From contig JAETRQ010000003.1 in the NCBI GenBank assembly GCA_021770095.1, forward strand, positions 62,001 through 126,000: 64,000 nt of DNA, read 5' to 3'. The position numbers and the translations under genes are program-made. Origin of the DNA: Eubacteriaceae bacterium. Lineage in GTDB: Bacteria; Bacillota; Clostridia; Oscillospirales; Acutalibacteraceae. Under the pieces are notes generated by a model that was not told the DNA's origin, did no database searches, and saw only the letters and a list, made by a program, of their open reading frames with translations. Below, one piece after another: positions 1-64,000 of the stretch. Every line of letters starts with the position of its first letter. Position 1 is the stretch's first letter.

Positions 1-632
1 AGAATAATCGGATTTTCTTTCGTAATATGGAGTTCTTCCATAACCTGACGGCAGATTTCAACAGCGTTATCCATTTCTGTGCCTGTAAAGCTTTCAGGAC
101 TGTATTCAAATCTGATATTGGTTTCAGGATTTGTTTTCTTTTGTTCTTCTGTTAATTCGTAGATTAATTTTGCACCTTTCACAGCAATGTCAATCACACC
201 CTGCATATCGGTTTTGAATACAACTTTCCTTTGAAGGGTGGATGTGGAATTGTAAAAATGCACAATAACATTCTTTGCACCTTTGATTGCTTCAAATGTT
301 TTTTTGATAAGATGTTCTCTTGCCTGAACAAGCACCTGAATGGTAACATCATCAGGGATATATCCGCCGTCAATCAGTGTTCTTAAAATTTCATATTCTG
401 TTTCACTTGCAGAAGGGAATCCGACTTCAATCTCTTTAACACCGATTTTAACGAGAGTGGAGAAAAGTTCAAGTTTTTCCTGCAAATTCATTGGGTCAAC
501 AAGTGCCTGATTGCCGTCGCGCATATCAACTGAGCACCAGATAGGTGCTTTTGTAATTGTTTTGTTCGGCCATGTTCTGTCAGGGATGTTTATCGGCTGG
601 AAGCCGACGTATTTTTCATAACCTTTTTTCAT
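1..632 (-). CDS. leuA: 2-isopropylmalate synthase, N-terminal part (runs off window)
   Basis: This enzyme condenses acetyl-CoA with 2-ketoisovalerate, the committed step of leucine synthesis in the cytoplasm. About 210 codons are visible, starting MKKGYEKYVGFQPIN, followed by the HMGL-type barrel motif WCSVDMRDGNQALVDP (metal and substrate binding) and KEIEVGFPSASETEYE. The opening and spacing fit the long LeuA class of roughly 550 residues, so about 60 percent lies beyond position 1. A purine-rich ribosome-binding site (GGAGATT) precedes the ATG at 632. The T-box leader just upstream explains its regulation. Seen: motifs and leader. Known: family function. The identification is firm; only the C-terminal allosteric domain cannot be checked. 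Confidence 0.95.
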   Translation of the reverse strand, partial: MKKGYEKYVGFQPINIPDRTWPNKTITKAPIWCSVDMRDGNQALVDPMNLQEKLELFSTLVKIGVKEIEVGFPSASETEYEILRTLIDGGYIPDDVTIQVLVQAREHLIKKTFEAIKGAKNVIVHFYNSTSTLQRKVVFKTDMQGVIDIAVKGAKLIYELTEEQKKTNPETNIRFEYSPESFTGTEMDNAVEICRQVMEELHITKENPII

Positions 633-671
633 AATAATCTCCTTCCATATTTGCACAGGAGCAAAAATAAA

Positions 672-890
672 GCCCCTATACATTATAAGTATAGGGGCGT
701 AATGTTTTACGCGGTACCACCCTATTTCAGCAGTAGGTTAAACTGCCCTTTAGCATCAATCAATGCCTTTGCCTGTAACGCGGCAAAACGGCTGTTCCTA
801 TTTATTCCTATTCAAAACAGCAACTCCGCAGAGAGCTATGCACCGTATAATATGTATCGGCTTACACCAACCGCCGACTCTCTGAAACTA
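672..890 (-). promoter_or_regulatory. T-box leader with intrinsic terminator upstream of leuA
   Basis: The minus strand carries the T-box core AGGGTGGTACCGCG (710-723). It is followed by a terminator stem GCCCCTATA/TATAGGGGC (672-680 with 690-698) and a T-rich tract. Upstream, CAGAGAG near 884 and a complementary CTCTCTG fit the base of Stem I, with TCGGC/GCCGA inside. Uncharged tRNA should stabilise the antiterminator and turn on leuA. Leu specificity is inferred from the gene; I could not assign the specifier codon confidently. Confidence 0.93.
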
Positions 891-993
891 AATTATAAGG
901 TCTTTTTCTGCTTCTTAGTTTTTATGTGGGTAATATTAAATTGTAAAAATATTATATCAAAATATTTTGATTTGTCAAGTGGGTATATTTTTA

Positions 994-1638
994 TTACAGT
1001 AAAGAATATCCGTATCCGTTTGCAATGGCGTCCACGCGTTCTCCTGCTTTGCAGTGCGGGCAGTCATGCGGAGTGTATGCCTCATATCCCGGAACATCTT
1101 CCTGTGTGAATATTGTATTCACTTCAATCCCTTCAATTACCGGTGTTGCTGAGAAGATTGATGTCACTCCTGCGACTTTACCGCCGTAATACAAAACACT
1201 TTCCATTGCTCTTTGCACTGTTTTACCGCTTGTTATACAAGAAATCAGGATAACAACATCTTTGCCGCTGATAAGTTTCTTCAGATTATCACGGAATATG
1301 ATGTTGCCTGATGCATCATATTCAGGTCCCAAAACATAAACCGTATTACCTGGGTTAGGATTGAGCATACTCGGCCGTGAAAGTTCATGTGCAAGATAAG
1401 CACCAAGTGCCTGCGTTTCATAAAGGCACAGAACAGTGTCTACGTTTATATTTCTTTCAGTATAATACTGAGCCATCAGCATTGCTGCATCAACCGAAAC
1501 ATTGTGATTATGTTTTATGTCAGATGTTCCGATATAATAATTGAGATGGCTTGATGCTGAAATAAAATGACCCGGCATTGCGTGTATGAATACTCGTTCG
1601 TCTCTGTGTGATGTGATTGTGTAAACCGGTTTGTCCAT
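994..1638 (-). CDS. Orotate-phosphoribosyltransferase-like protein
   Basis: A 214-residue protein of the type I phosphoribosyltransferase fold. Near residue 128 a hydrophobic strand leads into a PRPP-loop-like segment (KDVVILISCITSGKT), and the C-terminus has a CPHCKAGERVDAIANGYGY tail seen in PyrE-like proteins. The usual acidic pair before the PRPP loop is replaced by SCIT, so true orotate phosphoribosyltransferase activity is uncertain. It could be a paralogue working on another base or a regulatory form. It stands alone on the minus strand, convergent with nothing, upstream of the leuA leader. Confidence 0.7.
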   Translation of the reverse strand: MDKPVYTITSHRDERVFIHAMPGHFISASSHLNYYIGTSDIKHNHNVSVDAAMLMAQYYTERNINVDTVLCLYETQALGAYLAHELSRPSMLNPNPGNTVYVLGPEYDASGNIIFRDNLKKLISGKDVVILISCITSGKTVQRAMESVLYYGGKVAGVTSIFSATPVIEGIEVNTIFTQEDVPGYEAYTPHDCPHCKAGERVDAIANGYGYSLL

Positions 1639-1784
1639 ATGGTATGCTCCTTTTATATTTATTATATTAATTTTACATTAGTTATATCATTTTTTCAACC
1701 AATGTCTATGTACAAAATATGATCAATTATTTGTGGAAAATAGACAAAGCGATAAAATGATACTGAACCAAAAGAAAATTCAAA

Positions 1785-1818
1785 CCCCATTGCTGCCGAA
1801 TAACAATGGGGATTTTTT
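1785..1818. terminator. Intrinsic terminator after GH43 gene
   Basis: Perfect 8-bp stem CCCCATTG (1785-1792) and CAATGGGG (1804-1811). On the plus strand it is followed by TTTTTT and on the minus strand by a T-rich stretch. It lies directly after the GH43 stop. Confidence 0.8.
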
Positions 1819-1826
1819 ATATATAA

Positions 1827-2768
1827 TTAAATTTTATCTTTATATCTTTCTGCTGTTATAATACCGTCATTGACATGGAGTTTACAGATTCTGGCATTTC
1901 TTCTGTCGCCCTCGAGTCCGTCATCTTCAATATCCCTTGCGTGGTATACAGCATACCATTGGTCTTTGTATTTTATCATGGAATGGTGGCCTGTGCCTTC
2001 TTCAAACTCATTTGCTTTGAGGACAGGGGAATACGTTTTATCGTCAGGGAATTTTTCAAATTTAATTTTGGTTAAATCTGTTTCGTCTGTTTTGGCACGT
2101 GCATATCCGATATAATAAGTCGGCTGCTGGTAGCAGTTGCCGGAATACATGACGTACTGCCAGTCACCTTCTTTAAAATAGAATGCACCTTCAATTGTGT
2201 GCCAGTCAACACCTTTTTTGTATCTGTCTTTCATATAAACATCTTCATCAAGTGTCGGTACGATTACAGGCACAGGTTCGCCTTTGGCAGTCATCGGGTC
2301 AATGAGTTTGTCAACAACAATATATGTTCCGGGTCTGTCACCGTCAAATCGGTTAGTGGAATAAAAGATGAACATACCGTCTTCATTCTTAACCACATGT
2401 GAGTCGATTGAAAATGGGTGAAGCAGCTGTTTTGCATTTTCAAACGGACCAAGCGGACTTTTGCTGCTTGAAACATGCATTGTCTGTCTGTGTCCTCCCT
2501 GGTCAGGTGTGTCTTCATAAAATTCAAATGAGCAGTACATATAATATGTTCCGTCAACCTCAATAACTGAAGGTGCCCAGAAATCTTCAACATCAGGGAA
2601 GGTGAATACTCTGCCGCAGAAATTCCATTTTCCGAATAAATCATCTGATTCATAAGCATAAATACCGTCGGCACCTGTTGTGTAAATATAAAATTTACCG
2701 TTTGTTTCAAAAATAAAAGGGTCAGCCTGACCGATGTAATTTTCTTTATCAATTTCAAGTAAATGCAT
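1827..2768 (-). CDS. Glycoside hydrolase family 43 protein
   Basis: A 313-residue five-bladed beta-propeller glycosidase, probably removing arabinose or xylose from plant polysaccharides or oligosaccharides. Expected GH43 acidic residues are visible: the base Asp in QADPF (residue 16), the middle Asp in FSIDSHVV, and the acid Glu in WHTIEGAFYF. There is no signal peptide, so it likely acts inside the cell on imported oligosaccharides. The start ATG sits 2 bases after a 19-bp inverted repeat that contains its GGAG ribosome-binding site. The exact substrate cannot be read from sequence. Confidence 0.92.
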   Translation of the reverse strand: MHLLEIDKENYIGQADPFIFETNGKFYIYTTGADGIYAYESDDLFGKWNFCGRVFTFPDVEDFWAPSVIEVDGTYYMYCSFEFYEDTPDQGGHRQTMHVSSSKSPLGPFENAKQLLHPFSIDSHVVKNEDGMFIFYSTNRFDGDRPGTYIVVDKLIDPMTAKGEPVPVIVPTLDEDVYMKDRYKKGVDWHTIEGAFYFKEGDWQYVMYSGNCYQQPTYYIGYARAKTDETDLTKIKFEKFPDDKTYSPVLKANEFEEGTGHHSMIKYKDQWYAVYHARDIEDDGLEGDRRNARICKLHVNDGIITAERYKDKI

Positions 2769-2770
2769 AG

Positions 2771-2819
2771 CAAAACTCCATATAGTATATTTTGCGATAT
2801 TATACTATATGGAGTTTTG
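2771..2819. promoter_or_regulatory. 19-bp perfect inverted repeat covering the GH43 ribosome-binding site
   Basis: Arms 2771-2789 and 2801-2819 are perfect reverse complements (core CTCCATATAGTATA) around an 11-base loop. On the minus strand the second arm ends in ATATGGAGTTTTGCT directly before the GH43 ATG. The hairpin would therefore bury the GGAG ribosome-binding site, and it can also act as a transcription terminator for the DUF1284-bioY unit or as an operator. Confidence 0.75.
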
Positions 2820-2845
2820 TATTACAATAGATATTTGTATAATTA

Positions 2846-3154
2846 TTAAATATTTTTACAGATATAAAACCAAGAGCAATCACTGCAAATATTTTTTGGG
2901 AAAGGTATTTCACCTTGTTCCATTGCCGATTTTACCATACTGTCATATCGGCTGACTTTCTCTTCGTCAGCACATTTGCCGTCAATATTATTAGGACAGA
3001 CCAGGCATATATCATCACATTCCTCAACAAGAATGTAATCATTATTTTTTAAACTTTGTTTTACTTTTTCTAAATTCACACAGAAATCATGGCTGTATCC
3101 ATTGCCTTGGTATCTCGGAATACACATCAGATGGTGGTATCTTATCTTTATCAT
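2846..3154 (-). CDS. DUF1284 domain protein (cysteine-rich)
   Basis: A 102-residue protein beginning IRYHHLMCIPRYQGNGYS, the typical RPHHLLC-like opening of DUF1284. It has Cys residues near 11, 25, 46, 50, 53, 60, 89, 92 and 98, suggesting a metal or Fe-S site. It overlaps the end of bioY by 4 bases (ATGA), so the two are translationally coupled. DUF1284 genes often sit beside biotin transporters, but the function is unknown; a role in biotin supply is inference from context. Confidence 0.88.
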   Translation of the reverse strand: MIKIRYHHLMCIPRYQGNGYSHDFCVNLEKVKQSLKNNDYILVEECDDICLVCPNNIDGKCADEEKVSRYDSMVKSAMEQGEIPFPKNICSDCSWFYICKNI

Positions 3155-3720
3155 TTTATAAATCTTTTCAGTCTGTTGGTGAGTATTGCTGCGATTGCAA
3201 TTTTAACTGCATCGGGAATTAAGAAAGGAATGACACACCAACCGAGTATGGTTGCGATGGATGCGGGGTCATTATCTTTTGCATATACAACGGCAAACCA
3301 TACTGTGCCGAATGCATAACACACAAGTATACCGATAACCATTGAAAGAATCATAGGCAAAAGTTTACCCTTGCATCTATCGGATACAAATCCGACAATC
3401 AGTGCAGTGAATATAAAGCCCACAATATAACCGCCTGTTGAACCTAAAAGAATTCCTATTCCGCTTGTGAATTCTGAAAAAACAGGTACACCGATTGCAC
3501 CGATAAGAATATATATGATAGTTGCAATTGTTCCTCTTTTCATACCCAGCAGTCCTGCAACCAAGCATATTGCCATGGTTTGGAGTGTAATCGGTACAGT
3601 CAGCGGGATTGAAATCCATGAACATATTGCAATAATTGCAGCTGACACACCGATATAAGCAAGGTCCACTATTCTGAATTTATTCTTTTTTTGTTCTTTT
3701 TTTATTTCTGTTTTACGCAT
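3151..3720 (-). CDS. bioY: Biotin transporter BioY (ECF S component)
   Basis: A 189-residue membrane protein with about six transmembrane segments and the BioY signature regions VPITLQTMAICLVAGLLG and GSTGGYIVGF. As an S component it captures biotin and works with a shared energy-coupling module encoded elsewhere. I chose ATG 3720 because GGAGAAATGCT precedes it; an upstream ATG at 3774 has no such site and overlaps the operator. A BirA-type site lies 48 bases upstream. The family call is secure. Confidence 0.94.
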   Translation of the reverse strand: MRKTEIKKEQKKNKFRIVDLAYIGVSAAIIAICSWISIPLTVPITLQTMAICLVAGLLGMKRGTIATIIYILIGAIGVPVFSEFTSGIGILLGSTGGYIVGFIFTALIVGFVSDRCKGKLLPMILSMVIGILVCYAFGTVWFAVVYAKDNDPASIATILGWCVIPFLIPDAVKIAIAAILTNRLKRFIK

Positions 3721-3767
3721 AGCATTTCTCCATTCTTTTTTAGAGATTATGCCACTGTGCATTTTAA

Positions 3768-3799
3768 TTGTCAACTAAATTTTGATAAAAGGTTTACAA
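3768..3799. promoter_or_regulatory. BirA-type biotin operator upstream of bioY
   Basis: TTGTCAAC (3768-3775) and GTTTACAA (3792-3799) form a near-perfect inverted repeat separated by 16 bases. This matches the BirA consensus of Firmicutes (TTGTTAAC with a 14-16 base spacer and GTTAACAA). Its place before bioY supports repression by biotinyl-AMP-bound BirA. Confidence 0.8.
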
Positions 3800-3805
3800 T
3801 TGAAT

Positions 3806-5038
3806 TTATCTGACAGACAGAGTTTGAAATTTGTGGTCGTCAAACGGATTGAAATGGCCGAGTTTTTGGTCACACAAAACAGTTGCTTTTTGAATACAAA
3901 AGTTGCCGTATCGGTTCTTTAATTTATCTACTGCTGTTTCAAGCCGCTCGAGTTTTTCTCGTTTTTCGGCAGAGCCTGACAAATCAAACTGCACAACAGC
4001 ATCATAGTCAAAATCTGTGACTGCAAGCCCTAAACTCCTGATAGGATGTTTCCAGTTATAATTGGCTTTAAATAATTTCATTGCATTTTCAACAAATTCA
4101 TTGCTCACATTGGTAGGAAATTCCATTTTGCATTGGCGGATGAAACTGTCAAGTTGGTTATCCCTTATTTGTATTGATAAAGTTGTTCCTTTTAAGTTGT
4201 GTTCTCTCATCCTTTTTGCGACACTTTCTGCCAGCACGGTGAAAACAATTTTAACATCTTTATCGTTTTTCAAATCCCGTACAGTCGTTGTTGAATTACC
4301 GATGCTTTTTATATCCCGTGCAGCACTCATATGTCTGACGGGTGAGGTGTCCTGTCCGTTTGCATATCTTTTTAACATAAGTCCGTTTTTGCCGAGTATG
4401 TTTTTCAAAAATTTATCATCGGCATTGGCAACATCACCTATTGTGTATATGCCGTATGAATTGAATTTTTTTGTCGTTGCTTTGCCTATCATCAGCAGGT
4501 CACTGCACGGCAGCGGCCATACAATATTTTTGTAATTGTTCTTGTTTATAACGGTTACTGCATCAGGCTTTTTATAATCAGAACCGAGTTTGGCAAAAAT
4601 TTTGTTGTAACTCAGTCCGATGCTTACTGTAATACCGACTTCTTCTTTCACTCTTTTTCTGATTTCCTGAGCGATTTCATACCCGTTTCTGTAAAAATCA
4701 CCGGTTACATCCAGCCAATTCTCGTCAAGTCCGAATGGTTCAATAAGGTCTGTATAGTCCTCTAAAATTTTTCGAACCTTTTTTGAAAATTCAACATATA
4801 CAGGAAAATTCGGCGGAACGATGATTAATTCAGGGCATTTCTGCCGTGCTTTCCATAGCGGTTCACCAACTGTAAGATTATATTTTGATGCAATTTCATT
4901 TTTTGTGAGTATGATTCCGTGTCTTGTTTCTTCACTTCCGCCGACCGCAACAGGTTTGTCTTTTAACTCCGGATGAAGATAACATTCAACACTTGCATAG
5001 AATTTGTTGCAGTCAACATGTAAAATTTCTTTTTCCAT
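3806..5038 (-). CDS. dinB: DNA polymerase IV (Y family)
   Basis: A 410-residue translesion polymerase. The N-terminal ILHVDCNKFYASVE contains the first catalytic Asp. The second catalytic motif reads PFGLDENWLDVTGD, a variant of the usual SIDEAYLD, with the Asp-Glu pair kept. An HhH-like thumb and the little-finger region follow, with normal length for DinB. Two LexA-like boxes precede it, so it is expected to be induced by DNA damage. The gene stands alone. Function is well supported. Confidence 0.93.
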   Translation of the reverse strand: MEKEILHVDCNKFYASVECYLHPELKDKPVAVGGSEETRHGIILTKNEIASKYNLTVGEPLWKARQKCPELIIVPPNFPVYVEFSKKVRKILEDYTDLIEPFGLDENWLDVTGDFYRNGYEIAQEIRKRVKEEVGITVSIGLSYNKIFAKLGSDYKKPDAVTVINKNNYKNIVWPLPCSDLLMIGKATTKKFNSYGIYTIGDVANADDKFLKNILGKNGLMLKRYANGQDTSPVRHMSAARDIKSIGNSTTTVRDLKNDKDVKIVFTVLAESVAKRMREHNLKGTTLSIQIRDNQLDSFIRQCKMEFPTNVSNEFVENAMKLFKANYNWKHPIRSLGLAVTDFDYDAVVQFDLSGSAEKREKLERLETAVDKLKNRYGNFCIQKATVLCDQKLGHFNPFDDHKFQTLSVR

Positions 5039-5056
5039 ATTCTTTTAACTCCTAAC

Positions 5057-5089
5057 CGAACATATGTACTATAATAGAACAATTGTTCT
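5057..5089. promoter_or_regulatory. Two LexA (SOS) boxes upstream of dinB
   Basis: CGAACATATGTACT (5057-5070) is one mismatch from the CGAAC-N4-GTTCG box. AGAACAATTGTTCT (5076-5089) is a perfect palindrome with the GAAC-N4-GTTC core. Both lie within 55 bases of the dinB start. The same core recurs in the prophage at 32050. Confidence 0.82.
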
Positions 5090-5175
5090 GTTTTGTCAAT
5101 ACGGAATAAAACTCTTGCTAAAAATTACTATATCGTTTATACTAATAGATAGTAACAACTAACTCAGGTGGATAT

Positions 5176-5886
5176 ATGGCTATTTATGATATTGCAGGGT
5201 TAAAAGTGAATATTGTCAATCCTCACGGCAGGACCGAAAAACAGGCGGTCCCTTATCTTGCTGCGGACCAAAGTGAAAATCAGCATATTGATATTACGAT
5301 TGATATTACGGATAAGCGCATCAAAGAGGCTATGGCAGAACATCCTGAACTTCGTCAGGATGATTGGGAATATATGCTTACGGGTTCTGATTTTTATACT
5401 GAACTGATTAATTTCAACGGTATTCTGCTTCATTCCTCGTGTATTGTTGTGGATGATATGGCATATGCTTTTTCTGCTGACAGCGGAACAGGGAAGTCAA
5501 CGCATACGCAGTTGTGGCTTGATTACTTTGGTGATCGGGCATATATGCTCAATGATGATAAACCTGCAATCAGAATAATCGGTTCAAAGGTTTATGCCTG
5601 CGGAACGCCGTTCAGCGGTAAATATGATTATTCCACACCTAAGGTGGTTGAACTTGCGGGCATCTGTTTCCTTGAACGAAGTACGGAAAACTGGATAAAA
5701 CAGGCGGATACAGCAAAAGCGGTGTTCAATATTTTTTCCCAAACGGTGCGCAAACTGAATCGGGACAAAATGGATAATCTGTTCAATGTGATTGAAGAGA
5801 TTTTTGCCAAAGTTCCTCTTTATGAACTTGGCTGCAACATCAGTCAGGATGCAATGCTTACTTCATATAATGCAATGAAAAGATAG
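5176..5886 (+). CDS. HPr-kinase/PEPCK-like P-loop protein
   Basis: A 236-residue protein with a P-loop SADSGTGKSTHTQLW near residues 99-113 and MLNDDKPAIRI (a Walker-B-like, HprK-type DD) shortly after, on a PEP-carboxykinase-like fold. True HPr kinases are longer and carry a separate N-terminal domain; this is the shorter clostridial type of unknown substrate. A ribosome-binding site CAGGTGG precedes the ATG. The next gene follows after 23 bases, so they may be cotranscribed. The target is unknown; the nucleotide-binding fold is clear. Confidence 0.75.
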   Translation: MAIYDIAGLKVNIVNPHGRTEKQAVPYLAADQSENQHIDITIDITDKRIKEAMAEHPELRQDDWEYMLTGSDFYTELINFNGILLHSSCIVVDDMAYAFSADSGTGKSTHTQLWLDYFGDRAYMLNDDKPAIRIIGSKVYACGTPFSGKYDYSTPKVVELAGICFLERSTENWIKQADTAKAVFNIFSQTVRKLNRDKMDNLFNVIEEIFAKVPLYELGCNISQDAMLTSYNAMKR

Positions 5887-5909
5887 TACTTTACATTAAA
5901 GAGGAAAAT

Positions 5910-6299
5910 ATGGAATTTAAAGAATTTCAGTATATTTGTAAACTGAATACAGACTATCTTGAAACGGAATTCGGCAAACTTTCAACAGATGATTTGATTC
6001 TTACCCATGAGAGAGATGCTCATATCAAAGAACGACATGAAACAGATTATAAAATATTTTATCAGTGTATATTTGACGTGATTGAAATTCCTGATTTGAT
6101 TTTGAAGGATTCTAAAAACAAAAATACCGTTTTTTACATAAAATATATTGAAGAAACAAATATCAATATTGTAGTGCGGTTATCATTAGAAACAGATAAT
6201 AATGATTATAAAAATTCAATCATAACCGCCTATCGTTTGGGCGCGAAAAATTTAAAACGATTTAGAAAAAATCATAAAACTATTTACAATCGGGAATAA
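5910..6299 (+). CDS. PBECR-type (phage barnase/EndoU/ColicinE5/RelE-like) nuclease domain protein
   Basis: A 129-residue single-domain protein. The segment LILTHERDAHIKERH, followed by PDLIL, an NTVFYIKYI strand, a RLSLETDNNDYKNSIIT region and KRFRKNHKTIY, matches the layout of the PBECR nuclease families found on phage MuF and polymorphic toxins. RNase activity is inferred from the family. Here it stands alone in the chromosome with no obvious antitoxin; the preceding gene encodes an HPr-kinase-like protein. Confidence 0.62.
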   Translation: MEFKEFQYICKLNTDYLETEFGKLSTDDLILTHERDAHIKERHETDYKIFYQCIFDVIEIPDLILKDSKNKNTVFYIKYIEETNINIVVRLSLETDNNDYKNSIITAYRLGAKNLKRFRKNHKTIYNRE

Positions 6300-6329
6300 A
6301 TCGTTTATAATAAAGATACAATAAGAAAG

Positions 6330-6447
6330 ATGACTTTAGAAGTAGAGAGCGTGCTGCTACGCACCCTTGGGGTCAAAAGAAATGTGGAATTGGCACCACC
6401 ACCGTAAGTCGTTATGAAGGGAAGTCCTGTATCAGGGCTTCTTTTTT
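6330..6447 (+). ncRNA. Candidate structured RNA ending in an intrinsic terminator
   Basis: Between the PBECR gene and the convergent ProX gene lies a roughly 110-base stretch with clear helices: GTGC/GCAC near 6350, and GTGG before TGGCACCA with CCAC after it. It ends in the terminator GAAGTCCTG/CAGGGCTTC (6421-6429, 6433-6441) with a T run. No protein fits. It has AGAGAG and TGGCACC as in T-boxes but lacks the T-box core and a downstream gene. I cannot name the RNA. Confidence 0.3.
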
Positions 6448-6456
6448 ATTTTATCA

Positions 6457-6498
6457 TAAAAAAAGAACCCATATTACACTTGTCGGTGCAAATGGGTT
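6457..6498 (-). terminator. Intrinsic terminator of the ProX/glycosylase operon
   Basis: Stem AACCCAT (6466-6472) with ATGGGTT (6492-6498). On the minus strand it is followed by a run of T residues. Confidence 0.75.
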
Positions 6499-6522
6499 AT
6501 CTTATGTAGAATATATATTTTC

Positions 6523-7074
6523 TTAGTTTTCATTATAATCCGGCAATTCGACTAAGGTCGGTTCGTGGTTAACTGCCGGCAGGAATTTTTCAAGTATATC
6601 TTTTGTTTGGAACTTCAGGCTTGATGTACTTACACATGGGTGACAGCCGAGCGTTTCTTCATCAATAACATCTTTGTCAATCAAAAGACGGATATGATTT
6701 TCTGTATCGTTCATAAGTCCCATAATGGATACTGCCCCCGGTTTGATGTTCAGATATTTTTCCATATATTCTGCATCTGCGAATGACAGGCGTGAGCATC
6801 CGATTTGTTTTGTAATATCCTTAGTTTTGAACGGCTTGTCGCCCGGCATCATCAAAAGATAAAATTCCGTTTTTGTTCTGTTGCACAGGAATAAATTTTT
6901 GCATATCAATGTGCCTAATATTTTATCAATTTCATTGCACACTTCCATTGTGTTTGCTTCCTCGTGGTCGGTGCGGTAATATTCAATGTTCAGTTCGTCA
7001 AGCAGGTCATAGACCTTTATTTCTTTTTCAAGTCTGCCTGTTTCGTCGGTTGGTCGTCCTTTTTGCAATTCCAT
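6523..7074 (-). CDS. YbaK/ProX-type aminoacyl-tRNA deacylase
   Basis: A 183-residue free-standing editing domain that hydrolyses misacylated tRNA (prolyl-tRNA-synthetase-associated family, probably Ala-tRNAPro). The fold is recognised from KNLFLCNRTKTEFYLLMM, a central VSIMGLMND segment and the GCHPCVSTSSL motif that holds the catalytic GxxxP-like loop. It is the second gene of a minus-strand pair, 6 bases after the glycosylase stop. The exact mischarged substrate is inferred. Confidence 0.88.
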   Translation of the reverse strand: MELQKGRPTDETGRLEKEIKVYDLLDELNIEYYRTDHEEANTMEVCNEIDKILGTLICKNLFLCNRTKTEFYLLMMPGDKPFKTKDITKQIGCSRLSFADAEYMEKYLNIKPGAVSIMGLMNDTENHIRLLIDKDVIDEETLGCHPCVSTSSLKFQTKDILEKFLPAVNHEPTLVELPDYNEN

Positions 7075-7080
7075 ATTTAT

Positions 7081-7563
7081 TTACTCCTGTTTGATTTTTT
7101 CATTCCAGTATTGGTATAAGTTCTCTTCGCTCCATCTTGCGTTTGCAGGACTTGTTGACGGAAGGCAGATTGCCTCAATGCCAATATCTTTTTCAATATA
7201 CTTTTTGTACAGTGATTCTGCTTTTTTGCCATTGACAAATATCTTTTTTATATTAGAATGATTAATTATTATACTTATATCATTAGGTACAACATTTTTT
7301 ATCGTACTGTCTGCCGAGCCTGTCACTTCACACGAATGGATAACATCCCATAGTGCAAAATGATTGTCAAGAATCATTCTTGTCTTTTCATCCGCATTTT
7401 TCGGCAGGTCACAGCAGCATATTTTTGCCATAACTTTCCAAAACCTGTTCTGTGCATGGGCATAGAAGAACTTTTCTTCCCTTGACTTAACAGAAGGGAA
7501 AGTACCTAATATTAATATTTCTGATTTATTATCATATATTGGTTTAACCGGATGAATAAGCAT
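7081..7563 (-). CDS. Hypoxanthine-DNA glycosylase (DNA-deoxyinosine glycosylase, UDG superfamily)
   Basis: A 160-residue base-excision repair enzyme that removes deaminated adenine. Signature motif I, LGTFPSVKSREEKFFYAHA, followed by QNRFW and the C-terminal LPSTSPANARW, fits the family 6 (HDG) uracil-DNA-glycosylase superfamily. Normal length for the family. It is first in the pair with the deacylase; both are housekeeping quality-control enzymes. Identification is strong. Confidence 0.9.
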   Translation of the reverse strand: MLIHPVKPIYDNKSEILILGTFPSVKSREEKFFYAHAQNRFWKVMAKICCCDLPKNADEKTRMILDNHFALWDVIHSCEVTGSADSTIKNVVPNDISIIINHSNIKKIFVNGKKAESLYKKYIEKDIGIEAICLPSTSPANARWSEENLYQYWNEKIKQE

Positions 7564-7642
7564 ATAGCATCACCTTCATATATTATATACTTATATATAA
7601 TCTTAGTCAAAATAAAATTTTAAAAAAATTGCAGATATTTTT

Positions 7643-7672
7643 CACAATCCTGTATTGAAAAACGATATAGTA
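7643..7672 (+). promoter_or_regulatory. Probable ECF-sigma promoter 1
   Basis: CACAATCC (7643-7650) and CGATATAGTA (7663-7672), with start-to-start spacing of 20. The same pair with the same spacing recurs at 8408. This is the architecture of an extracytoplasmic-function sigma promoter. Confidence 0.55.
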
Positions 7673-7769
7673 TTATGAAGGGGTATTTTGATATTAAAAT
7701 TTTAAATGGAATTAATCATTTGATTAGCTTATTCAGTTTTCGATTAATAATTGAAGGTAGGAATTTGTA

Positions 7770-8393
7770 ATGACTAATTTTGAAAAAGCATGTTTGCTGT
7801 CTTGTGAAGAGTGGGTGAACACACTTTCGACAATTGATGATTTCCAATTCAGCAAATCATATGAACGAAAAATGAAAAAACTGTTCAATAAAATGAGAAA
7901 TGACAAATATCACAGATTTACAACAAATACTGTTAAAGTCCTTGTTGCTGCGGCAATTATAATGTCTATTGCCACAACTGCTTTTGCAATCCCCACTACA
8001 AGAGAATATATCTTTAACCATTTCAAAAATTATGCCGTCTATACAGTTGCAGATGTTGATCAGGCAGAACAGATAGAGCCTATATCCGTTGGCTATCTTC
8101 CTGATGGATTTGTTAAGAACCAAGAGGATGTAGCTAAAGATAGAATAACAACAATTTATGAAAGTGAAGATAGTTGGATAACAATAGTTAAATGGAAAAT
8201 AGATTCATCGATATACCAAGACAACGAGAATAATAATTACGAAGTAGTTCAAATCAAAGGTATTGACTATATTTGTTCAACTAATGAGGAAGGTAATATT
8301 GAGATTATATGGAATAATGGTGAGTATATTTATTCTGTATATTCAAACCTAAATATGAACGAATTGTTAACAATTGCAGAAAATTTAAAATAA
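7770..8393 (+). CDS. DUF4367-type membrane-anchored anti-sigma-like protein
   Basis: A 207-residue protein with a short cytoplasmic N-terminus, one transmembrane segment (about residues 50-70) and an extracellular domain containing SVGYLPDGF and a C-terminal helix NMNELLTIAENLK. These are hallmarks of DUF4367, found in clostridial anti-sigma or sigma-linked proteins. An ECF-type promoter lies upstream and a copy of it follows the gene, which supports a link to an ECF sigma factor encoded elsewhere. The sensor role is inference. Confidence 0.72.
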   Translation: MTNFEKACLLSCEEWVNTLSTIDDFQFSKSYERKMKKLFNKMRNDKYHRFTTNTVKVLVAAAIIMSIATTAFAIPTTREYIFNHFKNYAVYTVADVDQAEQIEPISVGYLPDGFVKNQEDVAKDRITTIYESEDSWITIVKWKIDSSIYQDNENNNYEVVQIKGIDYICSTNEEGNIEIIWNNGEYIYSVYSNLNMNELLTIAENLK

Positions 8394-8407
8394 TTCAAAA
8401 ATTTTTT

Positions 8408-8437
8408 CACAATCCGTCCGTTTCAAACGATATAGTA
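8408..8437 (+). promoter_or_regulatory. Probable ECF-sigma promoter 2
   Basis: CACAATCC (8408-8415) and CGATATAGTA (8428-8437) repeat the elements and spacing of the site at 7643. Transcription would start a few bases before the GGAGGGGG ribosome-binding site at 8441. Confidence 0.55.
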
Positions 8438-8456
8438 AATGGAGGGGGATGAAAAG

Positions 8457-8861
8457 ATGACAAAAGTCAAGAAGTTATTGTCAGTTGTTTTATCCGTAAT
8501 TATGATTTGCAGCTGTTCAGTTTGTGCAAACACGGTTTTTGCAGCAGAGTCACCGGATGAAGGACAAATTATGCCGTTGTATGAAGATATACAAAGTTAT
8601 TCGGCGGCGATTACAATCAGCGGTGTTACAGCCAATTGCAGTGTCAGTGTAAATGCACAATCACGCAGTTATATCAAAATTGTTATGGAACTGCAGAAAA
8701 AATCAGGCAGTTCGTATTCAACAGTTGAGACATGGACAAGCAGTACCACAGGAATGACTTTGGCAACAAATAAGTCCAAAACAATCAATGTTCTCAGCAC
8801 TTACAGACTCAAAGCAACAATAACAGTGGGCAGTGAAACGATTATCGTTTACAGATACTAA
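8457..8861 (+). CDS. Small secreted protein
   Basis: A 134-residue protein with a clear signal peptide (KKLLSVVLSVIMICSCSVC then a VFAAE cleavage region). The mature part is Ser/Thr-rich and strand-rich (SGVTANCSVSVNAQS, ETWTSSTTGMTLA), so it is probably a small beta-sandwich. I chose the ATG at 8457 because GGAGGGGG sits 8 bases before it; an ATG at 8439 precedes that site. It shares the ECF-type promoter with the gene upstream, so it may be part of an envelope response. Function unknown. Confidence 0.7.
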   Translation: MTKVKKLLSVVLSVIMICSCSVCANTVFAAESPDEGQIMPLYEDIQSYSAAITISGVTANCSVSVNAQSRSYIKIVMELQKKSGSSYSTVETWTSSTTGMTLATNKSKTINVLSTYRLKATITVGSETIIVYRY

Positions 8862-8969
8862 TGATAAGGACACATTCGGTCCCAATTTAATATGGTGTAC
8901 AGGCAAGATTTTCCGTTCGTTATTTTATTAATTTTAATTCCATTAAACCCAACTTGCCTTTACATACTT

Positions 8970-9033
8970 CAAGAGCAGATTCGTCTGCTCTTGATTTTAT
9001 TTTAGCCCTTTTTATCATCAGGGCTTTATTTTT
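8970..9033 (+). terminator. Two tandem intrinsic terminators
   Basis: Stem CAAGAGCAGA/TCTGCTCTTG (8970-8993) with a T-rich tail, then AGCCCT/AGGGCT (9003-9026) followed by TTATTTTTT. Confidence 0.8.
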
Positions 9034-9064
9034 TATCCGAATTTATAATCATCAAAAGTTTTAG

Positions 9065-9112
9065 TTGACAAATATAAGTTAACGTAGTATCATTGTATTA
9101 GTTAAGTGATAC
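9065..9112 (+). promoter_or_regulatory. Promoter with GntR-type operator
   Basis: TTGACA (9065-9070) and TATCAT (9088-9093) with 17-base spacing. The inverted repeat GTATCA (9087-9092)/TGATAC (9107-9112) overlaps the -10 element and is a likely site for the GntR protein encoded next. Confidence 0.65.
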
Positions 9113-9131
9113 AACGATATGGGAGGATGCT

Positions 9132-9494
9132 GTGGAATTTGTTTTTGATAACGAGCGCCCGATATATATTCAGTTGGTTGAGCAGATACGATTTGAAATT
9201 ATATCAGGCAGACTTGCAAAAGGTGAAAAAATACCGTCAGTAAGAGAACTGGCACTGAAAGTCAAAGTGAATCCCAATACCGTTCAAAAAGCATTGGCGC
9301 AACTCGAACGGGATAACTTGATTTATACCGAACGCACAAATGGGAAGTATGTTACTGAAGATGAAAATGTAATTCAAAAATTCAAAGCAGATGTTATTAA
9401 CGATAAAGTCGGCGGCTTTGTGGCGGATATGAAAAATATAGGCATCAGCAGCACGGAAATCATTGAATATTTGCAGAACAGAGAAAGGGAGTAA
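9132..9494 (+). CDS. GntR-family regulator, YtrA subfamily
   Basis: A 120-residue repressor with an N-terminal winged helix (PIYIQLVEQIRFEIISGRL, then PSVRELALKVKVNPNTVQKA) and the short C-terminal helix typical of YtrA-type proteins, which lack a large ligand domain. The start is GTG at 9132 with GGAGG 6 bases upstream. It is first in an operon with an ABC ATPase and permease, the usual YtrA arrangement, and probably represses its own operon through the GTATCA palindrome. Confidence 0.92.
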   Translation: MEFVFDNERPIYIQLVEQIRFEIISGRLAKGEKIPSVRELALKVKVNPNTVQKALAQLERDNLIYTERTNGKYVTEDENVIQKFKADVINDKVGGFVADMKNIGISSTEIIEYLQNRERE

Positions 9495-9498
9495 CCAA

Positions 9499-10194
9499 AT
9501 GAAACTGCTTGAGTGTAAAAATCTTTGTAAAAGTTTTGATGATAAAGAAGTGTTAAAAAATATAAATCTGACTGTTGAAAGCGGCAAGATAGTAGGTCTG
9601 CTCGGTAAAAACGGACAGGGCAAAACAACCATACTCAAACTGATAAACGGCTTGCTGACACCCACAAGCGGAGAGGTATTGATTCATGGTAAATCACCTG
9701 ATGTTGAAAGCAAAAAAATAATTTCCTATCTCCCTGAAAGAACCTATCTTGATAAAGATATGACAGTGGAACAGGTTATAAAATTTTTCAGCGAGTTTTA
9801 TGACAATTTTGACGCACAGAAAGCACACAGGCTGCTTGCTGATTTGGAACTGGATACAAAGCAGAAACTTACAAAAATGTCAAAAGGAATGCAGGAAAAG
9901 GTGCAGTTAATCCTTGTTATGTCACGCAATGCCGATTTGTATATTCTTGACGAACCGCTCGGCGGGGTTGACCCTGCAACAAGGGATTATATTCTTGATA
10001 CCATTTTGTCCAACTTCAGCGAAGGGGCAAGTGTAATCATTTCAACACATCTGATTGCTGATATAGAAAGAATACTGGATGATGTTATCTTTATTGATAA
10101 AGGGGAAATCAGTTTGATTTCTTCTGCGGATGCGTTAAGAGATAATGAAAAAATGAGTATTGATGAAATTTTCAGGAGGGAATATAAATGCTGA
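9499..10194 (+). CDS. ABC transporter ATP-binding protein
   Basis: A 231-residue ATPase with Walker A LLGKNGQGKTT, a signature loop KMSKGMQEKVQ (LSGGQ variant), Walker B LYILDEPLGGVDP and the H-loop STH. I chose ATG 9499 after AGAAAGGGA; an upstream ATG at 9463 lies inside the gntR gene. It overlaps the permease by 7 bases. It should energise an export or stress-related transporter controlled by the GntR protein; the substrate is unknown. Confidence 0.92.
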   Translation: MKLLECKNLCKSFDDKEVLKNINLTVESGKIVGLLGKNGQGKTTILKLINGLLTPTSGEVLIHGKSPDVESKKIISYLPERTYLDKDMTVEQVIKFFSEFYDNFDAQKAHRLLADLELDTKQKLTKMSKGMQEKVQLILVMSRNADLYILDEPLGGVDPATRDYILDTILSNFSEGASVIISTHLIADIERILDDVIFIDKGEISLISSADALRDNEKMSIDEIFRREYKC

Positions 10195-10979
10195 ATAAAT
10201 TACTGAAATATGATTTGAAATGGATATATAAAGTTCTTATTGTATTCTATTTTTTGTCACTGATATTTGCTGTTATTGCAAGAATACTCAGCAGTATTGA
10301 GAATTCGGCTATTTTCGATGTGCTTGGTAAGGTTGCAGCAGGTTTTGCAGTCAGCATGGTTGTAAGTGCGCTGATAAACTGTATTATGCGTTCCTGGGCA
10401 AGATTCACCATAAATATGTATAAAGACGAATCTTATCTTACCCACACTCTCCCTGTGTCCAAAGATACTGTTTATTTGTCAAAGGTATTGTCTGCAATCC
10501 TATGTACTTTTACAACTGTTGCAATTTCCGTTGGCTGTATGTTTATCTGTTACTATTCAGATGCAAATATGAAAGCATTAAAGAATTCTTTGTCTGTTGC
10601 GGCAGATACTTTTGATACTACCGTGATTAATCTTTTGCTGATTGTTTCTGCAGTTATTCTTATGGAAGTATTCTTTATCCTGATGATAGGGTATGCAGGC
10701 ATAGTGATAGGACACAGATCGAATAAGAACAAAATGCTCAAAAGTATAATTGCCGGAATTGTGATGTATCTTATGTCAAATGTTCTGTCCGTTGCTGTTT
10801 TATTTGCAGCAGGCACAGTAAATGACAATATAATGAATTTGTTTAAAACTACGGATTCCATACAAATAGCTACAATCAAAAGTGTTATGTATATTGCAAT
10901 TGCTGTTTATTTTATCTATAATGTGGCATTCTATTTTATCGGTAAGCAGCAGTTGAACAAAGGCATCAACATTGATTAA
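10188..10979 (+). CDS. ABC-2 type permease
   Basis: A 263-residue integral membrane protein with about six transmembrane segments and a charged N-terminus (LNKLLKYDLKWIYK) of ABC-2 permeases. It partners the ATPase that overlaps its start by 7 bases. Such GntR-ATPase-permease sets respond to cell-wall or peptide stress in Firmicutes, but the cargo is not known here. Confidence 0.85.
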   Translation: MLNKLLKYDLKWIYKVLIVFYFLSLIFAVIARILSSIENSAIFDVLGKVAAGFAVSMVVSALINCIMRSWARFTINMYKDESYLTHTLPVSKDTVYLSKVLSAILCTFTTVAISVGCMFICYYSDANMKALKNSLSVAADTFDTTVINLLLIVSAVILMEVFFILMIGYAGIVIGHRSNKNKMLKSIIAGIVMYLMSNVLSVAVLFAAGTVNDNIMNLFKTTDSIQIATIKSVMYIAIAVYFIYNVAFYFIGKQQLNKGINID

Positions 10980-10996
10980 TTTGAGGGATGGTATTT

Positions 10997-11167
10997 ATGA
11001 ATAAATTAAAAATTTCAGCCATTTGTTCACTGATTGCAGGATTGTGTTTTTATATGAATTATTTTGTTGGCTGCAAAAGTACAACAAGTCTTTGTTTGGG
11101 TTCTGTCTGGATTTGCATAAGTATTTCATTATACAGCAAAATAAAGAAGAATGATGCAGTCCAATAA
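10997..11167 (+). CDS. Small two-span membrane protein
   Basis: A 56-residue protein with transmembrane stretches at about 5-22 and 30-46 and a basic tail (SKIKKNDAVQ). It follows the permease by 17 bases with GAGGGATG upstream and ends before the operon terminator, so it is probably part of the GntR-ABC operon. It may be an accessory subunit; no family recognised. Confidence 0.6.
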   Translation: MNKLKISAICSLIAGLCFYMNYFVGCKSTTSLCLGSVWICISISLYSKIKKNDAVQ

Positions 11168-11208
11168 TAGTCAAATAACGAAGTTTGAATCTATAAATAA
11201 TATATCAG

Positions 11209-11238
11209 AGAGCAGTTGTTGATAACTGCTCTTTTTTA
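11209..11238 (+). terminator. Intrinsic terminator of the GntR-ABC operon
   Basis: Stem AGAGCAGTT (11209-11217) with AACTGCTCT (11224-11232), followed by TTTTTAT. Confidence 0.85.
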
Positions 11239-11302
11239 TGTTAATATATAAGTCAAAGAAAAATGAAAGCTGTTTCATTGCCTAAGATTTCAGGAGGAAG
11301 TT

Positions 11303-11653
11303 ATGTTATTTATTGAATACCCTAAATGTTCAACTTGTCAGAAAGCAAAAAAGTGGCTTGATGACAACCAATTTGAATATGAAAGCAGGCATATTAAAGA
11401 AGAAAATCCGACTTTTGATGAACTCAAAGAATGGTATCATCAAAGCGGTATGCCGCTCAAAAAATTCTTTAACACAAGCGGACTTTTGTATAAGTCGATG
11501 GGACTTAAAGATAAATTGCCCGATATGAGTGAAGACGAGCAGTTGCGTCTGCTTGCGACTGACGGTATGCTTGTTAAACGTCCGATTATCGTGTCGGACC
11601 AAGCGATACTGACAGGATTCAGACCAAAAGAGTGGGAAGAGAAACTGAAATAA
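11303..11653 (+). CDS. ArsC/Spx-family protein
   Basis: A 116-residue thioredoxin-fold protein with an N-terminal CSTCQKAKKWL (CxxC) motif and the C-terminal signature VKRPIIVSDQAILTGFRP. Either an arsenate-reductase-like oxidoreductase or a Spx-like regulator; the LVKRPI segment is shared by both. It is monocistronic with AGGAGG upstream. No arsenic genes are nearby, so a redox or Spx-like role is at least as likely. Confidence 0.88.
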   Translation: MLFIEYPKCSTCQKAKKWLDDNQFEYESRHIKEENPTFDELKEWYHQSGMPLKKFFNTSGLLYKSMGLKDKLPDMSEDEQLRLLATDGMLVKRPIIVSDQAILTGFRPKEWEEKLK

Positions 11654-11691
11654 AGACTGTTCTACAACTATAAATAATTGAGGGATTTAAA

Positions 11692-12828
11692 ATGAAAAAA
11701 TTGACTGCCGTTATATTATCTTTGGTAATGATAATAACTGTGTTTGCAGGATGTAATGCGGCACAGAATAATGAAAATCAAAATACGAATTCTACTGTCA
11801 GTTCATCATCACAGGAGATTCGTACAGTATATCCTGTTGACACAACTGTGGATATACATACAAAAAAGCAATCGTCCTATCTTACAAAATCGGGTTTATC
11901 AACCATTTTTTACAGCAATGGTAAAAAAGAAAACAGCAGGCCTGAGGCGGTTGAATTCCAATGGGATTCCGGCACCTTGAGTGAAAACACGGAATATGTT
12001 GTCGATATAAGCGAAAATGAAGATATGACAGATTCAATCTCTTATTCAACATCTTCGCAAACACTCGAAGTATATAATTTAAAAATAGCAACAACTTATT
12101 ACTGGACAGTCAGTGCAAACGGCGAAACAAGTTCTGTTGCGGAATTTACAACCACATCTGTTGCCCCAAGGAATTTGTATGTTGACGGAGTAACAAATGT
12201 CCGTGACCTTGGCGGAAGGAAAACAGAGAACGGCACGATTACCGAACAGGGACTTATTTACAGATGCGGCAGACTCAATGAAAGCAGTGCCGAAACTGTG
12301 CATATTGAAATCACTGAAGACGGAATACAAACAATGCGTGACCAGCTTGGCATCAAATCTGAGATTGATGTAAGAAAAGTTGATGATGGCGAAGTCGGTG
12401 CAATAACCGCAAGTCCTTTGGGTGATGATATTCATTATTTCAGTTGTCCTATGGAGTGGGAAGGCAATACATTTATTGATAATCGGGAACAATTGCTGAA
12501 AGTGTTTGAAATTTTGTCAAATCGTGATAATTATCCAGTAATTTTCCATTGCAATATCGGAACGGACCGAACAGGTATGATTGCATTTTTGGTGAATGCA
12601 CTGCTCGGTGTGCCGGAAGAAGATTTGTTCAAAGACTATTTATTCTCAAATTTTGCGAATATCGGCGGAACACGAAAGATAAGTCAACTCAAAGAAAGCG
12701 GATATTATACTGCTGTGATGCAGGCAGAAGGTGATTCGCTGCGTGAGAAAACGTATAATTGTCTGGTTGAATTCGGTGTGCCGAGTGAACAACTTGATTC
12801 AATCATTTCCATTCTTTCAGGTAAATAA
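11692..12828 (+). CDS. Tyrosine-phosphatase-family lipoprotein
   Basis: A 378-residue secreted lipoprotein: signal peptide with lipobox VFAGC (Cys 20), a Ser/Asn-rich linker, a fibronectin-III-like region (about 90-155) and a Tyr_phosphatase_3-type domain from about 163. The latter has NVRDLGGRK and the catalytic P-loop FHCNIGTDRTG (Cys nucleophile and Arg). It acts outside the membrane, possibly on phosphotyrosine, phosphoinositide or other phosphoester substrates. It is a single gene between two terminators. Confidence 0.9.
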   Translation: MKKLTAVILSLVMIITVFAGCNAAQNNENQNTNSTVSSSSQEIRTVYPVDTTVDIHTKKQSSYLTKSGLSTIFYSNGKKENSRPEAVEFQWDSGTLSENTEYVVDISENEDMTDSISYSTSSQTLEVYNLKIATTYYWTVSANGETSSVAEFTTTSVAPRNLYVDGVTNVRDLGGRKTENGTITEQGLIYRCGRLNESSAETVHIEITEDGIQTMRDQLGIKSEIDVRKVDDGEVGAITASPLGDDIHYFSCPMEWEGNTFIDNREQLLKVFEILSNRDNYPVIFHCNIGTDRTGMIAFLVNALLGVPEEDLFKDYLFSNFANIGGTRKISQLKESGYYTAVMQAEGDSLREKTYNCLVEFGVPSEQLDSIISILSGK

Positions 12829-12836
12829 AAAAATAA

Positions 12837-12880
12837 GAAAAGGTCAACAGAGGGATAACCAAAGTTGACCTTTTCATATT
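12837..12880. terminator. Bidirectional intrinsic terminator
   Basis: Twelve-bp perfect stem GAAAAGGTCAAC (12837-12848) with GTTGACCTTTTC (12864-12875), T-rich on both sides. Confidence 0.85.
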
Positions 12881-12933
12881 TTACCATTCATCAAACTTCG
12901 AATTGTTCAAACACTTTATACTGAGGTGATAGT

Positions 12934-13122
12934 ATGAGCGAAAAAGAATTACCACTCAGTTTTGTTATGAATCTGGCTCAGAATGAAGATGCATTAAAAC
13001 GATTTGAAAGTATGTCTGAATCGGAAAAGAGTGATTTTATCAGCAAAACGCATTCGGTAACATCAAGAGCAGAAATGCGTAATCTCGTAAACAGTCTTTC
13101 AAATGATACGCAAAATTTTTAA
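12934..13122 (+). CDS. Small conserved clostridial protein
   Basis: A 62-residue, helical, acidic protein (MSEKELPLSFVMNLAQNEDA). It has a TGAGGTGATAGT ribosome-binding site. Similar short proteins with an LPLSFxMxLAQNE opening are common in gut Clostridia, but no function is known to me. It is convergent with the MATE gene. Confidence 0.6.
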   Translation: MSEKELPLSFVMNLAQNEDALKRFESMSESEKSDFISKTHSVTSRAEMRNLVNSLSNDTQNF

Positions 13123-13142
13123 ATAGGATGTCTGTATTTATA

Positions 13143-14519
13143 TTATGATATTTTTGATATTTTATTTTTATTAATTTTCTTCATTAACAAATAAGCGATA
13201 ATCAGGGTGACAATTTCTGCTATAGGGAAAGTAATCCAGATAATCCAATGATTGGATTGTGTTTTGGATACAAACTGTGCAAAAGCCCATGCAACAGGTA
13301 AAACAAAAACAAGTTGTCTGCCAAGTGAAACAATCAAAGATTCAAAACCTTTGTTCAATGCCTGAAATACACCCTGAAGTGCAATGTTGATGCCTGCAAA
13401 TATAAAACTGATGGTTATTATGTGCATAGCACTGACGAATACAGTTTCTGTCTCACCTGATAAACTGAACATCTTGGCAAAGGGTTGAGCCGGTATTTCG
13501 ACTGCAATTGTGCCGATAAGCATAATAATTGAAGTGTATAATAATCCGTATTTTATTCCGTCCTTTATACGTTCTCTGTTTTTCATACCATATGAAAAAG
13601 ATACAATAGGTGTAATGGCGTCACGCAGACCAAATGCCGCAAAAAGAACAAACTGCTGAATCTTGTAGAATAATCCATATGCAGTGACCATAGATTCACT
13701 TACTGAAACTAAAATAATATTAAGTCCGTATGTCATAACAGACATAAGTGCCTGTGCAATAATTGCAGGCAAACCGACAGAATATATACCTTTAATCATT
13801 TTGGCAGATGGCTTTAGATAGGATAATTTTTTCGAAATGCTCTTGTTAATTTTAAAATGAAATACGAGAGCTAAAATCCAAGATGCACACTGACCGATAA
13901 CAGTTGCAAGTGCAGCACCTTTTACTCCCATTTCAGGAAAACCGAGCAAGCCGTAAATCATAATCGGGTCAAGTACAATATTGATTACCGCACCTGCAAT
14001 CATTGCAATAGTTGAATGCATGGAATGACCGGTTGCCTGGAGTAATTTTTCATATATTCCAAAAAAGATTATGCCGGGTGATACAATACAGCAAATGGAG
14101 AGATAATTCACAGCCATATTATAAATTGTCTGATTTGTTGTCTGAGTTGATATATAGAATTTCACACCGAAAAGTCCAAACAATAAAAATATTACATAAA
14201 TTATAATTGCTAAAAATTGTGCATTCCCTGCAACTTTACTTGCTCGTTCTTTATCACCTAAGCCCAAATTTTTTGCCACAAGTACATTCGTGCCGATACC
14301 TGTACCTATTGCAATTGCAACCATTAACATCTGAAAAGGGAAAGCAAGCGTTAAAGCGTTTAATGCATTTTCGCCGTCTTGTGGCATATTTGAAATAAAT
14401 GCACTGTCAACAATATTATAAAGTGCCTGCAAAACCATGGATATTATCATCGGAATACCCATTGAAAGCATTAATTTTTTTACGGGAACAACCGCCATTT
14501 TTTCATCTCTTTTATCCAT
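13143..14519 (-). CDS. MATE-family efflux protein (MepA-like)
   Basis: A 458-residue transporter with 12 predicted transmembrane segments. The N-terminal GIPMIISMVLQALYNIVDSA is typical of MATE exporters of the MepA branch, which expel cationic compounds by Na+ or H+ antiport. ATG 14519 is preceded by AGGAGGTAATT; a further ATG at 14540 lies in that leader. A compact hairpin that looks like a guanidine-IV (mepA) riboswitch and a TTGACA/TATAAT promoter precede it, suggesting guanidinium efflux. Confidence 0.92.
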   Translation of the reverse strand: MDKRDEKMAVVPVKKLMLSMGIPMIISMVLQALYNIVDSAFISNMPQDGENALNALTLAFPFQMLMVAIAIGTGIGTNVLVAKNLGLGDKERASKVAGNAQFLAIIIYVIFLLFGLFGVKFYISTQTTNQTIYNMAVNYLSICCIVSPGIIFFGIYEKLLQATGHSMHSTIAMIAGAVINIVLDPIMIYGLLGFPEMGVKGAALATVIGQCASWILALVFHFKINKSISKKLSYLKPSAKMIKGIYSVGLPAIIAQALMSVMTYGLNIILVSVSESMVTAYGLFYKIQQFVLFAAFGLRDAITPIVSFSYGMKNRERIKDGIKYGLLYTSIIMLIGTIAVEIPAQPFAKMFSLSGETETVFVSAMHIITISFIFAGINIALQGVFQALNKGFESLIVSLGRQLVFVLPVAWAFAQFVSKTQSNHWIIWITFPIAEIVTLIIAYLLMKKINKNKISKIS

Positions 14520-14523
14520 AATT

Positions 14524-14624
14524 ACCTCCTGAAAAAACAAAAATGTGCAGCCACTGACGATTGGAATTACGCCGTAAGCTACACATCTTGTTTAATATTA
14601 TAGTGATTTATAAAATATTGTCAA
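14524..14624 (-). promoter_or_regulatory. Promoter plus probable guanidine-IV (mepA motif) riboswitch
   Basis: On the minus strand TTGACA (14619-14624) and TATAAT (14597-14602) lead into a 9-bp stem ATGTGTAGC/GCTGCACAT (14578-14586 with 14543-14551). The stem encloses conserved-looking TTACGGCG and CGTCAGTG segments and is followed by a T-rich tract (TTTTTGTTTTTT), then the AGGAGG site of the MATE gene. Terminator and aptamer overlap. Gene context (MepA-type MATE in Clostridia) and size fit the mepA motif; the class assignment is from memory of the motif. Confidence 0.6.
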
Positions 14625-14757
14625 AGGTAATTTTGCACAAATTGGTATTCTGCTTTTTATTATTATTCAGTCAAGCAGTTGAGTGTAAAATGATTTGAAC
14701 CGATATATTCATTTGTTTCTAAGTTGAAAGTGCGGTTCCTTTATCATCTTTTATTTA

Positions 14758-15174
14758 TTATTTGTCAAAACTTGGGTTGGCTGCATAGTAGTTTTTACTG
14801 TCTAACCTGTCGGTTACCAGTCGCAGCCCTTCACCAAAACGCTGATAGTGAACAATTTCTCGTTCACGCAAGAATCTGATTGGTTCAATAATATCCGGAT
14901 CATCAACCAAACGCAGGATATTATCATAAGTTACTCTTGCTTTTTGTTCAGCTGCAAGGTCTTCATTGAGGTCTGCAATTGTATCACCCTTTACTTCCAT
15001 GCTTGCAGCACTCCATGGAAAACCGCTGGCAGCAGTTGGATATACGCCATTTGTATGGTCAACAAAATATGCAGCAAATGCCGGATTATCTTCAATCTGT
15101 TTTTCAGTTAGATTTCTGGTCAATTGATGTACCATTGTTCCGATCATCTCAAGATGTCCCAGTTCTTCTACCCC
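14758..15174 (-). pseudogene. cotJC: cotJC 3' fragment (manganese-catalase-like spore coat protein)
   Basis: About 139 codons of CotJC. They begin at the Gly-Val of the conserved TDIG(T/V)EELGHLEM block and run through YFVDHTNGVYP, DLAAEQKARVTYD and FLREREIVHYQRFGEGL to the normal C-terminus. The first 60 or so residues are missing. An ORF could start at GTG 15186, but its first codons come from the inserted element and have no ribosome-binding site. The missing upstream block is found at 28920-29023 on the same strand. The gene is therefore split by insertion and not simply decayed. Confidence 0.9.
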
Positions 15175-15190
15175 GGTCGGGGACACACAA
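15157..15190. other. Left junction of the cotJC-intervening element (att site)
   Basis: cotJC sequence ends at CC (15173-15174; GG on the coding strand). Beyond it, element sequence starts GGTCGGGGACACACAATTG. The ACACACAA here is the mirror of TTGTGTGT at the right end. Core assignment rests on exact in-frame repair of the TDIG-VEELGH codons. Confidence 0.8.
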
Positions 15191-15326
15191 TTGTCCCTTT
15201 GTGTATATAAAATCTACTGCTTTGTGTCATTGAGCAAAATAGCAGAACACAAGTTAAAACAAGTCCTTGAACCGGACAAGTATTATAAAATAAATTACGA
15301 AGTGAATGTAATATTAGCATAAATTA

Positions 15327-15358
15327 AAACAGAGAGCATTATTCTCTGTTTATTTTAT
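15327..15358. terminator. Bidirectional intrinsic terminator
   Basis: Stem AAACAGAGA (15327-15335) and TCTCTGTTT (15343-15351) with a T-rich tail. It separates the element end from the gene at 15400. In the excised circle it would follow the extended recombinase reading frame. Confidence 0.65.
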
Positions 15359-15399
15359 TAGATGCTTTTTTATAACAGTAAACTTGATATAATTATTTG

Positions 15400-16050
15400 T
15401 TATTCTGTCAACATCCAAATCTCACCGTTTGGCATTATAGAAACATATCCGTTTTTTCGTGTTATTATTTCAGTTGTATTAAAATCTCTTACAATGATTT
15501 CTTCTCTGTAATCAGGGTCTTCAATCCATTTGCTTGATATTAATCTGCCGTCACTTATCAAAAATAAGTCTTCGTTTTTTTCTAACTGAATTTGTTTTTC
15601 AACAGGATATAAAATATTGGTAATATCTTCTATAAATTCGTGTTTAATTAATACATAAGAATTCTGTAAAATTCTTACATTAATTAAATCTCCTCCCTTT
15701 GGTAAAGGTACTTCACCGATAACACTGCAAGAATCCGTCTGAATATCATATTTAACAATCTGTATGCACTCTTTGCTGAAATCATATTTTATAATTGCAA
15801 GTGCATTGTCATCAGCATTATAAATCGGCTTACTTAAAAATACATTGTGTTCCTGCTGAATTGGCTCAAATATCCTGCCTGAAATGTTTATTAAAAATAG
15901 TTGATTTCCTTCAAAAATAAAGTTGTCCGGTGTTTCAAGTAAATCTTCAACATCAAGAAAATCCGGTTGCTTGCAATAAAACCATTCCGTGGTGCCGTCA
16001 ATATTTTCGGGATATAGTTTTTCGTACCCATGAAACTGCTTCGTTTTCAT
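15400..16050 (-). CDS. Hypothetical protein, strand-rich
   Basis: A 216-residue soluble protein without signal peptide or membrane span. Repeated short strand patterns (QLFLINISG, DLFLISDGRLIS, YVSIMPNGEIWML) suggest a beta-propeller or repeat-like fold, as in proteins that monitor or display bound ligands. No known family recognised. It is the first gene of the element on the minus strand, with its own promoter region. Its function is open. Confidence 0.65.
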   Translation of the reverse strand: MKTKQFHGYEKLYPENIDGTTEWFYCKQPDFLDVEDLLETPDNFIFEGNQLFLINISGRIFEPIQQEHNVFLSKPIYNADDNALAIIKYDFSKECIQIVKYDIQTDSCSVIGEVPLPKGGDLINVRILQNSYVLIKHEFIEDITNILYPVEKQIQLEKNEDLFLISDGRLISSKWIEDPDYREEIIVRDFNTTEIITRKNGYVSIMPNGEIWMLTE

Positions 16051-16240
16051 ATTTGTCTCCCCAAATTTATGGATTGTTTATGAAATATAAGTTTTGCTAT
16101 TTATAAAATCATTATAACATCAGTGCATATGTAATTCAATTTAAACTTCTATATTCCGTTGTTATATGCTATAATAAAACAGAATTTATTGGATATGATT
16201 AAACGATGAGAGAAATTGGCACTTTGGATATGAGGATGTT

Positions 16241-16744
16241 ATGAATAATATGGTAATACGAAAAATAAATCCAACTGACAGCCGAGAAGAAATAAGCAAT
16301 GTTTATGAGCAAAGCTGGAAGTTTGCTTACAACGGCATTATTGCACAGGAATATTTGGACAGTATTCCAAGCGGTCAATGGTGCGGTACATTGGATCATC
16401 CCGGCAGATATAATCTTGTTATGCTTGATGGTGACAAGATAATCGGCACGTCATCCTATTGCAAATCGCGCTTTGAGGAGTATAAGGATTGGGGCGAAAT
16501 CATATCAATCTACTTTTTGCCTGCATATATGGACAAGGGTTATGGCAAAGGTTTACTGGAGCAGGCTATTGAAGAATTGAAAGCGATGGGATATAAAAAG
16601 ATTTTTCTTTGGGTACTTGAGGATAATCATCGTGCAAGGCATTTTTATGAAAAATGCGGGTTTAAAAACAGCGGCGAATATATGCATAATGTTATAGGCG
16701 GAAAGCAACTGCGTGAATTACAGTATGTTTATTTTATTGACTAA
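16241..16744 (+). CDS. GNAT-family N-acetyltransferase
   Basis: A 167-residue acetyltransferase. The acetyl-CoA site motif A reads MDKGYGKGLLEQAIEELKAMG, followed by the motif-B region IFLWVLEDNHRARHFYEKCGF. The substrate is unknown. It heads a run of plus-strand accessory genes in the element, 23 bases before the GyrI-like gene. Confidence 0.9.
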   Translation: MNNMVIRKINPTDSREEISNVYEQSWKFAYNGIIAQEYLDSIPSGQWCGTLDHPGRYNLVMLDGDKIIGTSSYCKSRFEEYKDWGEIISIYFLPAYMDKGYGKGLLEQAIEELKAMGYKKIFLWVLEDNHRARHFYEKCGFKNSGEYMHNVIGGKQLRELQYVYFID

Positions 16745-16767
16745 AAGAATGGAGAAAGGATAGTATT

Positions 16768-17433
16768 ATGGCTTTTGATTACAAAAAAGAATACAAAGAA
16801 TTTTATATGCCGAAGAAAAAACCGAGTATTGTTGAAATCCCGAAAATGAATTATATTGCAGTCAGAGGAAAAGGTAACCCGAATGAAGAAAACAGTGAAT
16901 ACAAAAACAGTATCGGATTGTTATATGCCATTGCTTTTACAATCAAAATGAGTTATAAAGGCACGCATAAAATTGATGGTTATTTTGAATATGTTGTGCC
17001 TCCGCTTGAGGGATTTTGGTGGCAGGAAAATACAAACGGTATTGACTATAACAGAAAAGAGGATATGAATTTTATTTCTGTTATCAGACTTCCTGATTTT
17101 GTTACCGAAGATGATTTTAAGTGGGCTGTTGATGAGGCAATGAAAAAGAAAAAACAGGATTTCTCAAAGGTTGAATTTTTAACTTATGATGAGGGAATTT
17201 GTGTTCAGTGTATGCATATCGGCTCTTATGATAACGAGCCTGAAACCGTTGATTTGATGCACAGATATATGGAAGAAAATGGTTATGCATTGGATATAAC
17301 GGACAGCAGACTGCATCACGAAATTTATTTGAGTGATCCGAGAAGATGTGATGAAAGCAAATTAAAAACAGTAATCAGACACCCGATAAAAAAGATAAAT
17401 AAGGAGGATTACAATGAAGATAAAGAGAATTAA
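16768..17433 (+). CDS. GyrI-like small-molecule-binding domain protein
   Basis: A 221-residue stand-alone GyrI-like/SOUL-fold protein (KPSIVEIPKMNYIAVRGKG, then GLLYAIAFTIKMSYKG and a C-terminal RRCDESKLKTVIRHP). Such proteins bind or hydrolyse aromatic or drug-like molecules and often sit near efflux or regulatory genes. ATG follows GGAGAAAGG. It overlaps the DUF4180 gene by 20 bases, so they are cotranslated. Confidence 0.88.
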   Translation: MAFDYKKEYKEFYMPKKKPSIVEIPKMNYIAVRGKGNPNEENSEYKNSIGLLYAIAFTIKMSYKGTHKIDGYFEYVVPPLEGFWWQENTNGIDYNRKEDMNFISVIRLPDFVTEDDFKWAVDEAMKKKKQDFSKVEFLTYDEGICVQCMHIGSYDNEPETVDLMHRYMEENGYALDITDSRLHHEIYLSDPRRCDESKLKTVIRHPIKKINKEDYNEDKEN

Positions 17434-17767
17434 CGATATAGCAATTGTGAACAGCGATGAAGTAATAATGACAGATGTACAGACAGCAATGGATTTGATT
17501 ATGAGCGTAAAATATGAAACCGGATGCAGTAAAATCGCACTGAACAAAGAGGCAATTACAGAGGACTTTTTTATTCTGAGCAAGGGTATCGCAGGTGAAA
17601 TTTTGCAGAAATTCATTAATTACAGGGTTAAATTTGCTATTTGCGGTGATTTTTCAAAATACACAAGCAAGCCTTTAAAAGATTTTATCTACGAAAGTAA
17701 TAAAGGAAAGGATATTTACTTTGTGTCCGATACGGATACAGCAGTGAAGATGCTGTCTGACCATTGA
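17414..17767 (+). CDS. DUF4180 domain protein
   Basis: A 117-residue protein matching DUF4180 (N-terminal DIAIVNSDEVIMTDVQTAMDL, central KIALNKEAITEDFF, and RVKFAICGDFS). Function unknown; the family is common in Firmicutes accessory regions beside GyrI-like and MerR-type genes. Its start lies inside the preceding gene with AAGGAGG upstream. Confidence 0.85.
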   Translation: MKIKRINDIAIVNSDEVIMTDVQTAMDLIMSVKYETGCSKIALNKEAITEDFFILSKGIAGEILQKFINYRVKFAICGDFSKYTSKPLKDFIYESNKGKDIYFVSDTDTAVKMLSDH

Positions 17768-17994
17768 TTCTGATGTGTTCGCTTTGAATTTTGTAAAAAA
17801 CAGTGCAGATAATTCAATTGTACGATATAATTTGACATGAAAGAAACAGAATATACTCGGGAGCAAATGATGTTGAAATTATGATTATATAAAAGGTACA
17901 CAGGTATATGTTTTTCGTCAACGGAGTGCGGACAAGATATAAAAGTTACCGTGTATGGTTGAAATTTGGAATTGCATTGAGATGGAGATTATAT

Positions 17995-18555
17995 ATGAGC
18001 AATATTATGAAGTTTGAAAACAGAAAAGAATTCCGAAACTGGCTTTGTGATAATTGTCAATCAAGTAATGGTGTCTGGCTTGTATTTGGTAAATCCAAAG
18101 GTCCTAAAACAATAAAAGCACACGAAGCACTTGAAGAGGCACTGTGCTTTGGTTGGATAGATGGTCAAATGCAAAGCATTGACGATAAAACCTATAAGAA
18201 ATATTTTTCTATGCGCAGAAAAAACAGTAAGTGGTCAGAGAAAAATAAGGCATTAGTTAAAAGTCTTGAAGAACAGGGAATTATGACTGATTTTGGAAGA
18301 GAAAAAATACAGGAAGCTAAAAACAATGGTCAGTGGGATGCACCAAAGTCCGCAGCAATCACTGATGAACAGATTGCTTGTTTATCCCATTTACTTGAAG
18401 AATATGAGCTTGCTTTCTCAAATTTTCAAAATATGTCTTTGTCTGTAAAGAAAACTTATACACGTGCATATTTTGATGCTAAAACAGATGTAGGACGCAA
18501 AAAACGAATTGCATGGATGGTAGACAGATTAAATAAAAACCTAAAACCTATGTAA
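17995..18555 (+). CDS. YdeI/OmpD-associated family protein
   Basis: A 186-residue protein with the YdeI core: FENRKEFRNWLCDN, VWLVFGKSKGPKTIKAHEAL, ALCFGWIDGQM, FSMRRKNSKWSEKNK and a C-terminal helix region. The family is widespread, with roles proposed in peptide or stress resistance. ATG 17995 has GGAGAT upstream; the longer reading frame from 17908 has no ribosome-binding site. Confidence 0.88.
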   Translation: MSNIMKFENRKEFRNWLCDNCQSSNGVWLVFGKSKGPKTIKAHEALEEALCFGWIDGQMQSIDDKTYKKYFSMRRKNSKWSEKNKALVKSLEEQGIMTDFGREKIQEAKNNGQWDAPKSAAITDEQIACLSHLLEEYELAFSNFQNMSLSVKKTYTRAYFDAKTDVGRKKRIAWMVDRLNKNLKPM

Positions 18556-18702
18556 TGAAAAAAGTTTTATGTTGTCTGACGAGACAAAAAGAGATTTAAA
18601 AGTTTTTGCAGACCGAATAAAATGATGATTCTAAACATGGGATTGTATTGAGATGGAAGTAATCAGATAAATCGTAATTTATTCAAAGGCAGTATGTGAA
18701 AA

Positions 18703-19017
18703 ATGGAGAAGATTAAAGATTTATTTATCAAACTGAAAAACAAGTTTATAAAGTTTTGTAAATGGGTATGGGAAGAATGTAAGGATTGGCACACAGTTGT
18801 TATTTTTCTTATCGTAGTAGTGGTTATGTATTCTCCTGTCTGGGGCGGATATTTGTGCCACGCTATATTCGGCTGGAAATGGTGCAGTGTGATGGCAACG
18901 GCATATCTTGCATTCTGGGCAGGTCCGTTCACGCCCTTTTTTCCGTTATGTATTGCTATTACTTTGGGAATACGGCGGATTATTGATAAAATAAAAGGCA
19001 AAGATAGTTTAAAATAA
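18703..19017 (+). CDS. Small membrane protein
   Basis: A 104-residue protein with a basic, aromatic N-terminal helix, two membrane spans (about 31-48 and 64-86) and a basic tail. No family recognised. The upstream sequence lacks a strong ribosome-binding site. It may be a cargo protein of unknown role. Confidence 0.55.
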   Translation: MEKIKDLFIKLKNKFIKFCKWVWEECKDWHTVVIFLIVVVVMYSPVWGGYLCHAIFGWKWCSVMATAYLAFWAGPFTPFFPLCIAITLGIRRIIDKIKGKDSLK

Positions 19018-19041
19018 TGCAATATATGAGGAGAGAATAAA

Positions 19042-19168
19042 GTGAAAAAAAGTATAAAATATTTATTATTTTGTACTGTCAATAAGCATGCTTATAGGTT
19101 TATGGCATTTCTTTGTGCCAAAAATGTTATTGCAAATTTGCAGAAAAATAGCAGGAGTATCTGTGTAA
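19042..19168 (+). pseudogene. Frameshifted remnant of a small membrane protein
   Basis: After GAGGAGAGAA a GTG opens a reading frame that begins V/MKKSIKYLLFCTV. One base later the sense continues in another frame as ISMLIGLWHFFVP, a motif of a clostridial membrane-protein family, and then ends early. A one-base shift near 19080 and a truncation explain the pattern. I see no intact protein. Confidence 0.5.
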
Positions 19169-19274
19169 CTTCCAATAATCCTATTTAGGTTGCCTAATAT
19201 GTGCCGATTGTAGTTTTTAATCTTATGATAAATTCTATATAGATAATATAGTGAAAGACAGTGGAGATTTGATT

Positions 19275-19715
19275 ATGGAATGTAAAGAGTGTTATAGTAA
19301 TAAAAATAGAATTACACCTTTGCTGGGTGCAAGAGAATGTTTAGAAAATCATTTACAATATGTTTGTGGAACTTGCGGAAGATGTATTTGTATTGATAAA
19401 GATAAAAGCAGAGGCTTGCAAAGATGGAATTTTCCGTTTAAGAGTTTGGATACAGCAAAACTATATTTAAGAACAGCAGACTACACGAATAAAAAGTGTT
19501 GTGGTATTTATGAAATAGAAAATGCAAAAGGCAGAAAATCATACAAAATATTTGCAAGTGATATAGAACTTAAAAAATATTTATCAAAAAACAAAGATAA
19601 AGTATGTAAAGATAATAAAGCAGTATTTTCGATGAACGAGTATAAAGAATATAAAAATACTCAAATTAAACGTTTATCAAAAGATGAAGTCGAAAAATAT
19701 TTGATTGAAATGTAA
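19275..19715 (+). CDS. Conserved hypothetical zinc-ribbon-like protein
   Basis: A 146-residue protein with MECKECYSNKNRI and CGTCGRCICID, two CxxC pairs likely binding zinc, then a lysine-rich C-terminal part. ATG 19275 has GTGGAGAT upstream; the longer frame from 19251 is less likely. It sits 28 bases before the DUF5131 gene. Function unknown. Confidence 0.65.
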   Translation: MECKECYSNKNRITPLLGARECLENHLQYVCGTCGRCICIDKDKSRGLQRWNFPFKSLDTAKLYLRTADYTNKKCCGIYEIENAKGRKSYKIFASDIELKKYLSKNKDKVCKDNKAVFSMNEYKEYKNTQIKRLSKDEVEKYLIEM

Positions 19716-19743
19716 ATAAATTATAATTCAGGAGTGTGATGGT

Positions 19744-20493
19744 ATGGCAATGTGGAATCCATGGCACGGATGTAAAAAATGCAGTGACGGCTGTCTGCAT
19801 TGCTACATTCACAAGGGTGATGCAAAACGAGGTGTTGATACGAATAGAATTGTAAAAACAAAAGATTTTGATAAGCCTGTTCAAAGACTGAAAAATGGTA
19901 ATTATAAAATGAAATCAGGCATTGTTTATTTGTGCTTTTCTTCTGATTTCCTTATTGAAGAAGCAGATGTCTGGCGGGATGAATGCTGGGAAATGATAAA
20001 GGAAAGGCAGGATTGCACCTTTTTATTCCTGACAAAAAGAATCGACAGGTTTATGAAATGTATTCCCGATAATTGGGCTGACGGATACAATAATGTGGTT
20101 GTCTGCTGTACAGTTGAAAATCAAAAGAATGCGGATTATAAACTTAATATTTTTAAAGATTTGCCGATAAAGCACAAATGTATTACTGCTCAGCCGCTGC
20201 TTGAAAAGATTGATATTGAAAAGTACCTTGATGATATAGAATTAGTGGTTGTCGGCGGTGAATCAGACAGAAATGCCAGACCTCTTCATTATGACTGGGT
20301 ACTGAATATACGTGAGCAGTGTGTGCGTCAAAATACGGATTTTGAATTCAGACAGTGCGGTACTTATTTTATAAAAGATTCCAAGAGGTATACTTTACAG
20401 ACGAAAGATTTGTGCAGACAGGCAAAATTGGCAAATATTGATTATAAACGGAATGAGTCAGATGAATATAGCTCAGAGGTAGTACAGGTATGA
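19744..20493 (+). CDS. DUF5131 family protein (phage Gp37/Gp68-like)
   Basis: A 249-residue protein with the radical-SAM-like N-terminal cluster region WHGCKKCSDGCLHCYI (Cys spacing C-x2-C-x3-C-x2-C) and later FLTKRIDRF and VVVGGESDRNARPL. The family is common on phages and mobile elements; its reaction is not established. It overlaps the next acetyltransferase by 4 bases (ATGA). An Fe-S enzyme role is inference. Confidence 0.85.
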   Translation: MAMWNPWHGCKKCSDGCLHCYIHKGDAKRGVDTNRIVKTKDFDKPVQRLKNGNYKMKSGIVYLCFSSDFLIEEADVWRDECWEMIKERQDCTFLFLTKRIDRFMKCIPDNWADGYNNVVVCCTVENQKNADYKLNIFKDLPIKHKCITAQPLLEKIDIEKYLDDIELVVVGGESDRNARPLHYDWVLNIREQCVRQNTDFEFRQCGTYFIKDSKRYTLQTKDLCRQAKLANIDYKRNESDEYSSEVVQV

Positions 20494-20999
20494 TACTCGA
20501 AACAGAAAGATTATATTTACGTAAAATGAATCAGGATGATTTTGATTCATTATGCAAAATATTGCAAGATGAAGAAGTGATGTATGCATATGAAGGTGCA
20601 TTCAGTAATGATGAAGTACAGGAATGGCTTGACCGTCAGATCGCACGTTATCAGATGTGGGGCTTTGGACTATGGGCAGTAATTCTGAAAGAAACGGATG
20701 AAATGATTGGGCAGTGCGGACTGACAATGCAGCCATGGAAGAATGAAGAGGTGCTTGAAATAGGCTATCTTTTTCAGCGTCGGTATTGGCATAAAGGTTA
20801 CGCCACAGAGGCCGCCGCAGCCTGTAAACAATATGCTTTTGAAACATTGGATGCGGATGAAGTCTGCTCGATTATAAGAGATACCAATATTCCCTCACAA
20901 AATGTGGCACGCAGAAACGGTATGGTTAAAACGGATTGCCGGATAAAGCACTATAAAGGTGTGGATATGCCGCATTATCGTTATATTGTTAAACATTAA
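20490..20999 (+). CDS. GNAT-family acetyltransferase (RimJ/RimL-like)
   Basis: A 169-residue acetyltransferase beginning ILETERLYLRKMNQDDFDSL, with acetyl-CoA motif QRRYWHKGYATEAAAACKQYA and C-terminal IPSQNVARRNGM. This is the RimJ/RimL pattern of protein or small-molecule N-acetylation. It is coupled to DUF5131 by an ATGA overlap. The substrate is unknown. Confidence 0.9.
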   Translation: MILETERLYLRKMNQDDFDSLCKILQDEEVMYAYEGAFSNDEVQEWLDRQIARYQMWGFGLWAVILKETDEMIGQCGLTMQPWKNEEVLEIGYLFQRRYWHKGYATEAAAACKQYAFETLDADEVCSIIRDTNIPSQNVARRNGMVKTDCRIKHYKGVDMPHYRYIVKH

Positions 21000-21049
21000 A
21001 AGTAAAACAGAAAAACTGCCATTACGGCAAAGATAAAAGGTGTAAGGAT

Positions 21050-22042
21050 ATGAAAAAATTTATCAGTTGTATATCAATATTATTATGTTTGGTTCTGCTT
21101 TGTTCTTGCTCAAAGGTGAATACAGATAAATCGGCAATGCAATTAAGCAATGCTAATGCAGACGAAACCACAAAAAAGATTTATTCTTACATCTGCGATA
21201 CATATGAAAATGGTATCATTTCTGCTCAGCAGGAATCCACATGGATGGGCAGCAGTGAATACGAAATGGATTATATTAACGATGCCACAGGTAAGCTCCC
21301 TGCCATGCGCGGTCTTGATTTTATGGATGACGATTTTGACGGTGTAGTTGAGCGTTGCGTTGATTGGTGGAATAAGGGGGGACTTGTCACAATCTGCTGG
21401 CATTGCGGTTCCGATTTTGCAGACAGTTATGATGCGTGTATAAGTGATGAACCGGATAACTGGGATTTGATTCTTACTGACGGAACACCTGAAAACACAG
21501 ATTTTATTGAAAATATGGACAAAGCTGGCAATGCACTTCTTAAACTGCAGGATGCAGGTGTAACTGTATTGTGGCGTCCTTTTCATGAGTTTGACGGACA
21601 ATGGTTTTGGTGGGGAAAAGGCGGAGCAGATCATTTTAAAAAACTCTGGATTATGATGTATGACCATTTTACAAATGATTTGGGCTTGAATAATCTTATC
21701 TGGGTTTTAGGATATTCTCATAACGGGAAAAATGTTTCAAAATGGTACCCCGGAGATGAATATTGTGATATTGTCGGAGCAGACAGTTATGAGGTGTCCA
21801 AAAATGGGGCAGAGAAAAGACTGTTCAGAAAGGTGAAAGAAGTTACGCAGGGCAGAAAGCCGTTATGTTTTCACGAATGCGGACTTATTCCAACAGAGGA
21901 ACAGTTAAACGGGACACCATGGTGCTCATTTATGGCTTGGCATACAGAATATCTTATTGATACAAATGCAAAAGAACATTTGAATGAAATCTATAATAGT
22001 GAGTATGTGATTACATTGGATGAACTGCCGAGTTTTATTTAA
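21050..22042 (+). CDS. Glycoside hydrolase family 26 (beta-mannanase-like) lipoprotein
   Basis: A 330-residue secreted lipoprotein (lipobox LLCSC). The GH26 barrel is seen from GIISAQQESTW to the acid/base motif WRPFHEFDGQWFWWG and the nucleophile motif PLCFHECGLIP; both catalytic Glu residues are present. It should cleave beta-mannan or related beta-glucans on the cell surface. GH26 on a small integrative element is notable cargo. AAGGTGTAAGG precedes the ATG. Confidence 0.92.
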   Translation: MKKFISCISILLCLVLLCSCSKVNTDKSAMQLSNANADETTKKIYSYICDTYENGIISAQQESTWMGSSEYEMDYINDATGKLPAMRGLDFMDDDFDGVVERCVDWWNKGGLVTICWHCGSDFADSYDACISDEPDNWDLILTDGTPENTDFIENMDKAGNALLKLQDAGVTVLWRPFHEFDGQWFWWGKGGADHFKKLWIMMYDHFTNDLGLNNLIWVLGYSHNGKNVSKWYPGDEYCDIVGADSYEVSKNGAEKRLFRKVKEVTQGRKPLCFHECGLIPTEEQLNGTPWCSFMAWHTEYLIDTNAKEHLNEIYNSEYVITLDELPSFI

Positions 22043-22115
22043 TAAATAATAAAAAAATATTGTATGTGTAAAAGTTTTGGTGGTAAGTTTTAAACAGGGA
22101 ACCGGAGGAATACAT

Positions 22116-22505
22116 ATGAAAAAGTATAAAATTGCCGCAATTCTTATGATTATCCACGGCGGATTTATGGAAATCGGTGGGTGTTTTGCAATGATTCCTG
22201 CTCTGATACTGGGTAATGATAAGTTTGACGTTGGTCAGTATTTTTCATTCAAGCTGCCATATTTTCAGGATAATTTATATCTGATGATTATTATGGGTGC
22301 AATATATGGAGTGGTTCGTGTTATCGGGGCAGCAGGGCTTTTGAAAAATAAAATGTGGGGTTTGGCATTGTCTGTTATCAATTGTATAGTTACTATGGCA
22401 CTGATGATGTTTTTATTGCCCGCCGGTATAATGGATGGAATATTCGCCTGCACTGCGTTAATTCTGATATTGACCCAATATTTTGGGGACAAGAGAATTG
22501 CATAA
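22116..22505 (+). CDS. Four-span membrane protein
   Basis: A 129-residue protein with four hydrophobic segments (KIAAILMIIHGGFMEI, YLMIIMGAIYGVVRVIG, a third near 85-105, and a fourth near the end). ATG 22116 follows CCGGAGGAA; the frame from 22077 is too early. Function unknown; similar membrane proteins occur singly in Clostridia. Confidence 0.65.
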   Translation: MKKYKIAAILMIIHGGFMEIGGCFAMIPALILGNDKFDVGQYFSFKLPYFQDNLYLMIIMGAIYGVVRVIGAAGLLKNKMWGLALSVINCIVTMALMMFLLPAGIMDGIFACTALILILTQYFGDKRIA

Positions 22506-22616
22506 GTTGATAGTTTTTATGACTTATGATATTATATTTTTGTAAAAATATAATGTCCGGTAGTAATTTTGGACCAGTGTATGAAAAATATGAATTCGGA
22601 AAGTTGGTTGATTATT

Positions 22617-23636
22617 ATGAAAAAAGCATTCAAGTTTCTATCTGTAATCCTATGTGCAATTATAGTTTGTTTATCTCTCTTTGCTTGTTCCCATAAAACA
22701 GTGTCAGCACCTGTTGAGCCGCAAGATTTCAGAGTTACAGCATATATTGTGTCTGACCGACTTGATGAAACATTTGATGTTTCCAATCTGGATAAGGTTA
22801 CAGATATTATTCTTTTTGGCAATGCTACATATGATGAAACCGGAAAGGTGAATCTTTCAGACAGCTTTGACTCTGATGTGGATTTTTTAAGAAGTCTTAT
22901 CACCAACCAAAGGTTTTATTTGAATATTCTTGGTCCGTCATCACAATCACAGTCCGATGATTGGAATGAGCAGATGTATGATCTGGCGGACAGAAACACA
23001 TCTGCATTTGAAAGCGGTGTACTGGAAACGGAGATAAAAGATGTTCTTTCCAAGTATAATTTTGACGGTGTTGTGTTTGACTATGAATTCCCTTTAAGGA
23101 AAAAGGATTGGAAGTCGTTTGATAAATTTATTATAAGCCTTGATTCTGTACTCGGTGATGATTACAAAATCGGTATGTCTATGGTTGGCTGGAATCTTAA
23201 ACAGTCAAAAGAAGCCATGGATGCAACAGATTTCTTTGAGGTTATGAGTTATGATTTATGGGATAAAGACGGAAATCACGCGACTATTGATATTGCAAAA
23301 GATGATATAAAACAGTTTGAGAAAAAAGGCTATGATAAGTCAAAACTTGATTTAGGCGTACCATTTTATGCACGCCCTACAACCAAGGATGCTTATTGGT
23401 ATGAGTATAAATACTACTGTGATGATTTGGATGAAAATGGTTTGTACAATGATGCTGAAACCGGTCTTACATTTTCATTTAATACCTATGATGTTATAAA
23501 AGAAAAAACAGAAATAGCACTTGAAAGCGGAATGGGCGGAATGATGATTTGGCATTATTCCTGTGACACACCTGCTGATAGTGAAAAGTCACTTTTTGAT
23601 GCTATCGACAGTGCGAAACAGTCGGCAATAAAATGA
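22617..23636 (+). CDS. Glycoside hydrolase family 18 lipoprotein
   Basis: A 339-residue secreted lipoprotein (lipobox LFAC). The GH18 barrel shows the catalytic motif FDGVVFDYEFP, where the Glu is the acid, plus VMSYDLWDKDG and GGMMIWHYSCDT. Likely substrates are chitin, peptidoglycan or N-glycan GlcNAc links. The start at 22617 gives the standard MKKAFKF signal peptide; upstream ATGs at 22569 and 22581 are possible. It pairs with GH26 as secreted glycosidase cargo. Confidence 0.88.
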   Translation: MKKAFKFLSVILCAIIVCLSLFACSHKTVSAPVEPQDFRVTAYIVSDRLDETFDVSNLDKVTDIILFGNATYDETGKVNLSDSFDSDVDFLRSLITNQRFYLNILGPSSQSQSDDWNEQMYDLADRNTSAFESGVLETEIKDVLSKYNFDGVVFDYEFPLRKKDWKSFDKFIISLDSVLGDDYKIGMSMVGWNLKQSKEAMDATDFFEVMSYDLWDKDGNHATIDIAKDDIKQFEKKGYDKSKLDLGVPFYARPTTKDAYWYEYKYYCDDLDENGLYNDAETGLTFSFNTYDVIKEKTEIALESGMGGMMIWHYSCDTPADSEKSLFDAIDSAKQSAIK

Positions 23637-23654
23637 TTTAAACAGATATGATAA

Positions 23655-23690
23655 TGGGATTATTTCATTTAGATGAGATAATCCCATTTT
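23655..23690 (+). terminator. Intrinsic terminator after GH18 gene
   Basis: Stem TGGGATTAT (23655-23663) with ATAATCCCA (23678-23686), followed by TTTTATTG. Confidence 0.8.
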
Positions 23691-23702
23691 ATTGTTTCTG
23701 CA

Positions 23703-23732
23703 GAAAAAATAACCACCGATTCAACGGTGGTT
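23703..23732 (-). terminator. Intrinsic terminator of the TetR unit
   Basis: Stem AACCACCG (23711-23718) with CGGTGGTT (23725-23732). On the minus strand it is followed by T residues. It overlaps the stop region of the TetR gene. Confidence 0.75.
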
Positions 23733-24270
23733 ATGATTGGGTGGATTTTATATTACGGATAATAATATCTGCAATATCTTCTATACTTTCCCTGCAGTTG
23801 TTTTTTTGCCATTCCATTATCAGTGCAATGATTCCGTTTATATAAAATGCCATTGTGTACTGCCATTCATCTTCAGGAACATCAAATCGCATTAAAATCG
23901 GGCTGAATACATATTCAAACAGCTTTTTATAATTTCTGTCCAATTGCAGTGTACCTGAGTGTAAAACAGCAGTCTGAAACAGTTTTTTATTATCTTTAAT
24001 ATAGGAAAGGTAAGGGATAATATAATCGGGTTTAATGAACATAAGCTCATCAAGAGATGAATTATTTATTTTAGAACGAATGTCATTTTCAGAAAAATAT
24101 TTGAGAAAACCGTCTGACATATATTCAACACTTTCATCAAGTAAATCTGCAACTGTTTCATAATGCAGGTAAAAGGTGGAACGGTTGACTCCTGCTCTTT
24201 TGCAAATATCCTTTACTGTAATATATTCAAAGTCTTTTTCAGCCGGTAAATCCAAAAATGCTTTGTCCAT
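23731..24270 (-). CDS. TetR/AcrR-family regulator with a frameshifted N-terminus
   Basis: A 179-residue TetR-type repressor. The HTH reads FEYITVKDICKRAGVNRSTFYLHYE, and the C-terminal part has the DhaS/TetR_C layout. The ATG at 24270 has no ribosome-binding site. Upstream, AGGAGAGG precedes a TTG at 24311 that opens NKSESKYFNTES, the usual N-terminus of this family, but in a frame off by one base just before the ATG. A one-base loss (or sequencing error) near 24272 explains it. The protein may still fold from the internal ATG. Confidence 0.8.
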   Translation of the reverse strand: MDKAFLDLPAEKDFEYITVKDICKRAGVNRSTFYLHYETVADLLDESVEYMSDGFLKYFSENDIRSKINNSSLDELMFIKPDYIIPYLSYIKDNKKLFQTAVLHSGTLQLDRNYKKLFEYVFSPILMRFDVPEDEWQYTMAFYINGIIALIMEWQKNNCRESIEDIADIIIRNIKSTQS

Positions 24271-24307
24271 CTTGATTCCGTATTAAAATATTTACTCTCG
24301 GATTTAT

Positions 24308-24691
24308 TCAAAGTCCTCTCCTTTTAAGTACAGTTTTAATCGTTTTCACTGATTTCTTTTGCAAGTTCAACGATTTCAAAAGCATATTTATCCTTGCTTT
24401 TTTTAAAAGTCTTTTATAAATAGGATAATTTATGCTGACACCTGCAATTCCGATGATGCCTATAATAATACCTAAAACCATTGATATTGTGCCGTTTAAA
24501 TCAAACTGATTCATACAAAGGCACATACCGATACCAAGTACCAAAGCACTGATAATGCCAAAGGTGTAAGCGAAAATGTTAGCAGGTCGTTTTGCCTTAT
24601 TGTCCAGCTTTCGCAGTGCAACAACCTTGGAGGTTTCTTTCGGTGCGTATTCCTTTGCGATTGATTCTGCGTAAATTTTGTCTGTGTTCAC
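24308..24691 (-). CDS. Conserved two-span membrane protein, C-terminus frameshifted
   Basis: A 127-residue protein beginning MNTDKIYAESIAKEYAPKET, a well-known clostridial family with two transmembrane spans (about 39-60 and 65-88). The last 30 or so residues are out of frame. One more A in the run at 24398-24404 (7 T on the plus strand) would restore the expected LKKSKDKYAFEIVELAKEI ending, with a stop at 24336. The gene precedes the TetR gene and probably shares its transcript. Function unknown. Confidence 0.75.
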   Translation of the reverse strand: MNTDKIYAESIAKEYAPKETSKVVALRKLDNKAKRPANIFAYTFGIISALVLGIGMCLCMNQFDLNGTISMVLGIIIGIIGIAGVSINYPIYKRLLKKARINMLLKSLNLQKKSVKTIKTVLKRRGL

Positions 24692-24907
24692 AAAAATAAC
24701 TCCTTTTCTTTTGATGCCTTCATTATATCGGAGTTCATCTTTTATCTGAACAGCACAATTTTGCTTTTCTGTTGTTTTCAGAATGATTGACTGAAAACGA
24801 TTTATTTATAATGATTTAAAGTGTTTAATTGATATAATCTGCTTTACATATTTTCAGTCGGGAAGTATAATGAATACAGAATACAATCAGAATCGAGATG
24901 CATATTT

Positions 24908-25321
24908 ATGTGGGTAGTGTTTGCAATACTTTCATCCATATTTGCGGCAGCAACATCCATACTTGCAAAAATCGGAATTGATGATATTGATTCCAATCTT
25001 GCAACTGCAATAAGAACCGTTGTGGTTGTTATTATGGCGTGGGGTATGGTGTTTATAACCAATGCCCAGTCAGGGCTTGCATCAATAAACAGAAAAAGCT
25101 GGATATTTCTTATCCTTTCAGGTGCGGCAACAGGGCTTTCGTGGCTTTGCTATTATAAAGCATTGAAGGATGGAACGGTATCTGTTGTTGTGCCGATAGA
25201 TAAACTGAGCGTCGTAATCACAATGGTTTTTGCCGCTGTATTTTTGCACGAGCAGTTTACGCCGAAATCCATTATCGGTTTGGTTTTAATCAGCATTGGC
25301 ACACTCTTAATGGTTTTATGA
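24908..25321 (+). CDS. EamA-family transporter (short, four-span)
   Basis: A 137-residue membrane protein of the half-length EamA type: four hydrophobic segments and a C-terminal half reading LSGAATGLSWLCYYKALKDG, then VVPIDKLSVVITMVFAAVFL and IGLVLISIGTLLMVL. It likely works as a dimer to export metabolites. No good ribosome-binding site precedes the ATG. Divergent from the membrane-protein/TetR pair, which may control it. Confidence 0.9.
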   Translation: MWVVFAILSSIFAAATSILAKIGIDDIDSNLATAIRTVVVVIMAWGMVFITNAQSGLASINRKSWIFLILSGAATGLSWLCYYKALKDGTVSVVVPIDKLSVVITMVFAAVFLHEQFTPKSIIGLVLISIGTLLMVL

Positions 25322-25342
25322 TAATAAAATAGGAATGAAAAG

Positions 25343-25376
25343 AGCGTTGGAAATTTATTTTTCCGACGCTTTTTTA
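25343..25376. terminator. Bidirectional intrinsic terminator
   Basis: Stem AGCGTTGGAA (25343-25352) with TTCCGACGCT (25361-25370), followed by TTTTTATTTG. It lies between convergent eamA and exonuclease genes. Confidence 0.8.
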
Positions 25377-25384
25377 TTTGTGCT

Positions 25385-25915
25385 TTAAAAATAATATGTT
25401 TTTATAAATTGATTTATATCTGCTCCGCTTTCTATGTATCGCAAAAGAATTTCTGCACAGGCAAGGCTGTCGCTCCCTGCGTGATGGTGTTCAAGTTCAA
25501 TGCCGTAATAGTCACACATTGCATTGAGTCTGTGGCTCATTTTAGGAAGAATGCATCTGCCAATCTGCACTGTGCAGAGATATGGTGCGTGTGTTTTCCA
25601 ATTTATTCCATAATCCCGCAAGCAGCATTTGAGAACACTCATATCAAACGGTGCATTGTGTGCAACTAAAATGCCGCTGTTCATAATCGGTTCAATTTTA
25701 TTCCAAATTTGTAGAAAGGTTGGCTTGTCCTGCACCATTTCCTCACTGATTCCGGTTAATTGCGTGTTGAAATAATCAAAACCTGTTTCAGGATTGATGA
25801 GGGAATAGAGTTTCCTTGTGATCATTCCATTTTCAATTATCGTAATACCGATTGCACTCATACGATTGTTAAACCGATTCGGTGTTTCAACATCAAAAGC
25901 AATATATCGTGACAT
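25385..25915 (-). CDS. DnaQ-like 3'-5' exonuclease
   Basis: A 176-residue DEDDh exonuclease: ExoI motif IAFDVETPN (Asp and Glu), ExoII VAHNAPFDMSVL (Asp), ExoIII with HHAGSDSLACAEILL (His and Asp). All four metal-binding acids and the His are present. It resembles free-standing epsilon-type proofreading or RNase-T-like nucleases. It stands alone in the element. Confidence 0.92.
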   Translation of the reverse strand: MSRYIAFDVETPNRFNNRMSAIGITIIENGMITRKLYSLINPETGFDYFNTQLTGISEEMVQDKPTFLQIWNKIEPIMNSGILVAHNAPFDMSVLKCCLRDYGINWKTHAPYLCTVQIGRCILPKMSHRLNAMCDYYGIELEHHHAGSDSLACAEILLRYIESGADINQFIKTYYF

Positions 25916-26123
25916 TTTTGTTCCTACCTACTGTGTTTTGATAACCTGATAATATCATATTAAAATCTAAAAAGTCAATTTATGAATCAGACAATTTATT
26001 GTACAAACAACTGAATTATAAAAGAATTCTATGATAAAAATAATTACCATTCAATGAAATAGTGAAAGGAGTAATGGCATAAGGACAAGATGCTTTTGCA
26101 TAAATTTCGTTGAGGCGAGTTCT

Positions 26124-26288
26124 ATGAAAACGAAAGTTATTCTGGAAAGTCAAAACGAATATGCAAAGCAGGAAAATAAAGAATTTGAAAAAGTGTATAT
26201 GAAGGCAGTGCTGATGGCACTTCTGGAAGATAAAAAAATCAGCAAAGCACAATATGACGAGTGTAAAAGAAGATTGAAGATTGAATGA
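26124..26288 (+). CDS. Small SHOCT-like protein
   Basis: A 54-residue basic, helical protein ending in AVLMALLEDKKISKAQYDECKRRLKIE, the SHOCT-like helical-hairpin pattern typical of small genes close to clostridial serine recombinases. It may help recombination or regulation, but that is inference from neighbourhood. The region before it has TTGAGGCGAG as a weak ribosome-binding site. Confidence 0.7.
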   Translation: MKTKVILESQNEYAKQENKEFEKVYMKAVLMALLEDKKISKAQYDECKRRLKIE

Positions 26289-26313
26289 AAAACAGCCACT
26301 GAAAAGCGGCTGT
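26286..26313 (-). terminator. Intrinsic terminator of the metallopeptidase gene
   Basis: Stem ACAGCC (26292-26297) with GGCTGT (26308-26313). On the minus strand it is followed by TTTTT. Confidence 0.65.
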
Positions 26314-26319
26314 AAACTG

Positions 26320-27153
26320 TTATTCATTTGCAAATCTATAAAAATACTTAAGAACAACACTTAATTTCATTGATGCAATTTCTTGTAAAGAGTAATCATT
26401 CATAAGAAATCTGAAAAAGGATGTTCCTAAATAATAGCCAACATCGGAATGGTCCATAAAGCTTCGCCAATCACCAAAGAAATCCTGAACACTGTCCTTA
26501 TTTTGAATTCTTTTAAGATATTCAGTTTTAATTAAATTTCTATTCTCTTTACACCAATCCAGCCAACCATTTGTATTCTGATGATAATAGTCCGTATCAT
26601 TACAAAGGGTCTGTTCAAATACCATTGCAATGCCTTCACTATAAAGTTGATAAATGCCTTTTTGTCTATTATTCAATAAATGATTTTTATGTTCAAAATG
26701 TGAGTGATATATATGACCGAGTTCGTGGTAAATCAGTGCTTGCATATCACGTTCACTGCACCAGCCGAGTTCAACAACCTTTTCAAGACCAATCAGTATA
26801 ACTTTTTGATTTTTAATAGTAGTTGCCCAGCCCGCAGCATTTCCTAAGCCTAAATATAAGATAATTGTAACATCCAAATCAATGTTGAATTTCTTTTTGA
26901 TTTCATCCGACAGATTTTTTGTGGCGTTTATAAATGATTGATGTGCCACTTCTGCTGTTTTGATATTTTTTTGTATGTCATTAAAAATTGCATAAATTTT
27001 ATCTTTATATTCTGAAATTCTTGAAAAATCTTTTTCTACTTTGTTTTTTAATTCGGGAAATATAGAAATGGCATAGTCATCCCATAATGCTTTATTGAAA
27101 ACACCATTTTCATAACAATTGAATATATCACTGTAAGTATCCATTATTTTCAA
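26320..27153 (-). CDS. Zincin metallopeptidase-like protein
   Basis: A 278-residue soluble protein with the zinc motif IYHELGHIYHSH and a downstream Glu in SEGIAMVFEQ, the gluzincin arrangement. I see no signal peptide. I prefer the TTG at 27153 as start because GAGGTGAT lies 8 bases upstream; an ATG at 27144 is possible. In integrative elements such proteins can cleave a repressor to trigger excision; here that is only an inference from the position beside the recombinase. Confidence 0.75.
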   Translation of the reverse strand: MKIMDTYSDIFNCYENGVFNKALWDDYAISIFPELKNKVEKDFSRISEYKDKIYAIFNDIQKNIKTAEVAHQSFINATKNLSDEIKKKFNIDLDVTIILYLGLGNAAGWATTIKNQKVILIGLEKVVELGWCSERDMQALIYHELGHIYHSHFEHKNHLLNNRQKGIYQLYSEGIAMVFEQTLCNDTDYYHQNTNGWLDWCKENRNLIKTEYLKRIQNKDSVQDFFGDWRSFMDHSDVGYYLGTSFFRFLMNDYSLQEIASMKLSVVLKYFYRFANE

Positions 27154-27293
27154 GACTATCACCTCGCAGTTACAGTATATCATAACTACATATTTTAATC
27201 AAAAATCATTTCAAAAATTAGATGTTTAGATGTTCTAATATAATGCACAACTGATAAGAAGGCAACTACCTGCCTAAAGAAAGGAGTAAAAAT

Positions 27294-28967
27294 ATGTTTG
27301 AATCGGATGCTGAGGTTAAGCGGATTGCTGCTTACTGCCGAGTGTCTACAGACAAGACGGATCAGGCAAATTCACTTGAAAGCCAGCAGAAATTCTTCAA
27401 CGAATACATAAGGCAAAATCATTTGTGGGAACTTTATGATATTTATGTTGATGATGGAATTTCAGGCACGAATACGAAAAAACGAGTGGCTTTCAATCAG
27501 ATGATTGAAGATGCAAAAAACGGTAAATTTGATTTGATTATCACAAAAGAAATCAGCCGATTTGCGAGAAATATTCTCGACAGCATTGGCTATACAAGAG
27601 AACTGAAAGCACTCGGTGTTGGCGTGATTTTTCTGAATGACAACATTAACACTCTTGACAGAGATGCGGAAATGCGGCTTGCGTTTCTCTCCACAATGGC
27701 ACAGGAGGAAAGCCGAAAAACAAGTGAGCGCGTGAAGTGGGGGTTGCGCAGACAGATGGAAAAAGGCGTCGTCCTCGGCAGAGATATGCTGGGATTCGAT
27801 GTGCGTGACGGCAAACTGATCATCAACGATGAAGGCGCTGAAACAGTAAGGTTGATTTATCACAAATTCCTTGATGAGGGCAAGGGTGCTCATAGGATTG
27901 CAAAGGAACTGCGTGAGGAAGGCATCAAGACATCTACACGAATAAAAGACTGGTCATACACAGTGATTCTTCGTATACTGCGAAATGAAAAATACTGCGG
28001 TGATCTGGTTCAGCAAAAGACCTATACGCCCGACTATCTCACACATCAAAAAAAACGCAATTACGGCGAGATTGAAACAGTGACAATCAAAAATCATCAC
28101 GAGCCGATTATCTCTCGTGAACGCTTTGAGGCCGTGCAGAGAGAACTGGAAAGAAGAAAACCGTCTCAGAGCACGGTAAAAACCTTTGCAAACAGGTATG
28201 CACTGTCGGGCAAGATTATCTGCGGTGAATGTGGTGCAAGCTTTGTCAGACGGCAAAAAAAGCGAAAAGACGGCACAATGACCGTGAAATGGGTGTGTGC
28301 TGAAAGTCAGAAAAACGGTAGTCAACATAAAGAAAAAGACGGAACTGCTGTGGGCTGCACAACAAATTCCATCAATGACAGGGATATAAAAGAGATTTTG
28401 CAAACGGTGCTTGCAGATACAATGCTGAGCCGAACAAATATCATTAATACGCTTTTGCAGACAGTAGAAAGTGTTGTGAAAAGTGCAAGTGACAATGATA
28501 ACATTGCACGTTTTCAAAACGATATTGCTAGGTGCGAGGACAAGAAAAAGAAATTGCTTGATTTGTGCCTGAACGGATATATTGAGAATAAGGAGTATCG
28601 AGAGGTATGCGATGATTTAAACTGTCAGATAACTGCCCTGGAGCAGAAAATGATTCAAGAACAAAGCAATCAGAAGATGTTTGCAGATAAGGAAAAAATT
28701 ATTGATGATATAAAAGCATATGTAAATGCTATATCGACAGGCGAGGGATGGAACGATGCGTTTTATAGAAATATCGTTGACAAAATTGTAATTTATAAGG
28801 GCAGAAAAATAGATATTCACCTGAAACGGATACCTGAAAAGCGGCAGGGCAGAATCCTCGCAGGAAGACAGGAAATTGAGGCATACGAGAGAATAAAGTA
28901 CTCTTGTGTGTGCTCTGAACCTATATCTGTTAATAATCCTTTCAGTTCAGGGAATGGCATGGAATAA
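27294..28967 (+). CDS. Large serine recombinase (integrase of the cotJC element)
   Basis: A 557-residue recombinase: resolvase catalytic domain with the active Ser in AAYCRVSTDKT and the Arg motif TKEISRFARN, a recombinase domain with DWSYTVILRILRNEKYCGD, a zinc ribbon (CGECGASF and later Cys pair), and a C-terminal coiled coil. AAAGGAGT precedes the ATG. The frame crosses the att core: its last 15 residues are read from cotJC antisense DNA. In the excised circle the frame would run into the other end of the element and gain about 49 residues. It should insert and remove the element at the GG core. Confidence 0.95.
   Translation: MFESDAEVKRIAAYCRVSTDKTDQANSLESQQKFFNEYIRQNHLWELYDIYVDDGISGTNTKKRVAFNQMIEDAKNGKFDLIITKEISRFARNILDSIGYTRELKALGVGVIFLNDNINTLDRDAEMRLAFLSTMAQEESRKTSERVKWGLRRQMEKGVVLGRDMLGFDVRDGKLIINDEGAETVRLIYHKFLDEGKGAHRIAKELREEGIKTSTRIKDWSYTVILRILRNEKYCGDLVQQKTYTPDYLTHQKKRNYGEIETVTIKNHHEPIISRERFEAVQRELERRKPSQSTVKTFANRYALSGKIICGECGASFVRRQKKRKDGTMTVKWVCAESQKNGSQHKEKDGTAVGCTTNSINDRDIKEILQTVLADTMLSRTNIINTLLQTVESVVKSASDNDNIARFQNDIARCEDKKKKLLDLCLNGYIENKEYREVCDDLNCQITALEQKMIQEQSNQKMFADKEKIIDDIKAYVNAISTGEGWNDAFYRNIVDKIVIYKGRKIDIHLKRIPEKRQGRILAGRQEIEAYERIKYSCVCSEPISVNNPFSSGNGME
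28904..28938. other. Right junction of the cotJC-intervening element (att site)
   Basis: Element sequence TTGTGTGTGCTCTGAA ends at CC (28920-28921), and cotJC sequence TATATCTGTTAA follows. The TTGTGTGT is the inverted partner of ACACACAA near 15186. It lies inside the recombinase reading frame. Confidence 0.8.
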
Positions 28968-29023
28968 CGTTGAGAAAGATAGCGCAGTGATGCACCAAGT
29001 TCACCATCAGGTCCACTGTATTG
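28920..29023 (-). pseudogene. cotJC: cotJC middle fragment
   Basis: The minus strand encodes QYSGPDGELGASLRYLSQRY, then SMPFPELKGLLTDIG: the CotJC block that directly precedes the VEELGHLEM of the 3' fragment at 14758-15174. In-frame stops (TAA TAA) lie immediately before the Gln codon, where the second recombinase element begins. The first 30-40 codons are not in the window. Because of this second break, excision of the first element alone would not give a full gene. Confidence 0.88.
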
Positions 29024-29038
29024 TTATTAGAGACTATA

Positions 29039-30475
29039 TTATGCATAAAAATAAATTGCTAATTTTGAATTAGCCTTATCGTATACAATGTGTGAAATTA
29101 TGGTCCTGAGGGCTTCATTTTTTGCTTTTTCGGAGATTGTGGGGTCGTTAATCAATCTGACAATATTCATTACTCTGTTGGCGTATGCAGAGCGGTCTAT
29201 CTGATTAGTTGGATTGATTTCTGTATCTTTTTTATTTCTGAGATATTCGATATTATCAAGTATGTCTTTTTTATTTTTCGCGTATTCATCAAGTGAATCT
29301 ACACCGTTGCGGTATGCCTCTTTGCAGCGGTTCAGTTTTTCATTTTCTTTTGCAATCAAAGAATCGTAGTCTATCTGCGGTTCTTTTTTATTATCTATTT
29401 TTGGTGCAAAGTTAAACTGCATATTTTCAGCCGCTTGCTCAAGAGCAGTAATGACGGCTTTATTTGCTTTTTTTATTGAAAGTGAATGTGAAGTTTTGCA
29501 TGATCCTCTTGCATAGTTATGACACTGCATGGATGGACATGCAGTCTGCGAACGAATCAGTGTAGCGCCGCAGCAGGAACACCTGACAAGTCCTTTGAGC
29601 ATCCAGTCAACAGGCTGGTCCTTTCGTTGCCGGTTGCTATACATATTTTTCTGCATTTTTAATCTTTCCTGTACTTTATTCCACAAATCCATATCAATCA
29701 GTGGTTCGTGACTGCCGTCGGTTATCAGTATGTTTTCATTATCATAATCACGTTTTGATGCGGCTTTGCCGTCGGTAGACCAACGGATTTTACCAATATA
29801 AACAGGATTGTGGAGTATGTAATCAATCAGACGGTTATCAGGCGGATTGCCGCGGTGCGTACGTACACCTTGATTACCTAACTGTGTTGCAATTTCCCTC
29901 AAACCTTTACCATTGGCATAATCATTGAATATCTGACGGATAATGGGTGCTTCGGATTCATCCGGATAGTATTGTTTATCAATTAATTTGTATCCGAGAG
30001 CCGGATGGCACATAGGTTCACCGCGCCCTGCCTTTTCGGTCATACCGCGCTTGACTTCGCCGCTCAGGCGGATAAGATAATATTCATCCATCCATTCAAT
30101 AATGCGCTCAATCAGTGAACCGAACACGCCGTCAACGACCGGTTCTGAAATACTGACGACATCAACATGATTTTTTCGCAGCAGGGATTTAAAAACGATA
30201 CTTTCTTCTTGATTCCTTGCAAAACGGCTGAATTTCCATACATAAATTGTTTTGAACGGAGTGTCTTTTTCCTTCGCCATGGCAATCATACGGTTGAATT
30301 CAATACGTTTTTTTGAACTTTTTGCGCTGATGCCGTCATCAAAGAAAACATATTCATCAGGGACATACGTGTTATTCTTTTTTGCAAAATCTCTTATTAA
30401 TTTAAGTTGGCTGTCAGGACTGTATTCATCCTGCCTTTCATCTGATACACGGATATATGCCGCTGCGATTTTCAT
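29039..30475 (-). CDS. Large serine recombinase (prophage integrase)
   Basis: A 478-residue recombinase with the active Ser in AAYIRVSDERQDEYS, the WKFSRFARN motif, a recombinase domain (RLIDYILHNPVYIGKIRW), a zinc ribbon (CSCCGATLIRSQTACPSM) and a coiled-coil C-terminus. It differs clearly in sequence from the recombinase at 27294. Its stop lies 16 bases from the cotJC fragment, the usual place of a phage integrase next to its att site. ATG follows AGGATGTGATAAA. Confidence 0.94.
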   Translation of the reverse strand: MKIAAAYIRVSDERQDEYSPDSQLKLIRDFAKKNNTYVPDEYVFFDDGISAKSSKKRIEFNRMIAMAKEKDTPFKTIYVWKFSRFARNQEESIVFKSLLRKNHVDVVSISEPVVDGVFGSLIERIIEWMDEYYLIRLSGEVKRGMTEKAGRGEPMCHPALGYKLIDKQYYPDESEAPIIRQIFNDYANGKGLREIATQLGNQGVRTHRGNPPDNRLIDYILHNPVYIGKIRWSTDGKAASKRDYDNENILITDGSHEPLIDMDLWNKVQERLKMQKNMYSNRQRKDQPVDWMLKGLVRCSCCGATLIRSQTACPSMQCHNYARGSCKTSHSLSIKKANKAVITALEQAAENMQFNFAPKIDNKKEPQIDYDSLIAKENEKLNRCKEAYRNGVDSLDEYAKNKKDILDNIEYLRNKKDTEINPTNQIDRSAYANRVMNIVRLINDPTISEKAKNEALRTIISHIVYDKANSKLAIYFYA

Positions 30476-30528
30476 TTTATCACATCCTATTTCATTTTAC
30501 TTGAAAAAGGGCATAAAAATACCCCTGC

Positions 30529-30638
30529 TTGATTTTACAGGCAGAGCGTGATATAATCCTATTGTTCGGTAGGGATGTATTTTACACTCTGCTATTTAAC
30601 CTCTCGGCTATTGGCGTAGTCGAGGGGTTTGTTTTTTT
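30529..30638 (+). ncRNA. Candidate small RNA with promoter and terminator
   Basis: TTGATT (30529-30534) and TATAAT (30552-30557) with 17-base spacing, then about 75 transcribed bases ending in AACCTCTCG/CGAGGGGTT (30598-30606, 30621-30629) and a T run. There is no reading frame. Its first transcribed bases GTTCGGTAGGG (30564-30574) are the exact complement of a loop in the structured element at 34794-34804, so the two may pair or be relatives. Confidence 0.45.
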
Positions 30639-31137
30639 ATTTGGATTTTTTTGAATAATTAGGATTATAATGATTGCATGCATTTTCAAGTTTTTTGAAA
30701 TCGCAGCAAATTTCATTCAAGAATTTAATATTGCCTTTAGTGGCTTTGTAATAAGTCTTAGAAGCATGATAAAAAATATCTGCTTTTCTTTTGTTCATAT
30801 ATGATATTTGTCGTCTAAGCAATTCTGCATATCTTTCATCAGGTTCCTGGTCTATATCAAAACTAATCAGTGCAGATTCGTGAACAGGTATCATATTGTT
30901 GAATCCAAGCATTCCGAGCTTTCCATCATCAAGTTTCAGAATATGTATACCGGATTTAACATTATTGTGATTTGCTTTGGGTGATTCCATAGGCACAAAA
31001 TAATTGTAACTGCTCACGCATAAAACAATTCCGACATATGGACGGCGTTGGTTTTTATTATTTTGTACTCTACTGTCACAGCCTTGTAAATAACGAATAT
31101 ATTTGTTATTTATACGATATAATTTTAGATTTTCCAT
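30637..31137 (-). CDS. toxN: Type III toxin, ToxN/AbiQ-family endoribonuclease
   Basis: A 166-residue protein with the ToxN/AbiQ pattern: KLYRINNKYIRYL, then RPYVGIVLCV, a KSGIHILKLDDGKLGMLGFNNMIPV core and a helical tail. Members cut RNA and are held inactive by a repeat RNA encoded just upstream, which is present here. The terminator between repeats and toxin and the GGAGG ribosome-binding site complete the classic layout. Its role is probably phage exclusion or prophage maintenance. Confidence 0.9.
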   Translation of the reverse strand: MENLKLYRINNKYIRYLQGCDSRVQNNKNQRRPYVGIVLCVSSYNYFVPMESPKANHNNVKSGIHILKLDDGKLGMLGFNNMIPVHESALISFDIDQEPDERYAELLRRQISYMNKRKADIFYHASKTYYKATKGNIKFLNEICCDFKKLENACNHYNPNYSKKSK

Positions 31138-31147
31138 ATTCCTCCAA

Positions 31148-31352
31148 TAAAAAAAGAGATAGACATCAGCCTATCTCACTTTTTTTAGTCCCTACTTACG
31201 GCAAGGGATTTCCGCTTTTTTAAGTTCTGACTTACGGCACAGACTTTCCGCTTTTTTGAGTTCCGATTTAACGGCTCGGACTTTCCGCTTAAAAAGAAAG
31301 GAGTAAAAAATGTTAAATCATTTTCCTCTCTAATGTGGAAATAACTTTCCAC
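31148..31352 (-). ncRNA. Type III antitoxin RNA (ToxI-like) with promoter and attenuating terminator
   Basis: Promoter on the minus strand: TTGATT (31382-31387), 17 bases, TATAAT (31359-31364). The RNA carries three 36-base repeats (31187-31294) and ends in a stem GAGATAG/CTATCTC (31156-31162, 31171-31177) with a T tract before toxN. Repeat stems covary (CCCT/AGGG, TCTG/CAGA, TCCG/CGGA), which supports a folded RNA unit. Confidence 0.88.
31187..31294 (-). repeat. Three tandem 36-bp antitoxin repeats
   Basis: Units 31187-31222, 31223-31258 and 31259-31294, each containing (plus-strand view) a CTTACGG or TTTAACGG core followed by TTTCCGCTT. They are contiguous with no spacers, which rules out a CRISPR array. 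Confidence 0.88.
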
Positions 31353-31483
31353 AATTCTATTATATACGAAAACCAACCGAAAATCAACAACAAGATATAT
31401 AGGCTAAATATTAAATTTTTTCAATAAATTGCGTATTTTGTTTAACATCTTGATTACTGCAAAGTAATCAAAAGTTTATTTTA

Positions 31484-31732
31484 TTATTTTTCCCAAGTAT
31501 GACCACATTGTTGGCAAGCACATATGGTCTTCTGTTTGTTGACTGCCTTTTGCTTTTTATGACCAAAAATTTTAAAAATTAGTGCAGGTAAAGTTAAAAA
31601 TAGCCATTTACATGGTATCCACCACCAGCCAACACAAAGCCACCAGAAAAAGCCGTGGTGCTTGTCTTTCATTTCAACTTCATTGATTACTTGAACATTA
31701 ACATTTTCGCTTCCGCATTTTGGACATTTCAT
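31484..31732 (-). CDS. Zinc-ribbon membrane-associated protein
   Basis: An 82-residue protein with an N-terminal MKCPKCGSENV and C-terminal CACQQCGHTWEK, together a split zinc ribbon around a Trp-rich hydrophobic stretch (FFWWLCVGWWWIPCKWLFL). Similar proteins occur near phage repressors. GGAGAA precedes the ATG. Function unknown. Confidence 0.65.
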   Translation of the reverse strand: MKCPKCGSENVNVQVINEVEMKDKHHGFFWWLCVGWWWIPCKWLFLTLPALIFKIFGHKKQKAVNKQKTICACQQCGHTWEK

Positions 31733-32085
31733 AAATATTCTCCTTCTGCCATTATAAATGGACTTAAAAATTTTGTTTTCCGTTCGTTTTTTTTAATTCC
31801 ATTATAAAGTTTATATAACCACGGCAAAAGTACGGTGTCACCGCATAATTTGTCGAATTATATCAAAAAATGTAAAAGTTGGTAAAACTTACCATTCACA
31901 ATCTGCCCCTGCCATTCGATTAAGTTAATGAGAGGGAAAATTTTACAAATTCCAATTGTGAAAAAGTCCTTTTTCATAGTCCATATTTTTGGACTGTTGG
32001 GTTACAAACTATTGCAAAGTCAAAAAATCTATTGTAAAGTATAATCACAGAACAAATGTTCAACGACGGTAAAGGGGTAGTACAT
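31733..32085. other. Non-coding region upstream of the SOS-box ORF
   Basis: No gene is evident. The stretch has several short inverted repeats (for example GTAA...TTAC near 31880 and AGTCC/GGACT near 31978-31997). It ends in a promoter-like TATAAT (32039-32044) and the LexA box at 32050. Confidence 0.5.
32050..32061. promoter_or_regulatory. LexA (SOS) box in the prophage switch region
   Basis: GAACAAATGTTC has the GAAC-N4-GTTC core and matches the dinB box GAACAATTGTTC at 10 of 12 positions. It lies a few bases after TATAAT and 25 bases before the small ORF at 32086, where LexA binding would block transcription. Confidence 0.65.
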
Positions 32086-32232
32086 ATGGAAAATAGAAGT
32101 ATCGCTAATAAGTTAAATGATGTTAATCGCATAAAGAAAGAGCAGTTCTTGAAGTATTTACTTACTCTTGAGATGCAAGAAAGGTCAAGTAATCAAGCGC
32201 CTGTTTCTGCTTGTCATCAGAAAGGCGATTGA
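32086..32232 (+). CDS. Small SOS-associated ORF, antisense to the repressor 3' end
   Basis: A 48-residue helical protein (MENRSIANKLNDVNRIKKEQ and onward), with AAAGGGGTAG upstream. Its last 71 bases overlap the repressor gene on the other strand. The promoter carries a LexA box. The arrangement fits a DNA-damage-induced antirepressor or an antisense transcript against the repressor; both are inference. No family recognised. Confidence 0.5.
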   Translation: MENRSIANKLNDVNRIKKEQFLKYLLTLEMQERSSNQAPVSACHQKGD

Positions 32233-32485
32233 ATACTTCAAGTATTTGTCTGTCAAGTTCTTCATCAGAGAGAGAAGAGATGTTTTCATCCCAACCCATA
32301 AGATAAGATGGCGATACATTTAATGCATTAGCAAAAGCAATCACTTTGCTATATGATATATCTCTTAATCCTAATTCGATTTTATTGACTGCAGAACGTG
32401 ATTTATATCCTAATTTGTTAGCCAAATCTTGTTGCGATAAACCTTGCTCTTCTCTCAAATTCTTTATTCGTTCATAAATAGTCAT
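32162..32485 (-). CDS. CI-like phage repressor (XRE family)
   Basis: A 107-residue repressor with an N-terminal HTH (GLSQQDLANKLGYKSRSAVNKIELG) and a short C-terminal helical part; there is no peptidase-type CI domain. I chose ATG 32485 (MTIYERIKNLREEQ) after AGAGGTATGAAACC; the long frame starting at 32716 crosses the operators. It is divergent from the Cro-like gene and should keep lysogeny. Confidence 0.88.
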   Translation of the reverse strand: MTIYERIKNLREEQGLSQQDLANKLGYKSRSAVNKIELGLRDISYSKVIAFANALNVSPSYLMGWDENISSLSDEELDRQILEVFNRLSDDKQKQALDYLTFLASQE

Positions 32486-32514
32486 GGTTTCATACCTCTT
32501 TTGTATACAATAAC

Positions 32515-32635
32515 ATGTTGTTGCCAAAAAATCAACATTTTTTGAAAAAACATCAAAAAATATGTTGACAAAGTGGCTACGTTGTGGTATTGTTTTGTTG
32601 TAGCCAAAACGACTACAAAAGGAGGATGAGAAAAT
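32515..32635. promoter_or_regulatory. CI/Cro intergenic operators
   Basis: Copies of a TTGTAGCCA/TGGCTACAA half-site occur at about 32518 (TTGTTGCCA), 32572 (TGGCTACGT) and 32598 (TTGTAGCCA followed by CTACAA, a near palindrome). A further exact TGGCTACAA lies at about 32851 after cro. These are the expected binding sites of the two HTH proteins. Confidence 0.7.
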
Positions 32636-32636
32636 A

Positions 32637-32840
32637 TTGATTAATACTAACTTATTAAAAGCAAAAATAGTGGAACTTGGATATACGCAGCTTGAAGTTG
32701 CAAAACAGATGGGCATTTCTTATCAGTCTTTTAATTATAAATTAAATAGCATTAATGAATTTAAAGTTTCGGAAATTGAAAAATTGTGTAAAGTATTAAA
32801 AATTAATAAAAGTGAAGCACATTTATATTTTTTATCTTGA
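32637..32840 (+). CDS. Cro-like HTH protein
   Basis: A 67-residue one-domain XRE/Cro protein (YTQLEVAKQMGISYQSFNYKL). It starts with TTG at 32637, 8 bases after AAAGGAGG. Divergent from the repressor across shared operators, so it should be the first early gene of the lytic program. Confidence 0.82.
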   Translation: MINTNLLKAKIVELGYTQLEVAKQMGISYQSFNYKLNSINEFKVSEIEKLCKVLKINKSEAHLYFLS

Positions 32841-32883
32841 GAGTAGGCAAAATGGCTACAAAAAAAGAATGAAAGGAGTAAAT

Positions 32884-33180
32884 ATGAAAAACGAAACAAC
32901 GCCTTATAAAGAGTTAGAAGAAATCTCTGCAAATAAAGAAGAGGTTTTGAAAGCAATAGAATTGTTAAGTGATTTTACCGATAATCAAACAATTATCAAT
33001 TCAAATAATATTGAAAGTAATAATTTACAATTGAAGCATAATGAGCATATAGCGGCAAGGATAGAAGAATTAGAAACTAACATGAATTCTTTGAAAAAAA
33101 GTAATTTATGGCACTCGGCAGTAACATTGATAATATCAGTAAGTCTATGTATTTGTTTTTTAATTAATCTATTAAATTAA
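32884..33180 (+). CDS. Coiled-coil protein with C-terminal membrane anchor
   Basis: A 98-residue protein: long charged helix (IAARIEELETNMNSLKK) then one membrane span at the very end (SAVTLIISVSLCICFLINLL). ATG 32884 has GAAAGGAGT upstream. Its last 17 bases overlap the end of the gene on the opposite strand. No family recognised. Confidence 0.6.
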   Translation: MKNETTPYKELEEISANKEEVLKAIELLSDFTDNQTIINSNNIESNNLQLKHNEHIAARIEELETNMNSLKKSNLWHSAVTLIISVSLCICFLINLLN

Positions 33181-33478
33181 TAATTATTTCGTATATCAAT
33201 GCACAAACGGCAATAAGAATTGAAATAATGCTTAAAATATTTGATTTTTGAGTTTGTTTCTTGGCTGACTTAGATTCAATATTTGCTTTATTTGCTGTAT
33301 CTTCAGCCAAATCAATTTGCTTTTGTAATTTATCGATTATTCTATTTTGATTTTCAATGATTTTGTCTTTACTGTCAAGTTTATTATTTATCTCTTGAAG
33401 TAATTCGGACGGATGTTCGCCATCCTCATATAATGACGGAAAATTTTTTTCAGTAATTTCAAGGTCAAACGGAAACAT
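33164..33478 (-). CDS. Coiled-coil protein with C-terminal membrane anchor (array member)
   Basis: A 104-residue protein with heptad-like KLDSKDKIIENQNRIIDKLQ and a terminal span (ILSIISILIAVCALIYEIII). Start ATG 33478 follows AAAGGGG. The promoter is TTGTCC, 17 bases, TATAAT on the minus strand. It forms a divergent pair with 33569. Function unknown. Confidence 0.55.
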   Translation of the reverse strand: MFPFDLEITEKNFPSLYEDGEHPSELLQEINNKLDSKDKIIENQNRIIDKLQKQIDLAEDTANKANIESKSAKKQTQKSNILSIISILIAVCALIYEIIINLID

Positions 33479-33568
33479 ATTTATAACAAAACCCCTTTCA
33501 AATTTGATTATAACAAATTCTGAAAGAGAGGACAACCCATCAACTTAACAATTGAAAGGATAAAGCAT

Positions 33569-33739
33569 ATGAGCACATATTCAAAGGTTTTAATTTTGAT
33601 GGTTTGGGTAGTTGCTGCAATCGGTTGTTTAATCATGAAAAAAATACAACCTGAGAGTTGCAGGTTGTACGCAGTATATGTATTGGTTATTTGTGTACTG
33701 ATTACAGTGTATTCAAATATTCTTGTATTGATGGTATGA
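33569..33739 (+). CDS. Small two-span membrane protein (array member)
   Basis: A 56-residue protein, hydrophobic at about 5-23 and 35-55, with a short basic link (MKKIQPESCR). GAAAGGAT precedes the ATG at 33569. It ends inside the convergent gene at 33702 with a 38-base overlap. No family recognised. Confidence 0.55.
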   Translation: MSTYSKVLILMVWVVAAIGCLIMKKIQPESCRLYAVYVLVICVLITVYSNILVLMV

Positions 33740-34109
33740 GTTCTTCAAATGCAATTGATGCATCAAAACCTTGTCCAGCTCTCATGTGATTATGAGTTTC
33801 ATTCATTAGTAGTTGTAAATAATTTGGTGCATAAAGCAGTGCGGCAAGATAAGCGTTGTAATATTCTTTTGATGCTTTGACATCTGAACAATTTACACCA
33901 ATATGATTTCCGGCCTTACGAAGATATTCCTCAAAAATATTTTTTTGATAAGAGACTGTTTTTTCGTAATGCTCTTGGTCGAGTTCTAATTTTTTCATTT
34001 TCTTTTGATGAGCGTTGTTGATTATTGCGGTAAGTATAGGAGAAATTATAGCAGCAAGAGCAATTATTACAGAAATCGTAATTGATAAATCGATGTTTAA
34101 ATTTTCCAA
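33702..34109 (-). CDS. Membrane-anchored helical protein (array member)
   Basis: A 135-residue protein with an N-terminal span (ITISVIIALAAIISPILTAI), then a charged helix (KKMKKLELDQEHYEKTVSY) and a helical tail. The TTG at 34109 lies 8 bases after AAAGGTGG; GTG codons at 34118-34121 overlap that site. Promoter TTGACA, 17 bases, TATACT, with a very short leader. Function unknown. Confidence 0.55.
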   Translation of the reverse strand: MENLNIDLSITISVIIALAAIISPILTAIINNAHQKKMKKLELDQEHYEKTVSYQKNIFEEYLRKAGNHIGVNCSDVKASKEYYNAYLAALLYAPNYLQLLMNETHNHMRAGQGFDASIAFEELIPSIQEYLNTL

Positions 34110-34191
34110 AATATTCACCACCTTTCAAGGTGAGTATATCAAATTTGCATTACTATGTCAAAAAGATTGTCAAAGAAAGGCAGGTGATGAT

Positions 34192-34353
34192 ATGGATATA
34201 AAAGAAATACCGACATACGTAGCAGTGAACTTGCTTCATGTATTGCCGGATAAATCCAAGAACATAAAGAGTATTGAAAATATATTAAATGCAACTTTAG
34301 ATTTATTAAAAACTATGCCTTTGCGTACGTCAGAACAGCAAAAATCAGAGTAA
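34192..34353 (+). CDS. Small soluble protein (array member)
   Basis: A 53-residue helical protein (MDIKEIPTYVAVNLLHVLPD). AAGGCAGGTGATGAT precedes the ATG, the same leader as the gene at 34656. It overlaps the convergent gene at 34313 by 41 bases. No family recognised. Confidence 0.55.
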   Translation: MDIKEIPTYVAVNLLHVLPDKSKNIKSIENILNATLDLLKTMPLRTSEQQKSE

Positions 34354-34549
34354 TAATACCTATTGCAAGGGTGGATATATTCCAAACATTTGATTTCAAC
34401 CATTTAAAAATACCTTTGACTTCATTCTTCTTATTATCACGTTGAAGATTTTTAAATTCTTTTTTAAATTCATCTGTTTGCATATAGTCTTCGGTATTTT
34501 TTATAAATTGTGCTTTTAACTTTTCAAAATCATGTTTATCGTTAGACAT
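34313..34549 (-). CDS. Coiled-coil protein with C-terminal membrane anchor (array member)
   Basis: A 78-residue protein: charged helix (KKEFKNLQRDNKKNEVKG) and terminal span (ISTLAIGIITLIFAVLTYA). Promoter on the minus strand TTGACA, 17 bases, TATACT, with a leader similar to that of the gene at 33702. Similar in plan to 33164 and 32884. Function unknown. Confidence 0.55.
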   Translation of the reverse strand: MSNDKHDFEKLKAQFIKNTEDYMQTDEFKKEFKNLQRDNKKNEVKGIFKWLKSNVWNISTLAIGIITLIFAVLTYAKA

Positions 34550-34655
34550 TCAATTACCGCCCTTCAAGTTGAGTATAGCAAAGAATAAAGACAATGTCAA
34601 AAACTACCAAAATATAACAACACAACAATTGATTAAATGAAAGGCAGGTGATGCT

Positions 34656-34748
34656 ATGACATCGGGTGTACAGATACTGTTGATTATAACAGTAGGATTT
34701 CTTGTATTGTGTGCAATTATGGGATTTGCACCGAATTTTAAAAAGTAA
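34656..34748 (+). CDS. Very small one-span membrane protein (array member)
   Basis: A 30-residue protein, nearly all one span (ILLIITVGFLVLCAIMGF) with a basic tail (NFKK), in the style of small phage or type I toxin-like peptides. AAAGGCAGGTGATGC precedes the ATG, matching the leader of 34192. Confidence 0.5.
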   Translation: MTSGVQILLIITVGFLVLCAIMGFAPNFKK

Positions 34749-34758
34749 ATAAGACAAA

Positions 34759-34900
34759 CCAACTCTTAGTTAAGCAGCAGGGGAGTATCAGCACCCTACC
34801 GAACACCGCTGATACGTGCCGCAATACCTTTACCCATATTTACCTATCTATCCTTTTCGTACACATAAAGTAGGCACTCTGCTGTTTAGTTAAGAGTTGG
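34759..34900. ncRNA. Multi-branched palindromic element, probable structured RNA
   Basis: Outer arms CCAACTCTTAGTTAAGCAGC and the reverse complement of GCTGTTTAGTTAAGAGTTGG (ends 34759 and 34900) pair with few mismatches. Inside are a perfect hairpin GTATCAGC/GCTGATAC (34785-34792, 34808-34815) and a second arm GTGCC/GGCAC (34816-34820, 34873-34877). No reading frame fits. The hairpin loop contains CCCTACCGAAC, complementary to the small RNA at 30564. Confidence 0.5.
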
Positions 34901-34949
34901 TTATCGGACAAAACACATCAATAATATTCATAAGAAAGGGGATGATTGC

Positions 34950-35114
34950 GTGGCAGAATTAAAAGTATCTTTATACATAATAAAAAACGGCGAGACTGTG
35001 CCGATTGAAACAGTGCCGGAAGAAGACTGCAAAAAGATGTCTGAACGGCTCGGCAGAGTTATGAGTGACTATTACACGCAGCATCCTGATGAATTTGTAA
35101 AAATTATGGATTAA
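34950..35114 (+). CDS. Small phage protein
   Basis: A 54-residue soluble protein (AELKVSLYIIKNGETVPIET, then a helical C-terminus). GTG start with AAAGGGGATG upstream. Short proteins of this kind are frequent in the early region of clostridial prophages. Function unknown. Confidence 0.6.
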   Translation: MAELKVSLYIIKNGETVPIETVPEEDCKKMSERLGRVMSDYYTQHPDEFVKIMD

Positions 35115-35128
35115 TAGGCGGTGAAATT

Positions 35129-35398
35129 ATGATTGCAAGTTACATACTGATCGCAGTCGGATTTATTGAATGGGTAATCGGCGCATGTCTGAGTACGGAA
35201 GAATTCTGGATGGTTCCGCCGGTGCTGTTCCTTGCAGGGACATTGACTTTGGCACTTGGATTTTATCTGATAAGCAAAAGAGCGAAAAAAGAATATCAGC
35301 GTGTTATTAGACATTGTGAAGATGCGGACAAGCAGCAGGATTCTGACGAAATATCTGCAGCATATCAGGAATTAATATTAAATGAAATATGGCAATAA
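35129..35398 (+). CDS. Small two-span membrane protein
   Basis: An 89-residue protein with spans at about 3-20 and 30-48 and a charged helical C-terminus (RHCEDADKQQDSDE). It follows the previous gene by 14 bases with GGCGGTGA upstream. Function unknown. Confidence 0.55.
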   Translation: MIASYILIAVGFIEWVIGACLSTEEFWMVPPVLFLAGTLTLALGFYLISKRAKKEYQRVIRHCEDADKQQDSDEISAAYQELILNEIWQ

Positions 35399-35503
35399 AA
35401 AAGCAGCCGACAAAAGCCGACTGCAAGGGTATCTGTGCGATAAACCCAAAACGTATATTCTTATTTTATCGCATAGGTGCCCTTTTGTCAAGAAGGGAGT
35501 TTT

Positions 35504-36061
35504 ATGCCAAAGATAGAGGATTTATGCAAAAGTTGTAAAAAGGTCAGTTTTGATACATGTAAGGCTGGTTTTGACCAAGTTGAATTTGATATATGTTCAA
35601 AAAAGATAGTGAAATGCAAGTGCTTTGAAGAACGCGAAAAGTTCCATATAAAAATCACATATGAGTTTGAGGACAAAATTGCGGTTGTTGAAAAGGATGT
35701 ATATGATTTGCCGGAAGTGAAATGGAAAGATAAGCAACAGGGCTTGGGTGAATTCGGCAATGTTTTTATTTCTGATTCAGATTTAAAGAAACTCCAGGAT
35801 AAATATCCGGATACATATTCCGATGCAATTGAGGCACTGAGCCGATATATAGAAATAGAGCCGAAAAAGGCAAAAAGATATAAGAATCATTATGCGGTTG
35901 TGTGTCAGTGGATTACACGCGAAAACAAGAAGCAGAAACAACGTGAACAGGAATTATCCGAACGTGAAAAAAGAAGAGCAAATACAGGTCGTTTAAGGAG
36001 TACTGCCACCTACGACCTTGAAAGAATCAAGGCAGATGCAATGAATAATACAGATATTTAA
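35504..36061 (+). CDS. Phage replication-accessory-like protein
   Basis: A 185-residue soluble protein. The N-terminal half has CKSCKKVSFDTC (possible metal site). The C-terminal half contains RYIEIEPKKAKRYKNHYAVVCQWITREN, a pattern shared with tails of phage replication-initiation proteins. ATG 35504 follows AAGAAGGGAG; the frame from 35477 is less likely. Assignment is tentative. Confidence 0.5.
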   Translation: MPKIEDLCKSCKKVSFDTCKAGFDQVEFDICSKKIVKCKCFEEREKFHIKITYEFEDKIAVVEKDVYDLPEVKWKDKQQGLGEFGNVFISDSDLKKLQDKYPDTYSDAIEALSRYIEIEPKKAKRYKNHYAVVCQWITRENKKQKQREQELSEREKRRANTGRLRSTATYDLERIKADAMNNTDI

Positions 36062-36081
36062 TTTAAAGGAGATAAAACATA

Positions 36082-36696
36082 ATGAAATTAACATTAAAAG
36101 AAATCGCAAAAAAGTTTGATTGCAGTGTAGAAGACATTGCAATTGTGGATGAAAAATTTAAACCGCTTGGCGAATACAATCGCGGTGAAACAGTTATGAT
36201 CGGAGGCCGAGAATGGATTGTATTTAATCATTTGCCGGACGGAACCACTCAGCTGGTTACAAAAGAGTTCTGGTTAAAAAATGTAAAGTTTGATGAAAAC
36301 AGTAATGATTACAGCAAAAGTGCTATAAGGGACAGGCTGAATACAGAACTTTATCCCGAACTTGTTTCAACAGTCGGTAAAGAAAATATTATTAAACATA
36401 CTGTTGACCTTACAACTCTTGATGGCAGAAAGAATTTTGGATGCTGCGAGGATTTTGTAAGTCTGCCAACATTTGATTTTGTCAGAGCAAACATAGATGT
36501 GTTTGATAAATATAAAGATTATGTTGACGACTGGGGATTTCTTGCAACAGCTTTTTCAACGGAAGATACAGGATATAAGTATAATGTTTGCTGCCTTTTG
36601 CCTAATGGTTGCATTGGCGGCAATTATTGTGACTGCAGCAAGGGTGTTCGTGCGTTTTGTATCTTTAAATCTTCAATCTTGGTATCTTGTGAATAA
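36082..36696 (+). CDS. DGR target protein 1 (DUF6273-like, variable C-terminus)
   Basis: A 204-residue protein. The conserved part (REWIVFNHLPDGTTQLVT, then SAIRDRLNTELYPEL) fits the DUF6273/FGE-like fold used by many retroelement targets. The C-terminal VCCLLPNG...GVRAFCIF contains the variable repeat at 36586-36656. Residues altered by the template are those between PNG and GVR (CIGGNYCDCSK here). It is the first gene of the DGR operon with AAAGGAGAT upstream. Its ligand is unknown. Confidence 0.88.
   Translation: MKLTLKEIAKKFDCSVEDIAIVDEKFKPLGEYNRGETVMIGGREWIVFNHLPDGTTQLVTKEFWLKNVKFDENSNDYSKSAIRDRLNTELYPELVSTVGKENIIKHTVDLTTLDGRKNFGCCEDFVSLPTFDFVRANIDVFDKYKDYVDDWGFLATAFSTEDTGYKYNVCCLLPNGCIGGNYCDCSKGVRAFCIFKSSILVSCE
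36586..36656 (+). repeat. DGR variable repeat 1 (VR1)
   Basis: 71 bases aligned without gaps to the template at 37650-37720. Twelve differences: eleven are at template A (to G or T) and one is T to G at 36642. The flanks GTTTGCTGCCTTTTGCC and GGTGTTCGTGCGTT are identical. Confidence 0.95.
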
Positions 36697-36711
36697 AGGA
36701 GTGTATTAAAA

Positions 36712-37236
36712 ATGAGTAATTTAAAAGTTGGAACAGTCCAGAAAATCGGAAACAGAAACTATATTATCCTTGATATTCAGGATGATAATGTAATTTGCAT
36801 AACAGAGAATTTTGTTTATGAAAATATTATTTTTGATGAGGATTTAAATGATTTCGCTCAAAGCAGTATTTTGAAAAAACTGAATACAGAATTTCTTTCA
36901 GAACTTGAAGAAAGTGTTGGTAAAGAAAATATTGAAGAGCAGGTAATTGATTTAACTGCAATGAACGGCTCTCCGGAATACAGCAGTATTAAGTGCAAAG
37001 TTGGCCTTATTACATACGACAAATCCAGAAAGTATCACAATATTTTAAAACAATATCAAAGAAATCTTAATGATTGGGAATTCACAGCAACACCATGGGC
37101 AACACCAAATGACGGAAATCTTAAATATTCTGTTTGCTGCCTTTTGCCTAATGGTAACGTTATCAACCATTATTGTTACTACTACTGTGGTGTTCGTGCG
37201 TTTTGTATCTTTAAATCTAATATCTTTGAATCTTAA
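36712..37236 (+). CDS. DGR target protein 2 (DUF6273-like, variable C-terminus)
   Basis: A 174-residue paralogue of target 1. It shares SSILKKLNTEFL, then NDWEFTATPW and the ending VCCLLPNG...GVRAFCIFKSN. The variable stretch reads NVINHYCYYYC. ATG follows AAAGGAG. Two targets under one template allow two binding surfaces to be varied independently. The role is probably ligand or receptor binding; the early position of the genes is unusual for tail-fibre targets. Confidence 0.88.
   Translation: MSNLKVGTVQKIGNRNYIILDIQDDNVICITENFVYENIIFDEDLNDFAQSSILKKLNTEFLSELEESVGKENIEEQVIDLTAMNGSPEYSSIKCKVGLITYDKSRKYHNILKQYQRNLNDWEFTATPWATPNDGNLKYSVCCLLPNGNVINHYCYYYCGVRAFCIFKSNIFES
37132..37202 (+). repeat. 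DGR variable repeat 2 (VR2)
   Basis: 71 bases aligned without gaps to the template. Nine differences, all at template A positions (to T, G or C). Different positions are changed than in VR1. Confidence 0.95.
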
Positions 37237-37245
37237 AACGGAGCA

Positions 37246-37620
37246 ATGATGGAACAGGAAAAAGAATTAAAAGTAATTCTCAAAGCAAAACAATTAAGCA
37301 GTTACACAATTGATAAAACCGATAGCAGTAAATTTCCTAAGAGACACAGATTTACGCTCAGAGTTCGTATGCAGGATAAAGCACTTGACATTGTTGAAAT
37401 GCTGATGAAAGCGAACAGAACGAATTTGAATGTAAACAGAAAACGAAGATACGAACTGCAAAGCAGGGTTATCGAAGAATGTGATATTTTTCTGTATTTG
37501 ATTGAAGTGTGTATGGAGAAAGAAATTATCACCGGTAAGAGTGCTGAATATTGGTCAAAACTTGTTTCAGACGTTAAATATATGACAATTGCTTGGAGAA
37601 CAAAAGATAAAGAAAGATGA
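37246..37620 (+). CDS. avd: DGR accessory variability determinant (Avd)
   Basis: A 124-residue basic four-helix-bundle protein (KFPKRHRFTLRVRMQDKALD, then IVEMLMKANRTN) of the Avd/S23-like family. It binds the reverse transcriptase and template RNA and is needed for mutagenic retrohoming. It lies between the targets and the template repeat, the canonical position. CGGAGC precedes the ATG. Confidence 0.93.
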   Translation: MMEQEKELKVILKAKQLSSYTIDKTDSSKFPKRHRFTLRVRMQDKALDIVEMLMKANRTNLNVNRKRRYELQSRVIEECDIFLYLIEVCMEKEIITGKSAEYWSKLVSDVKYMTIAWRTKDKER

Positions 37621-37649
37621 CAGCACAGGTAATATACTGTATAACCCTT

Positions 37650-37720
37650 GTTTGCTGCCTTTTGCCTAATGGTAACATTAACAACAATAATTGTAACAAC
37701 AACAATGGTGTTCGTGCGTT
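37650..37720 (+). repeat. DGR template repeat (TR)
   Basis: 71 bases between avd and the reverse transcriptase. The core is rich in AAC/AAT codons (AACATTAACAACAATAAT, then TGTAACAACAACAAT), which allow many amino acids by A mutation. The flanks match VR1 and VR2. After GCGTT the TR continues CTGGAGG while both VRs continue TTGTATC, which marks the initiation end. Confidence 0.95.
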
Positions 37721-37821
37721 CTGGAGGAAAGTCAGACAGAGTAGGCCAATTGCTGAAATCAGTACACTCCTGTCAAAAGAGTATATTACCTTTTTTCTGT
37801 TCTTCATAATAAAAATATTTT

Positions 37822-38856
37822 ATGACAGACTTTGAAAAAGTAACGGATTTTAATAATTTATATAAAGCATATAGAAAGGCTAAGAGCGGTAAAAAATACC
37901 GACAAAGTTCAGGTAAGTTTCAAATCAGGTGCCTTGACGGAATACATCAGTTAAAGAAGTCGTTGGAAGATAAGACATACACTGTTGCACCCTATCACGA
38001 CAAATATATTTATGAGCCGAAGAAACGGTTGATAAAAATATCACCTTTTAAAGATAATGTGGTGCAACATAGTCTTTGTGATAGTGTTTTGATTCCAAAA
38101 CTTGAAGAAGTTTTTGTGGAAACAAATTTTGCCGGTCGTATCGGAAAAGGCACCTTGTATGGTCTGAATACACTGAAGGAGCATATGATGTCTTTTTATA
38201 GCGAATATGGAATGGACGGGTATATTCTGAAAGCGGATATAACTAAATTCTATTACACAATAGACCATGATATTATGAAAGCCTTACTCGGACAGTATTT
38301 TGATGATGAAAATATATTGTGGCTTTGCAATGTGATTATTGACAGTACGGATAACCCCGGACTTCCGCTCGGTAATCAGACAAGTCAGGTGTTTGCTCTG
38401 CTTTATCTTAATGAAATGGATCATATGATAACAGAACAATTCCATATCCGATATTACGGCCGATATGCAGATGATTTTTATCTCATCCATCACGACAAGC
38501 AGTTTTTAAAAGATTGTCTCAAAAACATTGAAAATCATCTGTCGCAATTGAAACTGACACTCAACGGGAAAACACAGATAATGCCCTTTAAACAGGGTAT
38601 TAAATTTCTTGGATTCCATAATTATGTCCATAATAACGAAATTATTTGCAGAATCAGTAATGATAAAAAGCGGAGTGCTTTTAGGAAATATGTCAGAATG
38701 GCAAAACGAGTTTCGGAAGGGAAGATGAAGTATTCTAAATTTCAGGAATGCTATACAGCATGGAAATCTCATGCAAGTTTCGGCGATTGTGACGAAATTG
38801 TTAAAGTTCTCGATGAAAAGATAAATAAAATTATAGGAGCAACCCATGACACTTGA
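37822..38856 (+). CDS. DGR reverse transcriptase
   Basis: A 344-residue reverse transcriptase. The catalytic motif RYADDFYLIHH, the retroelement-typical GLPLGNQTSQVFALLYL (GxxxSQ form of motif 4 found in DGR enzymes) and KADITKFYYTIDH (motif 3 Asp) are all intact. It makes A-mutagenised cDNA from the template RNA that replaces the variable repeats. No strong ribosome-binding site precedes ATG 37822. It overlaps the next gene by 11 bases. Confidence 0.95.
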   Translation: MTDFEKVTDFNNLYKAYRKAKSGKKYRQSSGKFQIRCLDGIHQLKKSLEDKTYTVAPYHDKYIYEPKKRLIKISPFKDNVVQHSLCDSVLIPKLEEVFVETNFAGRIGKGTLYGLNTLKEHMMSFYSEYGMDGYILKADITKFYYTIDHDIMKALLGQYFDDENILWLCNVIIDSTDNPGLPLGNQTSQVFALLYLNEMDHMITEQFHIRYYGRYADDFYLIHHDKQFLKDCLKNIENHLSQLKLTLNGKTQIMPFKQGIKFLGFHNYVHNNEIICRISNDKKRSAFRKYVRMAKRVSEGKMKYSKFQECYTAWKSHASFGDCDEIVKVLDEKINKIIGATHDT

Positions 38857-39235
38857 AGAAGCAAATGTAATATTGAAATATCATCTGCCGTGTGTGATAA
38901 CAGGCGCAAGTGATAATCTTAAGCCGATTGCTAACGGCGAATACAGGATAAATCAGATTTCAAAATCATACAGGCAAAGAGACCACAGATATATTTACTC
39001 AGCGCAGATTGAACAGAATCAGCGCACGGCGTATATCGTGGAACTGGACGACATATCCTGTGCATCGGGATATGAAACTATGGTTGAATCAAAGATTAAA
39101 CAATCCGAGAAAAGCCAACTGATGCGGCAAATCTCAAAATTGCTTGGTATTTTGAAAACCAAGAAGGAAATTAATAAATATATCAGTGATTTGATAAATG
39201 AAATCAAGCAGCAGGACAAAGTAAAGGAGAAATAA
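38846..39235 (+). CDS. Hypothetical protein coupled to the DGR reverse transcriptase
   Basis: A 129-residue soluble protein. The N-terminal half is strand-rich (GEYRINQISKSYRQRDHRYIY) and the C-terminal half helical (KKEINKYISDLINEIKQQ). It starts inside the reverse transcriptase gene (11-base overlap), so the two are translated together. No family recognised; it may be an early phage gene by chance next to the DGR. Confidence 0.6.
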   Translation: MTLEEANVILKYHLPCVITGASDNLKPIANGEYRINQISKSYRQRDHRYIYSAQIEQNQRTAYIVELDDISCASGYETMVESKIKQSEKSQLMRQISKLLGILKTKKEINKYISDLINEIKQQDKVKEK

Positions 39236-39237
39236 CA

Positions 39238-39621
39238 ATGTGTACAGGATTAGCAAACGGATATAGATTAAATAGAAAATTGGCAATGATAAGTTGTAAA
39301 AAATGCGGCAGAACATGGCAGGTAACGGAAGAATCTGCAAAGCATTTTAACGAGGATTACAACGGCATTTGTCCAAACTGTCGTTCTGGTGAAGAAAAGA
39401 AAGCAGTGTCATTAATAAAACCGTATACGAACTTTGACAGGATTAAGGAAATGCGTATTGATGAAATGGCGGAGTTTTTGGAAGATGTAAATAGTTCTTC
39501 GTGTACAATGATTTGCAGTCAAATGTCAAGCGAATGTGATTATGCAAATTTGACAGCCGAATGTAGAGTTGAATACTGCAAAAAAAATATAATTAAATGG
39601 CTTGAAAGCGAGGCAAAATAA
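39238..39621 (+). CDS. Phage zinc-ribbon protein
   Basis: A 127-residue protein with a zinc ribbon (SCKKCGRTWQVTEES, then ICPNCRSGEEK) and a C-terminal helical region with several Cys residues (IDEMAEFLEDV, CKKNIIKWLESE). It is of a type common in clostridial prophages. Possibly a DNA- or RNA-binding early protein. Confidence 0.65.
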   Translation: MCTGLANGYRLNRKLAMISCKKCGRTWQVTEESAKHFNEDYNGICPNCRSGEEKKAVSLIKPYTNFDRIKEMRIDEMAEFLEDVNSSSCTMICSQMSSECDYANLTAECRVEYCKKNIIKWLESEAK

Positions 39622-39644
39622 AAACAGCAGTATGATCACTGCTG

Positions 39645-40112
39645 TTAAAGAATATAGTCAAGCAACATAATTATTCCAAGAACAATTAAGCCTAAAAACA
39701 TAATTATAGGTGTTATATGAGCATTTGGTCGATTGATAATGCTGTTTGGATCTCCATCTAATTCTTCTCTTTTTATGTAATCCGGAAGTGATTTGCCTAT
39801 TTTATTATAAGTTTTGCTTATTGCTTTAAATCTTTTTACCTGACAAATAGAAATATATAAGAAAACTATGGCTAAAATAATGCCAAATGCTGGAAAAATC
39901 CATTTGTTTGATTCAAAAATTTCAGGTATGGTTATCTGAAATCTATCAGTTAAATTAGGCAAAAGCATCACAACCAATGAAGCAAAGAAAAAACGCAGAT
40001 ATAAATTCCACATATGTTTGTTACGATACATATATTCCTGAAGATAAATATTCATTGCTTTGAATTTCTGCTCGATAATTTCAGGGGGGTTCGTATCACT
40101 CAAATTAATCAT
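39645..40112 (-). CDS. Membrane protein on the opposite strand (moron-like)
   Basis: A 155-residue protein with an N-terminal amphipathic part, spans at about 38-52, 72-90 and 135-153 and a basic cytoplasmic loop. It is the only minus-strand gene inside the long plus-strand early operon, so it is a likely cargo gene. Similar membrane proteins take part in exclusion systems, but no assignment is made here. Confidence 0.6.
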   Translation of the reverse strand: MINLSDTNPPEIIEQKFKAMNIYLQEYMYRNKHMWNLYLRFFFASLVVMLLPNLTDRFQITIPEIFESNKWIFPAFGIILAIVFLYISICQVKRFKAISKTYNKIGKSLPDYIKREELDGDPNSIINRPNAHITPIIMFLGLIVLGIIMLLDYIL

Positions 40113-40177
40113 TCCTTTATTATTTTTTTGAATATTATAACTTAAATTTTAATTATTAGCAAGGTGACTAAAAAATT

Positions 40178-40717
40178 ATGAAAACAGATATTTATAACAC
40201 AAATAAAAAGTACAGCATAATCTACGCAGACCCACCATGGAGTTATAACGATAAGGGTTGTAATGGTGCTGCTGAAAAAAATTACAGTACCATAAAATTG
40301 GATGAAATCTGTAATTTGCCTGTGAATCAGATTACAGAGAAAAACTGCATTTTGTTTTTATGGGCTACATATCCAAAAATTGATGAAGCATTAAAGGTTA
40401 TTGACGCATGGGGATTCAAATATAAGTCAATTGGTTTTCAATGGATAAAACTAAACAAGAATGGAATAGGCTGTTATTTTGGTCTTGGCAGATGGACAAG
40501 AGGAAATACAGAGCCTTGCCTGATTGCTGTCAAAGGAAAGCCAAAAAGAATTTCTGCAAGTATAAGTCAATTGATATTTGCACCGTTTACAAAACATTCT
40601 GAAAAACCTTTTGTAGTGAGAGACAAAATAGTTGAACTTATAGGTGACTTACCCCGTATTGAACTATTTGCAAGGCAACAGGTGGACGGCTGGGATTGTT
40701 GGGGGAATGAGGTGTGA
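40178..40717 (+). CDS. MT-A70-family DNA adenine methyltransferase
   Basis: A 179-residue N6-adenine methylase with catalytic motif YADPPWSYND (DPPW) and NCILFLWATYP; normal length for phage MT-A70. It may methylate phage DNA to avoid host restriction. AAGGTGACT precedes the ATG. Confidence 0.92.
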   Translation: MKTDIYNTNKKYSIIYADPPWSYNDKGCNGAAEKNYSTIKLDEICNLPVNQITEKNCILFLWATYPKIDEALKVIDAWGFKYKSIGFQWIKLNKNGIGCYFGLGRWTRGNTEPCLIAVKGKPKRISASISQLIFAPFTKHSEKPFVVRDKIVELIGDLPRIELFARQQVDGWDCWGNEV

Positions 40718-40797
40718 TGATGGATGAATTGAAATCGTGTCCGTGGTGCGGAGCAAAAATGGACGAGGAGCAGTATGCGAGACATAAGAGAACTTAA
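40717..40797 (+). CDS. Very small zinc-ribbon protein
   Basis: A 26-residue peptide beginning MMDELKSCPWCGAKM, half of a zinc ribbon as in small Lar-like phage proteins. It overlaps the methylase stop by one base and the next gene by 23 bases. GAGGTG lies just before it. Small but well placed in the operon. Confidence 0.5.
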   Translation: MMDELKSCPWCGAKMDEEQYARHKRT

Positions 40798-41899
40798 GTA
40801 TATGCAGTCCTTACCGCTTGAAAGAAAAATTGAAATGACAGCAGAGCGTATTCGTGGCTGGTATGAATACTATAACGGAAATGTTGCTATTTCATTTAGT
40901 GGTGGTAAAGATAGTACAGTTTTAATGCACATAGCAAGAAATCATTTTTTGTGTGATTTTGATATAAAGGGTGTATTCATAGACACAGGACTTGAATATT
41001 CTGAAATCAGAAAATTTGTTAAAACCTTTGACAATGTTGAAATCATTAGACCTAAAATGAACTTTGTTGAGGTAATCAAAAAGTATGGTTATCCGATTAT
41101 TTCAAAAGAAGTGTCAATGATTTTATACTATGCTCGCTCGGGGGGGACTACGGGTAGCTATTGTATGAAAAAACTTGATGGCAAATTGTTGTACAAAGGT
41201 GAGCCGTCACCATACAACTGCACCAAGTGGAAATCTCTGCTTGATACGGATTTTAAGATTTCTGATAAGTGTTGTAATGTTATGAAAAAACAACCTACAC
41301 ACGAATATTCAGTAAAAAATGGCGTGTATTTTGTGATCGCTGAAATGGCATCAGAAAGCAGATTGCGACAACAGAAATGGTTACAACACGGTTGCAACGG
41401 TTTTGATATGAAATACCCTAAATCAACACCTATGGCATTTTGGACGGAACAGGATGTACTTGAATACATATACAAATACATACAACCAAAATTTAGAGAA
41501 GCGTGGCAAAATGTTCAGTATTTACAGGGCAGTAAAAGAAAAAGGGCACGCAAATTTTTAAAAATACATAATTACAGCAAAACAGGTATAGCAGAGCCGT
41601 ATGGTGAGGTTATCGAAACCGAATGTCAATACACCTTTGACGGTGAGCAGTGCAAATATGCAACAACAGGCTGTGACAGGACAGGCTGTATGTTCTGTGC
41701 TTTCGGCGCTCACCTCGAAAAAGGCAAAACAAGATTTCAGAGGTTAAAGGAAACGCATCCAAAACAGTATAACTATTGCTTGAACGGTGGCGAGTTTGTA
41801 GACGGTTTATGGCAGCCGAATAAACAGGGCTTGGGTATGCGATATGTCTTCGATGAACTCAACAGCCTGTATGGTGATGATTTTATAAGATATGAATAG
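40775..41899 (+). CDS. Phosphoadenosine-phosphosulfate-reductase-like protein (PP-loop)
   Basis: A 374-residue PP-loop ATPase with VAISFSGGKDSTVLM near residues 36-50 and a cysteine cluster near the C-terminus (GCDRTGCMFCAFG). Phage members may supply sulfur for DNA or tRNA modification; sulfate reduction is unlikely here. It sits beside an MT-A70 methylase, which fits a DNA-modification theme. Function inferred. Confidence 0.85.
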   Translation: MRDIRELKYMQSLPLERKIEMTAERIRGWYEYYNGNVAISFSGGKDSTVLMHIARNHFLCDFDIKGVFIDTGLEYSEIRKFVKTFDNVEIIRPKMNFVEVIKKYGYPIISKEVSMILYYARSGGTTGSYCMKKLDGKLLYKGEPSPYNCTKWKSLLDTDFKISDKCCNVMKKQPTHEYSVKNGVYFVIAEMASESRLRQQKWLQHGCNGFDMKYPKSTPMAFWTEQDVLEYIYKYIQPKFREAWQNVQYLQGSKRKRARKFLKIHNYSKTGIAEPYGEVIETECQYTFDGEQCKYATTGCDRTGCMFCAFGAHLEKGKTRFQRLKETHPKQYNYCLNGGEFVDGLWQPNKQGLGMRYVFDELNSLYGDDFIRYE

Positions 41900-41910
41900 G
41901 AGCAATAACT

Positions 41911-42114
41911 ATGTATCCATATCACAACACAATCAAGAAAAGAATAAGAAACGGCGAGCTGATAGGTTATGTGTATGTAGATAATTACAAAAGTATTGGC
42001 GAGTGTTTATTGCTGACCTTCAGCACACCGCCGTTTGAAAGACCAATCCGACCGCATAAGTATCATGAGTATGTTGATATTCTTGCGGAGTGGAAGAGAA
42101 ATAAGGAGGGATAA
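41911..42114 (+). CDS. Small conserved phage protein
   Basis: A 67-residue protein (MYPYHNTIKKRIRNGELIG, then FSTPPFERPIRPHKYHEY), common in Firmicutes prophages near PAPS-reductase-like genes. No known function. AGGAGCAAT precedes it. Confidence 0.65.
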   Translation: MYPYHNTIKKRIRNGELIGYVYVDNYKSIGECLLLTFSTPPFERPIRPHKYHEYVDILAEWKRNKEG

Positions 42115-42115
42115 A

Positions 42116-42313
42116 ATGTCGATAAATCTTGATGTTGAATTCTATTGCAGCGAATGTGATGAGTTTGAGCCTGATATTGAAAAAGAGGAAATACATTTAT
42201 CAGGTATTTGCTGGGATGACAGGATAAAACACAACACTCTTATCAAATGTCAGCACAGAAACCGCTGCAAGGCTATTTATGACAAGGCTATGCAAAAGGT
42301 TAAGGAGAACTGA
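42116..42313 (+). CDS. Small cysteine-containing phage protein
   Basis: A 65-residue protein with FYCSECDEFEPD and a later CQHRNRC, a likely zinc-binding unit. ATG 42116 has AAGGAGG upstream; the frame from 42035 begins in the previous gene. Common type in phage early operons. Confidence 0.65.
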   Translation: MSINLDVEFYCSECDEFEPDIEKEEIHLSGICWDDRIKHNTLIKCQHRNRCKAIYDKAMQKVKEN

Positions 42314-42354
42314 AATGAACATACGCAAGAGGAAGAAAAATATAAAAAAGGAAA

Positions 42355-42591
42355 GTGGCAGCAGGTCAGCATTTAACAAATGCAGATTTGAAATTCTGTA
42401 CTAAATATAAATTTAAAAATATTCTGTCTTGTTATGCACTTCGGGTATGTCGGATTGATATGGTTCAATTCAGACAAGCCGTAGAAGTATTGGCTGATGG
42501 AATCAAGGAATTTGTAACAAAATGTGCAACTGCAATATGTCAAGGAATTAAACTGCAACTTGATAATGAGGATATAGATGTTGATGAATAA
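42355..42591 (+). CDS. Small phage protein, start uncertain
   Basis: A reading frame of up to 78 residues (helical; KEFVTKCATAICQGIKLQLD). The GTG at 42355 has poor ribosome-binding context. A well-placed ATG at 42315 with AAGGAGAAC reads MNIRKRKKNIKK but stops at 42404. The two may be halves of one gene joined by a frameshift, or the start may be internal. Low certainty. Confidence 0.4.
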   Translation: MAAGQHLTNADLKFCTKYKFKNILSCYALRVCRIDMVQFRQAVEVLADGIKEFVTKCATAICQGIKLQLDNEDIDVDE

Positions 42592-42796
42592 TTTTGCATA
42601 CATAGTGACATTGATGTCAATTATCGGTACGATCGCAAACAGTTTTCAAAAACGCTGGTGTTTTTATATATGGCTTTGCACAAATGCTTTTTGGTGCATA
42701 TATAATCTTATAAATCATCAGTATGCCCAGTCACTGCTTTACTTGTTCAATTTTATTATGGCAATTACAGGTCTTGTGAAATGGAAAGCAAAATAA
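42578..42796 (+). CDS. PnuC-like small membrane protein
   Basis: A 72-residue protein with three spans; the pattern TIANSFQKRWCFYIWLCTNAFW and SLLYLFNFIMAITGLVKWK is that of the short phage PnuC-like membrane family. It may affect nicotinamide-ribose or nucleotide traffic, but this is inference. Confidence 0.65.
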   Translation: MLMNNFAYIVTLMSIIGTIANSFQKRWCFYIWLCTNAFWCIYNLINHQYAQSLLYLFNFIMAITGLVKWKAK

Positions 42797-42936
42797 ATGA
42801 ACATTTGAAAAGTAAAGTCTGTACATGTGATAACTGTTGTTCAACAGTATTGTTGGAAGAATGCCGGATTGCAATTAAAGAAAACGAAAGAACTGCAAAA
42901 GTTCTTTGTAAAGAATGTTATAAAAGATACTATTAA
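42781..42936 (+). CDS. Small zinc-finger-like protein
   Basis: A 51-residue protein with CTCDNCC and a later CKECYKRYY. It overlaps the PnuC-like gene by 16 bases. Plausible, not certain. Confidence 0.5.
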   Translation: MESKINEHLKSKVCTCDNCCSTVLLEECRIAIKENERTAKVLCKECYKRYY

Positions 42937-43037
42937 TTACATTATATATAGTCAAAAACAATGTGGGCGGTCGCTCACATTTGAGACTTGATACAAGTAA
43001 TAAAGTTACGACAATGAATTATAAAGGGAGAGAGAAA

Positions 43038-43766
43038 ATGCCTTGGATTGAAAAAGAATACAATTGCGGTAATTGTATCATTGTGAAAAAAGGATATGCG
43101 AGCCGATACGGAGCAAAAAAGGAAATTGCTCACATAACAAATAAGACTACTGAGATTCAGCAAAGGGTGAATGACAGAAATGCAATGTTTCGTTATTCTA
43201 TTCTTGCGAATGCGAATTTTAAGAAGGGCGACTTTTTTATTACATACACTTTTAGAAAAAGTTTTCTTCCTCCGTCAGTAAAAGACTGCAAAAAACTATG
43301 GGCAAAATACAGAAGAAAAATCAGAAATTATTATAAAAAGCTCGGATTTGAATTCAAATATATCTATGCCTTTGAGCATGAGGGTGTGCGGCCGCATTTC
43401 CATATGCTTTTTAACAATCCAGGTATTAATATTGCTGATTTGCCGCAGTGGGAGTTCGGTATTGCTCACATAGAGTGCCTTGATGACAGAGAGTATCATT
43501 CTATCGGGGAATACTTCGTTAAGATTGCATATGATGTGGACAACCCTGACTGCAAAGGCAAAGGTGAACTTGGATGCAGCAGAAATCTGTATCGTCCTGA
43601 GCCTGATATAAAAATACTGGAAGGTCCAAACTGGGATGACCAGCCGGAAGAACGCGAAGGATATGAGATTGATTATGATTCACTTGAGAATGGCTATGTT
43701 GAAGTGATTGAAAATCATCTGACTTTCCGTTTCCAGACGTTCAGGTATATCAGATTGATAGTGTAA
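43038..43766 (+). CDS. HUH-type Rep-like protein
   Basis: A 242-residue protein with the HUH metal motif RPHFHMLFN and a downstream Tyr-containing helix SIGEYFVKIAYDVD, as in rolling-circle replication initiators of microvirus or plasmid type. ATG 43038 follows AAAGGGAGAGAG; frames from 42963 and 43014 are less likely. A nicking Rep in a tailed phage is unusual and suggests capture from a plasmid or small phage. Confidence 0.75.
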   Translation: MPWIEKEYNCGNCIIVKKGYASRYGAKKEIAHITNKTTEIQQRVNDRNAMFRYSILANANFKKGDFFITYTFRKSFLPPSVKDCKKLWAKYRRKIRNYYKKLGFEFKYIYAFEHEGVRPHFHMLFNNPGINIADLPQWEFGIAHIECLDDREYHSIGEYFVKIAYDVDNPDCKGKGELGCSRNLYRPEPDIKILEGPNWDDQPEEREGYEIDYDSLENGYVEVIENHLTFRFQTFRYIRLIV

Positions 43767-43872
43767 AGTGTTAATAAAAGTTAAGGCGTTTCCTGCACAC
43801 ACGCGAAGATTAAATTTTATAAGTTGGGTATTTTAAATTGATTATAGCAGCAGGATTGTTAAAGGAGAACGG

Positions 43873-44271
43873 ATGAAAAATAAAATCACAATGGCGAGGC
43901 TCGAACAGTATCAGTCCATCAAAAGACAGATTATAATATTTGAATCTGATTTGGGCATTTCTTATCTGAAGGGTGTTGACACAAGCAAAATATCAGTGCA
44001 GTCGGGTAAGGTGAGCAGACCGGCAGAAGATATGGCACTGAAATTATATGAAATCAGCAAAGAGTGTGAAAGCGAATATAAGCGCTTGCTTGATGAATTT
44101 GAAGTGCTGACAAAATACATACTGCATATCAAAAATGAAGAAGTCAAAGAAATTGCTATACGCAGATTTATTGCTGGACAGACTTATGAGCAGATAGGTG
44201 ATGTGATATTTTGCAGCAGGACAACAGTCATGCGTAAATTGAAGAATTATATTGCACACAATGCACATTAA
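43873..44271 (+). CDS. ArpU/DUF1492-type late transcription regulator
   Basis: A 132-residue protein with a long N-terminal helix (ARLEQYQSIKRQIIIFESDL) and a C-terminal sigma-region-4-like HTH (RFIAGQTYEQIGDVIFCSRTTVMRKL). Such proteins switch on phage late genes and lie, as here, just before the terminase. AAGGAGAACGG precedes the ATG. Confidence 0.85.
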   Translation: MKNKITMARLEQYQSIKRQIIIFESDLGISYLKGVDTSKISVQSGKVSRPAEDMALKLYEISKECESEYKRLLDEFEVLTKYILHIKNEEVKEIAIRRFIAGQTYEQIGDVIFCSRTTVMRKLKNYIAHNAH

Positions 44272-44398
44272 ATGTGTGTTATTATATAAAATGTGATGAT
44301 ATGACAAATGAATAAGCGTGATGAGTGGACTGTGATTTATGCAGTACCGCTCTTTTCTGCGTTGAACATAAGGCAGCAGGGCGAAAGGATGTGAGGAT

Positions 44399-44866
44399 GT
44401 GCTGACTGCAAAGCAGAAACAATTTTGTGATGAATATGTAAAAGATTATAACGCAACACAAGCGGCAATCAGAGCAGGTTACAGTGAAAAGACAGCCTCA
44501 TCTCAGGCGAGCAGACTGCTGAAGAACCCTGCTGTAATTGAACGTATTAAAGAAAAACAAAAGGAACTTCTTGATACGCATTGTATGACGGAAGACAGGG
44601 TTTTGGCAGAACTTATTGAAATACTCAACAGATGCATGTCCGCAGTTCCGGTTATGGAGTGGGATTACGATGAACACAGTCTTGTGCCGACAGGGGAATA
44701 TCAGTTCGATTCAAAAGGGGCTTTGAAAGCCATCAAACTTCTCGGACAGCATATTGGTATGTTTACGCAAAAGGTTGAATTAACAAACATAAGTGATGAA
44801 AGTATAAAAGAAATGGAGCAGTATTTTGATAACCAAAAGTCAGATATTGAACCTGATACGCAGTGA
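44399..44866 (+). CDS. Terminase small subunit
   Basis: A 155-residue DNA-binding protein with the terS HTH (TAKQKQFCDEYVKDYNATQ, then AAIRAGYSEKTASSQASRLL). It recognises the packaging site and delivers DNA to the large subunit. GTG start at 44399. It overlaps the large subunit by 41 bases. Confidence 0.93.
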   Translation: MLTAKQKQFCDEYVKDYNATQAAIRAGYSEKTASSQASRLLKNPAVIERIKEKQKELLDTHCMTEDRVLAELIEILNRCMSAVPVMEWDYDEHSLVPTGEYQFDSKGALKAIKLLGQHIGMFTQKVELTNISDESIKEMEQYFDNQKSDIEPDTQ

Positions 44867-46094
44867 ACCGTATAAGATTGGAATATGGGTAGGATTCAAA
44901 GATTTAACCCGATTGCACAACAAATGGCTCAAGGCGTTTTTGTTCGGTACGGATGATTTAACACTGCTTGCACACAGAGGTTCATACAAAACTACCGTAC
45001 TAAGCCTTATGCTTGCATTGAATATTGTTATATATCCGAATAAATCTGTGCTTTTTTTCCGAAAGACAGACACAGATGTTTTTGAGGTTATTGAACAGGT
45101 TGTGAATATCCTGAGCAGCGGGTGTATGAAATATATAATCCGCTTGATTTATGGTGTTGAACTGAAGTTCAATAAAAAGACGGCAAATGAGATTGATACA
45201 AATTTGCGGACATCCATCAAAGGCGCAAGTCAACTCATCGGTCTTGGTATTGGAACAAGTATAACAGGTAAACACGCCGATATAGTGGTAACAGATGACA
45301 TTGTAAATCTGACTGACAGAATATCACGTGCAGAACGTGACAAAACACGGCTGCGTTATATGGAATTGCAGAATATCAAAAACCGCAGCGGCCGTTTTAT
45401 CAATACAGGGACACCATGGCATAAAGATGATGCAATCAGTATTATGCCGAACAAAATATTTTATGACTGCTACAGTACAGGGTTAATAAGTAAAGAGGAA
45501 ATCAAGGCTATTCGTTCAAAAATGACGGATAGTCTTTTTTGTGCCAATTATGAATTAAAACATATTGCGGCAGAAGATGTGCTGTTCAACAATCCGCAGT
45601 TTATATCTGAAACTGAGTTGATATTTAACGGCAGTGCACATATTGATGCATCTTACGGCGGAGAGGACAGCACGGCATTCACAATATTCAAACCGCTTGA
45701 TAACGGCAGGATTATTGGTTTCGGCAAACTGTGGCATAAGCATGTTGATGACTGTATGACTGACATTGATATGTATATGGAGCAGTTCAGAGCAGGGTCG
45801 ATTATTTGCGAAAAAAACGCGGATAAAGGTTATCTGAAAAGTGAACTGACTGAACGGGGTCATAAGGCATCTGTTTATCATGAATCTATGAATAAATATG
45901 TCAAAATCAGTACCTATCTGAAAAAGTACTGGAACAAAATTCTGTGGCTCGATGATACAGATGCGGAATATATAAACGAGATATTGGATTACAGTGAACA
46001 TTCACCGCATGATGATGCACCCGACAGTTCGGCAAGCCTGTTAAGGTCGTTTGAAAAGCGGACAACAATCAGAACATTCAAAGGAGGGATTTAG
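44826..46094 (+). CDS. Terminase large subunit
   Basis: A 422-residue DNA-packaging motor: ATPase loop LLAHRGSYKTTVLSL (Walker-A variant), Walker B DIVVTDDIVN and the nuclease Asp in AHIDASYGGEDST. It cuts and pumps phage DNA into the prohead. It starts with TTG at 44826 after GGAG. Length and arrangement fit the SPP1-type family. Confidence 0.94.
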   Translation: MITKSQILNLIRSEPYKIGIWVGFKDLTRLHNKWLKAFLFGTDDLTLLAHRGSYKTTVLSLMLALNIVIYPNKSVLFFRKTDTDVFEVIEQVVNILSSGCMKYIIRLIYGVELKFNKKTANEIDTNLRTSIKGASQLIGLGIGTSITGKHADIVVTDDIVNLTDRISRAERDKTRLRYMELQNIKNRSGRFINTGTPWHKDDAISIMPNKIFYDCYSTGLISKEEIKAIRSKMTDSLFCANYELKHIAAEDVLFNNPQFISETELIFNGSAHIDASYGGEDSTAFTIFKPLDNGRIIGFGKLWHKHVDDCMTDIDMYMEQFRAGSIICEKNADKGYLKSELTERGHKASVYHESMNKYVKISTYLKKYWNKILWLDDTDAEYINEILDYSEHSPHDDAPDSSASLLRSFEKRTTIRTFKGGI

Positions 46095-47447
46095 ATGATA
46101 CTTGTTGATGAAAACGGCTTGTTCAGAATGAATAAGAATAAAGAGTTAACACCTGAAATTCTTCAGGAATTTATTGCATATAATGAACAAATGGCAGAAG
46201 AAAGGTATCAACCGCTGATTGATGCGTACAGGAATAAGTATGAAATTTTTAAACTTCCTAAAAAGCAGGACGGTAAACCCGATAACAGAGTGGCAGTAAA
46301 TTTTGCAAAATATATTACAGATACAATGAATGGATTTTTTATCGGCAATCCTATCAAAATCAGTACGGATGACGCTGATGTGAAGGCATATGTTGAAATG
46401 GAAAACGCCTATAATATGCAGGATGACAAGGATGCGGAACTGTCAAAACTGGCTGATATATTCGGCAAAGGCTATGAAATGTATTATGTTGATGACGACG
46501 GTCATATCTGTACGGTGAATAACACACCGCTTGAGGCGTTTATGATTTATGATGACAGTGTTGTTCCTGAGCCATTATATTTTGTCAGATATTATAAAGA
46601 TGCAGACAACAAGACAGTCGGCTCTTTCAGCAGCAGGACACATATCAGATATTTTGAAAAAGACAGCAGTATCAAATTCCTTGATGAAGAGAAACCACAC
46701 GGTTTTCAGTATGTTCCTGCAAGTGAACTTGTAGAGAATGAGGAGCGTATAGGACTGTTTGAAAGTGCGATGTCACTGATTAATGCATTTAACAAGGCAC
46801 TGAGTGAAAAAGCAAATGATGTTGATTATTTTGCCGATGCATATATGAAAATCATTGGACCTTCTGTTGATGAATCTGTTTCCGCAAATTTGCGCAAAGA
46901 CAGAATCGTCAATATTCCTACTGAAAATCCGGCAGGTATTGTATGCGATTTTATGGAAAAACCGAATGCAGATACTACACAGGAAAATCTTATTGACAGG
47001 CTTGAAAAACTGATATTCACCACAACAATGGTTGCAAATATCAATGATGAAAATTTCGGTACAACATCAGGTATAGCCTTGCGGTACAGACTGCAGTCTA
47101 TGAGTAATCTTGCGAATGTAAAAAAGAGAAAGTTCACAGCCTTGCTTAATAACAGATACAAGATAATCTTTTCAAATCCGGTCAGTACAGTGAATAGAAA
47201 CGATTGGATGAAACTGAGATTTGATTTCTCATTCAATTATCCTGCCAATCTTGCTGAAGAAGTGGATATTGCATCCAAAATGGTTGGCATCACATCAGAG
47301 GAGACAAGGCTCAGTATTATTTCAGCCGTTGACGATGTGGCAGAAGAAAAACGCAAAATGCAGACAGAACAGGATAAGACATCTTATATGACAGATTATC
47401 CGACGGAGAGAACAGAAAGTGGATTATTGGAGCAAGCGGAAGATTGA
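46095..47447 (+). CDS. Portal protein (SPP1 gp6-like)
   Basis: A 450-residue portal with YQPLIDAYRNKYEI, GFFIGNPIKIS and TTSGIALRYRLQSMSNLA, all typical of SPP1-like portals. It forms the DNA entry ring of the capsid. It starts on the base after the terminase stop and overlaps MuF by 29 bases. Confidence 0.93.
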   Translation: MILVDENGLFRMNKNKELTPEILQEFIAYNEQMAEERYQPLIDAYRNKYEIFKLPKKQDGKPDNRVAVNFAKYITDTMNGFFIGNPIKISTDDADVKAYVEMENAYNMQDDKDAELSKLADIFGKGYEMYYVDDDGHICTVNNTPLEAFMIYDDSVVPEPLYFVRYYKDADNKTVGSFSSRTHIRYFEKDSSIKFLDEEKPHGFQYVPASELVENEERIGLFESAMSLINAFNKALSEKANDVDYFADAYMKIIGPSVDESVSANLRKDRIVNIPTENPAGIVCDFMEKPNADTTQENLIDRLEKLIFTTTMVANINDENFGTTSGIALRYRLQSMSNLANVKKRKFTALLNNRYKIIFSNPVSTVNRNDWMKLRFDFSFNYPANLAEEVDIASKMVGITSEETRLSIISAVDDVAEEKRKMQTEQDKTSYMTDYPTERTESGLLEQAED

Positions 47448-48903
47448 ACTTGATAAGTCCTTGGAGAAAGATGAAGAATTACTGAAAAAACGTCTTTCTG
47501 CATATTATGACAAGGAGCAGACGAAACTTGAAAAAGAAATTGCGTCATTCTATGCCCGATACGGTGATAACAACATTCTTGCATATCGTAATTTGCTGGT
47601 CAGTATGGAGCCTGAGGATGTTGCGCTCCTTATGGAGCGTATGGACGAGTTCTTTGTCAAATATCCTGATTATGCAAAACTTATGCCTGTGCGCAAATAC
47701 ATATATAAACTCAACAGGCTTGAGGGTTTGCAGTATTCCATTTACCTTCAGCAGCAGGAAATCGGTGCAGTTACAAATGAGGCGTTAACTGTTCATCTTG
47801 CAAAACAGGCAGAGAAGTACGGCAAAGCGGCAGCAACTGCAATCGGTCATGGCACTATATTTAATGCAGTGAATAAAAGCGTTGCCGAAACATTTGTAAT
47901 TACTGATTGGGCAGCAGGTAAAAATTACAGTCAGAGGATATGGGAAAATGCGAATAAACTCGCACAGTATCTCAATACGGATTTTGCACAGGGTGTAGCA
48001 AGGGGAGATTCTTATCAAAAATTGATAACCAATCTCAAAGACCGTTTTGCCAATGTTACACGGCGGGATGCATTCAGGCTGGTATATACTGAGGGTACAT
48101 ATGTGATGAATGAGGCATCAATCCGTGTATTTGAGGAACAGTATGACGAATATGAATTCAGTCCCATAAACGATGAGAAAACTTGCAGTGTGTGTTCATC
48201 TCTCAAAGGACAGCGTTTTCTTATTTCTGACAGACAGGCAGGGGTAAACTTCCCGCCAATGCACCCATACTGCCGATGTTCGTTTATGATATTATTAGAA
48301 AAAACAGTTAAACAAAACAATGTTGCAAATTCCAATAGCAAATATTATAATAATACTGATACAAACATTCCTGTTACTTCTGAAACAATAGAATCGTTAA
48401 AGAATGTACATATAGATGGACTAAATGAAGAACAATGTAACATAGCATTTGAGCAACGCAAACGGTTACTTAGAGAAATTAAAAATATGGATACTGGTAT
48501 CGAAGGCTCTGTTTCATTTAATTTGGATGGTTCTGAAATATCTCCGATTAAAGTAGGTACATATGGACAAACAGGAATATATGAAAGTATAAAACCATAT
48601 TATGCTATTCACAATCATCCTGATAATGGGGTGTTAAGTCCGCCTGATATTTATAAGTTTTTATCCATGAAAGAATTAACTGGATTAGAGAGTGTTGGCA
48701 ATAATGGAAAAATATGTGCAATTGTAAAAAGTTCTGACAGCAATATATCAAAATATAAAAATTATTTGGAAAGAGAACTAAAACAATATATTTCAGAAAA
48801 TGAAAACTATAAAACGTATTCGTTTGAATTGTTGAATGAATTTTCTAAATCATTATTAGAAGAAGGAAAAAAATATGGATTCAAAATCACAATTACAGAA
48901 TAA
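47419..48903 (+). CDS. MuF-type head morphogenesis protein with a C-terminal effector-like domain
   Basis: A 494-residue fusion. Residues 1-295 are the MuF/gp7 minor head protein, ending with the marker CSVCSSLKGQRF...FPPMHPYCRCSF. From about 300 a different, more AT-rich domain follows, with YYAIHNHPDNGVLSPPDIYKF, close to the JAB/RadC-type metalloprotease pattern (HxHP-x-S-x-D). MuF proteins injected with phage DNA often carry toxin or effector tails. The swap in composition suggests recent exchange. The JAB assignment is tentative. Confidence 0.85.
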   Translation: MDYWSKRKIELDKSLEKDEELLKKRLSAYYDKEQTKLEKEIASFYARYGDNNILAYRNLLVSMEPEDVALLMERMDEFFVKYPDYAKLMPVRKYIYKLNRLEGLQYSIYLQQQEIGAVTNEALTVHLAKQAEKYGKAAATAIGHGTIFNAVNKSVAETFVITDWAAGKNYSQRIWENANKLAQYLNTDFAQGVARGDSYQKLITNLKDRFANVTRRDAFRLVYTEGTYVMNEASIRVFEEQYDEYEFSPINDEKTCSVCSSLKGQRFLISDRQAGVNFPPMHPYCRCSFMILLEKTVKQNNVANSNSKYYNNTDTNIPVTSETIESLKNVHIDGLNEEQCNIAFEQRKRLLREIKNMDTGIEGSVSFNLDGSEISPIKVGTYGQTGIYESIKPYYAIHNHPDNGVLSPPDIYKFLSMKELTGLESVGNNGKICAIVKSSDSNISKYKNYLERELKQYISENENYKTYSFELLNEFSKSLLEEGKKYGFKITITE

Positions 48904-49006
48904 AGGTACTTTTAAACTATCGGATGAGATACTTGGTAATGATTGGAATGTTGACAAATGGATTGAAGAAATTGAAAATAATCAAAACTCGATTCAAAAG
49001 GAGTAA
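48875..49006 (+). CDS. Small protein after the MuF fusion (possible immunity partner)
   Basis: A 43-residue acidic protein (DEILGNDWNVDKWIEEIEN). It overlaps the MuF tail by 29 bases and is AT-rich like that domain, so it may be inherited with it. A role as antidote to the effector domain is inference. Confidence 0.45.
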   Translation: MDSKSQLQNKGTFKLSDEILGNDWNVDKWIEEIENNQNSIQKE

Positions 49007-49012
49007 ACAAAT

Positions 49013-49180
49013 TTGAATAAAACAAACTGGGCTAATCATAATGTCAAAGAAGTTCCTTATTGGAGAGAGGGCATGACACCAGAGGAATATTTAAAAGAAG
49101 AAGAATACTATGCTGAACACTTTGAAGATTTAGTTCAGACAGGGAAATATAAGCCACTATGGCAGCAGAAAAATAATTGA
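49013..49180 (+). CDS. Small protein in the MuF tail cassette
   Basis: A 55-residue helical protein (NKTNWANHNVKEVPYWREG, then PEEYLKEEEYYAEHFEDL). TTG start 8 bases after AAAAGGAG. Together with the 43-residue gene it forms a small AT-rich cassette after MuF. Family not known. Confidence 0.5.
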   Translation: MNKTNWANHNVKEVPYWREGMTPEEYLKEEEYYAEHFEDLVQTGKYKPLWQQKNN

Positions 49181-49233
49181 CAGAGCACTTTGCGGTAGCA
49201 GGGTGCTTTTATTATGCGATTTTTTAGAAGAAT

Positions 49234-49548
49234 ATGACATTCGTTGAAATAACAAAAAATAAGATTATGCTGAGCGGTCATGCGGGATATGCACCGCTTG
49301 GTCAGGACATTGTGTGTGCGGGAATCAGCACACTTGTTTATACACTTGAAAATAGTATTACGGCCTACACGGATGAGCGTGTGGGCTTTTCTTATGCAGA
49401 CGGTAAAGTGACAATCACATGGCAGAAACTCGGTTGTGACGGCGCACTGCTTGTTCATTCGTTTATATGCGGTTTAACGCTGCTTGCAGAGAGTTATCCC
49501 GATAATATAAAGGTGCAGACGCTGACCACCATAACGGCGGCGGAATAA
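49234..49548 (+). CDS. Prp-type cysteine protease (phage)
   Basis: A 104-residue protein of the ribosomal-processing Prp family: SGHAGYAPLGQDIVCAGIS carries the catalytic His and Cys. In cells Prp trims ribosomal protein L27; phage copies between head genes act as prohead maturation proteases. The position before the scaffold and capsid genes supports the latter. Confidence 0.85.
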   Translation: MTFVEITKNKIMLSGHAGYAPLGQDIVCAGISTLVYTLENSITAYTDERVGFSYADGKVTITWQKLGCDGALLVHSFICGLTLLAESYPDNIKVQTLTTITAAE

Positions 49549-49614
49549 GGCGCAGACATCGACTGCCCAATGGCGATGGAATACGGCTCACTCTTGCCGG
49601 AAACGGAGGTATTT

Positions 49615-50196
49615 ATGAACAAAGCAATGGATTTGCAGTTCTTTGCAGAAGGTGAAGAACAGACTGCTGAACAATCAGCAGAAAAAGGAACACAGGAGAA
49701 GACAGAACAGGGAAACAAAACATTCACACAGCAGGAAGTCGATGAAATTATCAAAGAGCGCCTTGCCCGTGAAAGAGCAACACAGGAAAAGGCAGTGTCT
49801 GAAGCACAAAAACTTGCTGAGATGAATGCCCAGCAAAAGGCAGAATATCAGCGCGATAAATTGCAGAAACAAGTCGATGATTTGCAGAGAGAAATTGAAC
49901 TTGGCAAGATAACAAAGACTGCAAGAGCAATGTGTGCTGACAATGACATCAATATCAGTGATGATTTGCTTTCGGTTCTTGTTAACTCAAATGCAGAAAA
50001 AACCAAAAGTGCAGTGGAAGAATTTATCAAAATCTTTAAAGAAGAAGTCAAAAAAGAAGTGACAAATCAGATTAAAGGCACTGCACCGAAAAAAGGCGGA
50101 ACACACACTGTTACCAAAGAGCAGATTATGGCAGTAAAAGATGTGAATGAACGCCAGAATTTAATCAGGGAACATATGGACTTGTTCCAATCATAA
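49615..50196 (+). CDS. Scaffold protein (DUF4355-like)
   Basis: A 193-residue Gln/Glu-rich coiled-coil protein beginning NKAMDLQFFAEGEEQ, a motif shared by prohead scaffold proteins that are cut by the phage protease. ATG 49615 has GGAGGTATTT upstream. It lies just before the capsid gene. Confidence 0.85.
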   Translation: MNKAMDLQFFAEGEEQTAEQSAEKGTQEKTEQGNKTFTQQEVDEIIKERLARERATQEKAVSEAQKLAEMNAQQKAEYQRDKLQKQVDDLQREIELGKITKTARAMCADNDINISDDLLSVLVNSNAEKTKSAVEEFIKIFKEEVKKEVTNQIKGTAPKKGGTHTVTKEQIMAVKDVNERQNLIREHMDLFQS

Positions 50197-50208
50197 AAGG
50201 AGAAAATT

Positions 50209-51135
50209 ATGAACAGAAAAACAAATTTGCAATTATTTGCAGCAGAAACAAATGTAACAAAAACAGCAGACCTTGAACCTGCAATCTCAATTGATTTTAC
50301 ATCAAGAATTGCAGCAAGTCTCAAGCAGTTTATGGAAGTGCTTGGCATTCCTGTTATGCAGTCAATGGCAGCAGGAACGATTATCAAAATTTATAAGGCA
50401 ACAAAAGTGAATAATGTTCAGCAGGTTGGTGAAGGTGAAACCATTCCGCTTACCAAGATTGAACGCAAACTCGCTCAGACAATTGAACTTAAACTGAATA
50501 AGTTCAGAAAGGCTGTAACAGCAGAATCTATTCAAAAGGTTGGCTATAATAATGCCGTTAACACCACTGATCAGAAACTTGTCGGTGAAATTCAGAAAGG
50601 AATTAAATCGGATTTCTTTACACTTATTAACGGCGGTACGTGCAAAGCACAGGGTGCAAACTTGCAACAGGCTTGTGCCAAGGCTTGGGCAAAGTTGCAG
50701 GTCCTTTATGAAGACACGGATGTCAATGCAATTTATTTTGTAAATCCTGAAGATGTGGGAGATTATCTCGGTAATGCCAATGTAACAATGCAGAGTGCAT
50801 TCGGTCTTTCCTATATTCAGGATTTCCTTGGTATGGGAACACTTGTTGTTCAGCCAAAAGTGACAGCAGGAACAGTTATTGCCACCGCTAAAGAAAATCT
50901 GAACGGTGCATATATTCCTGCAAGCGGAGATGTTGCATCCAGTTTTGGTATGACGGCAGATGAAACCGGATATGTGATGATGAAACACAGTACGGTTGAT
51001 GATAATGCAACCTTGCAGACACTCCTGATGTCAGGTGTTAAGTTCTATCCTGAAAGACTTGACGGAATTGTTGTTTCAACCATTGCTGAGCCTGTACAGG
51101 AACCTGCTCAGGGATCCAATCAGAGTGAACAATAA
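50209..51135 (+). CDS. Major capsid protein
   Basis: A 308-residue HK97-fold-type coat protein beginning NRKTNLQLFAAETNVTKT, with TIIKIYKATKVNNVQQVGEG and a central GDYLGNANVTMQSAFGLSYI. Position and length fit the shell protein of a siphovirus. AAAGGAG precedes the ATG. Confidence 0.88.
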   Translation: MNRKTNLQLFAAETNVTKTADLEPAISIDFTSRIAASLKQFMEVLGIPVMQSMAAGTIIKIYKATKVNNVQQVGEGETIPLTKIERKLAQTIELKLNKFRKAVTAESIQKVGYNNAVNTTDQKLVGEIQKGIKSDFFTLINGGTCKAQGANLQQACAKAWAKLQVLYEDTDVNAIYFVNPEDVGDYLGNANVTMQSAFGLSYIQDFLGMGTLVVQPKVTAGTVIATAKENLNGAYIPASGDVASSFGMTADETGYVMMKHSTVDDNATLQTLLMSGVKFYPERLDGIVVSTIAEPVQEPAQGSNQSEQ

Positions 51136-51440
51136 TGATTGCCGATAAGGTTTTTGCAAGGCTTGACGGTGAGGACGTCAGCAAAAAAGTCATTCAGGAA
51201 TATGTTGACGTTGTTGAAGACAGGCTTTGTGTCAGACTTGGTGTTGATACACTCCCTTTGCGGTTTGAAAGTATATGTGCCGATGCAGTAGTGAAAATGC
51301 ACCGCCGTTATTATTATGAAGGAATTTCAAGCGAGAATGACGGCGGAATCAGCACATCTTTCGTTGATGATATTCTTGCTGAATATAATAACGAAATCAG
51401 TGCGTGGAAATCAAAAGGGAACGGAGTACGTTTTATATGA
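51135..51440 (+). CDS. Head-tail connector protein (gp6-like)
   Basis: A 101-residue helical protein (YVDVVEDRLCVRLGVDTLP) in the first position after capsid, overlapping its stop by one base. It should form the adaptor ring under the portal. Confidence 0.78.
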   Translation: MIADKVFARLDGEDVSKKVIQEYVDVVEDRLCVRLGVDTLPLRFESICADAVVKMHRRYYYEGISSENDGGISTSFVDDILAEYNNEISAWKSKGNGVRFI

Positions 51441-51736
51441 TTTGGAAATCGTGTAATCTTATCAAAAGAGAAAAAACAGGAACAGACAAACTCGGCAATA
51501 CAATCTATGATGATGTTGTTTATAAAAAAGCATATTTCCGTTTTACACCTGTTACCAAAGCAGACGTGAATCTCTCTGAGCGTACAGTGAATAAAAACAC
51601 TTTGAAAATTCTTGTGCGTGATAAATATGAAAATCTTGCGGACTGTGAATTTGTTGAGATGGACTCACAAAAGTATACAGTGAAAGAAAAACAGAATTTG
51701 ACGCGCTTTGTTCTGTTGTATATCGAAAGGGTGTGA
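51437..51736 (+). CDS. Head closure / head-tail joining protein
   Basis: A 99-residue strand-rich protein (NLIKREKTGTDKLGNTIYDD) typical of stopper proteins, coupled to the connector by an ATGA overlap. Role from position and family style. Confidence 0.75.
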   Translation: MIWKSCNLIKREKTGTDKLGNTIYDDVVYKKAYFRFTPVTKADVNLSERTVNKNTLKILVRDKYENLADCEFVEMDSQKYTVKEKQNLTRFVLLYIERV

Positions 51737-51739
51737 CAT

Positions 51740-52111
51740 ATGAATATCAGAGTTGAGGGTGCAGGACAGTTGATGAAACAGTTGAATCAAATCAATGACG
51801 TCAGAGTGGATGAAATTATTGCCGACAACACAACGCAGATATTTAACCGTGCAGCAGGTACAAACCCGTCAGACGGCGGAACACCTGTTGACACAGGCTG
51901 GATGAGGGTGCACAGGGGTGTGTTCGGCTCGGGCAGAGAAAGAGGGTTTGGTTATGTTGCTGAGTACTCTCCGCATGTTGAATACGGTCACAGGACTGTC
52001 AATGGCGGATATATACCGGGTCAGCATTTTCTTCAGAAGAATGTGGATATTCAGTCGAAGATTTTGAAGTCCGATGTTGATAATGAAATAAGGAGATATA
52101 CAAATGCTTAA
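51740..52111 (+). CDS. HK97 gp10-like tail-component protein
   Basis: A 123-residue protein with NPSDGGTPVDTGWMRVHRG and YSPHVEYGHRTVNGGYIPGQHFL, the typical VDTG/YAxxVEYG pattern of the gp10 tail-completion family. Confidence 0.9.
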   Translation: MNIRVEGAGQLMKQLNQINDVRVDEIIADNTTQIFNRAAGTNPSDGGTPVDTGWMRVHRGVFGSGRERGFGYVAEYSPHVEYGHRTVNGGYIPGQHFLQKNVDIQSKILKSDVDNEIRRYTNA

Positions 52112-52517
52112 ACAACTCAGTATCACGGATTTAATCTGTGCCGTGCAAAAGCGGATAGAAGATTGCACAGGGATGAGATGTTATGACTTCACACCGTATG
52201 ACAGTCCGTCTCCGCTTTATTTTGTTGAATTTACAGGCAGTGAGCCGAGTAATTCAAAAACTACGTACAGGACAGCATATAACATTCTGATTCACTGTAT
52301 ATCGGATGTTGCTGATAGCAGTGTTCCTATACTGAAAATGATACAGGACGTTGAGGAAACGATGACGGAGGATATTGAACTTCCTTCAGATTTTGATTTG
52401 ATTATGCAGACATATAATGGAGTATCAGCACTTTATAACGAAACACAGACGAATGAAAAACATGCAGTAATGTCATTCCGATTTTTAGTTGGATATGGTT
52501 TTATGACAAAGGATTAA
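52104..52517 (+). CDS. Tail terminator-like protein
   Basis: A 137-residue protein between gp10-like and major tail genes, with a tail-terminator layout (ITDLICAVQKRIEDCTG, then an RTAYNILIHCI strand). It overlaps the previous gene by 8 bases. Function from position. Confidence 0.75.
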   Translation: MLKQLSITDLICAVQKRIEDCTGMRCYDFTPYDSPSPLYFVEFTGSEPSNSKTTYRTAYNILIHCISDVADSSVPILKMIQDVEETMTEDIELPSDFDLIMQTYNGVSALYNETQTNEKHAVMSFRFLVGYGFMTKD

Positions 52518-52526
52518 GGAGAAATA

Positions 52527-53054
52527 ATGAAAGAATTTAATTTACAGCATTTTGCGGATACACAGCCGTTTGACGGCGGAAAGTACGGCAATCCCACTGA
52601 TATTGAAAACAAAGCCGTAGCAGGAAAAGATGTTATTTTGTCGGTTTGGAATTCTGACGGAACAACTCTTCTTGCAATCAAAGGTCAGCGCGGTCTCACA
52701 ATCAACCGTTCATCTGACAGTGTTGAGATTACCTCAAAAGATACTGAGGGCGGCTGGAAAGCAAAAATTGCCGGAATGAAAGAATGGGGTATTGATACCG
52801 ACGGTATTTATTATGCGAATGATGAAAGCCACAAGATACTTTCAAGAGCATTTGAAGAAAGCAATCCGGTTCTTGTTAAAATTACAAACAAGAAAATTGC
52901 AAAAGATATGTACGGCGGTCTTGCGGTTATTACGGATTTTCCGCTTGAAGCACCACACGATGATTCAATGACATATTCCATGACACTCGAGGGTATGGGC
53001 CCGCTTGTTGATTTGTCAGATGAACAGACAGTCAGCGAACCGCCTCAGGAATAA
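52527..53054 (+). CDS. Major tail tube protein
   Basis: A 175-residue protein (KAVAGKDVILSVWNSDGTT, then RSSDSVEITSKDTEGGWKAK) of the TP901-1-like tail-tube family. It starts with the FNLQHFADTQPF opening that often marks phage structural proteins. AAGGAG precedes the ATG. Confidence 0.85.
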   Translation: MKEFNLQHFADTQPFDGGKYGNPTDIENKAVAGKDVILSVWNSDGTTLLAIKGQRGLTINRSSDSVEITSKDTEGGWKAKIAGMKEWGIDTDGIYYANDESHKILSRAFEESNPVLVKITNKKIAKDMYGGLAVITDFPLEAPHDDSMTYSMTLEGMGPLVDLSDEQTVSEPPQE

Positions 53055-53076
53055 TTTTACAGAAAGGAAAAATAAA

Positions 53077-53391
53077 ATGTCGATTGAAATTACATATAAC
53101 GATAAAGAATATGAACTGAAATATAATCTCAAGCGTATTGAGATGATTGAAAGCCAAACCAGTATGCCGACCGTGGCGCAAATCCAAAAAACGCTTGGAT
53201 ATTTTGGCGTAAAGGATTTAAAAATCTATTTGCAGATGGGACTTAAAGAAAAGGGTGCAGATGCTTTTGTTATGCCCAAACCTGCACTTGAAATCGCCGA
53301 GGCATTAATTAAACAGGATTATCAGAATGCCTGTGGTTATGTACTTGATGCATTGGAGCGTGACTGTCCTTTTTTCTTCCGAGCCGACTGA
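53077..53391 (+). CDS. Tail assembly chaperone (G product)
   Basis: A 104-residue helical chaperone (IEITYNDKEYELKYNLKR, then KTLGYFGVKDLKIYLQMGL). ATG 53077 follows AGAAAGGA; the frame from 53005 starts inside the tube gene. A slippery heptamer near its end directs a fraction of ribosomes into the T extension. Confidence 0.85.
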   Translation: MSIEITYNDKEYELKYNLKRIEMIESQTSMPTVAQIQKTLGYFGVKDLKIYLQMGLKEKGADAFVMPKPALEIAEALIKQDYQNACGYVLDALERDCPFFFRAD

Positions 53392-53813
53392 TTGAATTTG
53401 AATACTTTCAATCGAAGCATACAGATGCAGAATATGAAAAAACAGCGAAGCCGTATCGTAATGATATTGACTTCGCTTTTTTTGCAGTTAATTTTGGGTA
53501 TTCCAAACAGGAATATGAGCAACTGACCCCAAGAGAAAAGGCTTTTATTTATAAGGCGTGGGAAAGCAAAAAAGTTTCTGACTTAAGTGGAATCTACAAT
53601 GCATGTTATACTGCGTTTTTCAATGCCAATCGCTCAAAAAGGCAAAGACCTGTCAAATTGTTCAAACATATTGAGCCTTATGATGAGAATCTGTTTAGAG
53701 AAAGTAAAAAAGTTGTGGAGAACACAAATAAAAATAATAACTGGGTTAAAAGAATTTATGAGGCAAATGGTTTGCCAATGAGAAAGGTGGTGAGCACCAA
53801 TGCCGGATTATAA
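53376..53813 (+). CDS. Tail assembly chaperone T extension made by -1 frameshift
   Basis: The heptamer T TTT TTC (53370-53376) lies at codons CCT TTT TTC of the G frame. A -1 slip continues LPSRLIEFEYFQSKHTDAEY and then FAFFAVNFGYSKQEYEQLT for about 145 codons, to a stop at 53811-53813. This fits the long GT chaperone of siphoviruses, needed to load the tape measure. The extension has no start of its own and overlaps the tape-measure gene by 14 bases. Confidence 0.85.
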   Translation, partial: LPSRLIEFEYFQSKHTDAEYEKTAKPYRNDIDFAFFAVNFGYSKQEYEQLTPREKAFIYKAWESKKVSDLSGIYNACYTAFFNANRSKRQRPVKLFKHIEPYDENLFRESKKVVENTNKNNNWVKRIYEANGLPMRKVVSTNAGL

Positions 53814-56187
53814 GTTATCTGTCAGATTATTGGGTGATGACAGTAATCTGCAAAAGGCTTTTGCGAATGCAGAAAAAACAGTCAGCAATTTTGAAAGCAG
53901 AACCAATTCATTTTCTAAAAGATTTGATTCAATAGGTACTTCACTGATTTCTGCCGGTAAAAAATTGACAAAATGCATTACTACTCCTGCAATCGGTGCA
54001 ACCACAGCACTTACAAGCCTTACCCTTGTCAAAGGTTTTAACCGTCTTACAGGAATTGATGATGCAAAAGCAAAATTAAAAGGCTTGGGACATGACGCAA
54101 AATCAATTGAAACCATTATGAACTCTGCTCTTTCTTCCGTAAAGGGCACTTCATACGGGATGGATGAGGCGGCAACAACTGCAGCAGGAGCAGTCGCAGC
54201 AGGAATCAAACCCGGAAAAGCACTCACACGATATTTGTCGCTCACGGCTGACGCCGCGGCTGAGGCTGGTATATCCATGGCGGATATGGGTTCTATCATC
54301 AATAAAGTGCAGACGAATCAAGTGGCTTATACGGAAAATCTTCAACAGCTTGCTGACCGAGGTCTGCCCATATATCAATGGATTGGCGATGCTGCCGGAG
54401 TGTCTGCCGATAAAGTCAAAGATATGGCAAAAGACGGCGAAATATCGTCTGAAATGTTTTTGAACGCTATTGAAAAGAATATCGGCGGTGCCGCAAAAAT
54501 TATAGGAGAAAATTCGTTTAAGGCAACGATTGCGAATATCGGCGCAAGTATCGGTCGAATCGGTGCAAATTTCCTTGATGCTGGAGGAACGGGCGGAGGT
54601 TTCTTCTCCACACTCAAACCGCTTTTGGTGGATTTTAATAACAATCTCAGTGTGCTTGAAAGTAAGGCGACCGAACTCGGACAGAAGTTCGGACAGGCTT
54701 TTCAGAGCATTGTGGATAAAGTGATGCAGTTGAAAGAGAACTTTCAGTCGCTCGATTCTGCAACACAGAGCAGTCAGATAAAACTTGCCGGTGTCGGTGT
54801 TGCGTTAGCAGCAGGTATGGGACCGGGGCTTACCGTTTTGGGTAACGGGATAAAACTATTCAATAAAGCAGACAGAGGCATAACTTCGTTTGCAAGCAGT
54901 TCTGTTACTTCCATGAAGAATTTGTCATCAATTATGTTGAATAGCGGAAACAAAATGGGCTCCAATTTATTATTACTTGGCAGTAAGGCACTGACCTTTT
55001 CTTCTATGTTTATGAAAGGATTTAATATTGCTGCAGGGGTGGGTATTGTATTTGCCGTACTTGGATTACTCCAAGGGCAGTTCGGCGAACAGATAGACCA
55101 GATACTTAATATTGCAACAACAAAAGGACCTATGTTCATTGCAAATTTTGTTGAGGGTATTGTGTCCAAAATACCGTCATTGGTTGCTCTGGGCGGCACT
55201 TTGCTTGGCAATCTGCTCAATGCAATTATTTCCAATCTGTCTGTCATAATCGGCTGTGCGGCATTAATTCTCAGTACACTTGTTACCTCAATTGCAGGAC
55301 AACTTCCGACACTGATTCCGATTGCGATCGATTTATTATTAACTCTTGTGAACAGTCTTATCACAAATCTTCCTTTGATTATATCAGCAGGACTTGAATT
55401 GCTGGTCGGTTTTGTTGATGGGATTTTAATGGCAATTCCTGTTTTGCTTTCATCTGCACCGACCCTAATTGTTAATTTAATATCTTGTTTGTTGAAAATG
55501 GCCCCTAAAATCATTACAACAGGTATTACACTGGTTACAAAATTGGCAGTCGGTCTGATCCAGGCTATACCGCAGCTCATCAGTGCAGTGCCGAAACTGA
55601 TTGAGGAACTTCGTTCATCTTTCGCCGATTTTGACTGGGGAAGTATAGGCAGAAATATCATTGACGGAATAAAAGAAGGATTATCGTCAGTTGCATTAAA
55701 TCTTGTCGCAGCCGCAAAAAATATAGGACAAACTGTGCTGGATGCCATAAAAAAAGTATTAAAAATTCATTCTCCGTCAAGAGTGTTCAGAGATGAAGTC
55801 GGCAAGATGATGGCACTTGGTCTCGGTATAGGATTTGAGCATAATATTCCGCTTAAACTGATGACTTCGGGTGTGTCTGATGCTGTTTCGGGAATTACAT
55901 CTGCGTCTATGTATTCTGTTGCTGATGCAGGTGTCGGTCTTTCGGGTGTTACAACGCATATGATTGAAGATGTTTCACTGAACTATGCAACCGGAATTGC
56001 ATCTTCCAATACTGCATCAAACGGCATGGATACCGATAACCTTGGTGAATATATAGTAAGTGCAGTTGCCGAACTGTCAGACAGACAGGCAGATGCACTG
56101 CAAAAAGGAATCAGCAGCATTCGTATGGTGGTCAATAACCGTGAAGCAGGACGCTTTATTTCTGCGCTTGGATTTGTCAGGGGGTAA
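53800..56187 (+). CDS. Tape measure protein
   Basis: A 795-residue protein, the longest in the tail module: N-terminal helical part (SNLQKAFANAEKTVSNFES), an Ala-rich middle, several hydrophobic spans (about 405-425, 455-570) and a C-terminal LKIHSPSRVFRDEVGKMMALG, which is characteristic of tail tape measures. It sets tail length and delivers DNA. For a siphovirus, 795 residues predicts a tail of roughly 100 nm (inference from about 1.5 angstrom per residue). Confidence 0.92.
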   Translation: MPDYKLSVRLLGDDSNLQKAFANAEKTVSNFESRTNSFSKRFDSIGTSLISAGKKLTKCITTPAIGATTALTSLTLVKGFNRLTGIDDAKAKLKGLGHDAKSIETIMNSALSSVKGTSYGMDEAATTAAGAVAAGIKPGKALTRYLSLTADAAAEAGISMADMGSIINKVQTNQVAYTENLQQLADRGLPIYQWIGDAAGVSADKVKDMAKDGEISSEMFLNAIEKNIGGAAKIIGENSFKATIANIGASIGRIGANFLDAGGTGGGFFSTLKPLLVDFNNNLSVLESKATELGQKFGQAFQSIVDKVMQLKENFQSLDSATQSSQIKLAGVGVALAAGMGPGLTVLGNGIKLFNKADRGITSFASSSVTSMKNLSSIMLNSGNKMGSNLLLLGSKALTFSSMFMKGFNIAAGVGIVFAVLGLLQGQFGEQIDQILNIATTKGPMFIANFVEGIVSKIPSLVALGGTLLGNLLNAIISNLSVIIGCAALILSTLVTSIAGQLPTLIPIAIDLLLTLVNSLITNLPLIISAGLELLVGFVDGILMAIPVLLSSAPTLIVNLISCLLKMAPKIITTGITLVTKLAVGLIQAIPQLISAVPKLIEELRSSFADFDWGSIGRNIIDGIKEGLSSVALNLVAAAKNIGQTVLDAIKKVLKIHSPSRVFRDEVGKMMALGLGIGFEHNIPLKLMTSGVSDAVSGITSASMYSVADAGVGLSGVTTHMIEDVSLNYATGIASSNTASNGMDTDNLGEYIVSAVAELSDRQADALQKGISSIRMVVNNREAGRFISALGFVRG

Positions 56188-56192
56188 TATAT

Positions 56193-57044
56193 GTGATGTT
56201 TTCATACAAAAATGCAAAAGGGGAAGAAATATCTTTTGATGATTATCCTTATCTGATGCAGGAAAATGATTTGACGGATTACAGTTGGAACTATGAAACG
56301 GTTGACGGCAAAAACAAAATTAAAAATATCAGGCATGACGTAGGTGAAAGAAATTTTACTGTTGCGATTGTGCCTGATTTTAATTTGCCGCTCAAAGACC
56401 GCCGCTATCTTGTGAAAGAGTATCTTAACAGGCTTTTTGCTCTGTTTGAATACGATACGAATAATAATGTCAACGGACAAATACAAGCAGATACAGGCTT
56501 TTATTATCCATGCAGAGTGATTCAATCAGATAAAGTTTTATACGAAGAGGGCTTAAGCATTGCAAAAGTAAAATTTACTGTTGTCAGTGAAGAAAATATA
56601 TGGATAAAGCCTGTTACAAAAACATTTATAGGCAGTCGAGCAAATGCAGATCAAACCAATCAGGATTATCCTTTTGATTATCTTTATGATTATGCAGCAG
56701 GTATTAACGGTGTGTCGGTATGGAATTTAAATTCATACTCCTGCAGTCATGCAAAAATTGTAATCTATGGTGCAGTGTTAAACCCCTCAATCCATATCAA
56801 TGGTCATCAGTATATCGTATATACTTCGGTTGCAGCTGATGAACGATTGATGATTGATACAAGGTATAACACTGTATATAAAGTAAACAGCACAGGCACA
56901 ATGGTGAATTGTTTCGATTTGCGTGGTAAACAAGACAGTGTGTTTCAAAAACTGCCGTCTTCACCGCTCACTGTATCGTGGAACGGTGCTTTCAGGTTTG
57001 ATATTACTGCTTTTGTTGAAAGGAGTTTGCCTGAATGGAGTTGA
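56193..57044 (+). CDS. Distal tail protein (Dit-like)
   Basis: A 283-residue protein after the tape measure (MFSYKNAKGEEISFDDYPYL, then GFYYPCRVIQSDKVLYEEGL). It fits the phage tail family that forms the hub at the tail tip. Overlaps the next gene by 10 bases. Confidence 0.85.
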   Translation: MMFSYKNAKGEEISFDDYPYLMQENDLTDYSWNYETVDGKNKIKNIRHDVGERNFTVAIVPDFNLPLKDRRYLVKEYLNRLFALFEYDTNNNVNGQIQADTGFYYPCRVIQSDKVLYEEGLSIAKVKFTVVSEENIWIKPVTKTFIGSRANADQTNQDYPFDYLYDYAAGINGVSVWNLNSYSCSHAKIVIYGAVLNPSIHINGHQYIVYTSVAADERLMIDTRYNTVYKVNSTGTMVNCFDLRGKQDSVFQKLPSSPLTVSWNGAFRFDITAFVERSLPEWS

Positions 57045-58009
57045 TTTTAACAGACATAAACGGTAAAGATTTAAGAATCCTTGATTATAAAACCTGCGAT
57101 TTTGATTTGAAAGACAATTTTGACTTTGCCGTAGTAATTGATGCAGATGACTGGAGCAGTGATATAAAAATCGGCGGAAGGATATATGTGCCTGACAGTG
57201 AAATCGGCGGACGAATCGGCGGGATTGAGACCAATACGGCTGATAACACTATAACGCTGAAAGGCTACACATGGCGAGGTTATCTGAACAAAAGAATTAT
57301 CAGTCCGCCGAACGGCAGTGCATACAAAACCGTTAAGGGTGAAGTGAATACAATTATTCGCTCAGAGATTGACAGTCTCTATGACGGAGTTATAAAAGGC
57401 AGTGCCGATATAACGGATTGTGTTATCAGTGCGTATTCTTATGACCGTTATACCACTGTGCTTGCCGGTATAACAAAAATGCTCAGAACAAAAAATTACC
57501 GCCCTGATATAAAGTATATACAGTGTGAGCAGGATACGGCTGGTTATGTTGAAGTTTCTGCCGTTCCGATAGTCGATTATTCTGAAAGTATTGAACTTTC
57601 ACAGGACAACAAATTGAACTTTATCATGGATCATGTACAGAATGGTATCAATCATCTGATTGCACTCGGGTCAGGTGAATTGGAACAGAGAAAGGTAATT
57701 CACTTTTATCTCAGTCAGGACGGGGAAATTGGTAAAACACAGTATTATAAGGGTATTGATGAAATTACCGAGACATATGAAAATGCAAACAGTGAAGATT
57801 TAGAGGATGATGCAATCAAACATTTTGGTGAGATTTGCAGTGTTTCCTCTTTTTCTATGGATATTGAACAACTGGACATTGATATTGCAATTGGTGACAT
57901 AATCGGCGGCAGGGATTACATAACAGGTATAAGTATGAAAAAGTCCCTTGCAGGAAAGATAATCACTGATAATGAAGAACTGAGTATTGAATATGTATTG
58001 GAGGAATAA
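57035..58009 (+). CDS. Tail-tip protein (ReqiPepy6 Gp37-like)
   Basis: A 324-residue protein of the Siphovirus Gp37-like family (ILDYKTCDFDLKDNFDFAVV, GGRIGGIETNTADNTITLKG, TWRGYLNKRII). It probably forms part of the tail-tip or baseplate hub. The family is common in Firmicutes siphophages. Confidence 0.85.
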   Translation: MELILTDINGKDLRILDYKTCDFDLKDNFDFAVVIDADDWSSDIKIGGRIYVPDSEIGGRIGGIETNTADNTITLKGYTWRGYLNKRIISPPNGSAYKTVKGEVNTIIRSEIDSLYDGVIKGSADITDCVISAYSYDRYTTVLAGITKMLRTKNYRPDIKYIQCEQDTAGYVEVSAVPIVDYSESIELSQDNKLNFIMDHVQNGINHLIALGSGELEQRKVIHFYLSQDGEIGKTQYYKGIDEITETYENANSEDLEDDAIKHFGEICSVSSFSMDIEQLDIDIAIGDIIGGRDYITGISMKKSLAGKIITDNEELSIEYVLEE

Positions 58010-58012
58010 GAT

Positions 58013-58855
58013 ATGGAAATTGTAACGGGTCAGACCGGTGAACCGCATGTTACATCGCAGCAGGACAGAGAAATAAATGCAGCCATTTTCGGCGCAGAGA
58101 ATTATGTTTTGCCGATAGGCGAACAACTGAGATGTGAATTGCAGTCCTCAAATCTGCTCAGGATTTATGACGGTATGCTCTGTATGCAGGGCTGTATTGC
58201 AACAATATCGGCAGGAAATTATGATGATTTATCTGTTGAAAGCGGAACAAGCGGCGGAATAAGAAAAGATTTGGTTTGTGCCAAGTATGAGAAGAATTTA
58301 TCTACATTATATGAAAGTGTAATGCTTACTATTGTTAAAGGAGACAATGAAGGAAATCTGCCTGTTATTGAAACAGGCAATATCCGTGACGGTTCACTTA
58401 TTGCATACTTTCCTTTGTATCAAATAACAGTTGACGGTTTGTCAGAGGTAACGGTAAACAAATTATTTACTGTTACTGATGATAATCTCGGCCATACTCA
58501 AAAAGTTTTGTGGAAAGGTTCGTCGTATATGGACGGAGGCCAGACGGCACAGTTAAACGATTTGGTGTCAAATCAAAAAAACGGCATTATTGTTGTATTT
58601 TGCAGTTATAACAACGGACCGAGTGATGCACGTCTGAGTGAATTCTTTATACCTAAGATTGAAATTGGATTACTCAATGGTAAAGGACATCAATTTCCGC
58701 TTATCAGTTCACAGTTTGCAAGTATCGGTAATAAATATCTTTATATTTATGATGACAGAATAATTGGTGATAACGGAAATGTTGTTTCATCAACAGCAAA
58801 CGGTATCAAATTTAATAATAAGAATTATGTCTTGAGATATGTATTCGGAGTATGA
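58013..58855 (+). CDS. Baseplate/tail protein, unknown fold
   Basis: A 280-residue protein (VTGQTGEPHVTSQQDREINA at the start, then GGIRKDLVCAKYEKN) of the type found after Gp37-like proteins. Several strand-rich stretches suggest a receptor-binding or adaptor role. Overlaps the next gene by 4 bases. Confidence 0.7.
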   Translation: MEIVTGQTGEPHVTSQQDREINAAIFGAENYVLPIGEQLRCELQSSNLLRIYDGMLCMQGCIATISAGNYDDLSVESGTSGGIRKDLVCAKYEKNLSTLYESVMLTIVKGDNEGNLPVIETGNIRDGSLIAYFPLYQITVDGLSEVTVNKLFTVTDDNLGHTQKVLWKGSSYMDGGQTAQLNDLVSNQKNGIIVVFCSYNNGPSDARLSEFFIPKIEIGLLNGKGHQFPLISSQFASIGNKYLYIYDDRIIGDNGNVVSSTANGIKFNNKNYVLRYVFGV

Positions 58856-60057
58856 GTATGAAAGTTGAATTTGAAAACAAAAACAGAGTGGATATTTCGA
58901 TGTATCAATATGATTACGGTCAGCAACTGGAAATAACAGGTGTTGACCTGCCTGATGAGTTTGAACTGCATGTCAGTGTCGGTACAGGCCGTGCAGAAGT
59001 AGTGAAGGGTCACTTTGCTAATGGTACAGGCACGGTTTTACTTCCTGATATTGCATTAAGACAAAGTGTTACAAGTTTTGATTGTTGGCTTTTTGATAAA
59101 AAGGAGTGTCAGGGAACAACACTGCGTACTATACGCATTCATCTTAACCGGCGTGAGTATCCATCAGATGTCCCATGTATTGACGATTTGCCGAAAGTGA
59201 AAGAATATGCCGATTATGTTAAAGAAAATGCCGAACTTGTATCCTACGCAAAAACAGTAGGTGATGAATTGAAAAAACTTGCCGAAAACGGAGCATTCAA
59301 CGGCAAAGACGGAGCAGCAGGACCGCAGGGACCGAAAGGGGAAAAAGGCGAGCCGGGCACAACGGACTATAATAGCCTTGAGCATCAGCCAATCGTAGAA
59401 CTTGAGGTTGAGGAAGGGACAAACATCGCTGATTTTCATATTGGATTATGGAAAATGAAAAGCGATGTGATGATAACAGACAGTGAAAACAGTCAGGTGT
59501 ATTTGTGTGCAGGTGATATTGTAAAAATATATGGAGTGGTGGCGGACGACATTGAGTTCACTTCTGCTTACAGTATTCTTTCTGCTGATTGGTCAGCAGT
59601 GGGAAATATTGATGACCCGATAGCACAATCCCTGATTATCAATAAAAACGATTTGCTGACCCTGACGGATGATACTCTGAATGATAAGTCGGATTTTCCT
59701 GTATCAAACAAAGCCGTTACCACAGAGTTAAACAGCCTGAAAACAAAGATTGAACGTCCGTCACAGTTCTATTTTTCTCCGAAAACCAATACGGAGTATA
59801 GATTCGGCACAATATATTCTCCTGTTGCAGAGTTGGAAATGGATAATGGTTTTGCATTCGGCAGTGATTTTATAAGCGGTCTTGTATTTGTCAGCGGAGA
59901 AACACCGACAGAGTTTACATATTCAAAAAATATCAAATTCACAGGTGATGACTGCAACGACAATGTGTTTGTGCCGACTGCTGAAAAAATTTATGATATT
60001 GTGTTCTGGAGCAATGACTGCGGATTACAGGCAGTCGTGCGGGGAGTGGATAGATGA
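58852..60057 (+). CDS. Tail fibre / BppU-like protein with short collagen-like stretch
   Basis: A 401-residue protein: N-terminal BppU-like domain (GYDVDLP region, TGVDLPDEFELHVSVG), a coiled link (VKEYADYVKENAELVSY), a short collagen-like segment GKDGAAGPQGPKGEKGEPG (about residues 151-169), then strand-rich C-terminal domains. It probably links the baseplate to fibres and contacts the host surface. Confidence 0.82.
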   Translation: MSMKVEFENKNRVDISMYQYDYGQQLEITGVDLPDEFELHVSVGTGRAEVVKGHFANGTGTVLLPDIALRQSVTSFDCWLFDKKECQGTTLRTIRIHLNRREYPSDVPCIDDLPKVKEYADYVKENAELVSYAKTVGDELKKLAENGAFNGKDGAAGPQGPKGEKGEPGTTDYNSLEHQPIVELEVEEGTNIADFHIGLWKMKSDVMITDSENSQVYLCAGDIVKIYGVVADDIEFTSAYSILSADWSAVGNIDDPIAQSLIINKNDLLTLTDDTLNDKSDFPVSNKAVTTELNSLKTKIERPSQFYFSPKTNTEYRFGTIYSPVAELEMDNGFAFGSDFISGLVFVSGETPTEFTYSKNIKFTGDDCNDNVFVPTAEKIYDIVFWSNDCGLQAVVRGVDR

Positions 60058-60707
60058 ATTATCTTGAAATGAAAAAGAAAGCACTGCTGAGCGGTGTTAT
60101 CAAAGATTTGCCGTATATTGAACTGGAATATATTGAAGGGACAGGCGAGCAGTATATCAATACAGGCATTATTGCAGACAGTAATACGGGAATTATGAGC
60201 ATAACTGCATACACAGGCTGGAGAGACAGAGCCGACGGCGTGTATGAGGATACAACAAAAAACAACAGACTTTATCCGCCATATCTGTCAAGTGCATCCA
60301 AAGCGGGTTATGGCTGGAATAATTATATAAATATAACAACAGCCGGTAGTTTCAAGTTGAATGTTTTTTATCAGGCACAGACGAATTTTAAGAACTGTGG
60401 AACATACAGTCTTGCTTGTGATAATGAAGTTTTGTATCAGGGAGTTATTGCAGATAAAAACAGCAAAACAGAAAATATCTCGCCTATATGCATATTTACT
60501 TCATATGCAACAGCAGCAACCAGACAAAAGGCGAGAAAAAAGCAATTTGTTATTACTAAAGGTGAACAGATTGTATTTGACGCTGTTCCTGTAATCCGCA
60601 AATCTGATAATGAAATCGGTATGTATGATAAGGTATCAGGTCAGTTTTTTACAAACCAAGGAACAGGCGAATTTTTGTATAAGGAGAAACAGAATGAAAC
60701 TGTATAA
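60054..60707 (+). CDS. Tail protein with concanavalin/LamG-like domain
   Basis: A 217-residue protein with LEYIEGTGEQYINTGI, the opening of a LamG/concanavalin-like carbohydrate-binding domain found in clostridial phage tails, ending in NEIGMYDKVSGQFFTNQGTG. It probably binds cell-surface sugars. Overlaps the previous gene by 4 bases. Confidence 0.78.
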   Translation: MNYLEMKKKALLSGVIKDLPYIELEYIEGTGEQYINTGIIADSNTGIMSITAYTGWRDRADGVYEDTTKNNRLYPPYLSSASKAGYGWNNYINITTAGSFKLNVFYQAQTNFKNCGTYSLACDNEVLYQGVIADKNSKTENISPICIFTSYATAATRQKARKKQFVITKGEQIVFDAVPVIRKSDNEIGMYDKVSGQFFTNQGTGEFLYKEKQNETV

Positions 60708-60948
60708 ATATATTGATGAAAATACAGTTGAACGCTGCCCTGCGTATCTGACAGGTGAGGATACCATAACAGCAAATCCGAGTGAGGAAATGCAAAGAGA
60801 ATTTGGTTATACCAAAACACTTGTAACAGAAGAATATCCCGCAACACCCGAAGGATATTACAGGACAGTCAGATATATTGACGGCGAGAGCGTGATAACG
60901 AAATCGTGGTCCGAGCCGATTGAGATTGAAAATAATACGGAGGAATAA
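60694..60948 (+). CDS. Small tail-associated protein
   Basis: An 84-residue protein (KLYKYIDENTVERCPAYLT, then YRTVRYIDGESVITKSWSEP). ATG 60694 follows AAGGAGAAACAG. It lies between the tail proteins and lysis gene and may be a tail-tip chaperone or adhesin part. Function inferred from position. Confidence 0.65.
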   Translation: MKLYKYIDENTVERCPAYLTGEDTITANPSEEMQREFGYTKTLVTEEYPATPEGYYRTVRYIDGESVITKSWSEPIEIENNTEE

Positions 60949-60949
60949 A

Positions 60950-62017
60950 ATGGAAAAAATATTTAATATGTTCAGTCTGATAGGCGGAACAATAGGGGGA
61001 GTGCTTGCATATCTGTTCGGCGGTTCAGATGCAATACTCATCGCATTGGTGGTCTTGGTTATTCTTGACTACATAACAGGCTTGATAAAAGCCTTTTATA
61101 CAAAGACAGTATCAAGTGAAGTTGGATTTAAAGGACTTCTGAAAAAGTTTTTGATATTCATTGTGGTTGTGACCGCTGTTGTGCTTCAGCGTGTTATCGA
61201 CAATGCAATCCCGCTCAGAGAAGTGACGATTATGTTCTTTATCTGCAACGAGGCAATATCACTGCTTGAGAATTCGTCAGAGTTCATCCCGATACCACAG
61301 AAACTGAAAGATGTGCTTTTGCAGTTAAGAGCGTCAAATGATACAGAACAAAAAGGCGGAGCAAACACAATGAAGTTCAGCCGGTGGATAAATACATATC
61401 TCGGCAGAAAGACCGATTATGACGGCGTATACGGCGTTCAGTGCGTAGATTTGATTGACTGTTACATAGATAAGTGCCTTGGATTGAAAAAAGGGTACTG
61501 GGGCAATGCAAAATTTTGGTGGACAGAAAGAAACACAAGCAAATGGCTCAAAGACAATTTTGAATTCATTACACCAAGTTATAGGAATGGTGAACTCAAA
61601 GCAGGTGATATTGGTATCCGGACAAGCGGTGCATACGGTCATATTTTTATCGTCAAAGAGGCAACCGCAAACGGCAGGATCAGATATTATGACCAAAATG
61701 CAACAGGCAGCGGTGATAAAATGACACTGAGAGAAAGACCGTACACATCATACTATATCAACGGCATTCTCAGACCAAAGGACAGAAAGAATATTGACAC
61801 AGAAAGGAACACAACAATGGCATACGGCAATGCAGCAATGGCGTCAGCACAGACAGTCTATGCAGACAGTGACCTCACGCTGAAAGTCGGCACAGTATCA
61901 AAAGGCGAACGTGTCAACCAACTCGGCACAGGCGAAGGCAATCCCATGATTTCGTACAAAACCGCATCCGGCTACAAAGTCGGCTTCGCTAAGAAAGGTA
62001 CTGTCAGAAAAGATTGA
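60950..62017 (+). CDS. Holin-CHAP endolysin in one reading frame
   Basis: A 355-residue protein joining two lysis functions: residues 1-130 are a holin of the TcdE/phage holin type (spans in LIGGTIGGVLAYLFGG, ILIALVVLVILDYITGLI, FLIFIVVVTAVVLQ), and from about 140 a CHAP amidase/endopeptidase follows (VYGVQCVDLIDCYIDK with catalytic Cys; GAYGHIFIVKEA with His). The C-terminal part is SH3-like. A GGCGGAG site before ATG 61370 could also start the CHAP enzyme alone. Normally these are two genes. Confidence 0.85.
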   Translation: MEKIFNMFSLIGGTIGGVLAYLFGGSDAILIALVVLVILDYITGLIKAFYTKTVSSEVGFKGLLKKFLIFIVVVTAVVLQRVIDNAIPLREVTIMFFICNEAISLLENSSEFIPIPQKLKDVLLQLRASNDTEQKGGANTMKFSRWINTYLGRKTDYDGVYGVQCVDLIDCYIDKCLGLKKGYWGNAKFWWTERNTSKWLKDNFEFITPSYRNGELKAGDIGIRTSGAYGHIFIVKEATANGRIRYYDQNATGSGDKMTLRERPYTSYYINGILRPKDRKNIDTERNTTMAYGNAAMASAQTVYADSDLTLKVGTVSKGERVNQLGTGEGNPMISYKTASGYKVGFAKKGTVRKD

Positions 62018-62045
62018 CGTCAGAAATATAAATATATATGAATTT

Positions 62046-62076
62046 CCCCGGCTCATACAGAGTCGGGGATTTTTTG
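62046..62076 (+). terminator. Intrinsic terminator of the late operon
   Basis: Stem CCCCG/CGGGG (about 62046-62050, 62064-62068) followed by ATTTTTTG. Confidence 0.8.
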
Positions 62077-62077
62077 T

Positions 62078-62254
62078 TTATTTACTGTTTTTCTCATAAG
62101 TCAGTATTTTTTCAATAACAAGTTTTTCGCACCAGTCAGGACATTTCCTTTTACCCGATTCCCAGTCCTGCAATGTGCGGATAGGAATTCCCATAAAGTC
62201 ATTTACTCCTTTTTGTGTCAGACCTACGTTCTGCCTTGCCTCTTTAATTGTCAT
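62078..62254 (-). CDS. Small XRE-type HTH protein
   Basis: A 58-residue helix-turn-helix protein (KEARQNVGLTQKGVNDFMG, then PIRTLQDWESGKRKCPDW), similar to small phage or toxin-antitoxin regulators. It is coupled to the upstream small membrane gene by an ATGA overlap. It could bind the palindrome in the promoter at 62640. Confidence 0.72.
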   Translation of the reverse strand: MTIKEARQNVGLTQKGVNDFMGIPIRTLQDWESGKRKCPDWCEKLVIEKILTYEKNSK

Positions 62255-62412
62255 TTGTTTTTCCTTTCATTCTTCAATGCCATTATAAGTGCAGTAGTCA
62301 CACTTACAGCCGATATTATCAATGTGATAATCCTGAATTTAGATAATACTGTAAATGCAAGAACACAACCGACACAAGCAATGATTATTAATAATAGTAT
62401 TGATTTTTTCAT
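62251..62412 (-). CDS. Small two-span membrane protein
   Basis: A 53-residue protein (KKSILLLIIIACVGCVLAF, then IITLIISAVSVTTALIMAL) ending in ERKNK. The ATG at 62412 has no clear ribosome-binding site; a longer frame up to 62568 is probably a shadow of the gene on another frame. Coupled to the HTH gene. Function unknown. Confidence 0.5.
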   Translation of the reverse strand: MKKSILLLIIIACVGCVLAFTVLSKFRIITLIISAVSVTTALIMALKNERKNK

Positions 62413-62465
62413 ATTATTTTGATATAATAAAGACACAAGGTCAGGGGAGTTTCCTCCCCGTTCCT

Positions 62466-62606
62466 TTACCGTTTCCGTTTTTGTTTGTTGGACTTTTTCG
62501 GAGCGGTTTTCTTTTTGTCCTGTTTTATCAGTAGGGCAACTGTTATTGTGGCTATTACATTTGACCATACTGTCAAGACAATTTCGATTATGTCTTTTAC
62601 ACTCGT
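62466..62606 (-). CDS. Holin-like small toxin candidate with ACG in the start position
   Basis: A 46-residue reading frame, SVKDIIEIVLTVWSNVIATI then TVALLIKQDKKK, a one-span basic-tail peptide as in type I/holin-like toxins. AAGGAGG lies in good position before an ACG (62604-62606), where an ATG would be expected; a GTG at 62615 overlaps the ribosome-binding site. A strong promoter precedes it. It is either silenced by a start-codon mutation or uses a rare start. Confidence 0.4.
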   Translation of the reverse strand, partial: TSVKDIIEIVLTVWSNVIATITVALLIKQDKKKTAPKKSNKQKRKR

Positions 62607-62632
62607 TTGTCTCACCTCCTTGCTACTCTTAT

Positions 62633-62661
62633 AGTATAACACGCAATGCGTGCAAAGTCAA
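62633..62661 (-). promoter_or_regulatory. Strong promoter with central palindrome
   Basis: On the minus strand TTGACT (62656-62661), 17 bases, TATACT (62633-62638). The spacer holds CACGCAATGCGTG (62640-62652), a palindrome that is a likely repressor site. Confidence 0.7.
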
Positions 62662-62703
62662 GCCTTTTTTTAAATGTTTTATATTTTTTTGTTTGAAAAA
62701 CAG

Positions 62704-62741
62704 TAACCACAGGTTAATCCCTGTGGTTATTTTTTGATTAA
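62704..62741 (+). terminator. Intrinsic terminator
   Basis: Stem TAACCACAG (62704-62712) with CTGTGGTTA (62721-62729) then TTTTTTG. Confidence 0.8.
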
Positions 62742-62881
62742 AATTTGTGACAATAAAAGAAAGTGTACAATTTTGTCGAAAAAATATACAGTTTTTGACG
62801 ACTTGATTGAAAAATAAATATATGTAAACTAAAATATAACAAATAAATATTATTATATTTTGAAAACAGGAGATATAAAAA

Positions 62882-64000
62882 ATGAAAGATTTGCCAAAAA
62901 CAGTATACGATTTTTTGGATGAAATTTTGGGGAGCATTGTTCCGGGCATTTATTTTTGTTCCTATATACTTTTTTGTGCAGTTTTTTGGCTGACACCAAA
63001 AACTTTTACAAATCTTAATATTGAAAAGTATTTGTTGATTGTCCCTTTATTAGCAATATCCTATGTTATTGGAACTGCGTTCAGAAGGGCTCACTTGGGG
63101 AAGGTTGATTTGGAAAGTGCCCGATATATTTATTTCCACTCTTTACCGAAAGATGATAATTCATTTGCCTTTGCGAGTATGATTAGTGATGATGATTATA
63201 CTAAAATTATTGAACAAACAAAACGTAAAGATTTGGATGTTAACGAAGAGCAGAAAGAAACTGACAAAAAGTATAATATTTTGATGATGTTGTGTGGTCT
63301 GCATATTCCGCATGTTATTCTTTTTCTGAAAAGAAGAAAACGTTTTTTTGGTAAAAAATTGTATTCTAAGACAGCGGTGCTGAAATATATATATAGAAAA
63401 ACGAGAAATAAGTATCGGATTTTTCGGTTCTATGAATATTTAAATGAAAATGTGGAATTTCCGAAATATATTCAGGAGTTCAAGGATTTTCATTTGGAGA
63501 TAAGAGATCGTGTTATGGTCTCGGCCGTTTATCCATATTCTCATCTAAAAGAATACCTTTGCGATCGAGGTTTTTCAGAGTTAGCAAAAAAATATGTAAC
63601 ATGGGAGTGCACGGACGATAATCAGATTACAAATAGATCCAAATCAATCATTTGTCAGTATAAAGTTGAAATATATAATAAAGTACCTGAAAAAATGATG
63701 TATATGTTAAAATGTGAGGCACATATCAGATTTATGACTGCAATGTGGTATGCAAACAGAATACTGAATCCAACTTCTTTTTTTATAGGAGTTATTTCCT
63801 TTCTTATTTTGATGGTTGAAACTGTGTTCAGATTATATAATGATTCTGTCAATTTATCTAATATGATTGGTAATAAAATAATAGAGTTTTTTTACTCGAT
63901 AGGATTTAATTTATTGGATGTGGCTGATTTGAACAAAGCAATAAAGATTTTTGCAAATTATATTAACCAACTTGCTGCAACGCACAATTTGATTGATATT
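62882..64000 (+). CDS. Membrane protein of unknown function, C-terminus beyond window
   Basis: At least 373 residues: N-terminal LDEILGSIVPGIYFCSYILF with two spans (about 15-38 and 54-70), a large charged cytoplasmic part, then a further span near residue 300 (SFFIGVISFLILMVETVF). ATG 62882 follows AGGAGAT. Strong AT-richness and no phage hallmark suggest a cargo or defence-type gene at the prophage edge. No family recognised. Confidence 0.6.
   Translation, partial: MKDLPKTVYDFLDEILGSIVPGIYFCSYILFCAVFWLTPKTFTNLNIEKYLLIVPLLAISYVIGTAFRRAHLGKVDLESARYIYFHSLPKDDNSFAFASMISDDDYTKIIEQTKRKDLDVNEEQKETDKKYNILMMLCGLHIPHVILFLKRRKRFFGKKLYSKTAVLKYIYRKTRNKYRIFRFYEYLNENVEFPKYIQEFKDFHLEIRDRVMVSAVYPYSHLKEYLCDRGFSELAKKYVTWECTDDNQITNRSKSIICQYKVEIYNKVPEKMMYMLKCEAHIRFMTAMWYANRILNPTSFFIGVISFLILMVETVFRLYNDSVNLSNMIGNKIIEFFYSIGFNLLDVADLNKAIKIFANYINQLAATHNLIDI

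Follow-up and report, generated by a model that had tools for sequence, protein, structure and literature searches.

The skin elements of B. subtilis and C. difficile are large-serine-recombinase elements that interrupt the sporulation gene sigK and restore it on precise excision, which in C. difficile is limited to the mother cell by the factor CD1234, itself under sigma-E and SpoIIID (PMC5025042). SPbeta, a whole prophage inserted in the coat-related gene spsM, leaves during sporulation with the factor SprB (PMC4191935, PMC5025042). A non-phage intervening element, gin, lies in gerE of B. cereus (PMC5595907), and both gin and vfbin, the latter in spoVFB, encode their own recombinase and helper (PMC5595907; for vfbin, PMC10747680). 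The prophage-like element yin of C. botulinum occupies yabG, a late mother-cell gene, carries a candidate directionality factor and is described as unique (PMC10747680). In the portions of these sources available to us, each published case of programmed DNA splicing of a sporulation gene involves one element per gene.

A coat role has been described for CotJC (PMC11222575, PMC12122855), and in C. difficile the attachment site of phage phi027 adjoins cotG, which encodes a CotJC homologue. The accessible text of the same two papers presents cotG as a 678-bp gene downstream of attR and not split, and it was not taken as prior art. A survey of large serine recombinase target genes (Durrant 2022; PMC10083194) reports many diverged recombinases at one conserved site in one gene, encoding a prolyl isomerase; its main text, as available, has no word containing 'catalase'.

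The cotJC locus described here shares features with these systems, including non-phage cargo in one of its elements, as in gin, and by analogy may work like skin and SPbeta. Unlike sigK, cotJC encodes a coat protein rather than a sigma factor and is interrupted at several sites by elements from several unrelated recombinase clades, with a timing of excision that we infer. SPbeta in spsM involves one site and one element, and gin and vfbin one element per gene, whereas yin, described as unique, contrasts with a cotJC that is in pieces in 35 of the 52 cotJC-bearing genomes of one genus. Where Durrant 2022 records a single site, cotJC holds five, with different recombinase clades. In the literature searched, no report turned up of a sporulation gene interrupted at several sites and divided into as many as four exons.

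Three cotJC exons in the window genome

The genome from which the window (the whole 64,000-nucleotide stretch analysed) derives holds cotJC, which we take to be a manganese-catalase-fold spore coat gene, in three pieces that, joined without the two intervening elements E1 and E2, give an unbroken 199-aa CotJC (199 codons, GGAG upstream, no stop). E2 parts exons 1 and 2, and E1 parts exons 2 and 3. Exon 3 (14758-15174, minus strand; C-terminal, codon 62 to stop; PF05067 match) aligns to residues 55-199 of the joined protein at 95% identity, its start including a few element-derived residues. Exon 2 is a 97-bp piece between the elements (28920-29016, minus strand; codons 31-62; PF05067 positions 24-66) that aligns to residues 25-65 at 85% identity, element-derived flank included. 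Exon 1, also on the minus strand, lies outside the window at contig positions 126169-126261 (window coordinates 64169-64261, with the ATG at 64261). Neither a further cotJC copy beyond the three pieces nor a cotJC paralogue was matched in this genome, which has spoIIIAE and an unbroken sigma-factor gene resembling the sigma-K model at a score below the cut-off.

A previous sequence-only reading had proposed that cotJC is split by a 13.7-kb element with a serine recombinase at its right end, and that its two minus-strand blocks join at a GG core in frame and without loss. These proposals hold: E1 measures 13,747 bp core to core, its recombinase is at the right end, and joining exons 2 and 3 at the CC/GG core (15173-15174 with 28920-28921) gives ACA GAT ATA GGG GTA GAA GAA CTG, which keeps the frame and loses 0 bases. 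The account of the upstream block needs revision. Positions 28920-29023 had been taken as the cotJC block directly ahead of the VEELGH part, but this is an inner exon and not the 5' part of the gene; 29017-29023 is already E2 sequence, and cotJC really begins some 35 kb farther along, beyond the window. Removal of the 13.7-kb element restores the exon 2-exon 3 frame, as had been claimed, but not the whole gene, because E2 still lies between exons 1 and 2. That reading had overlooked E2, whose removal cotJC also needs.

As in skin-type systems, the coding sequence of a sporulation gene is interrupted, precise excision of both elements in silico restores the frame, and each element encodes its own site-specific recombinase beside one end, as elements in relatives also do. 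Because the same gene is cut at the same few points in many relatives, with matching recombinases, cotJC is probably functional only after the elements have been spliced out of the chromosome.

Gene content of the two elements

E1 (15175-28919) is inserted at site B (codon 62). Symmetry of the attP type is centred on the core at its left end (15155-15192; core CC at 15173-15174) and is present at its right end (28902-28939; core CC at 28920-28921). The joined ends read TTGTGTGT-GCTCTGAA-CC-GGTCGGGG-ACACACAA. Their repeats are placed symmetrically at a distance of 9-16 bases from the core, as previously claimed, and in a scan of 16 centres the core and its neighbour were best (14 and 12 of 25 matches), the rest reaching at most 8. 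The large serine recombinase (27294-28967, plus strand; Resolvase PF00239, Recombinase PF07508 and Zn_ribbon_recom PF13408; phrog_95 integrase) has its last 15 codons antisense within cotJC exon 2 and shares 86-88% identity with its site-B counterparts in G033, G035, G065, G008 and G030. In a circular element it is predicted to carry a 49-codon C-terminal tail encoded at the other end (15173-15322, plus strand). Of nine site-B elements, seven keep this circle tail open in the recombinase frame, over 43-52 codons, compared with at most 27 codons in other frames; the tail is broken in G008 and G037. A conserved 54-aa ORF (26124-26288, plus strand) is a candidate directionality factor with no PHROG match; its surrounding frame is conserved at 82-87% identity in G065, G033, G008 and G035, at 78% in G030 and at 64% in G002. 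Further cargo matches Pfam GNAT, GyrI-like, DUF5131, GH26, GH18, EamA, TetR and RNase_T families. E1 was also considered as a prophage; 16 of its frames besides the recombinase, with 19251-19715 among the frames left out, include no structural gene by Pfam, and it is filed as a non-phage island.

E2 is a siphophage-like prophage of 35,157 bp at site A (codon 31), occupying 29017-64000 of the window, with cores at 29011-29016 and, just beyond the window, 64168-64173. Its left end (28996-29031; core GTCCAC at 29011-29016) has an attP symmetry of 16/20 at offset 0, and its large serine recombinase (29039-30475, minus strand; PF00239, PF07508 and PF13408) belongs to the site-A clade. A temperate siphophage gene set is present, comprising terminase (44826-46094), portal (46095-47447), minor head (47419-48903), major head (50209-51135), tape measure (53800-56187) and tail (57035-58009) genes. 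A 54-aa ORF with a GTG start (34950-35114, plus strand; phrog_26314, a PHROG of unknown function) is a candidate directionality factor, homologous to a 56-aa ORF beside the recombinase in the 2.0-kb element of G079 and also present in G041, G076 and G023.

Symmetry of the attachment sites

An exact direct-repeat test alone placed offset 0, the in-frame lossless join, strictly best in 10 of 32 junctions. Shared runs are short, so this test is not decisive, and a symmetry test allowing 25 offsets per junction was used instead. Within the genus, offset 0 then ranked first at 28 of the 32 junctions; with the element sides shuffled it did so at 3.9 on average and at 9 at the most. Among 12 additional junctions taken from other genera it ranked first at 11. 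Junctions of one site are related, so these counts are not of independent trials. A better symmetric centre lay at another offset in four of the 32 (G076-A, G039-B, G032-C and G079-D) and in one of the 12 (G339-A). Site C was weak in this test, with one miss and one tie. The core at offset 0 has a constant gene position at each site (GG at nt 91, GG at nt 184 and GA at nt 526); the sites at nt 193 and 409 are represented by one junction each.

Split cotJC across relatives

The survey of the genus covered 80 genomes. This cotJC is present in 52 of them, undivided in 17 and in pieces in 35, where the exons number as many as four. By comparison, the control gene spoIIIAE, although nearly twice as long, is incomplete or divided in 5 of 67 genomes. 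Breaks in cotJC recur at codons 31, 62, 65, 137 and 176, those at codons 31, 62 and 176 each having their own recombinase clade, and the same site is paired with the same clade in other species. Large serine recombinase domains (Resolvase N-domain, Recombinase and zinc ribbon) were found in both window recombinases and in examples from sites B', C and D. Splits extend across one family, with similar breaks in other families among the genomes listed. The listing for the family covered 258 of 298 genomes; the seven of these assembled as one contig all have cotJC split on that contig, and the assembly of Caproiciproducens faecalis strain AGMB10547 has a site-D split of 9.6 kb.

Intact relatives, which the sequence-only reading had proposed as a comparison, exist: in the alignment, none of the 17 one-piece genes has gained or lost a residue at a distance of 12 residues or less from any of the five sites. 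Eight of them are one residue short at position 92, which lies outside these stretches. The excisable cotJC-intervening element that had been proposed is thus well supported by attP symmetry, by these empty sites and by the same site and recombinase clade elsewhere.

Elements of 2.0 and 2.3 kb retain the recombinase, and the 2.0-kb site-A element of G079 contains a recombinase and the 56-aa ORF. Conserved small ORFs of about 50-58 aa occur in site-A, site-B and site-D elements of the genus. The site-A candidate factor was not found in eight whole site-A elements from other genera (G313, G260, G163, G339, G203, G124, G221 and G285), nor the site-D candidate in the site-D elements of G098 and G121.

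Promoters and the proposed link to sporulation

The pattern CA-N13-17-CATANNAT lies upstream of cotJC at 23 of the 28 starts of split genes and at 12 of the 17 of intact ones, against a mean of 0.6 of 45 after shuffling, and the cotJC promoter in the genus is conserved and of mother-cell type. Among E1 and E2 genes the same pattern gave 13 matches. A start signal follows just one of them, and none is convincing; CATA-type boxes upstream of the candidate small ORFs, judged by eye, are too weak to claim. Site-B and site-D recombinases instead have a conserved sigma-A-like upstream sequence, and we assert no sporulation signal ahead of the recombinases. By analogy with the described systems, excision would take place during sporulation.

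A coat gene probably held in pieces by mobile elements

We consider it likely, with a probability of roughly three in four, that cotJC is a split gene held in pieces by site-specific mobile elements and made whole again by excision in the mother cell. The sequences show the pieces, attachment sites, in-frame joins, empty sites, fixed codons, clade-site match and exon constraint. Two elements divide cotJC of the window genome into three exons, each element having a large serine recombinase and an attachment site of its own, and excision of both (attL x attR giving attB and a circle) would yield a scarless 199-codon gene. The trigger would act in the terminal mother cell, as in C. difficile skin and SPbeta, and is most plausibly a small element-coded directionality factor working with the recombinase. 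Element and host would both benefit, the germ line retaining the element and the coat gene being whole where it is used.

A broader reading is offered tentatively, with the odds leaning somewhat against it and slightly lowered because the site-A candidate factor did not turn up in the elements from other genera. Clostridia cotJC would be a multi-exon gene at the DNA level. Its splice points, fixed and no fewer than five, would each coincide with the first two bases of a codon for a conserved Gly or Glu, close to the metal-ligand motifs. These would be occupied independently by unrelated recombinase elements, with no more than three present together (four exons), and emptied by separate mother-cell DNA excisions. 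Some elements would have been reduced to 'DNA introns' some 2 kb long, as in G079 with its recombinase and putative 56-aa directionality factor, and selection for the spliced gene would keep them. At site B the attachment site would also lie inside the recombinase gene; integration would then interrupt that gene as well as cotJC, exchange the tail of the recombinase and perhaps by itself fix the direction in which the reaction runs.

A single coat gene is a repeated target, at fixed codons, with up to four exons and in 35 of the 52 cotJC-bearing species of the genus. The old question of whether such elements are domesticated switches or passengers tolerating a gene used in the terminal cell only becomes a comparative test over many insertions. 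The locus also supplies sets of large serine recombinases whose attB/attP pairs are mapped and which come with candidate directionality factors, in elements as small as 2 kb.

Constraint, element age and alternative explanations

The 35 split genomes have 0 in-exon stops outside the junction masks, and the median nearest-neighbour pN/pS is 0.076 in 32 split genomes versus 0.107 in 17 intact ones; split exons are as constrained as intact cotJC and under purifying selection. Divergence at four-fold sites is 0.42 for site-B and 0.41 for site-D recombinases versus 0.62 for the adjoining cotJC exons. These recombinases being less diverged than the exons, the elements have moved recently, and intact exons are weaker evidence at those two sites. 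Site-A recombinases have diverged as much as the exons.

Ordinary temperate phages or islands might instead have landed in a conserved but dispensable gene, with cotJC inactive in lysogens, excision on induction only and exons intact as the insertions are young. The gene would then be missing from 35 of 52 species of the genus, yet its constraint is not relaxed and its exons are stop-free. The relative youth of site-B and site-D recombinases compared with host divergence fits this alternative, whereas the equal divergence of site-A recombinases and exons does not, and the full-looking prophage E2 and attP-like forms without cotJC among related viral contigs have to be set against the recombinases retained in 2.0- and 2.3-kb elements and the split cotJC of all seven one-contig genomes among those listed for the family. 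Insertional mutants of two C. difficile cotJC homologues showed lower catalase activity without a significant defect in the coat (PMC11222575), which also fits this alternative. We judge this alternative unlikely overall.

Decay of the split gene into a pseudogene, a paralogue having taken over its function, is far less probable: a 34-37% cotJC paralogue does occur in G032, G033, G058, G072, G073, G076 and G077, but none was matched in the window genome, and the exons are stop-free, with low pN/pS and the promoter kept. Least credible is an assembly or binning artefact, which mostly draft metagenomes and several cotJC pieces on different contigs might suggest, since breaks recur at the same nucleotides with matching recombinases, the longer spoIIIAE is incomplete or divided in just 5 of 67 of the same genomes, and the split is also found in one-contig genomes and, at site D, in the C. 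faecalis AGMB10547 assembly; the recurrent breaks, the attP symmetry with its shuffled control and the spoIIIAE control rule out chance or artefact.

Relatives of the recombinases in viral sequences

The phage collection contained no close relative of the E2 recombinase (best 41.5%). Sixteen viral contigs carry an E2-like recombinase followed by a palindromic end sequence, with cotJC absent, and seven of the 16 have cotJC-like site-A cores. A scan of viral contigs with the site-D recombinase gave one close relative, L346, at 94%.

Three cotJC exons and two intervening elements

In the 2.39-Mb genome, where the window occupies bases 62001-126000 of a 178-kb contig, a whole-genome search with the Pfam Mn-catalase profile found three pieces of cotJC, all on the minus strand, and no other copy. 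The named records nearest to it in CotJC come from rumen and gut metagenomes and bear the labels Eubacterium sp., Oscillospiraceae and Ruminococcaceae. Exon 3 (window 14809-15186) matches profile positions 59-196, exon 2 (28910-29035) positions 24-66, and exon 1 positions 1-31 at window coordinates 64169-64261, just beyond the window. A sequence-only reading had described cotJC as split by a single 13.7-kb element; the split stands, but the account was incomplete, as the third piece lies past the window end, invisible to that reading, and a second element intervenes. Joined in silico at the cores, the exons form an unbroken 199-codon cotJC with GGAG upstream of the ATG and no internal stops; removing the 13.7-kb element alone restores the frame between exons 2 and 3 exactly but leaves the gene incomplete. 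CotJC residues 1-179 align with solved Mn catalases.

The first element, E1 (13,747 bp), separates exons 3 and 2, and the second, E2 (35,157 bp), separates exons 2 and 1. Their large serine recombinases adjoin exon 2 on opposite sides (E1, 27294-28967, plus strand; E2, 29039-30475, minus strand). Ten scanned E2 frames encode terminase, portal, minor head, major head, tape measure, tail and repressor-like functions; a PAPS-reductase-like gene (phrog_424) lies at 40775-41899. E1 encodes acetyltransferases, GyrI-like and DUF5131 proteins, GH26 and GH18 hydrolases, an EamA transporter, a TetR regulator and an exonuclease, and none of the 16 frames scanned in addition to its recombinase is a phage structural gene. 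The joined element ends (attP) are TTGTGTGTGCTCTGAA-CC-GGTCGGGGACACACAA for E1 and CTCTTTTATCAATACA-GTCCAC-TGTATTGTTATTAGAG for E2. Elsewhere in this genome, which has ten PF07508 matches in total, three large serine recombinases stand in a row (G000:C45:764-4484).

The cotJC elements share insertion, a precise join in silico and a recombinase with sporulation gene-intervening elements, and mechanistically they work like skin and SPbeta, with candidate directionality factors and a putative timing of excision in sporulation. In the portions of the literature consulted, such elements are in print for sigK, spsM, spoVFB, spoVR, gerE and yabG, and phi027 adjoins a CotJC homologue (PMC11222575, PMC12122855). 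A split cotJC was not found in the literature searched, which included few subscription papers. As far as searched, the use of one gene by several unrelated recombinase clades at five attachment sites, giving up to four exons, is new.

Recurrence in the genus, the family and viral contigs

Among 80 genus genomes (one per species, window genome included), 53 matched the joined CotJC; G058, whose sole match was a 34% paralogue, was left out. In the remaining 52, cotJC was whole in 17 and in pieces in 35. The window genome aside, at least one break lay more than 150 nt from a contig end in 30 of 34 fragmented genomes, and 12 had breaks at two or more sites. Breaks occurred at site A in 9 genomes, B in 17, C in 3 and D in 18, counting a G004 break at residue 173 under D and site B' under B; in G033 and G076, where A, D and either B or B' are filled, the gene has four exons. 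The control gene spoIIIAE (372 aa) was matched in 67/80 genomes and was partial or in pieces in five (G027, G035, G056, G067 and G073). No cotJC match of this type was found in 28/80 genomes, though 19 of these match spoIIIAE; such genomes have either lost cotJC or carry it in pieces too small to be detected.

The observation of a cotJC-splitting element with a serine recombinase holds, and its extent is larger than first claimed, with recurrence across genus and family. The family survey matched cotJC in 238/298 genomes; outside the genus, the best piece ran from residue 22-30 to the end in at least 30 genomes and ended at residue 175-180 in at least 12 (one, G227, at a contig end). Among the 258 family genomes listed, all seven one-contig genomes (five genera) have cotJC split on that contig. 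Sites A and B are both occupied in G285, as in the window genome, and Caproiciproducens faecalis strain AGMB10547 has a 9.6-kb site-D element. A class survey matched 190/293 genomes; among the matches listed, judged by match ends only, several other families have pieces starting at residue 57-63; three of these genomes, all in a single genus, are one-contig assemblies (G391, G480 and G528).

Of 78 viral-contig loci, 73 were classed by the sequence after the recombinase: 33 stop no more than 150 nt past the gene, 6 enter a cotJC exon, 18 show neither exon nor palindrome, and 16 have a palindrome of at least 14/20 without cotJC (shuffled 99%, 13; maximum, 15). Such palindromes indicate that E2-recombinase relatives exist with uninserted attP. 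By eye, 7 of the 16 have a cotJC-like site-A core (L269, L272, L286, L293, L313, L331 and L335), as in L269, GGGAATACGGA|GG|ACCGTC; the remainder, with different cores, presumably have other targets. L270 combines cotJC residues 30-64 with an E1-type junction and a recombinase like that of E2, and is a second A and B double.

Attachment sites and exon joins

Junctions were aligned in gene coordinates and element-end symmetry about the shared dinucleotide was scored at offsets -12 to +12, offset 0 being the core position that gives an in-frame, lossless join. Offset 0 was best in 28 of 32 genus junctions, which are not independent since same-site junctions are related (A 7/8, B 11/12, C 1/2, D 9/10; misses G076-A, G039-B, G032-C and G079-D, the sole C hit, G037, being a tie); with shuffled element sides it won a mean of 3.9/32 (maximum 9, 60 shuffles). 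In other genera it was best in 11/12 junctions (miss, G339-A), a count that omits two G079 rows already in the genus set and in which G124 and G221 share arms; G260-A (10/20) and G086-B (9/20) were weak.

The cores are GG at nt 91-92 for site A (codon 31; 7 junctions at offset 0), GG at nt 184-185 for B (codon 62; 10 junctions), GA at nt 193-194 for B' (codon 65; G076 only, its downstream junction being matched in G032 and G070), GA at nt 409-410 for C (codon 137; one junction) and GA at nt 526-527 for D (codon 176; 9 junctions). Every core coincides with codon positions 1 and 2 of a Gly or Glu residue, leaving the wobble base free. The empty site predicted for relatives was borne out: in 17/17 intact genes, the 12 residues on either side of each of the five site codons are free of insertions and deletions. 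From ligand positions of the Lactobacillus enzyme, we take the sites to lie close to metal-ligand motifs (here E35, E65, H68, E137 and H170).

Is the split gene under constraint?

With 7 codons masked at each junction, the exons of all 35 split genomes are free of stops, and median nearest-neighbour pN/pS is 0.076 for split genes (n = 32; three genomes with too few codons dropped) versus 0.107 for intact genes (n = 17). The pattern CA-N13-17-CATANNAT, which we take to resemble sigma-K/E promoters, lies upstream of 23/28 split and 12/17 intact cotJC starts (shuffled control: mean 0.6/45, maximum 4). Against use of the split gene, four-fold site difference is 0.42 in site-B and 0.41 in site-D recombinases versus 0.62 in the adjoining cotJC exons, and this lesser divergence shows that those elements moved between species. 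Site-A recombinases show no such sign of transfer (0.67 versus 0.64 in exons, values near saturation).

Recombinase clades and element variants

In a midpoint-rooted FastTree phylogeny of 45 recombinases, picked by position beside junctions rather than by mutual similarity, those at sites A (17), B (10) and D (13) each form one clade by topology, the three at site B' cluster together, and site C and a further site in G004 are each represented by a single sequence. Between sites, median identity does not exceed 29%. The clades cross genera, with site-B members in G086 and G285 and site-A members in G203, G124, G163, G313, G260, G339, G264 and G285. A separate clade goes with site B', three codons downstream of B (L054, L087 and L095, from G032, G070 and G076). 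Site-D elements occur in either orientation relative to cotJC despite their single clade (L044, L057, L081, L088 and others).

The G079 site-A element is reduced to 2.0 kb; besides the recombinase it has several short frames, one of them a 56-aa ORF. Homologues of this ORF (50-58 aa) occur in E2 (34950-35114), G041, G076 and G023, and none was found in eight whole site-A elements from other genera. Site-D elements of 11 genomes have a 57-aa ORF ahead of the recombinase, not found in G098 or G121, and the region of a 54-aa E1 ORF is kept in six other site-B elements. By position and conservation, these small ORFs are candidate directionality factors; SprB is of similar size.

In integrated E1, the final 15 codons of the site-B recombinase run antisense in cotJC exon 2. 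As read from the sequence, the recombinase in circular E1 would end in a 49-codon tail encoded at the opposite element end. In 7/9 site-B elements this tail stays open over 43-52 codons of the recombinase frame (no other frame exceeds 27 codons), and it is broken in G008 and G037; G052, truncated where its contig stops, and G074, whose end differs, were left out. Half or more of the tail changes fall at third codon positions in four pairs compared. The site-B recombinase therefore spans its own att site, and integration splits both genes.

Several loci depart from these arrangements. In G004 (L102:1-2217, G004:C27), an in-frame fusion links cotJC residues 1-171 with a large serine recombinase that lacks the usual catalytic N-terminus, its Resolvase domain beginning at profile position 25; the recombinase gene may contain the attachment site. 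In G285 (L228:3574-5622), the site-B recombinase frame continues into exon 3, giving a 683-aa fusion with CotJC 59-199. Additional cotJC fragments, covering residues 58-197 or 175-199, lie away from another copy in L234 (G158), L035 (G002), and L068 and L069 (G038), as if a second 3' exon had come from tandem or successive integrations. The G033 site-B insert holds two recombinases (L250:8619-10250 and L251:6299-7969), each 88% identical to that of E1, as if two elements lay in tandem.
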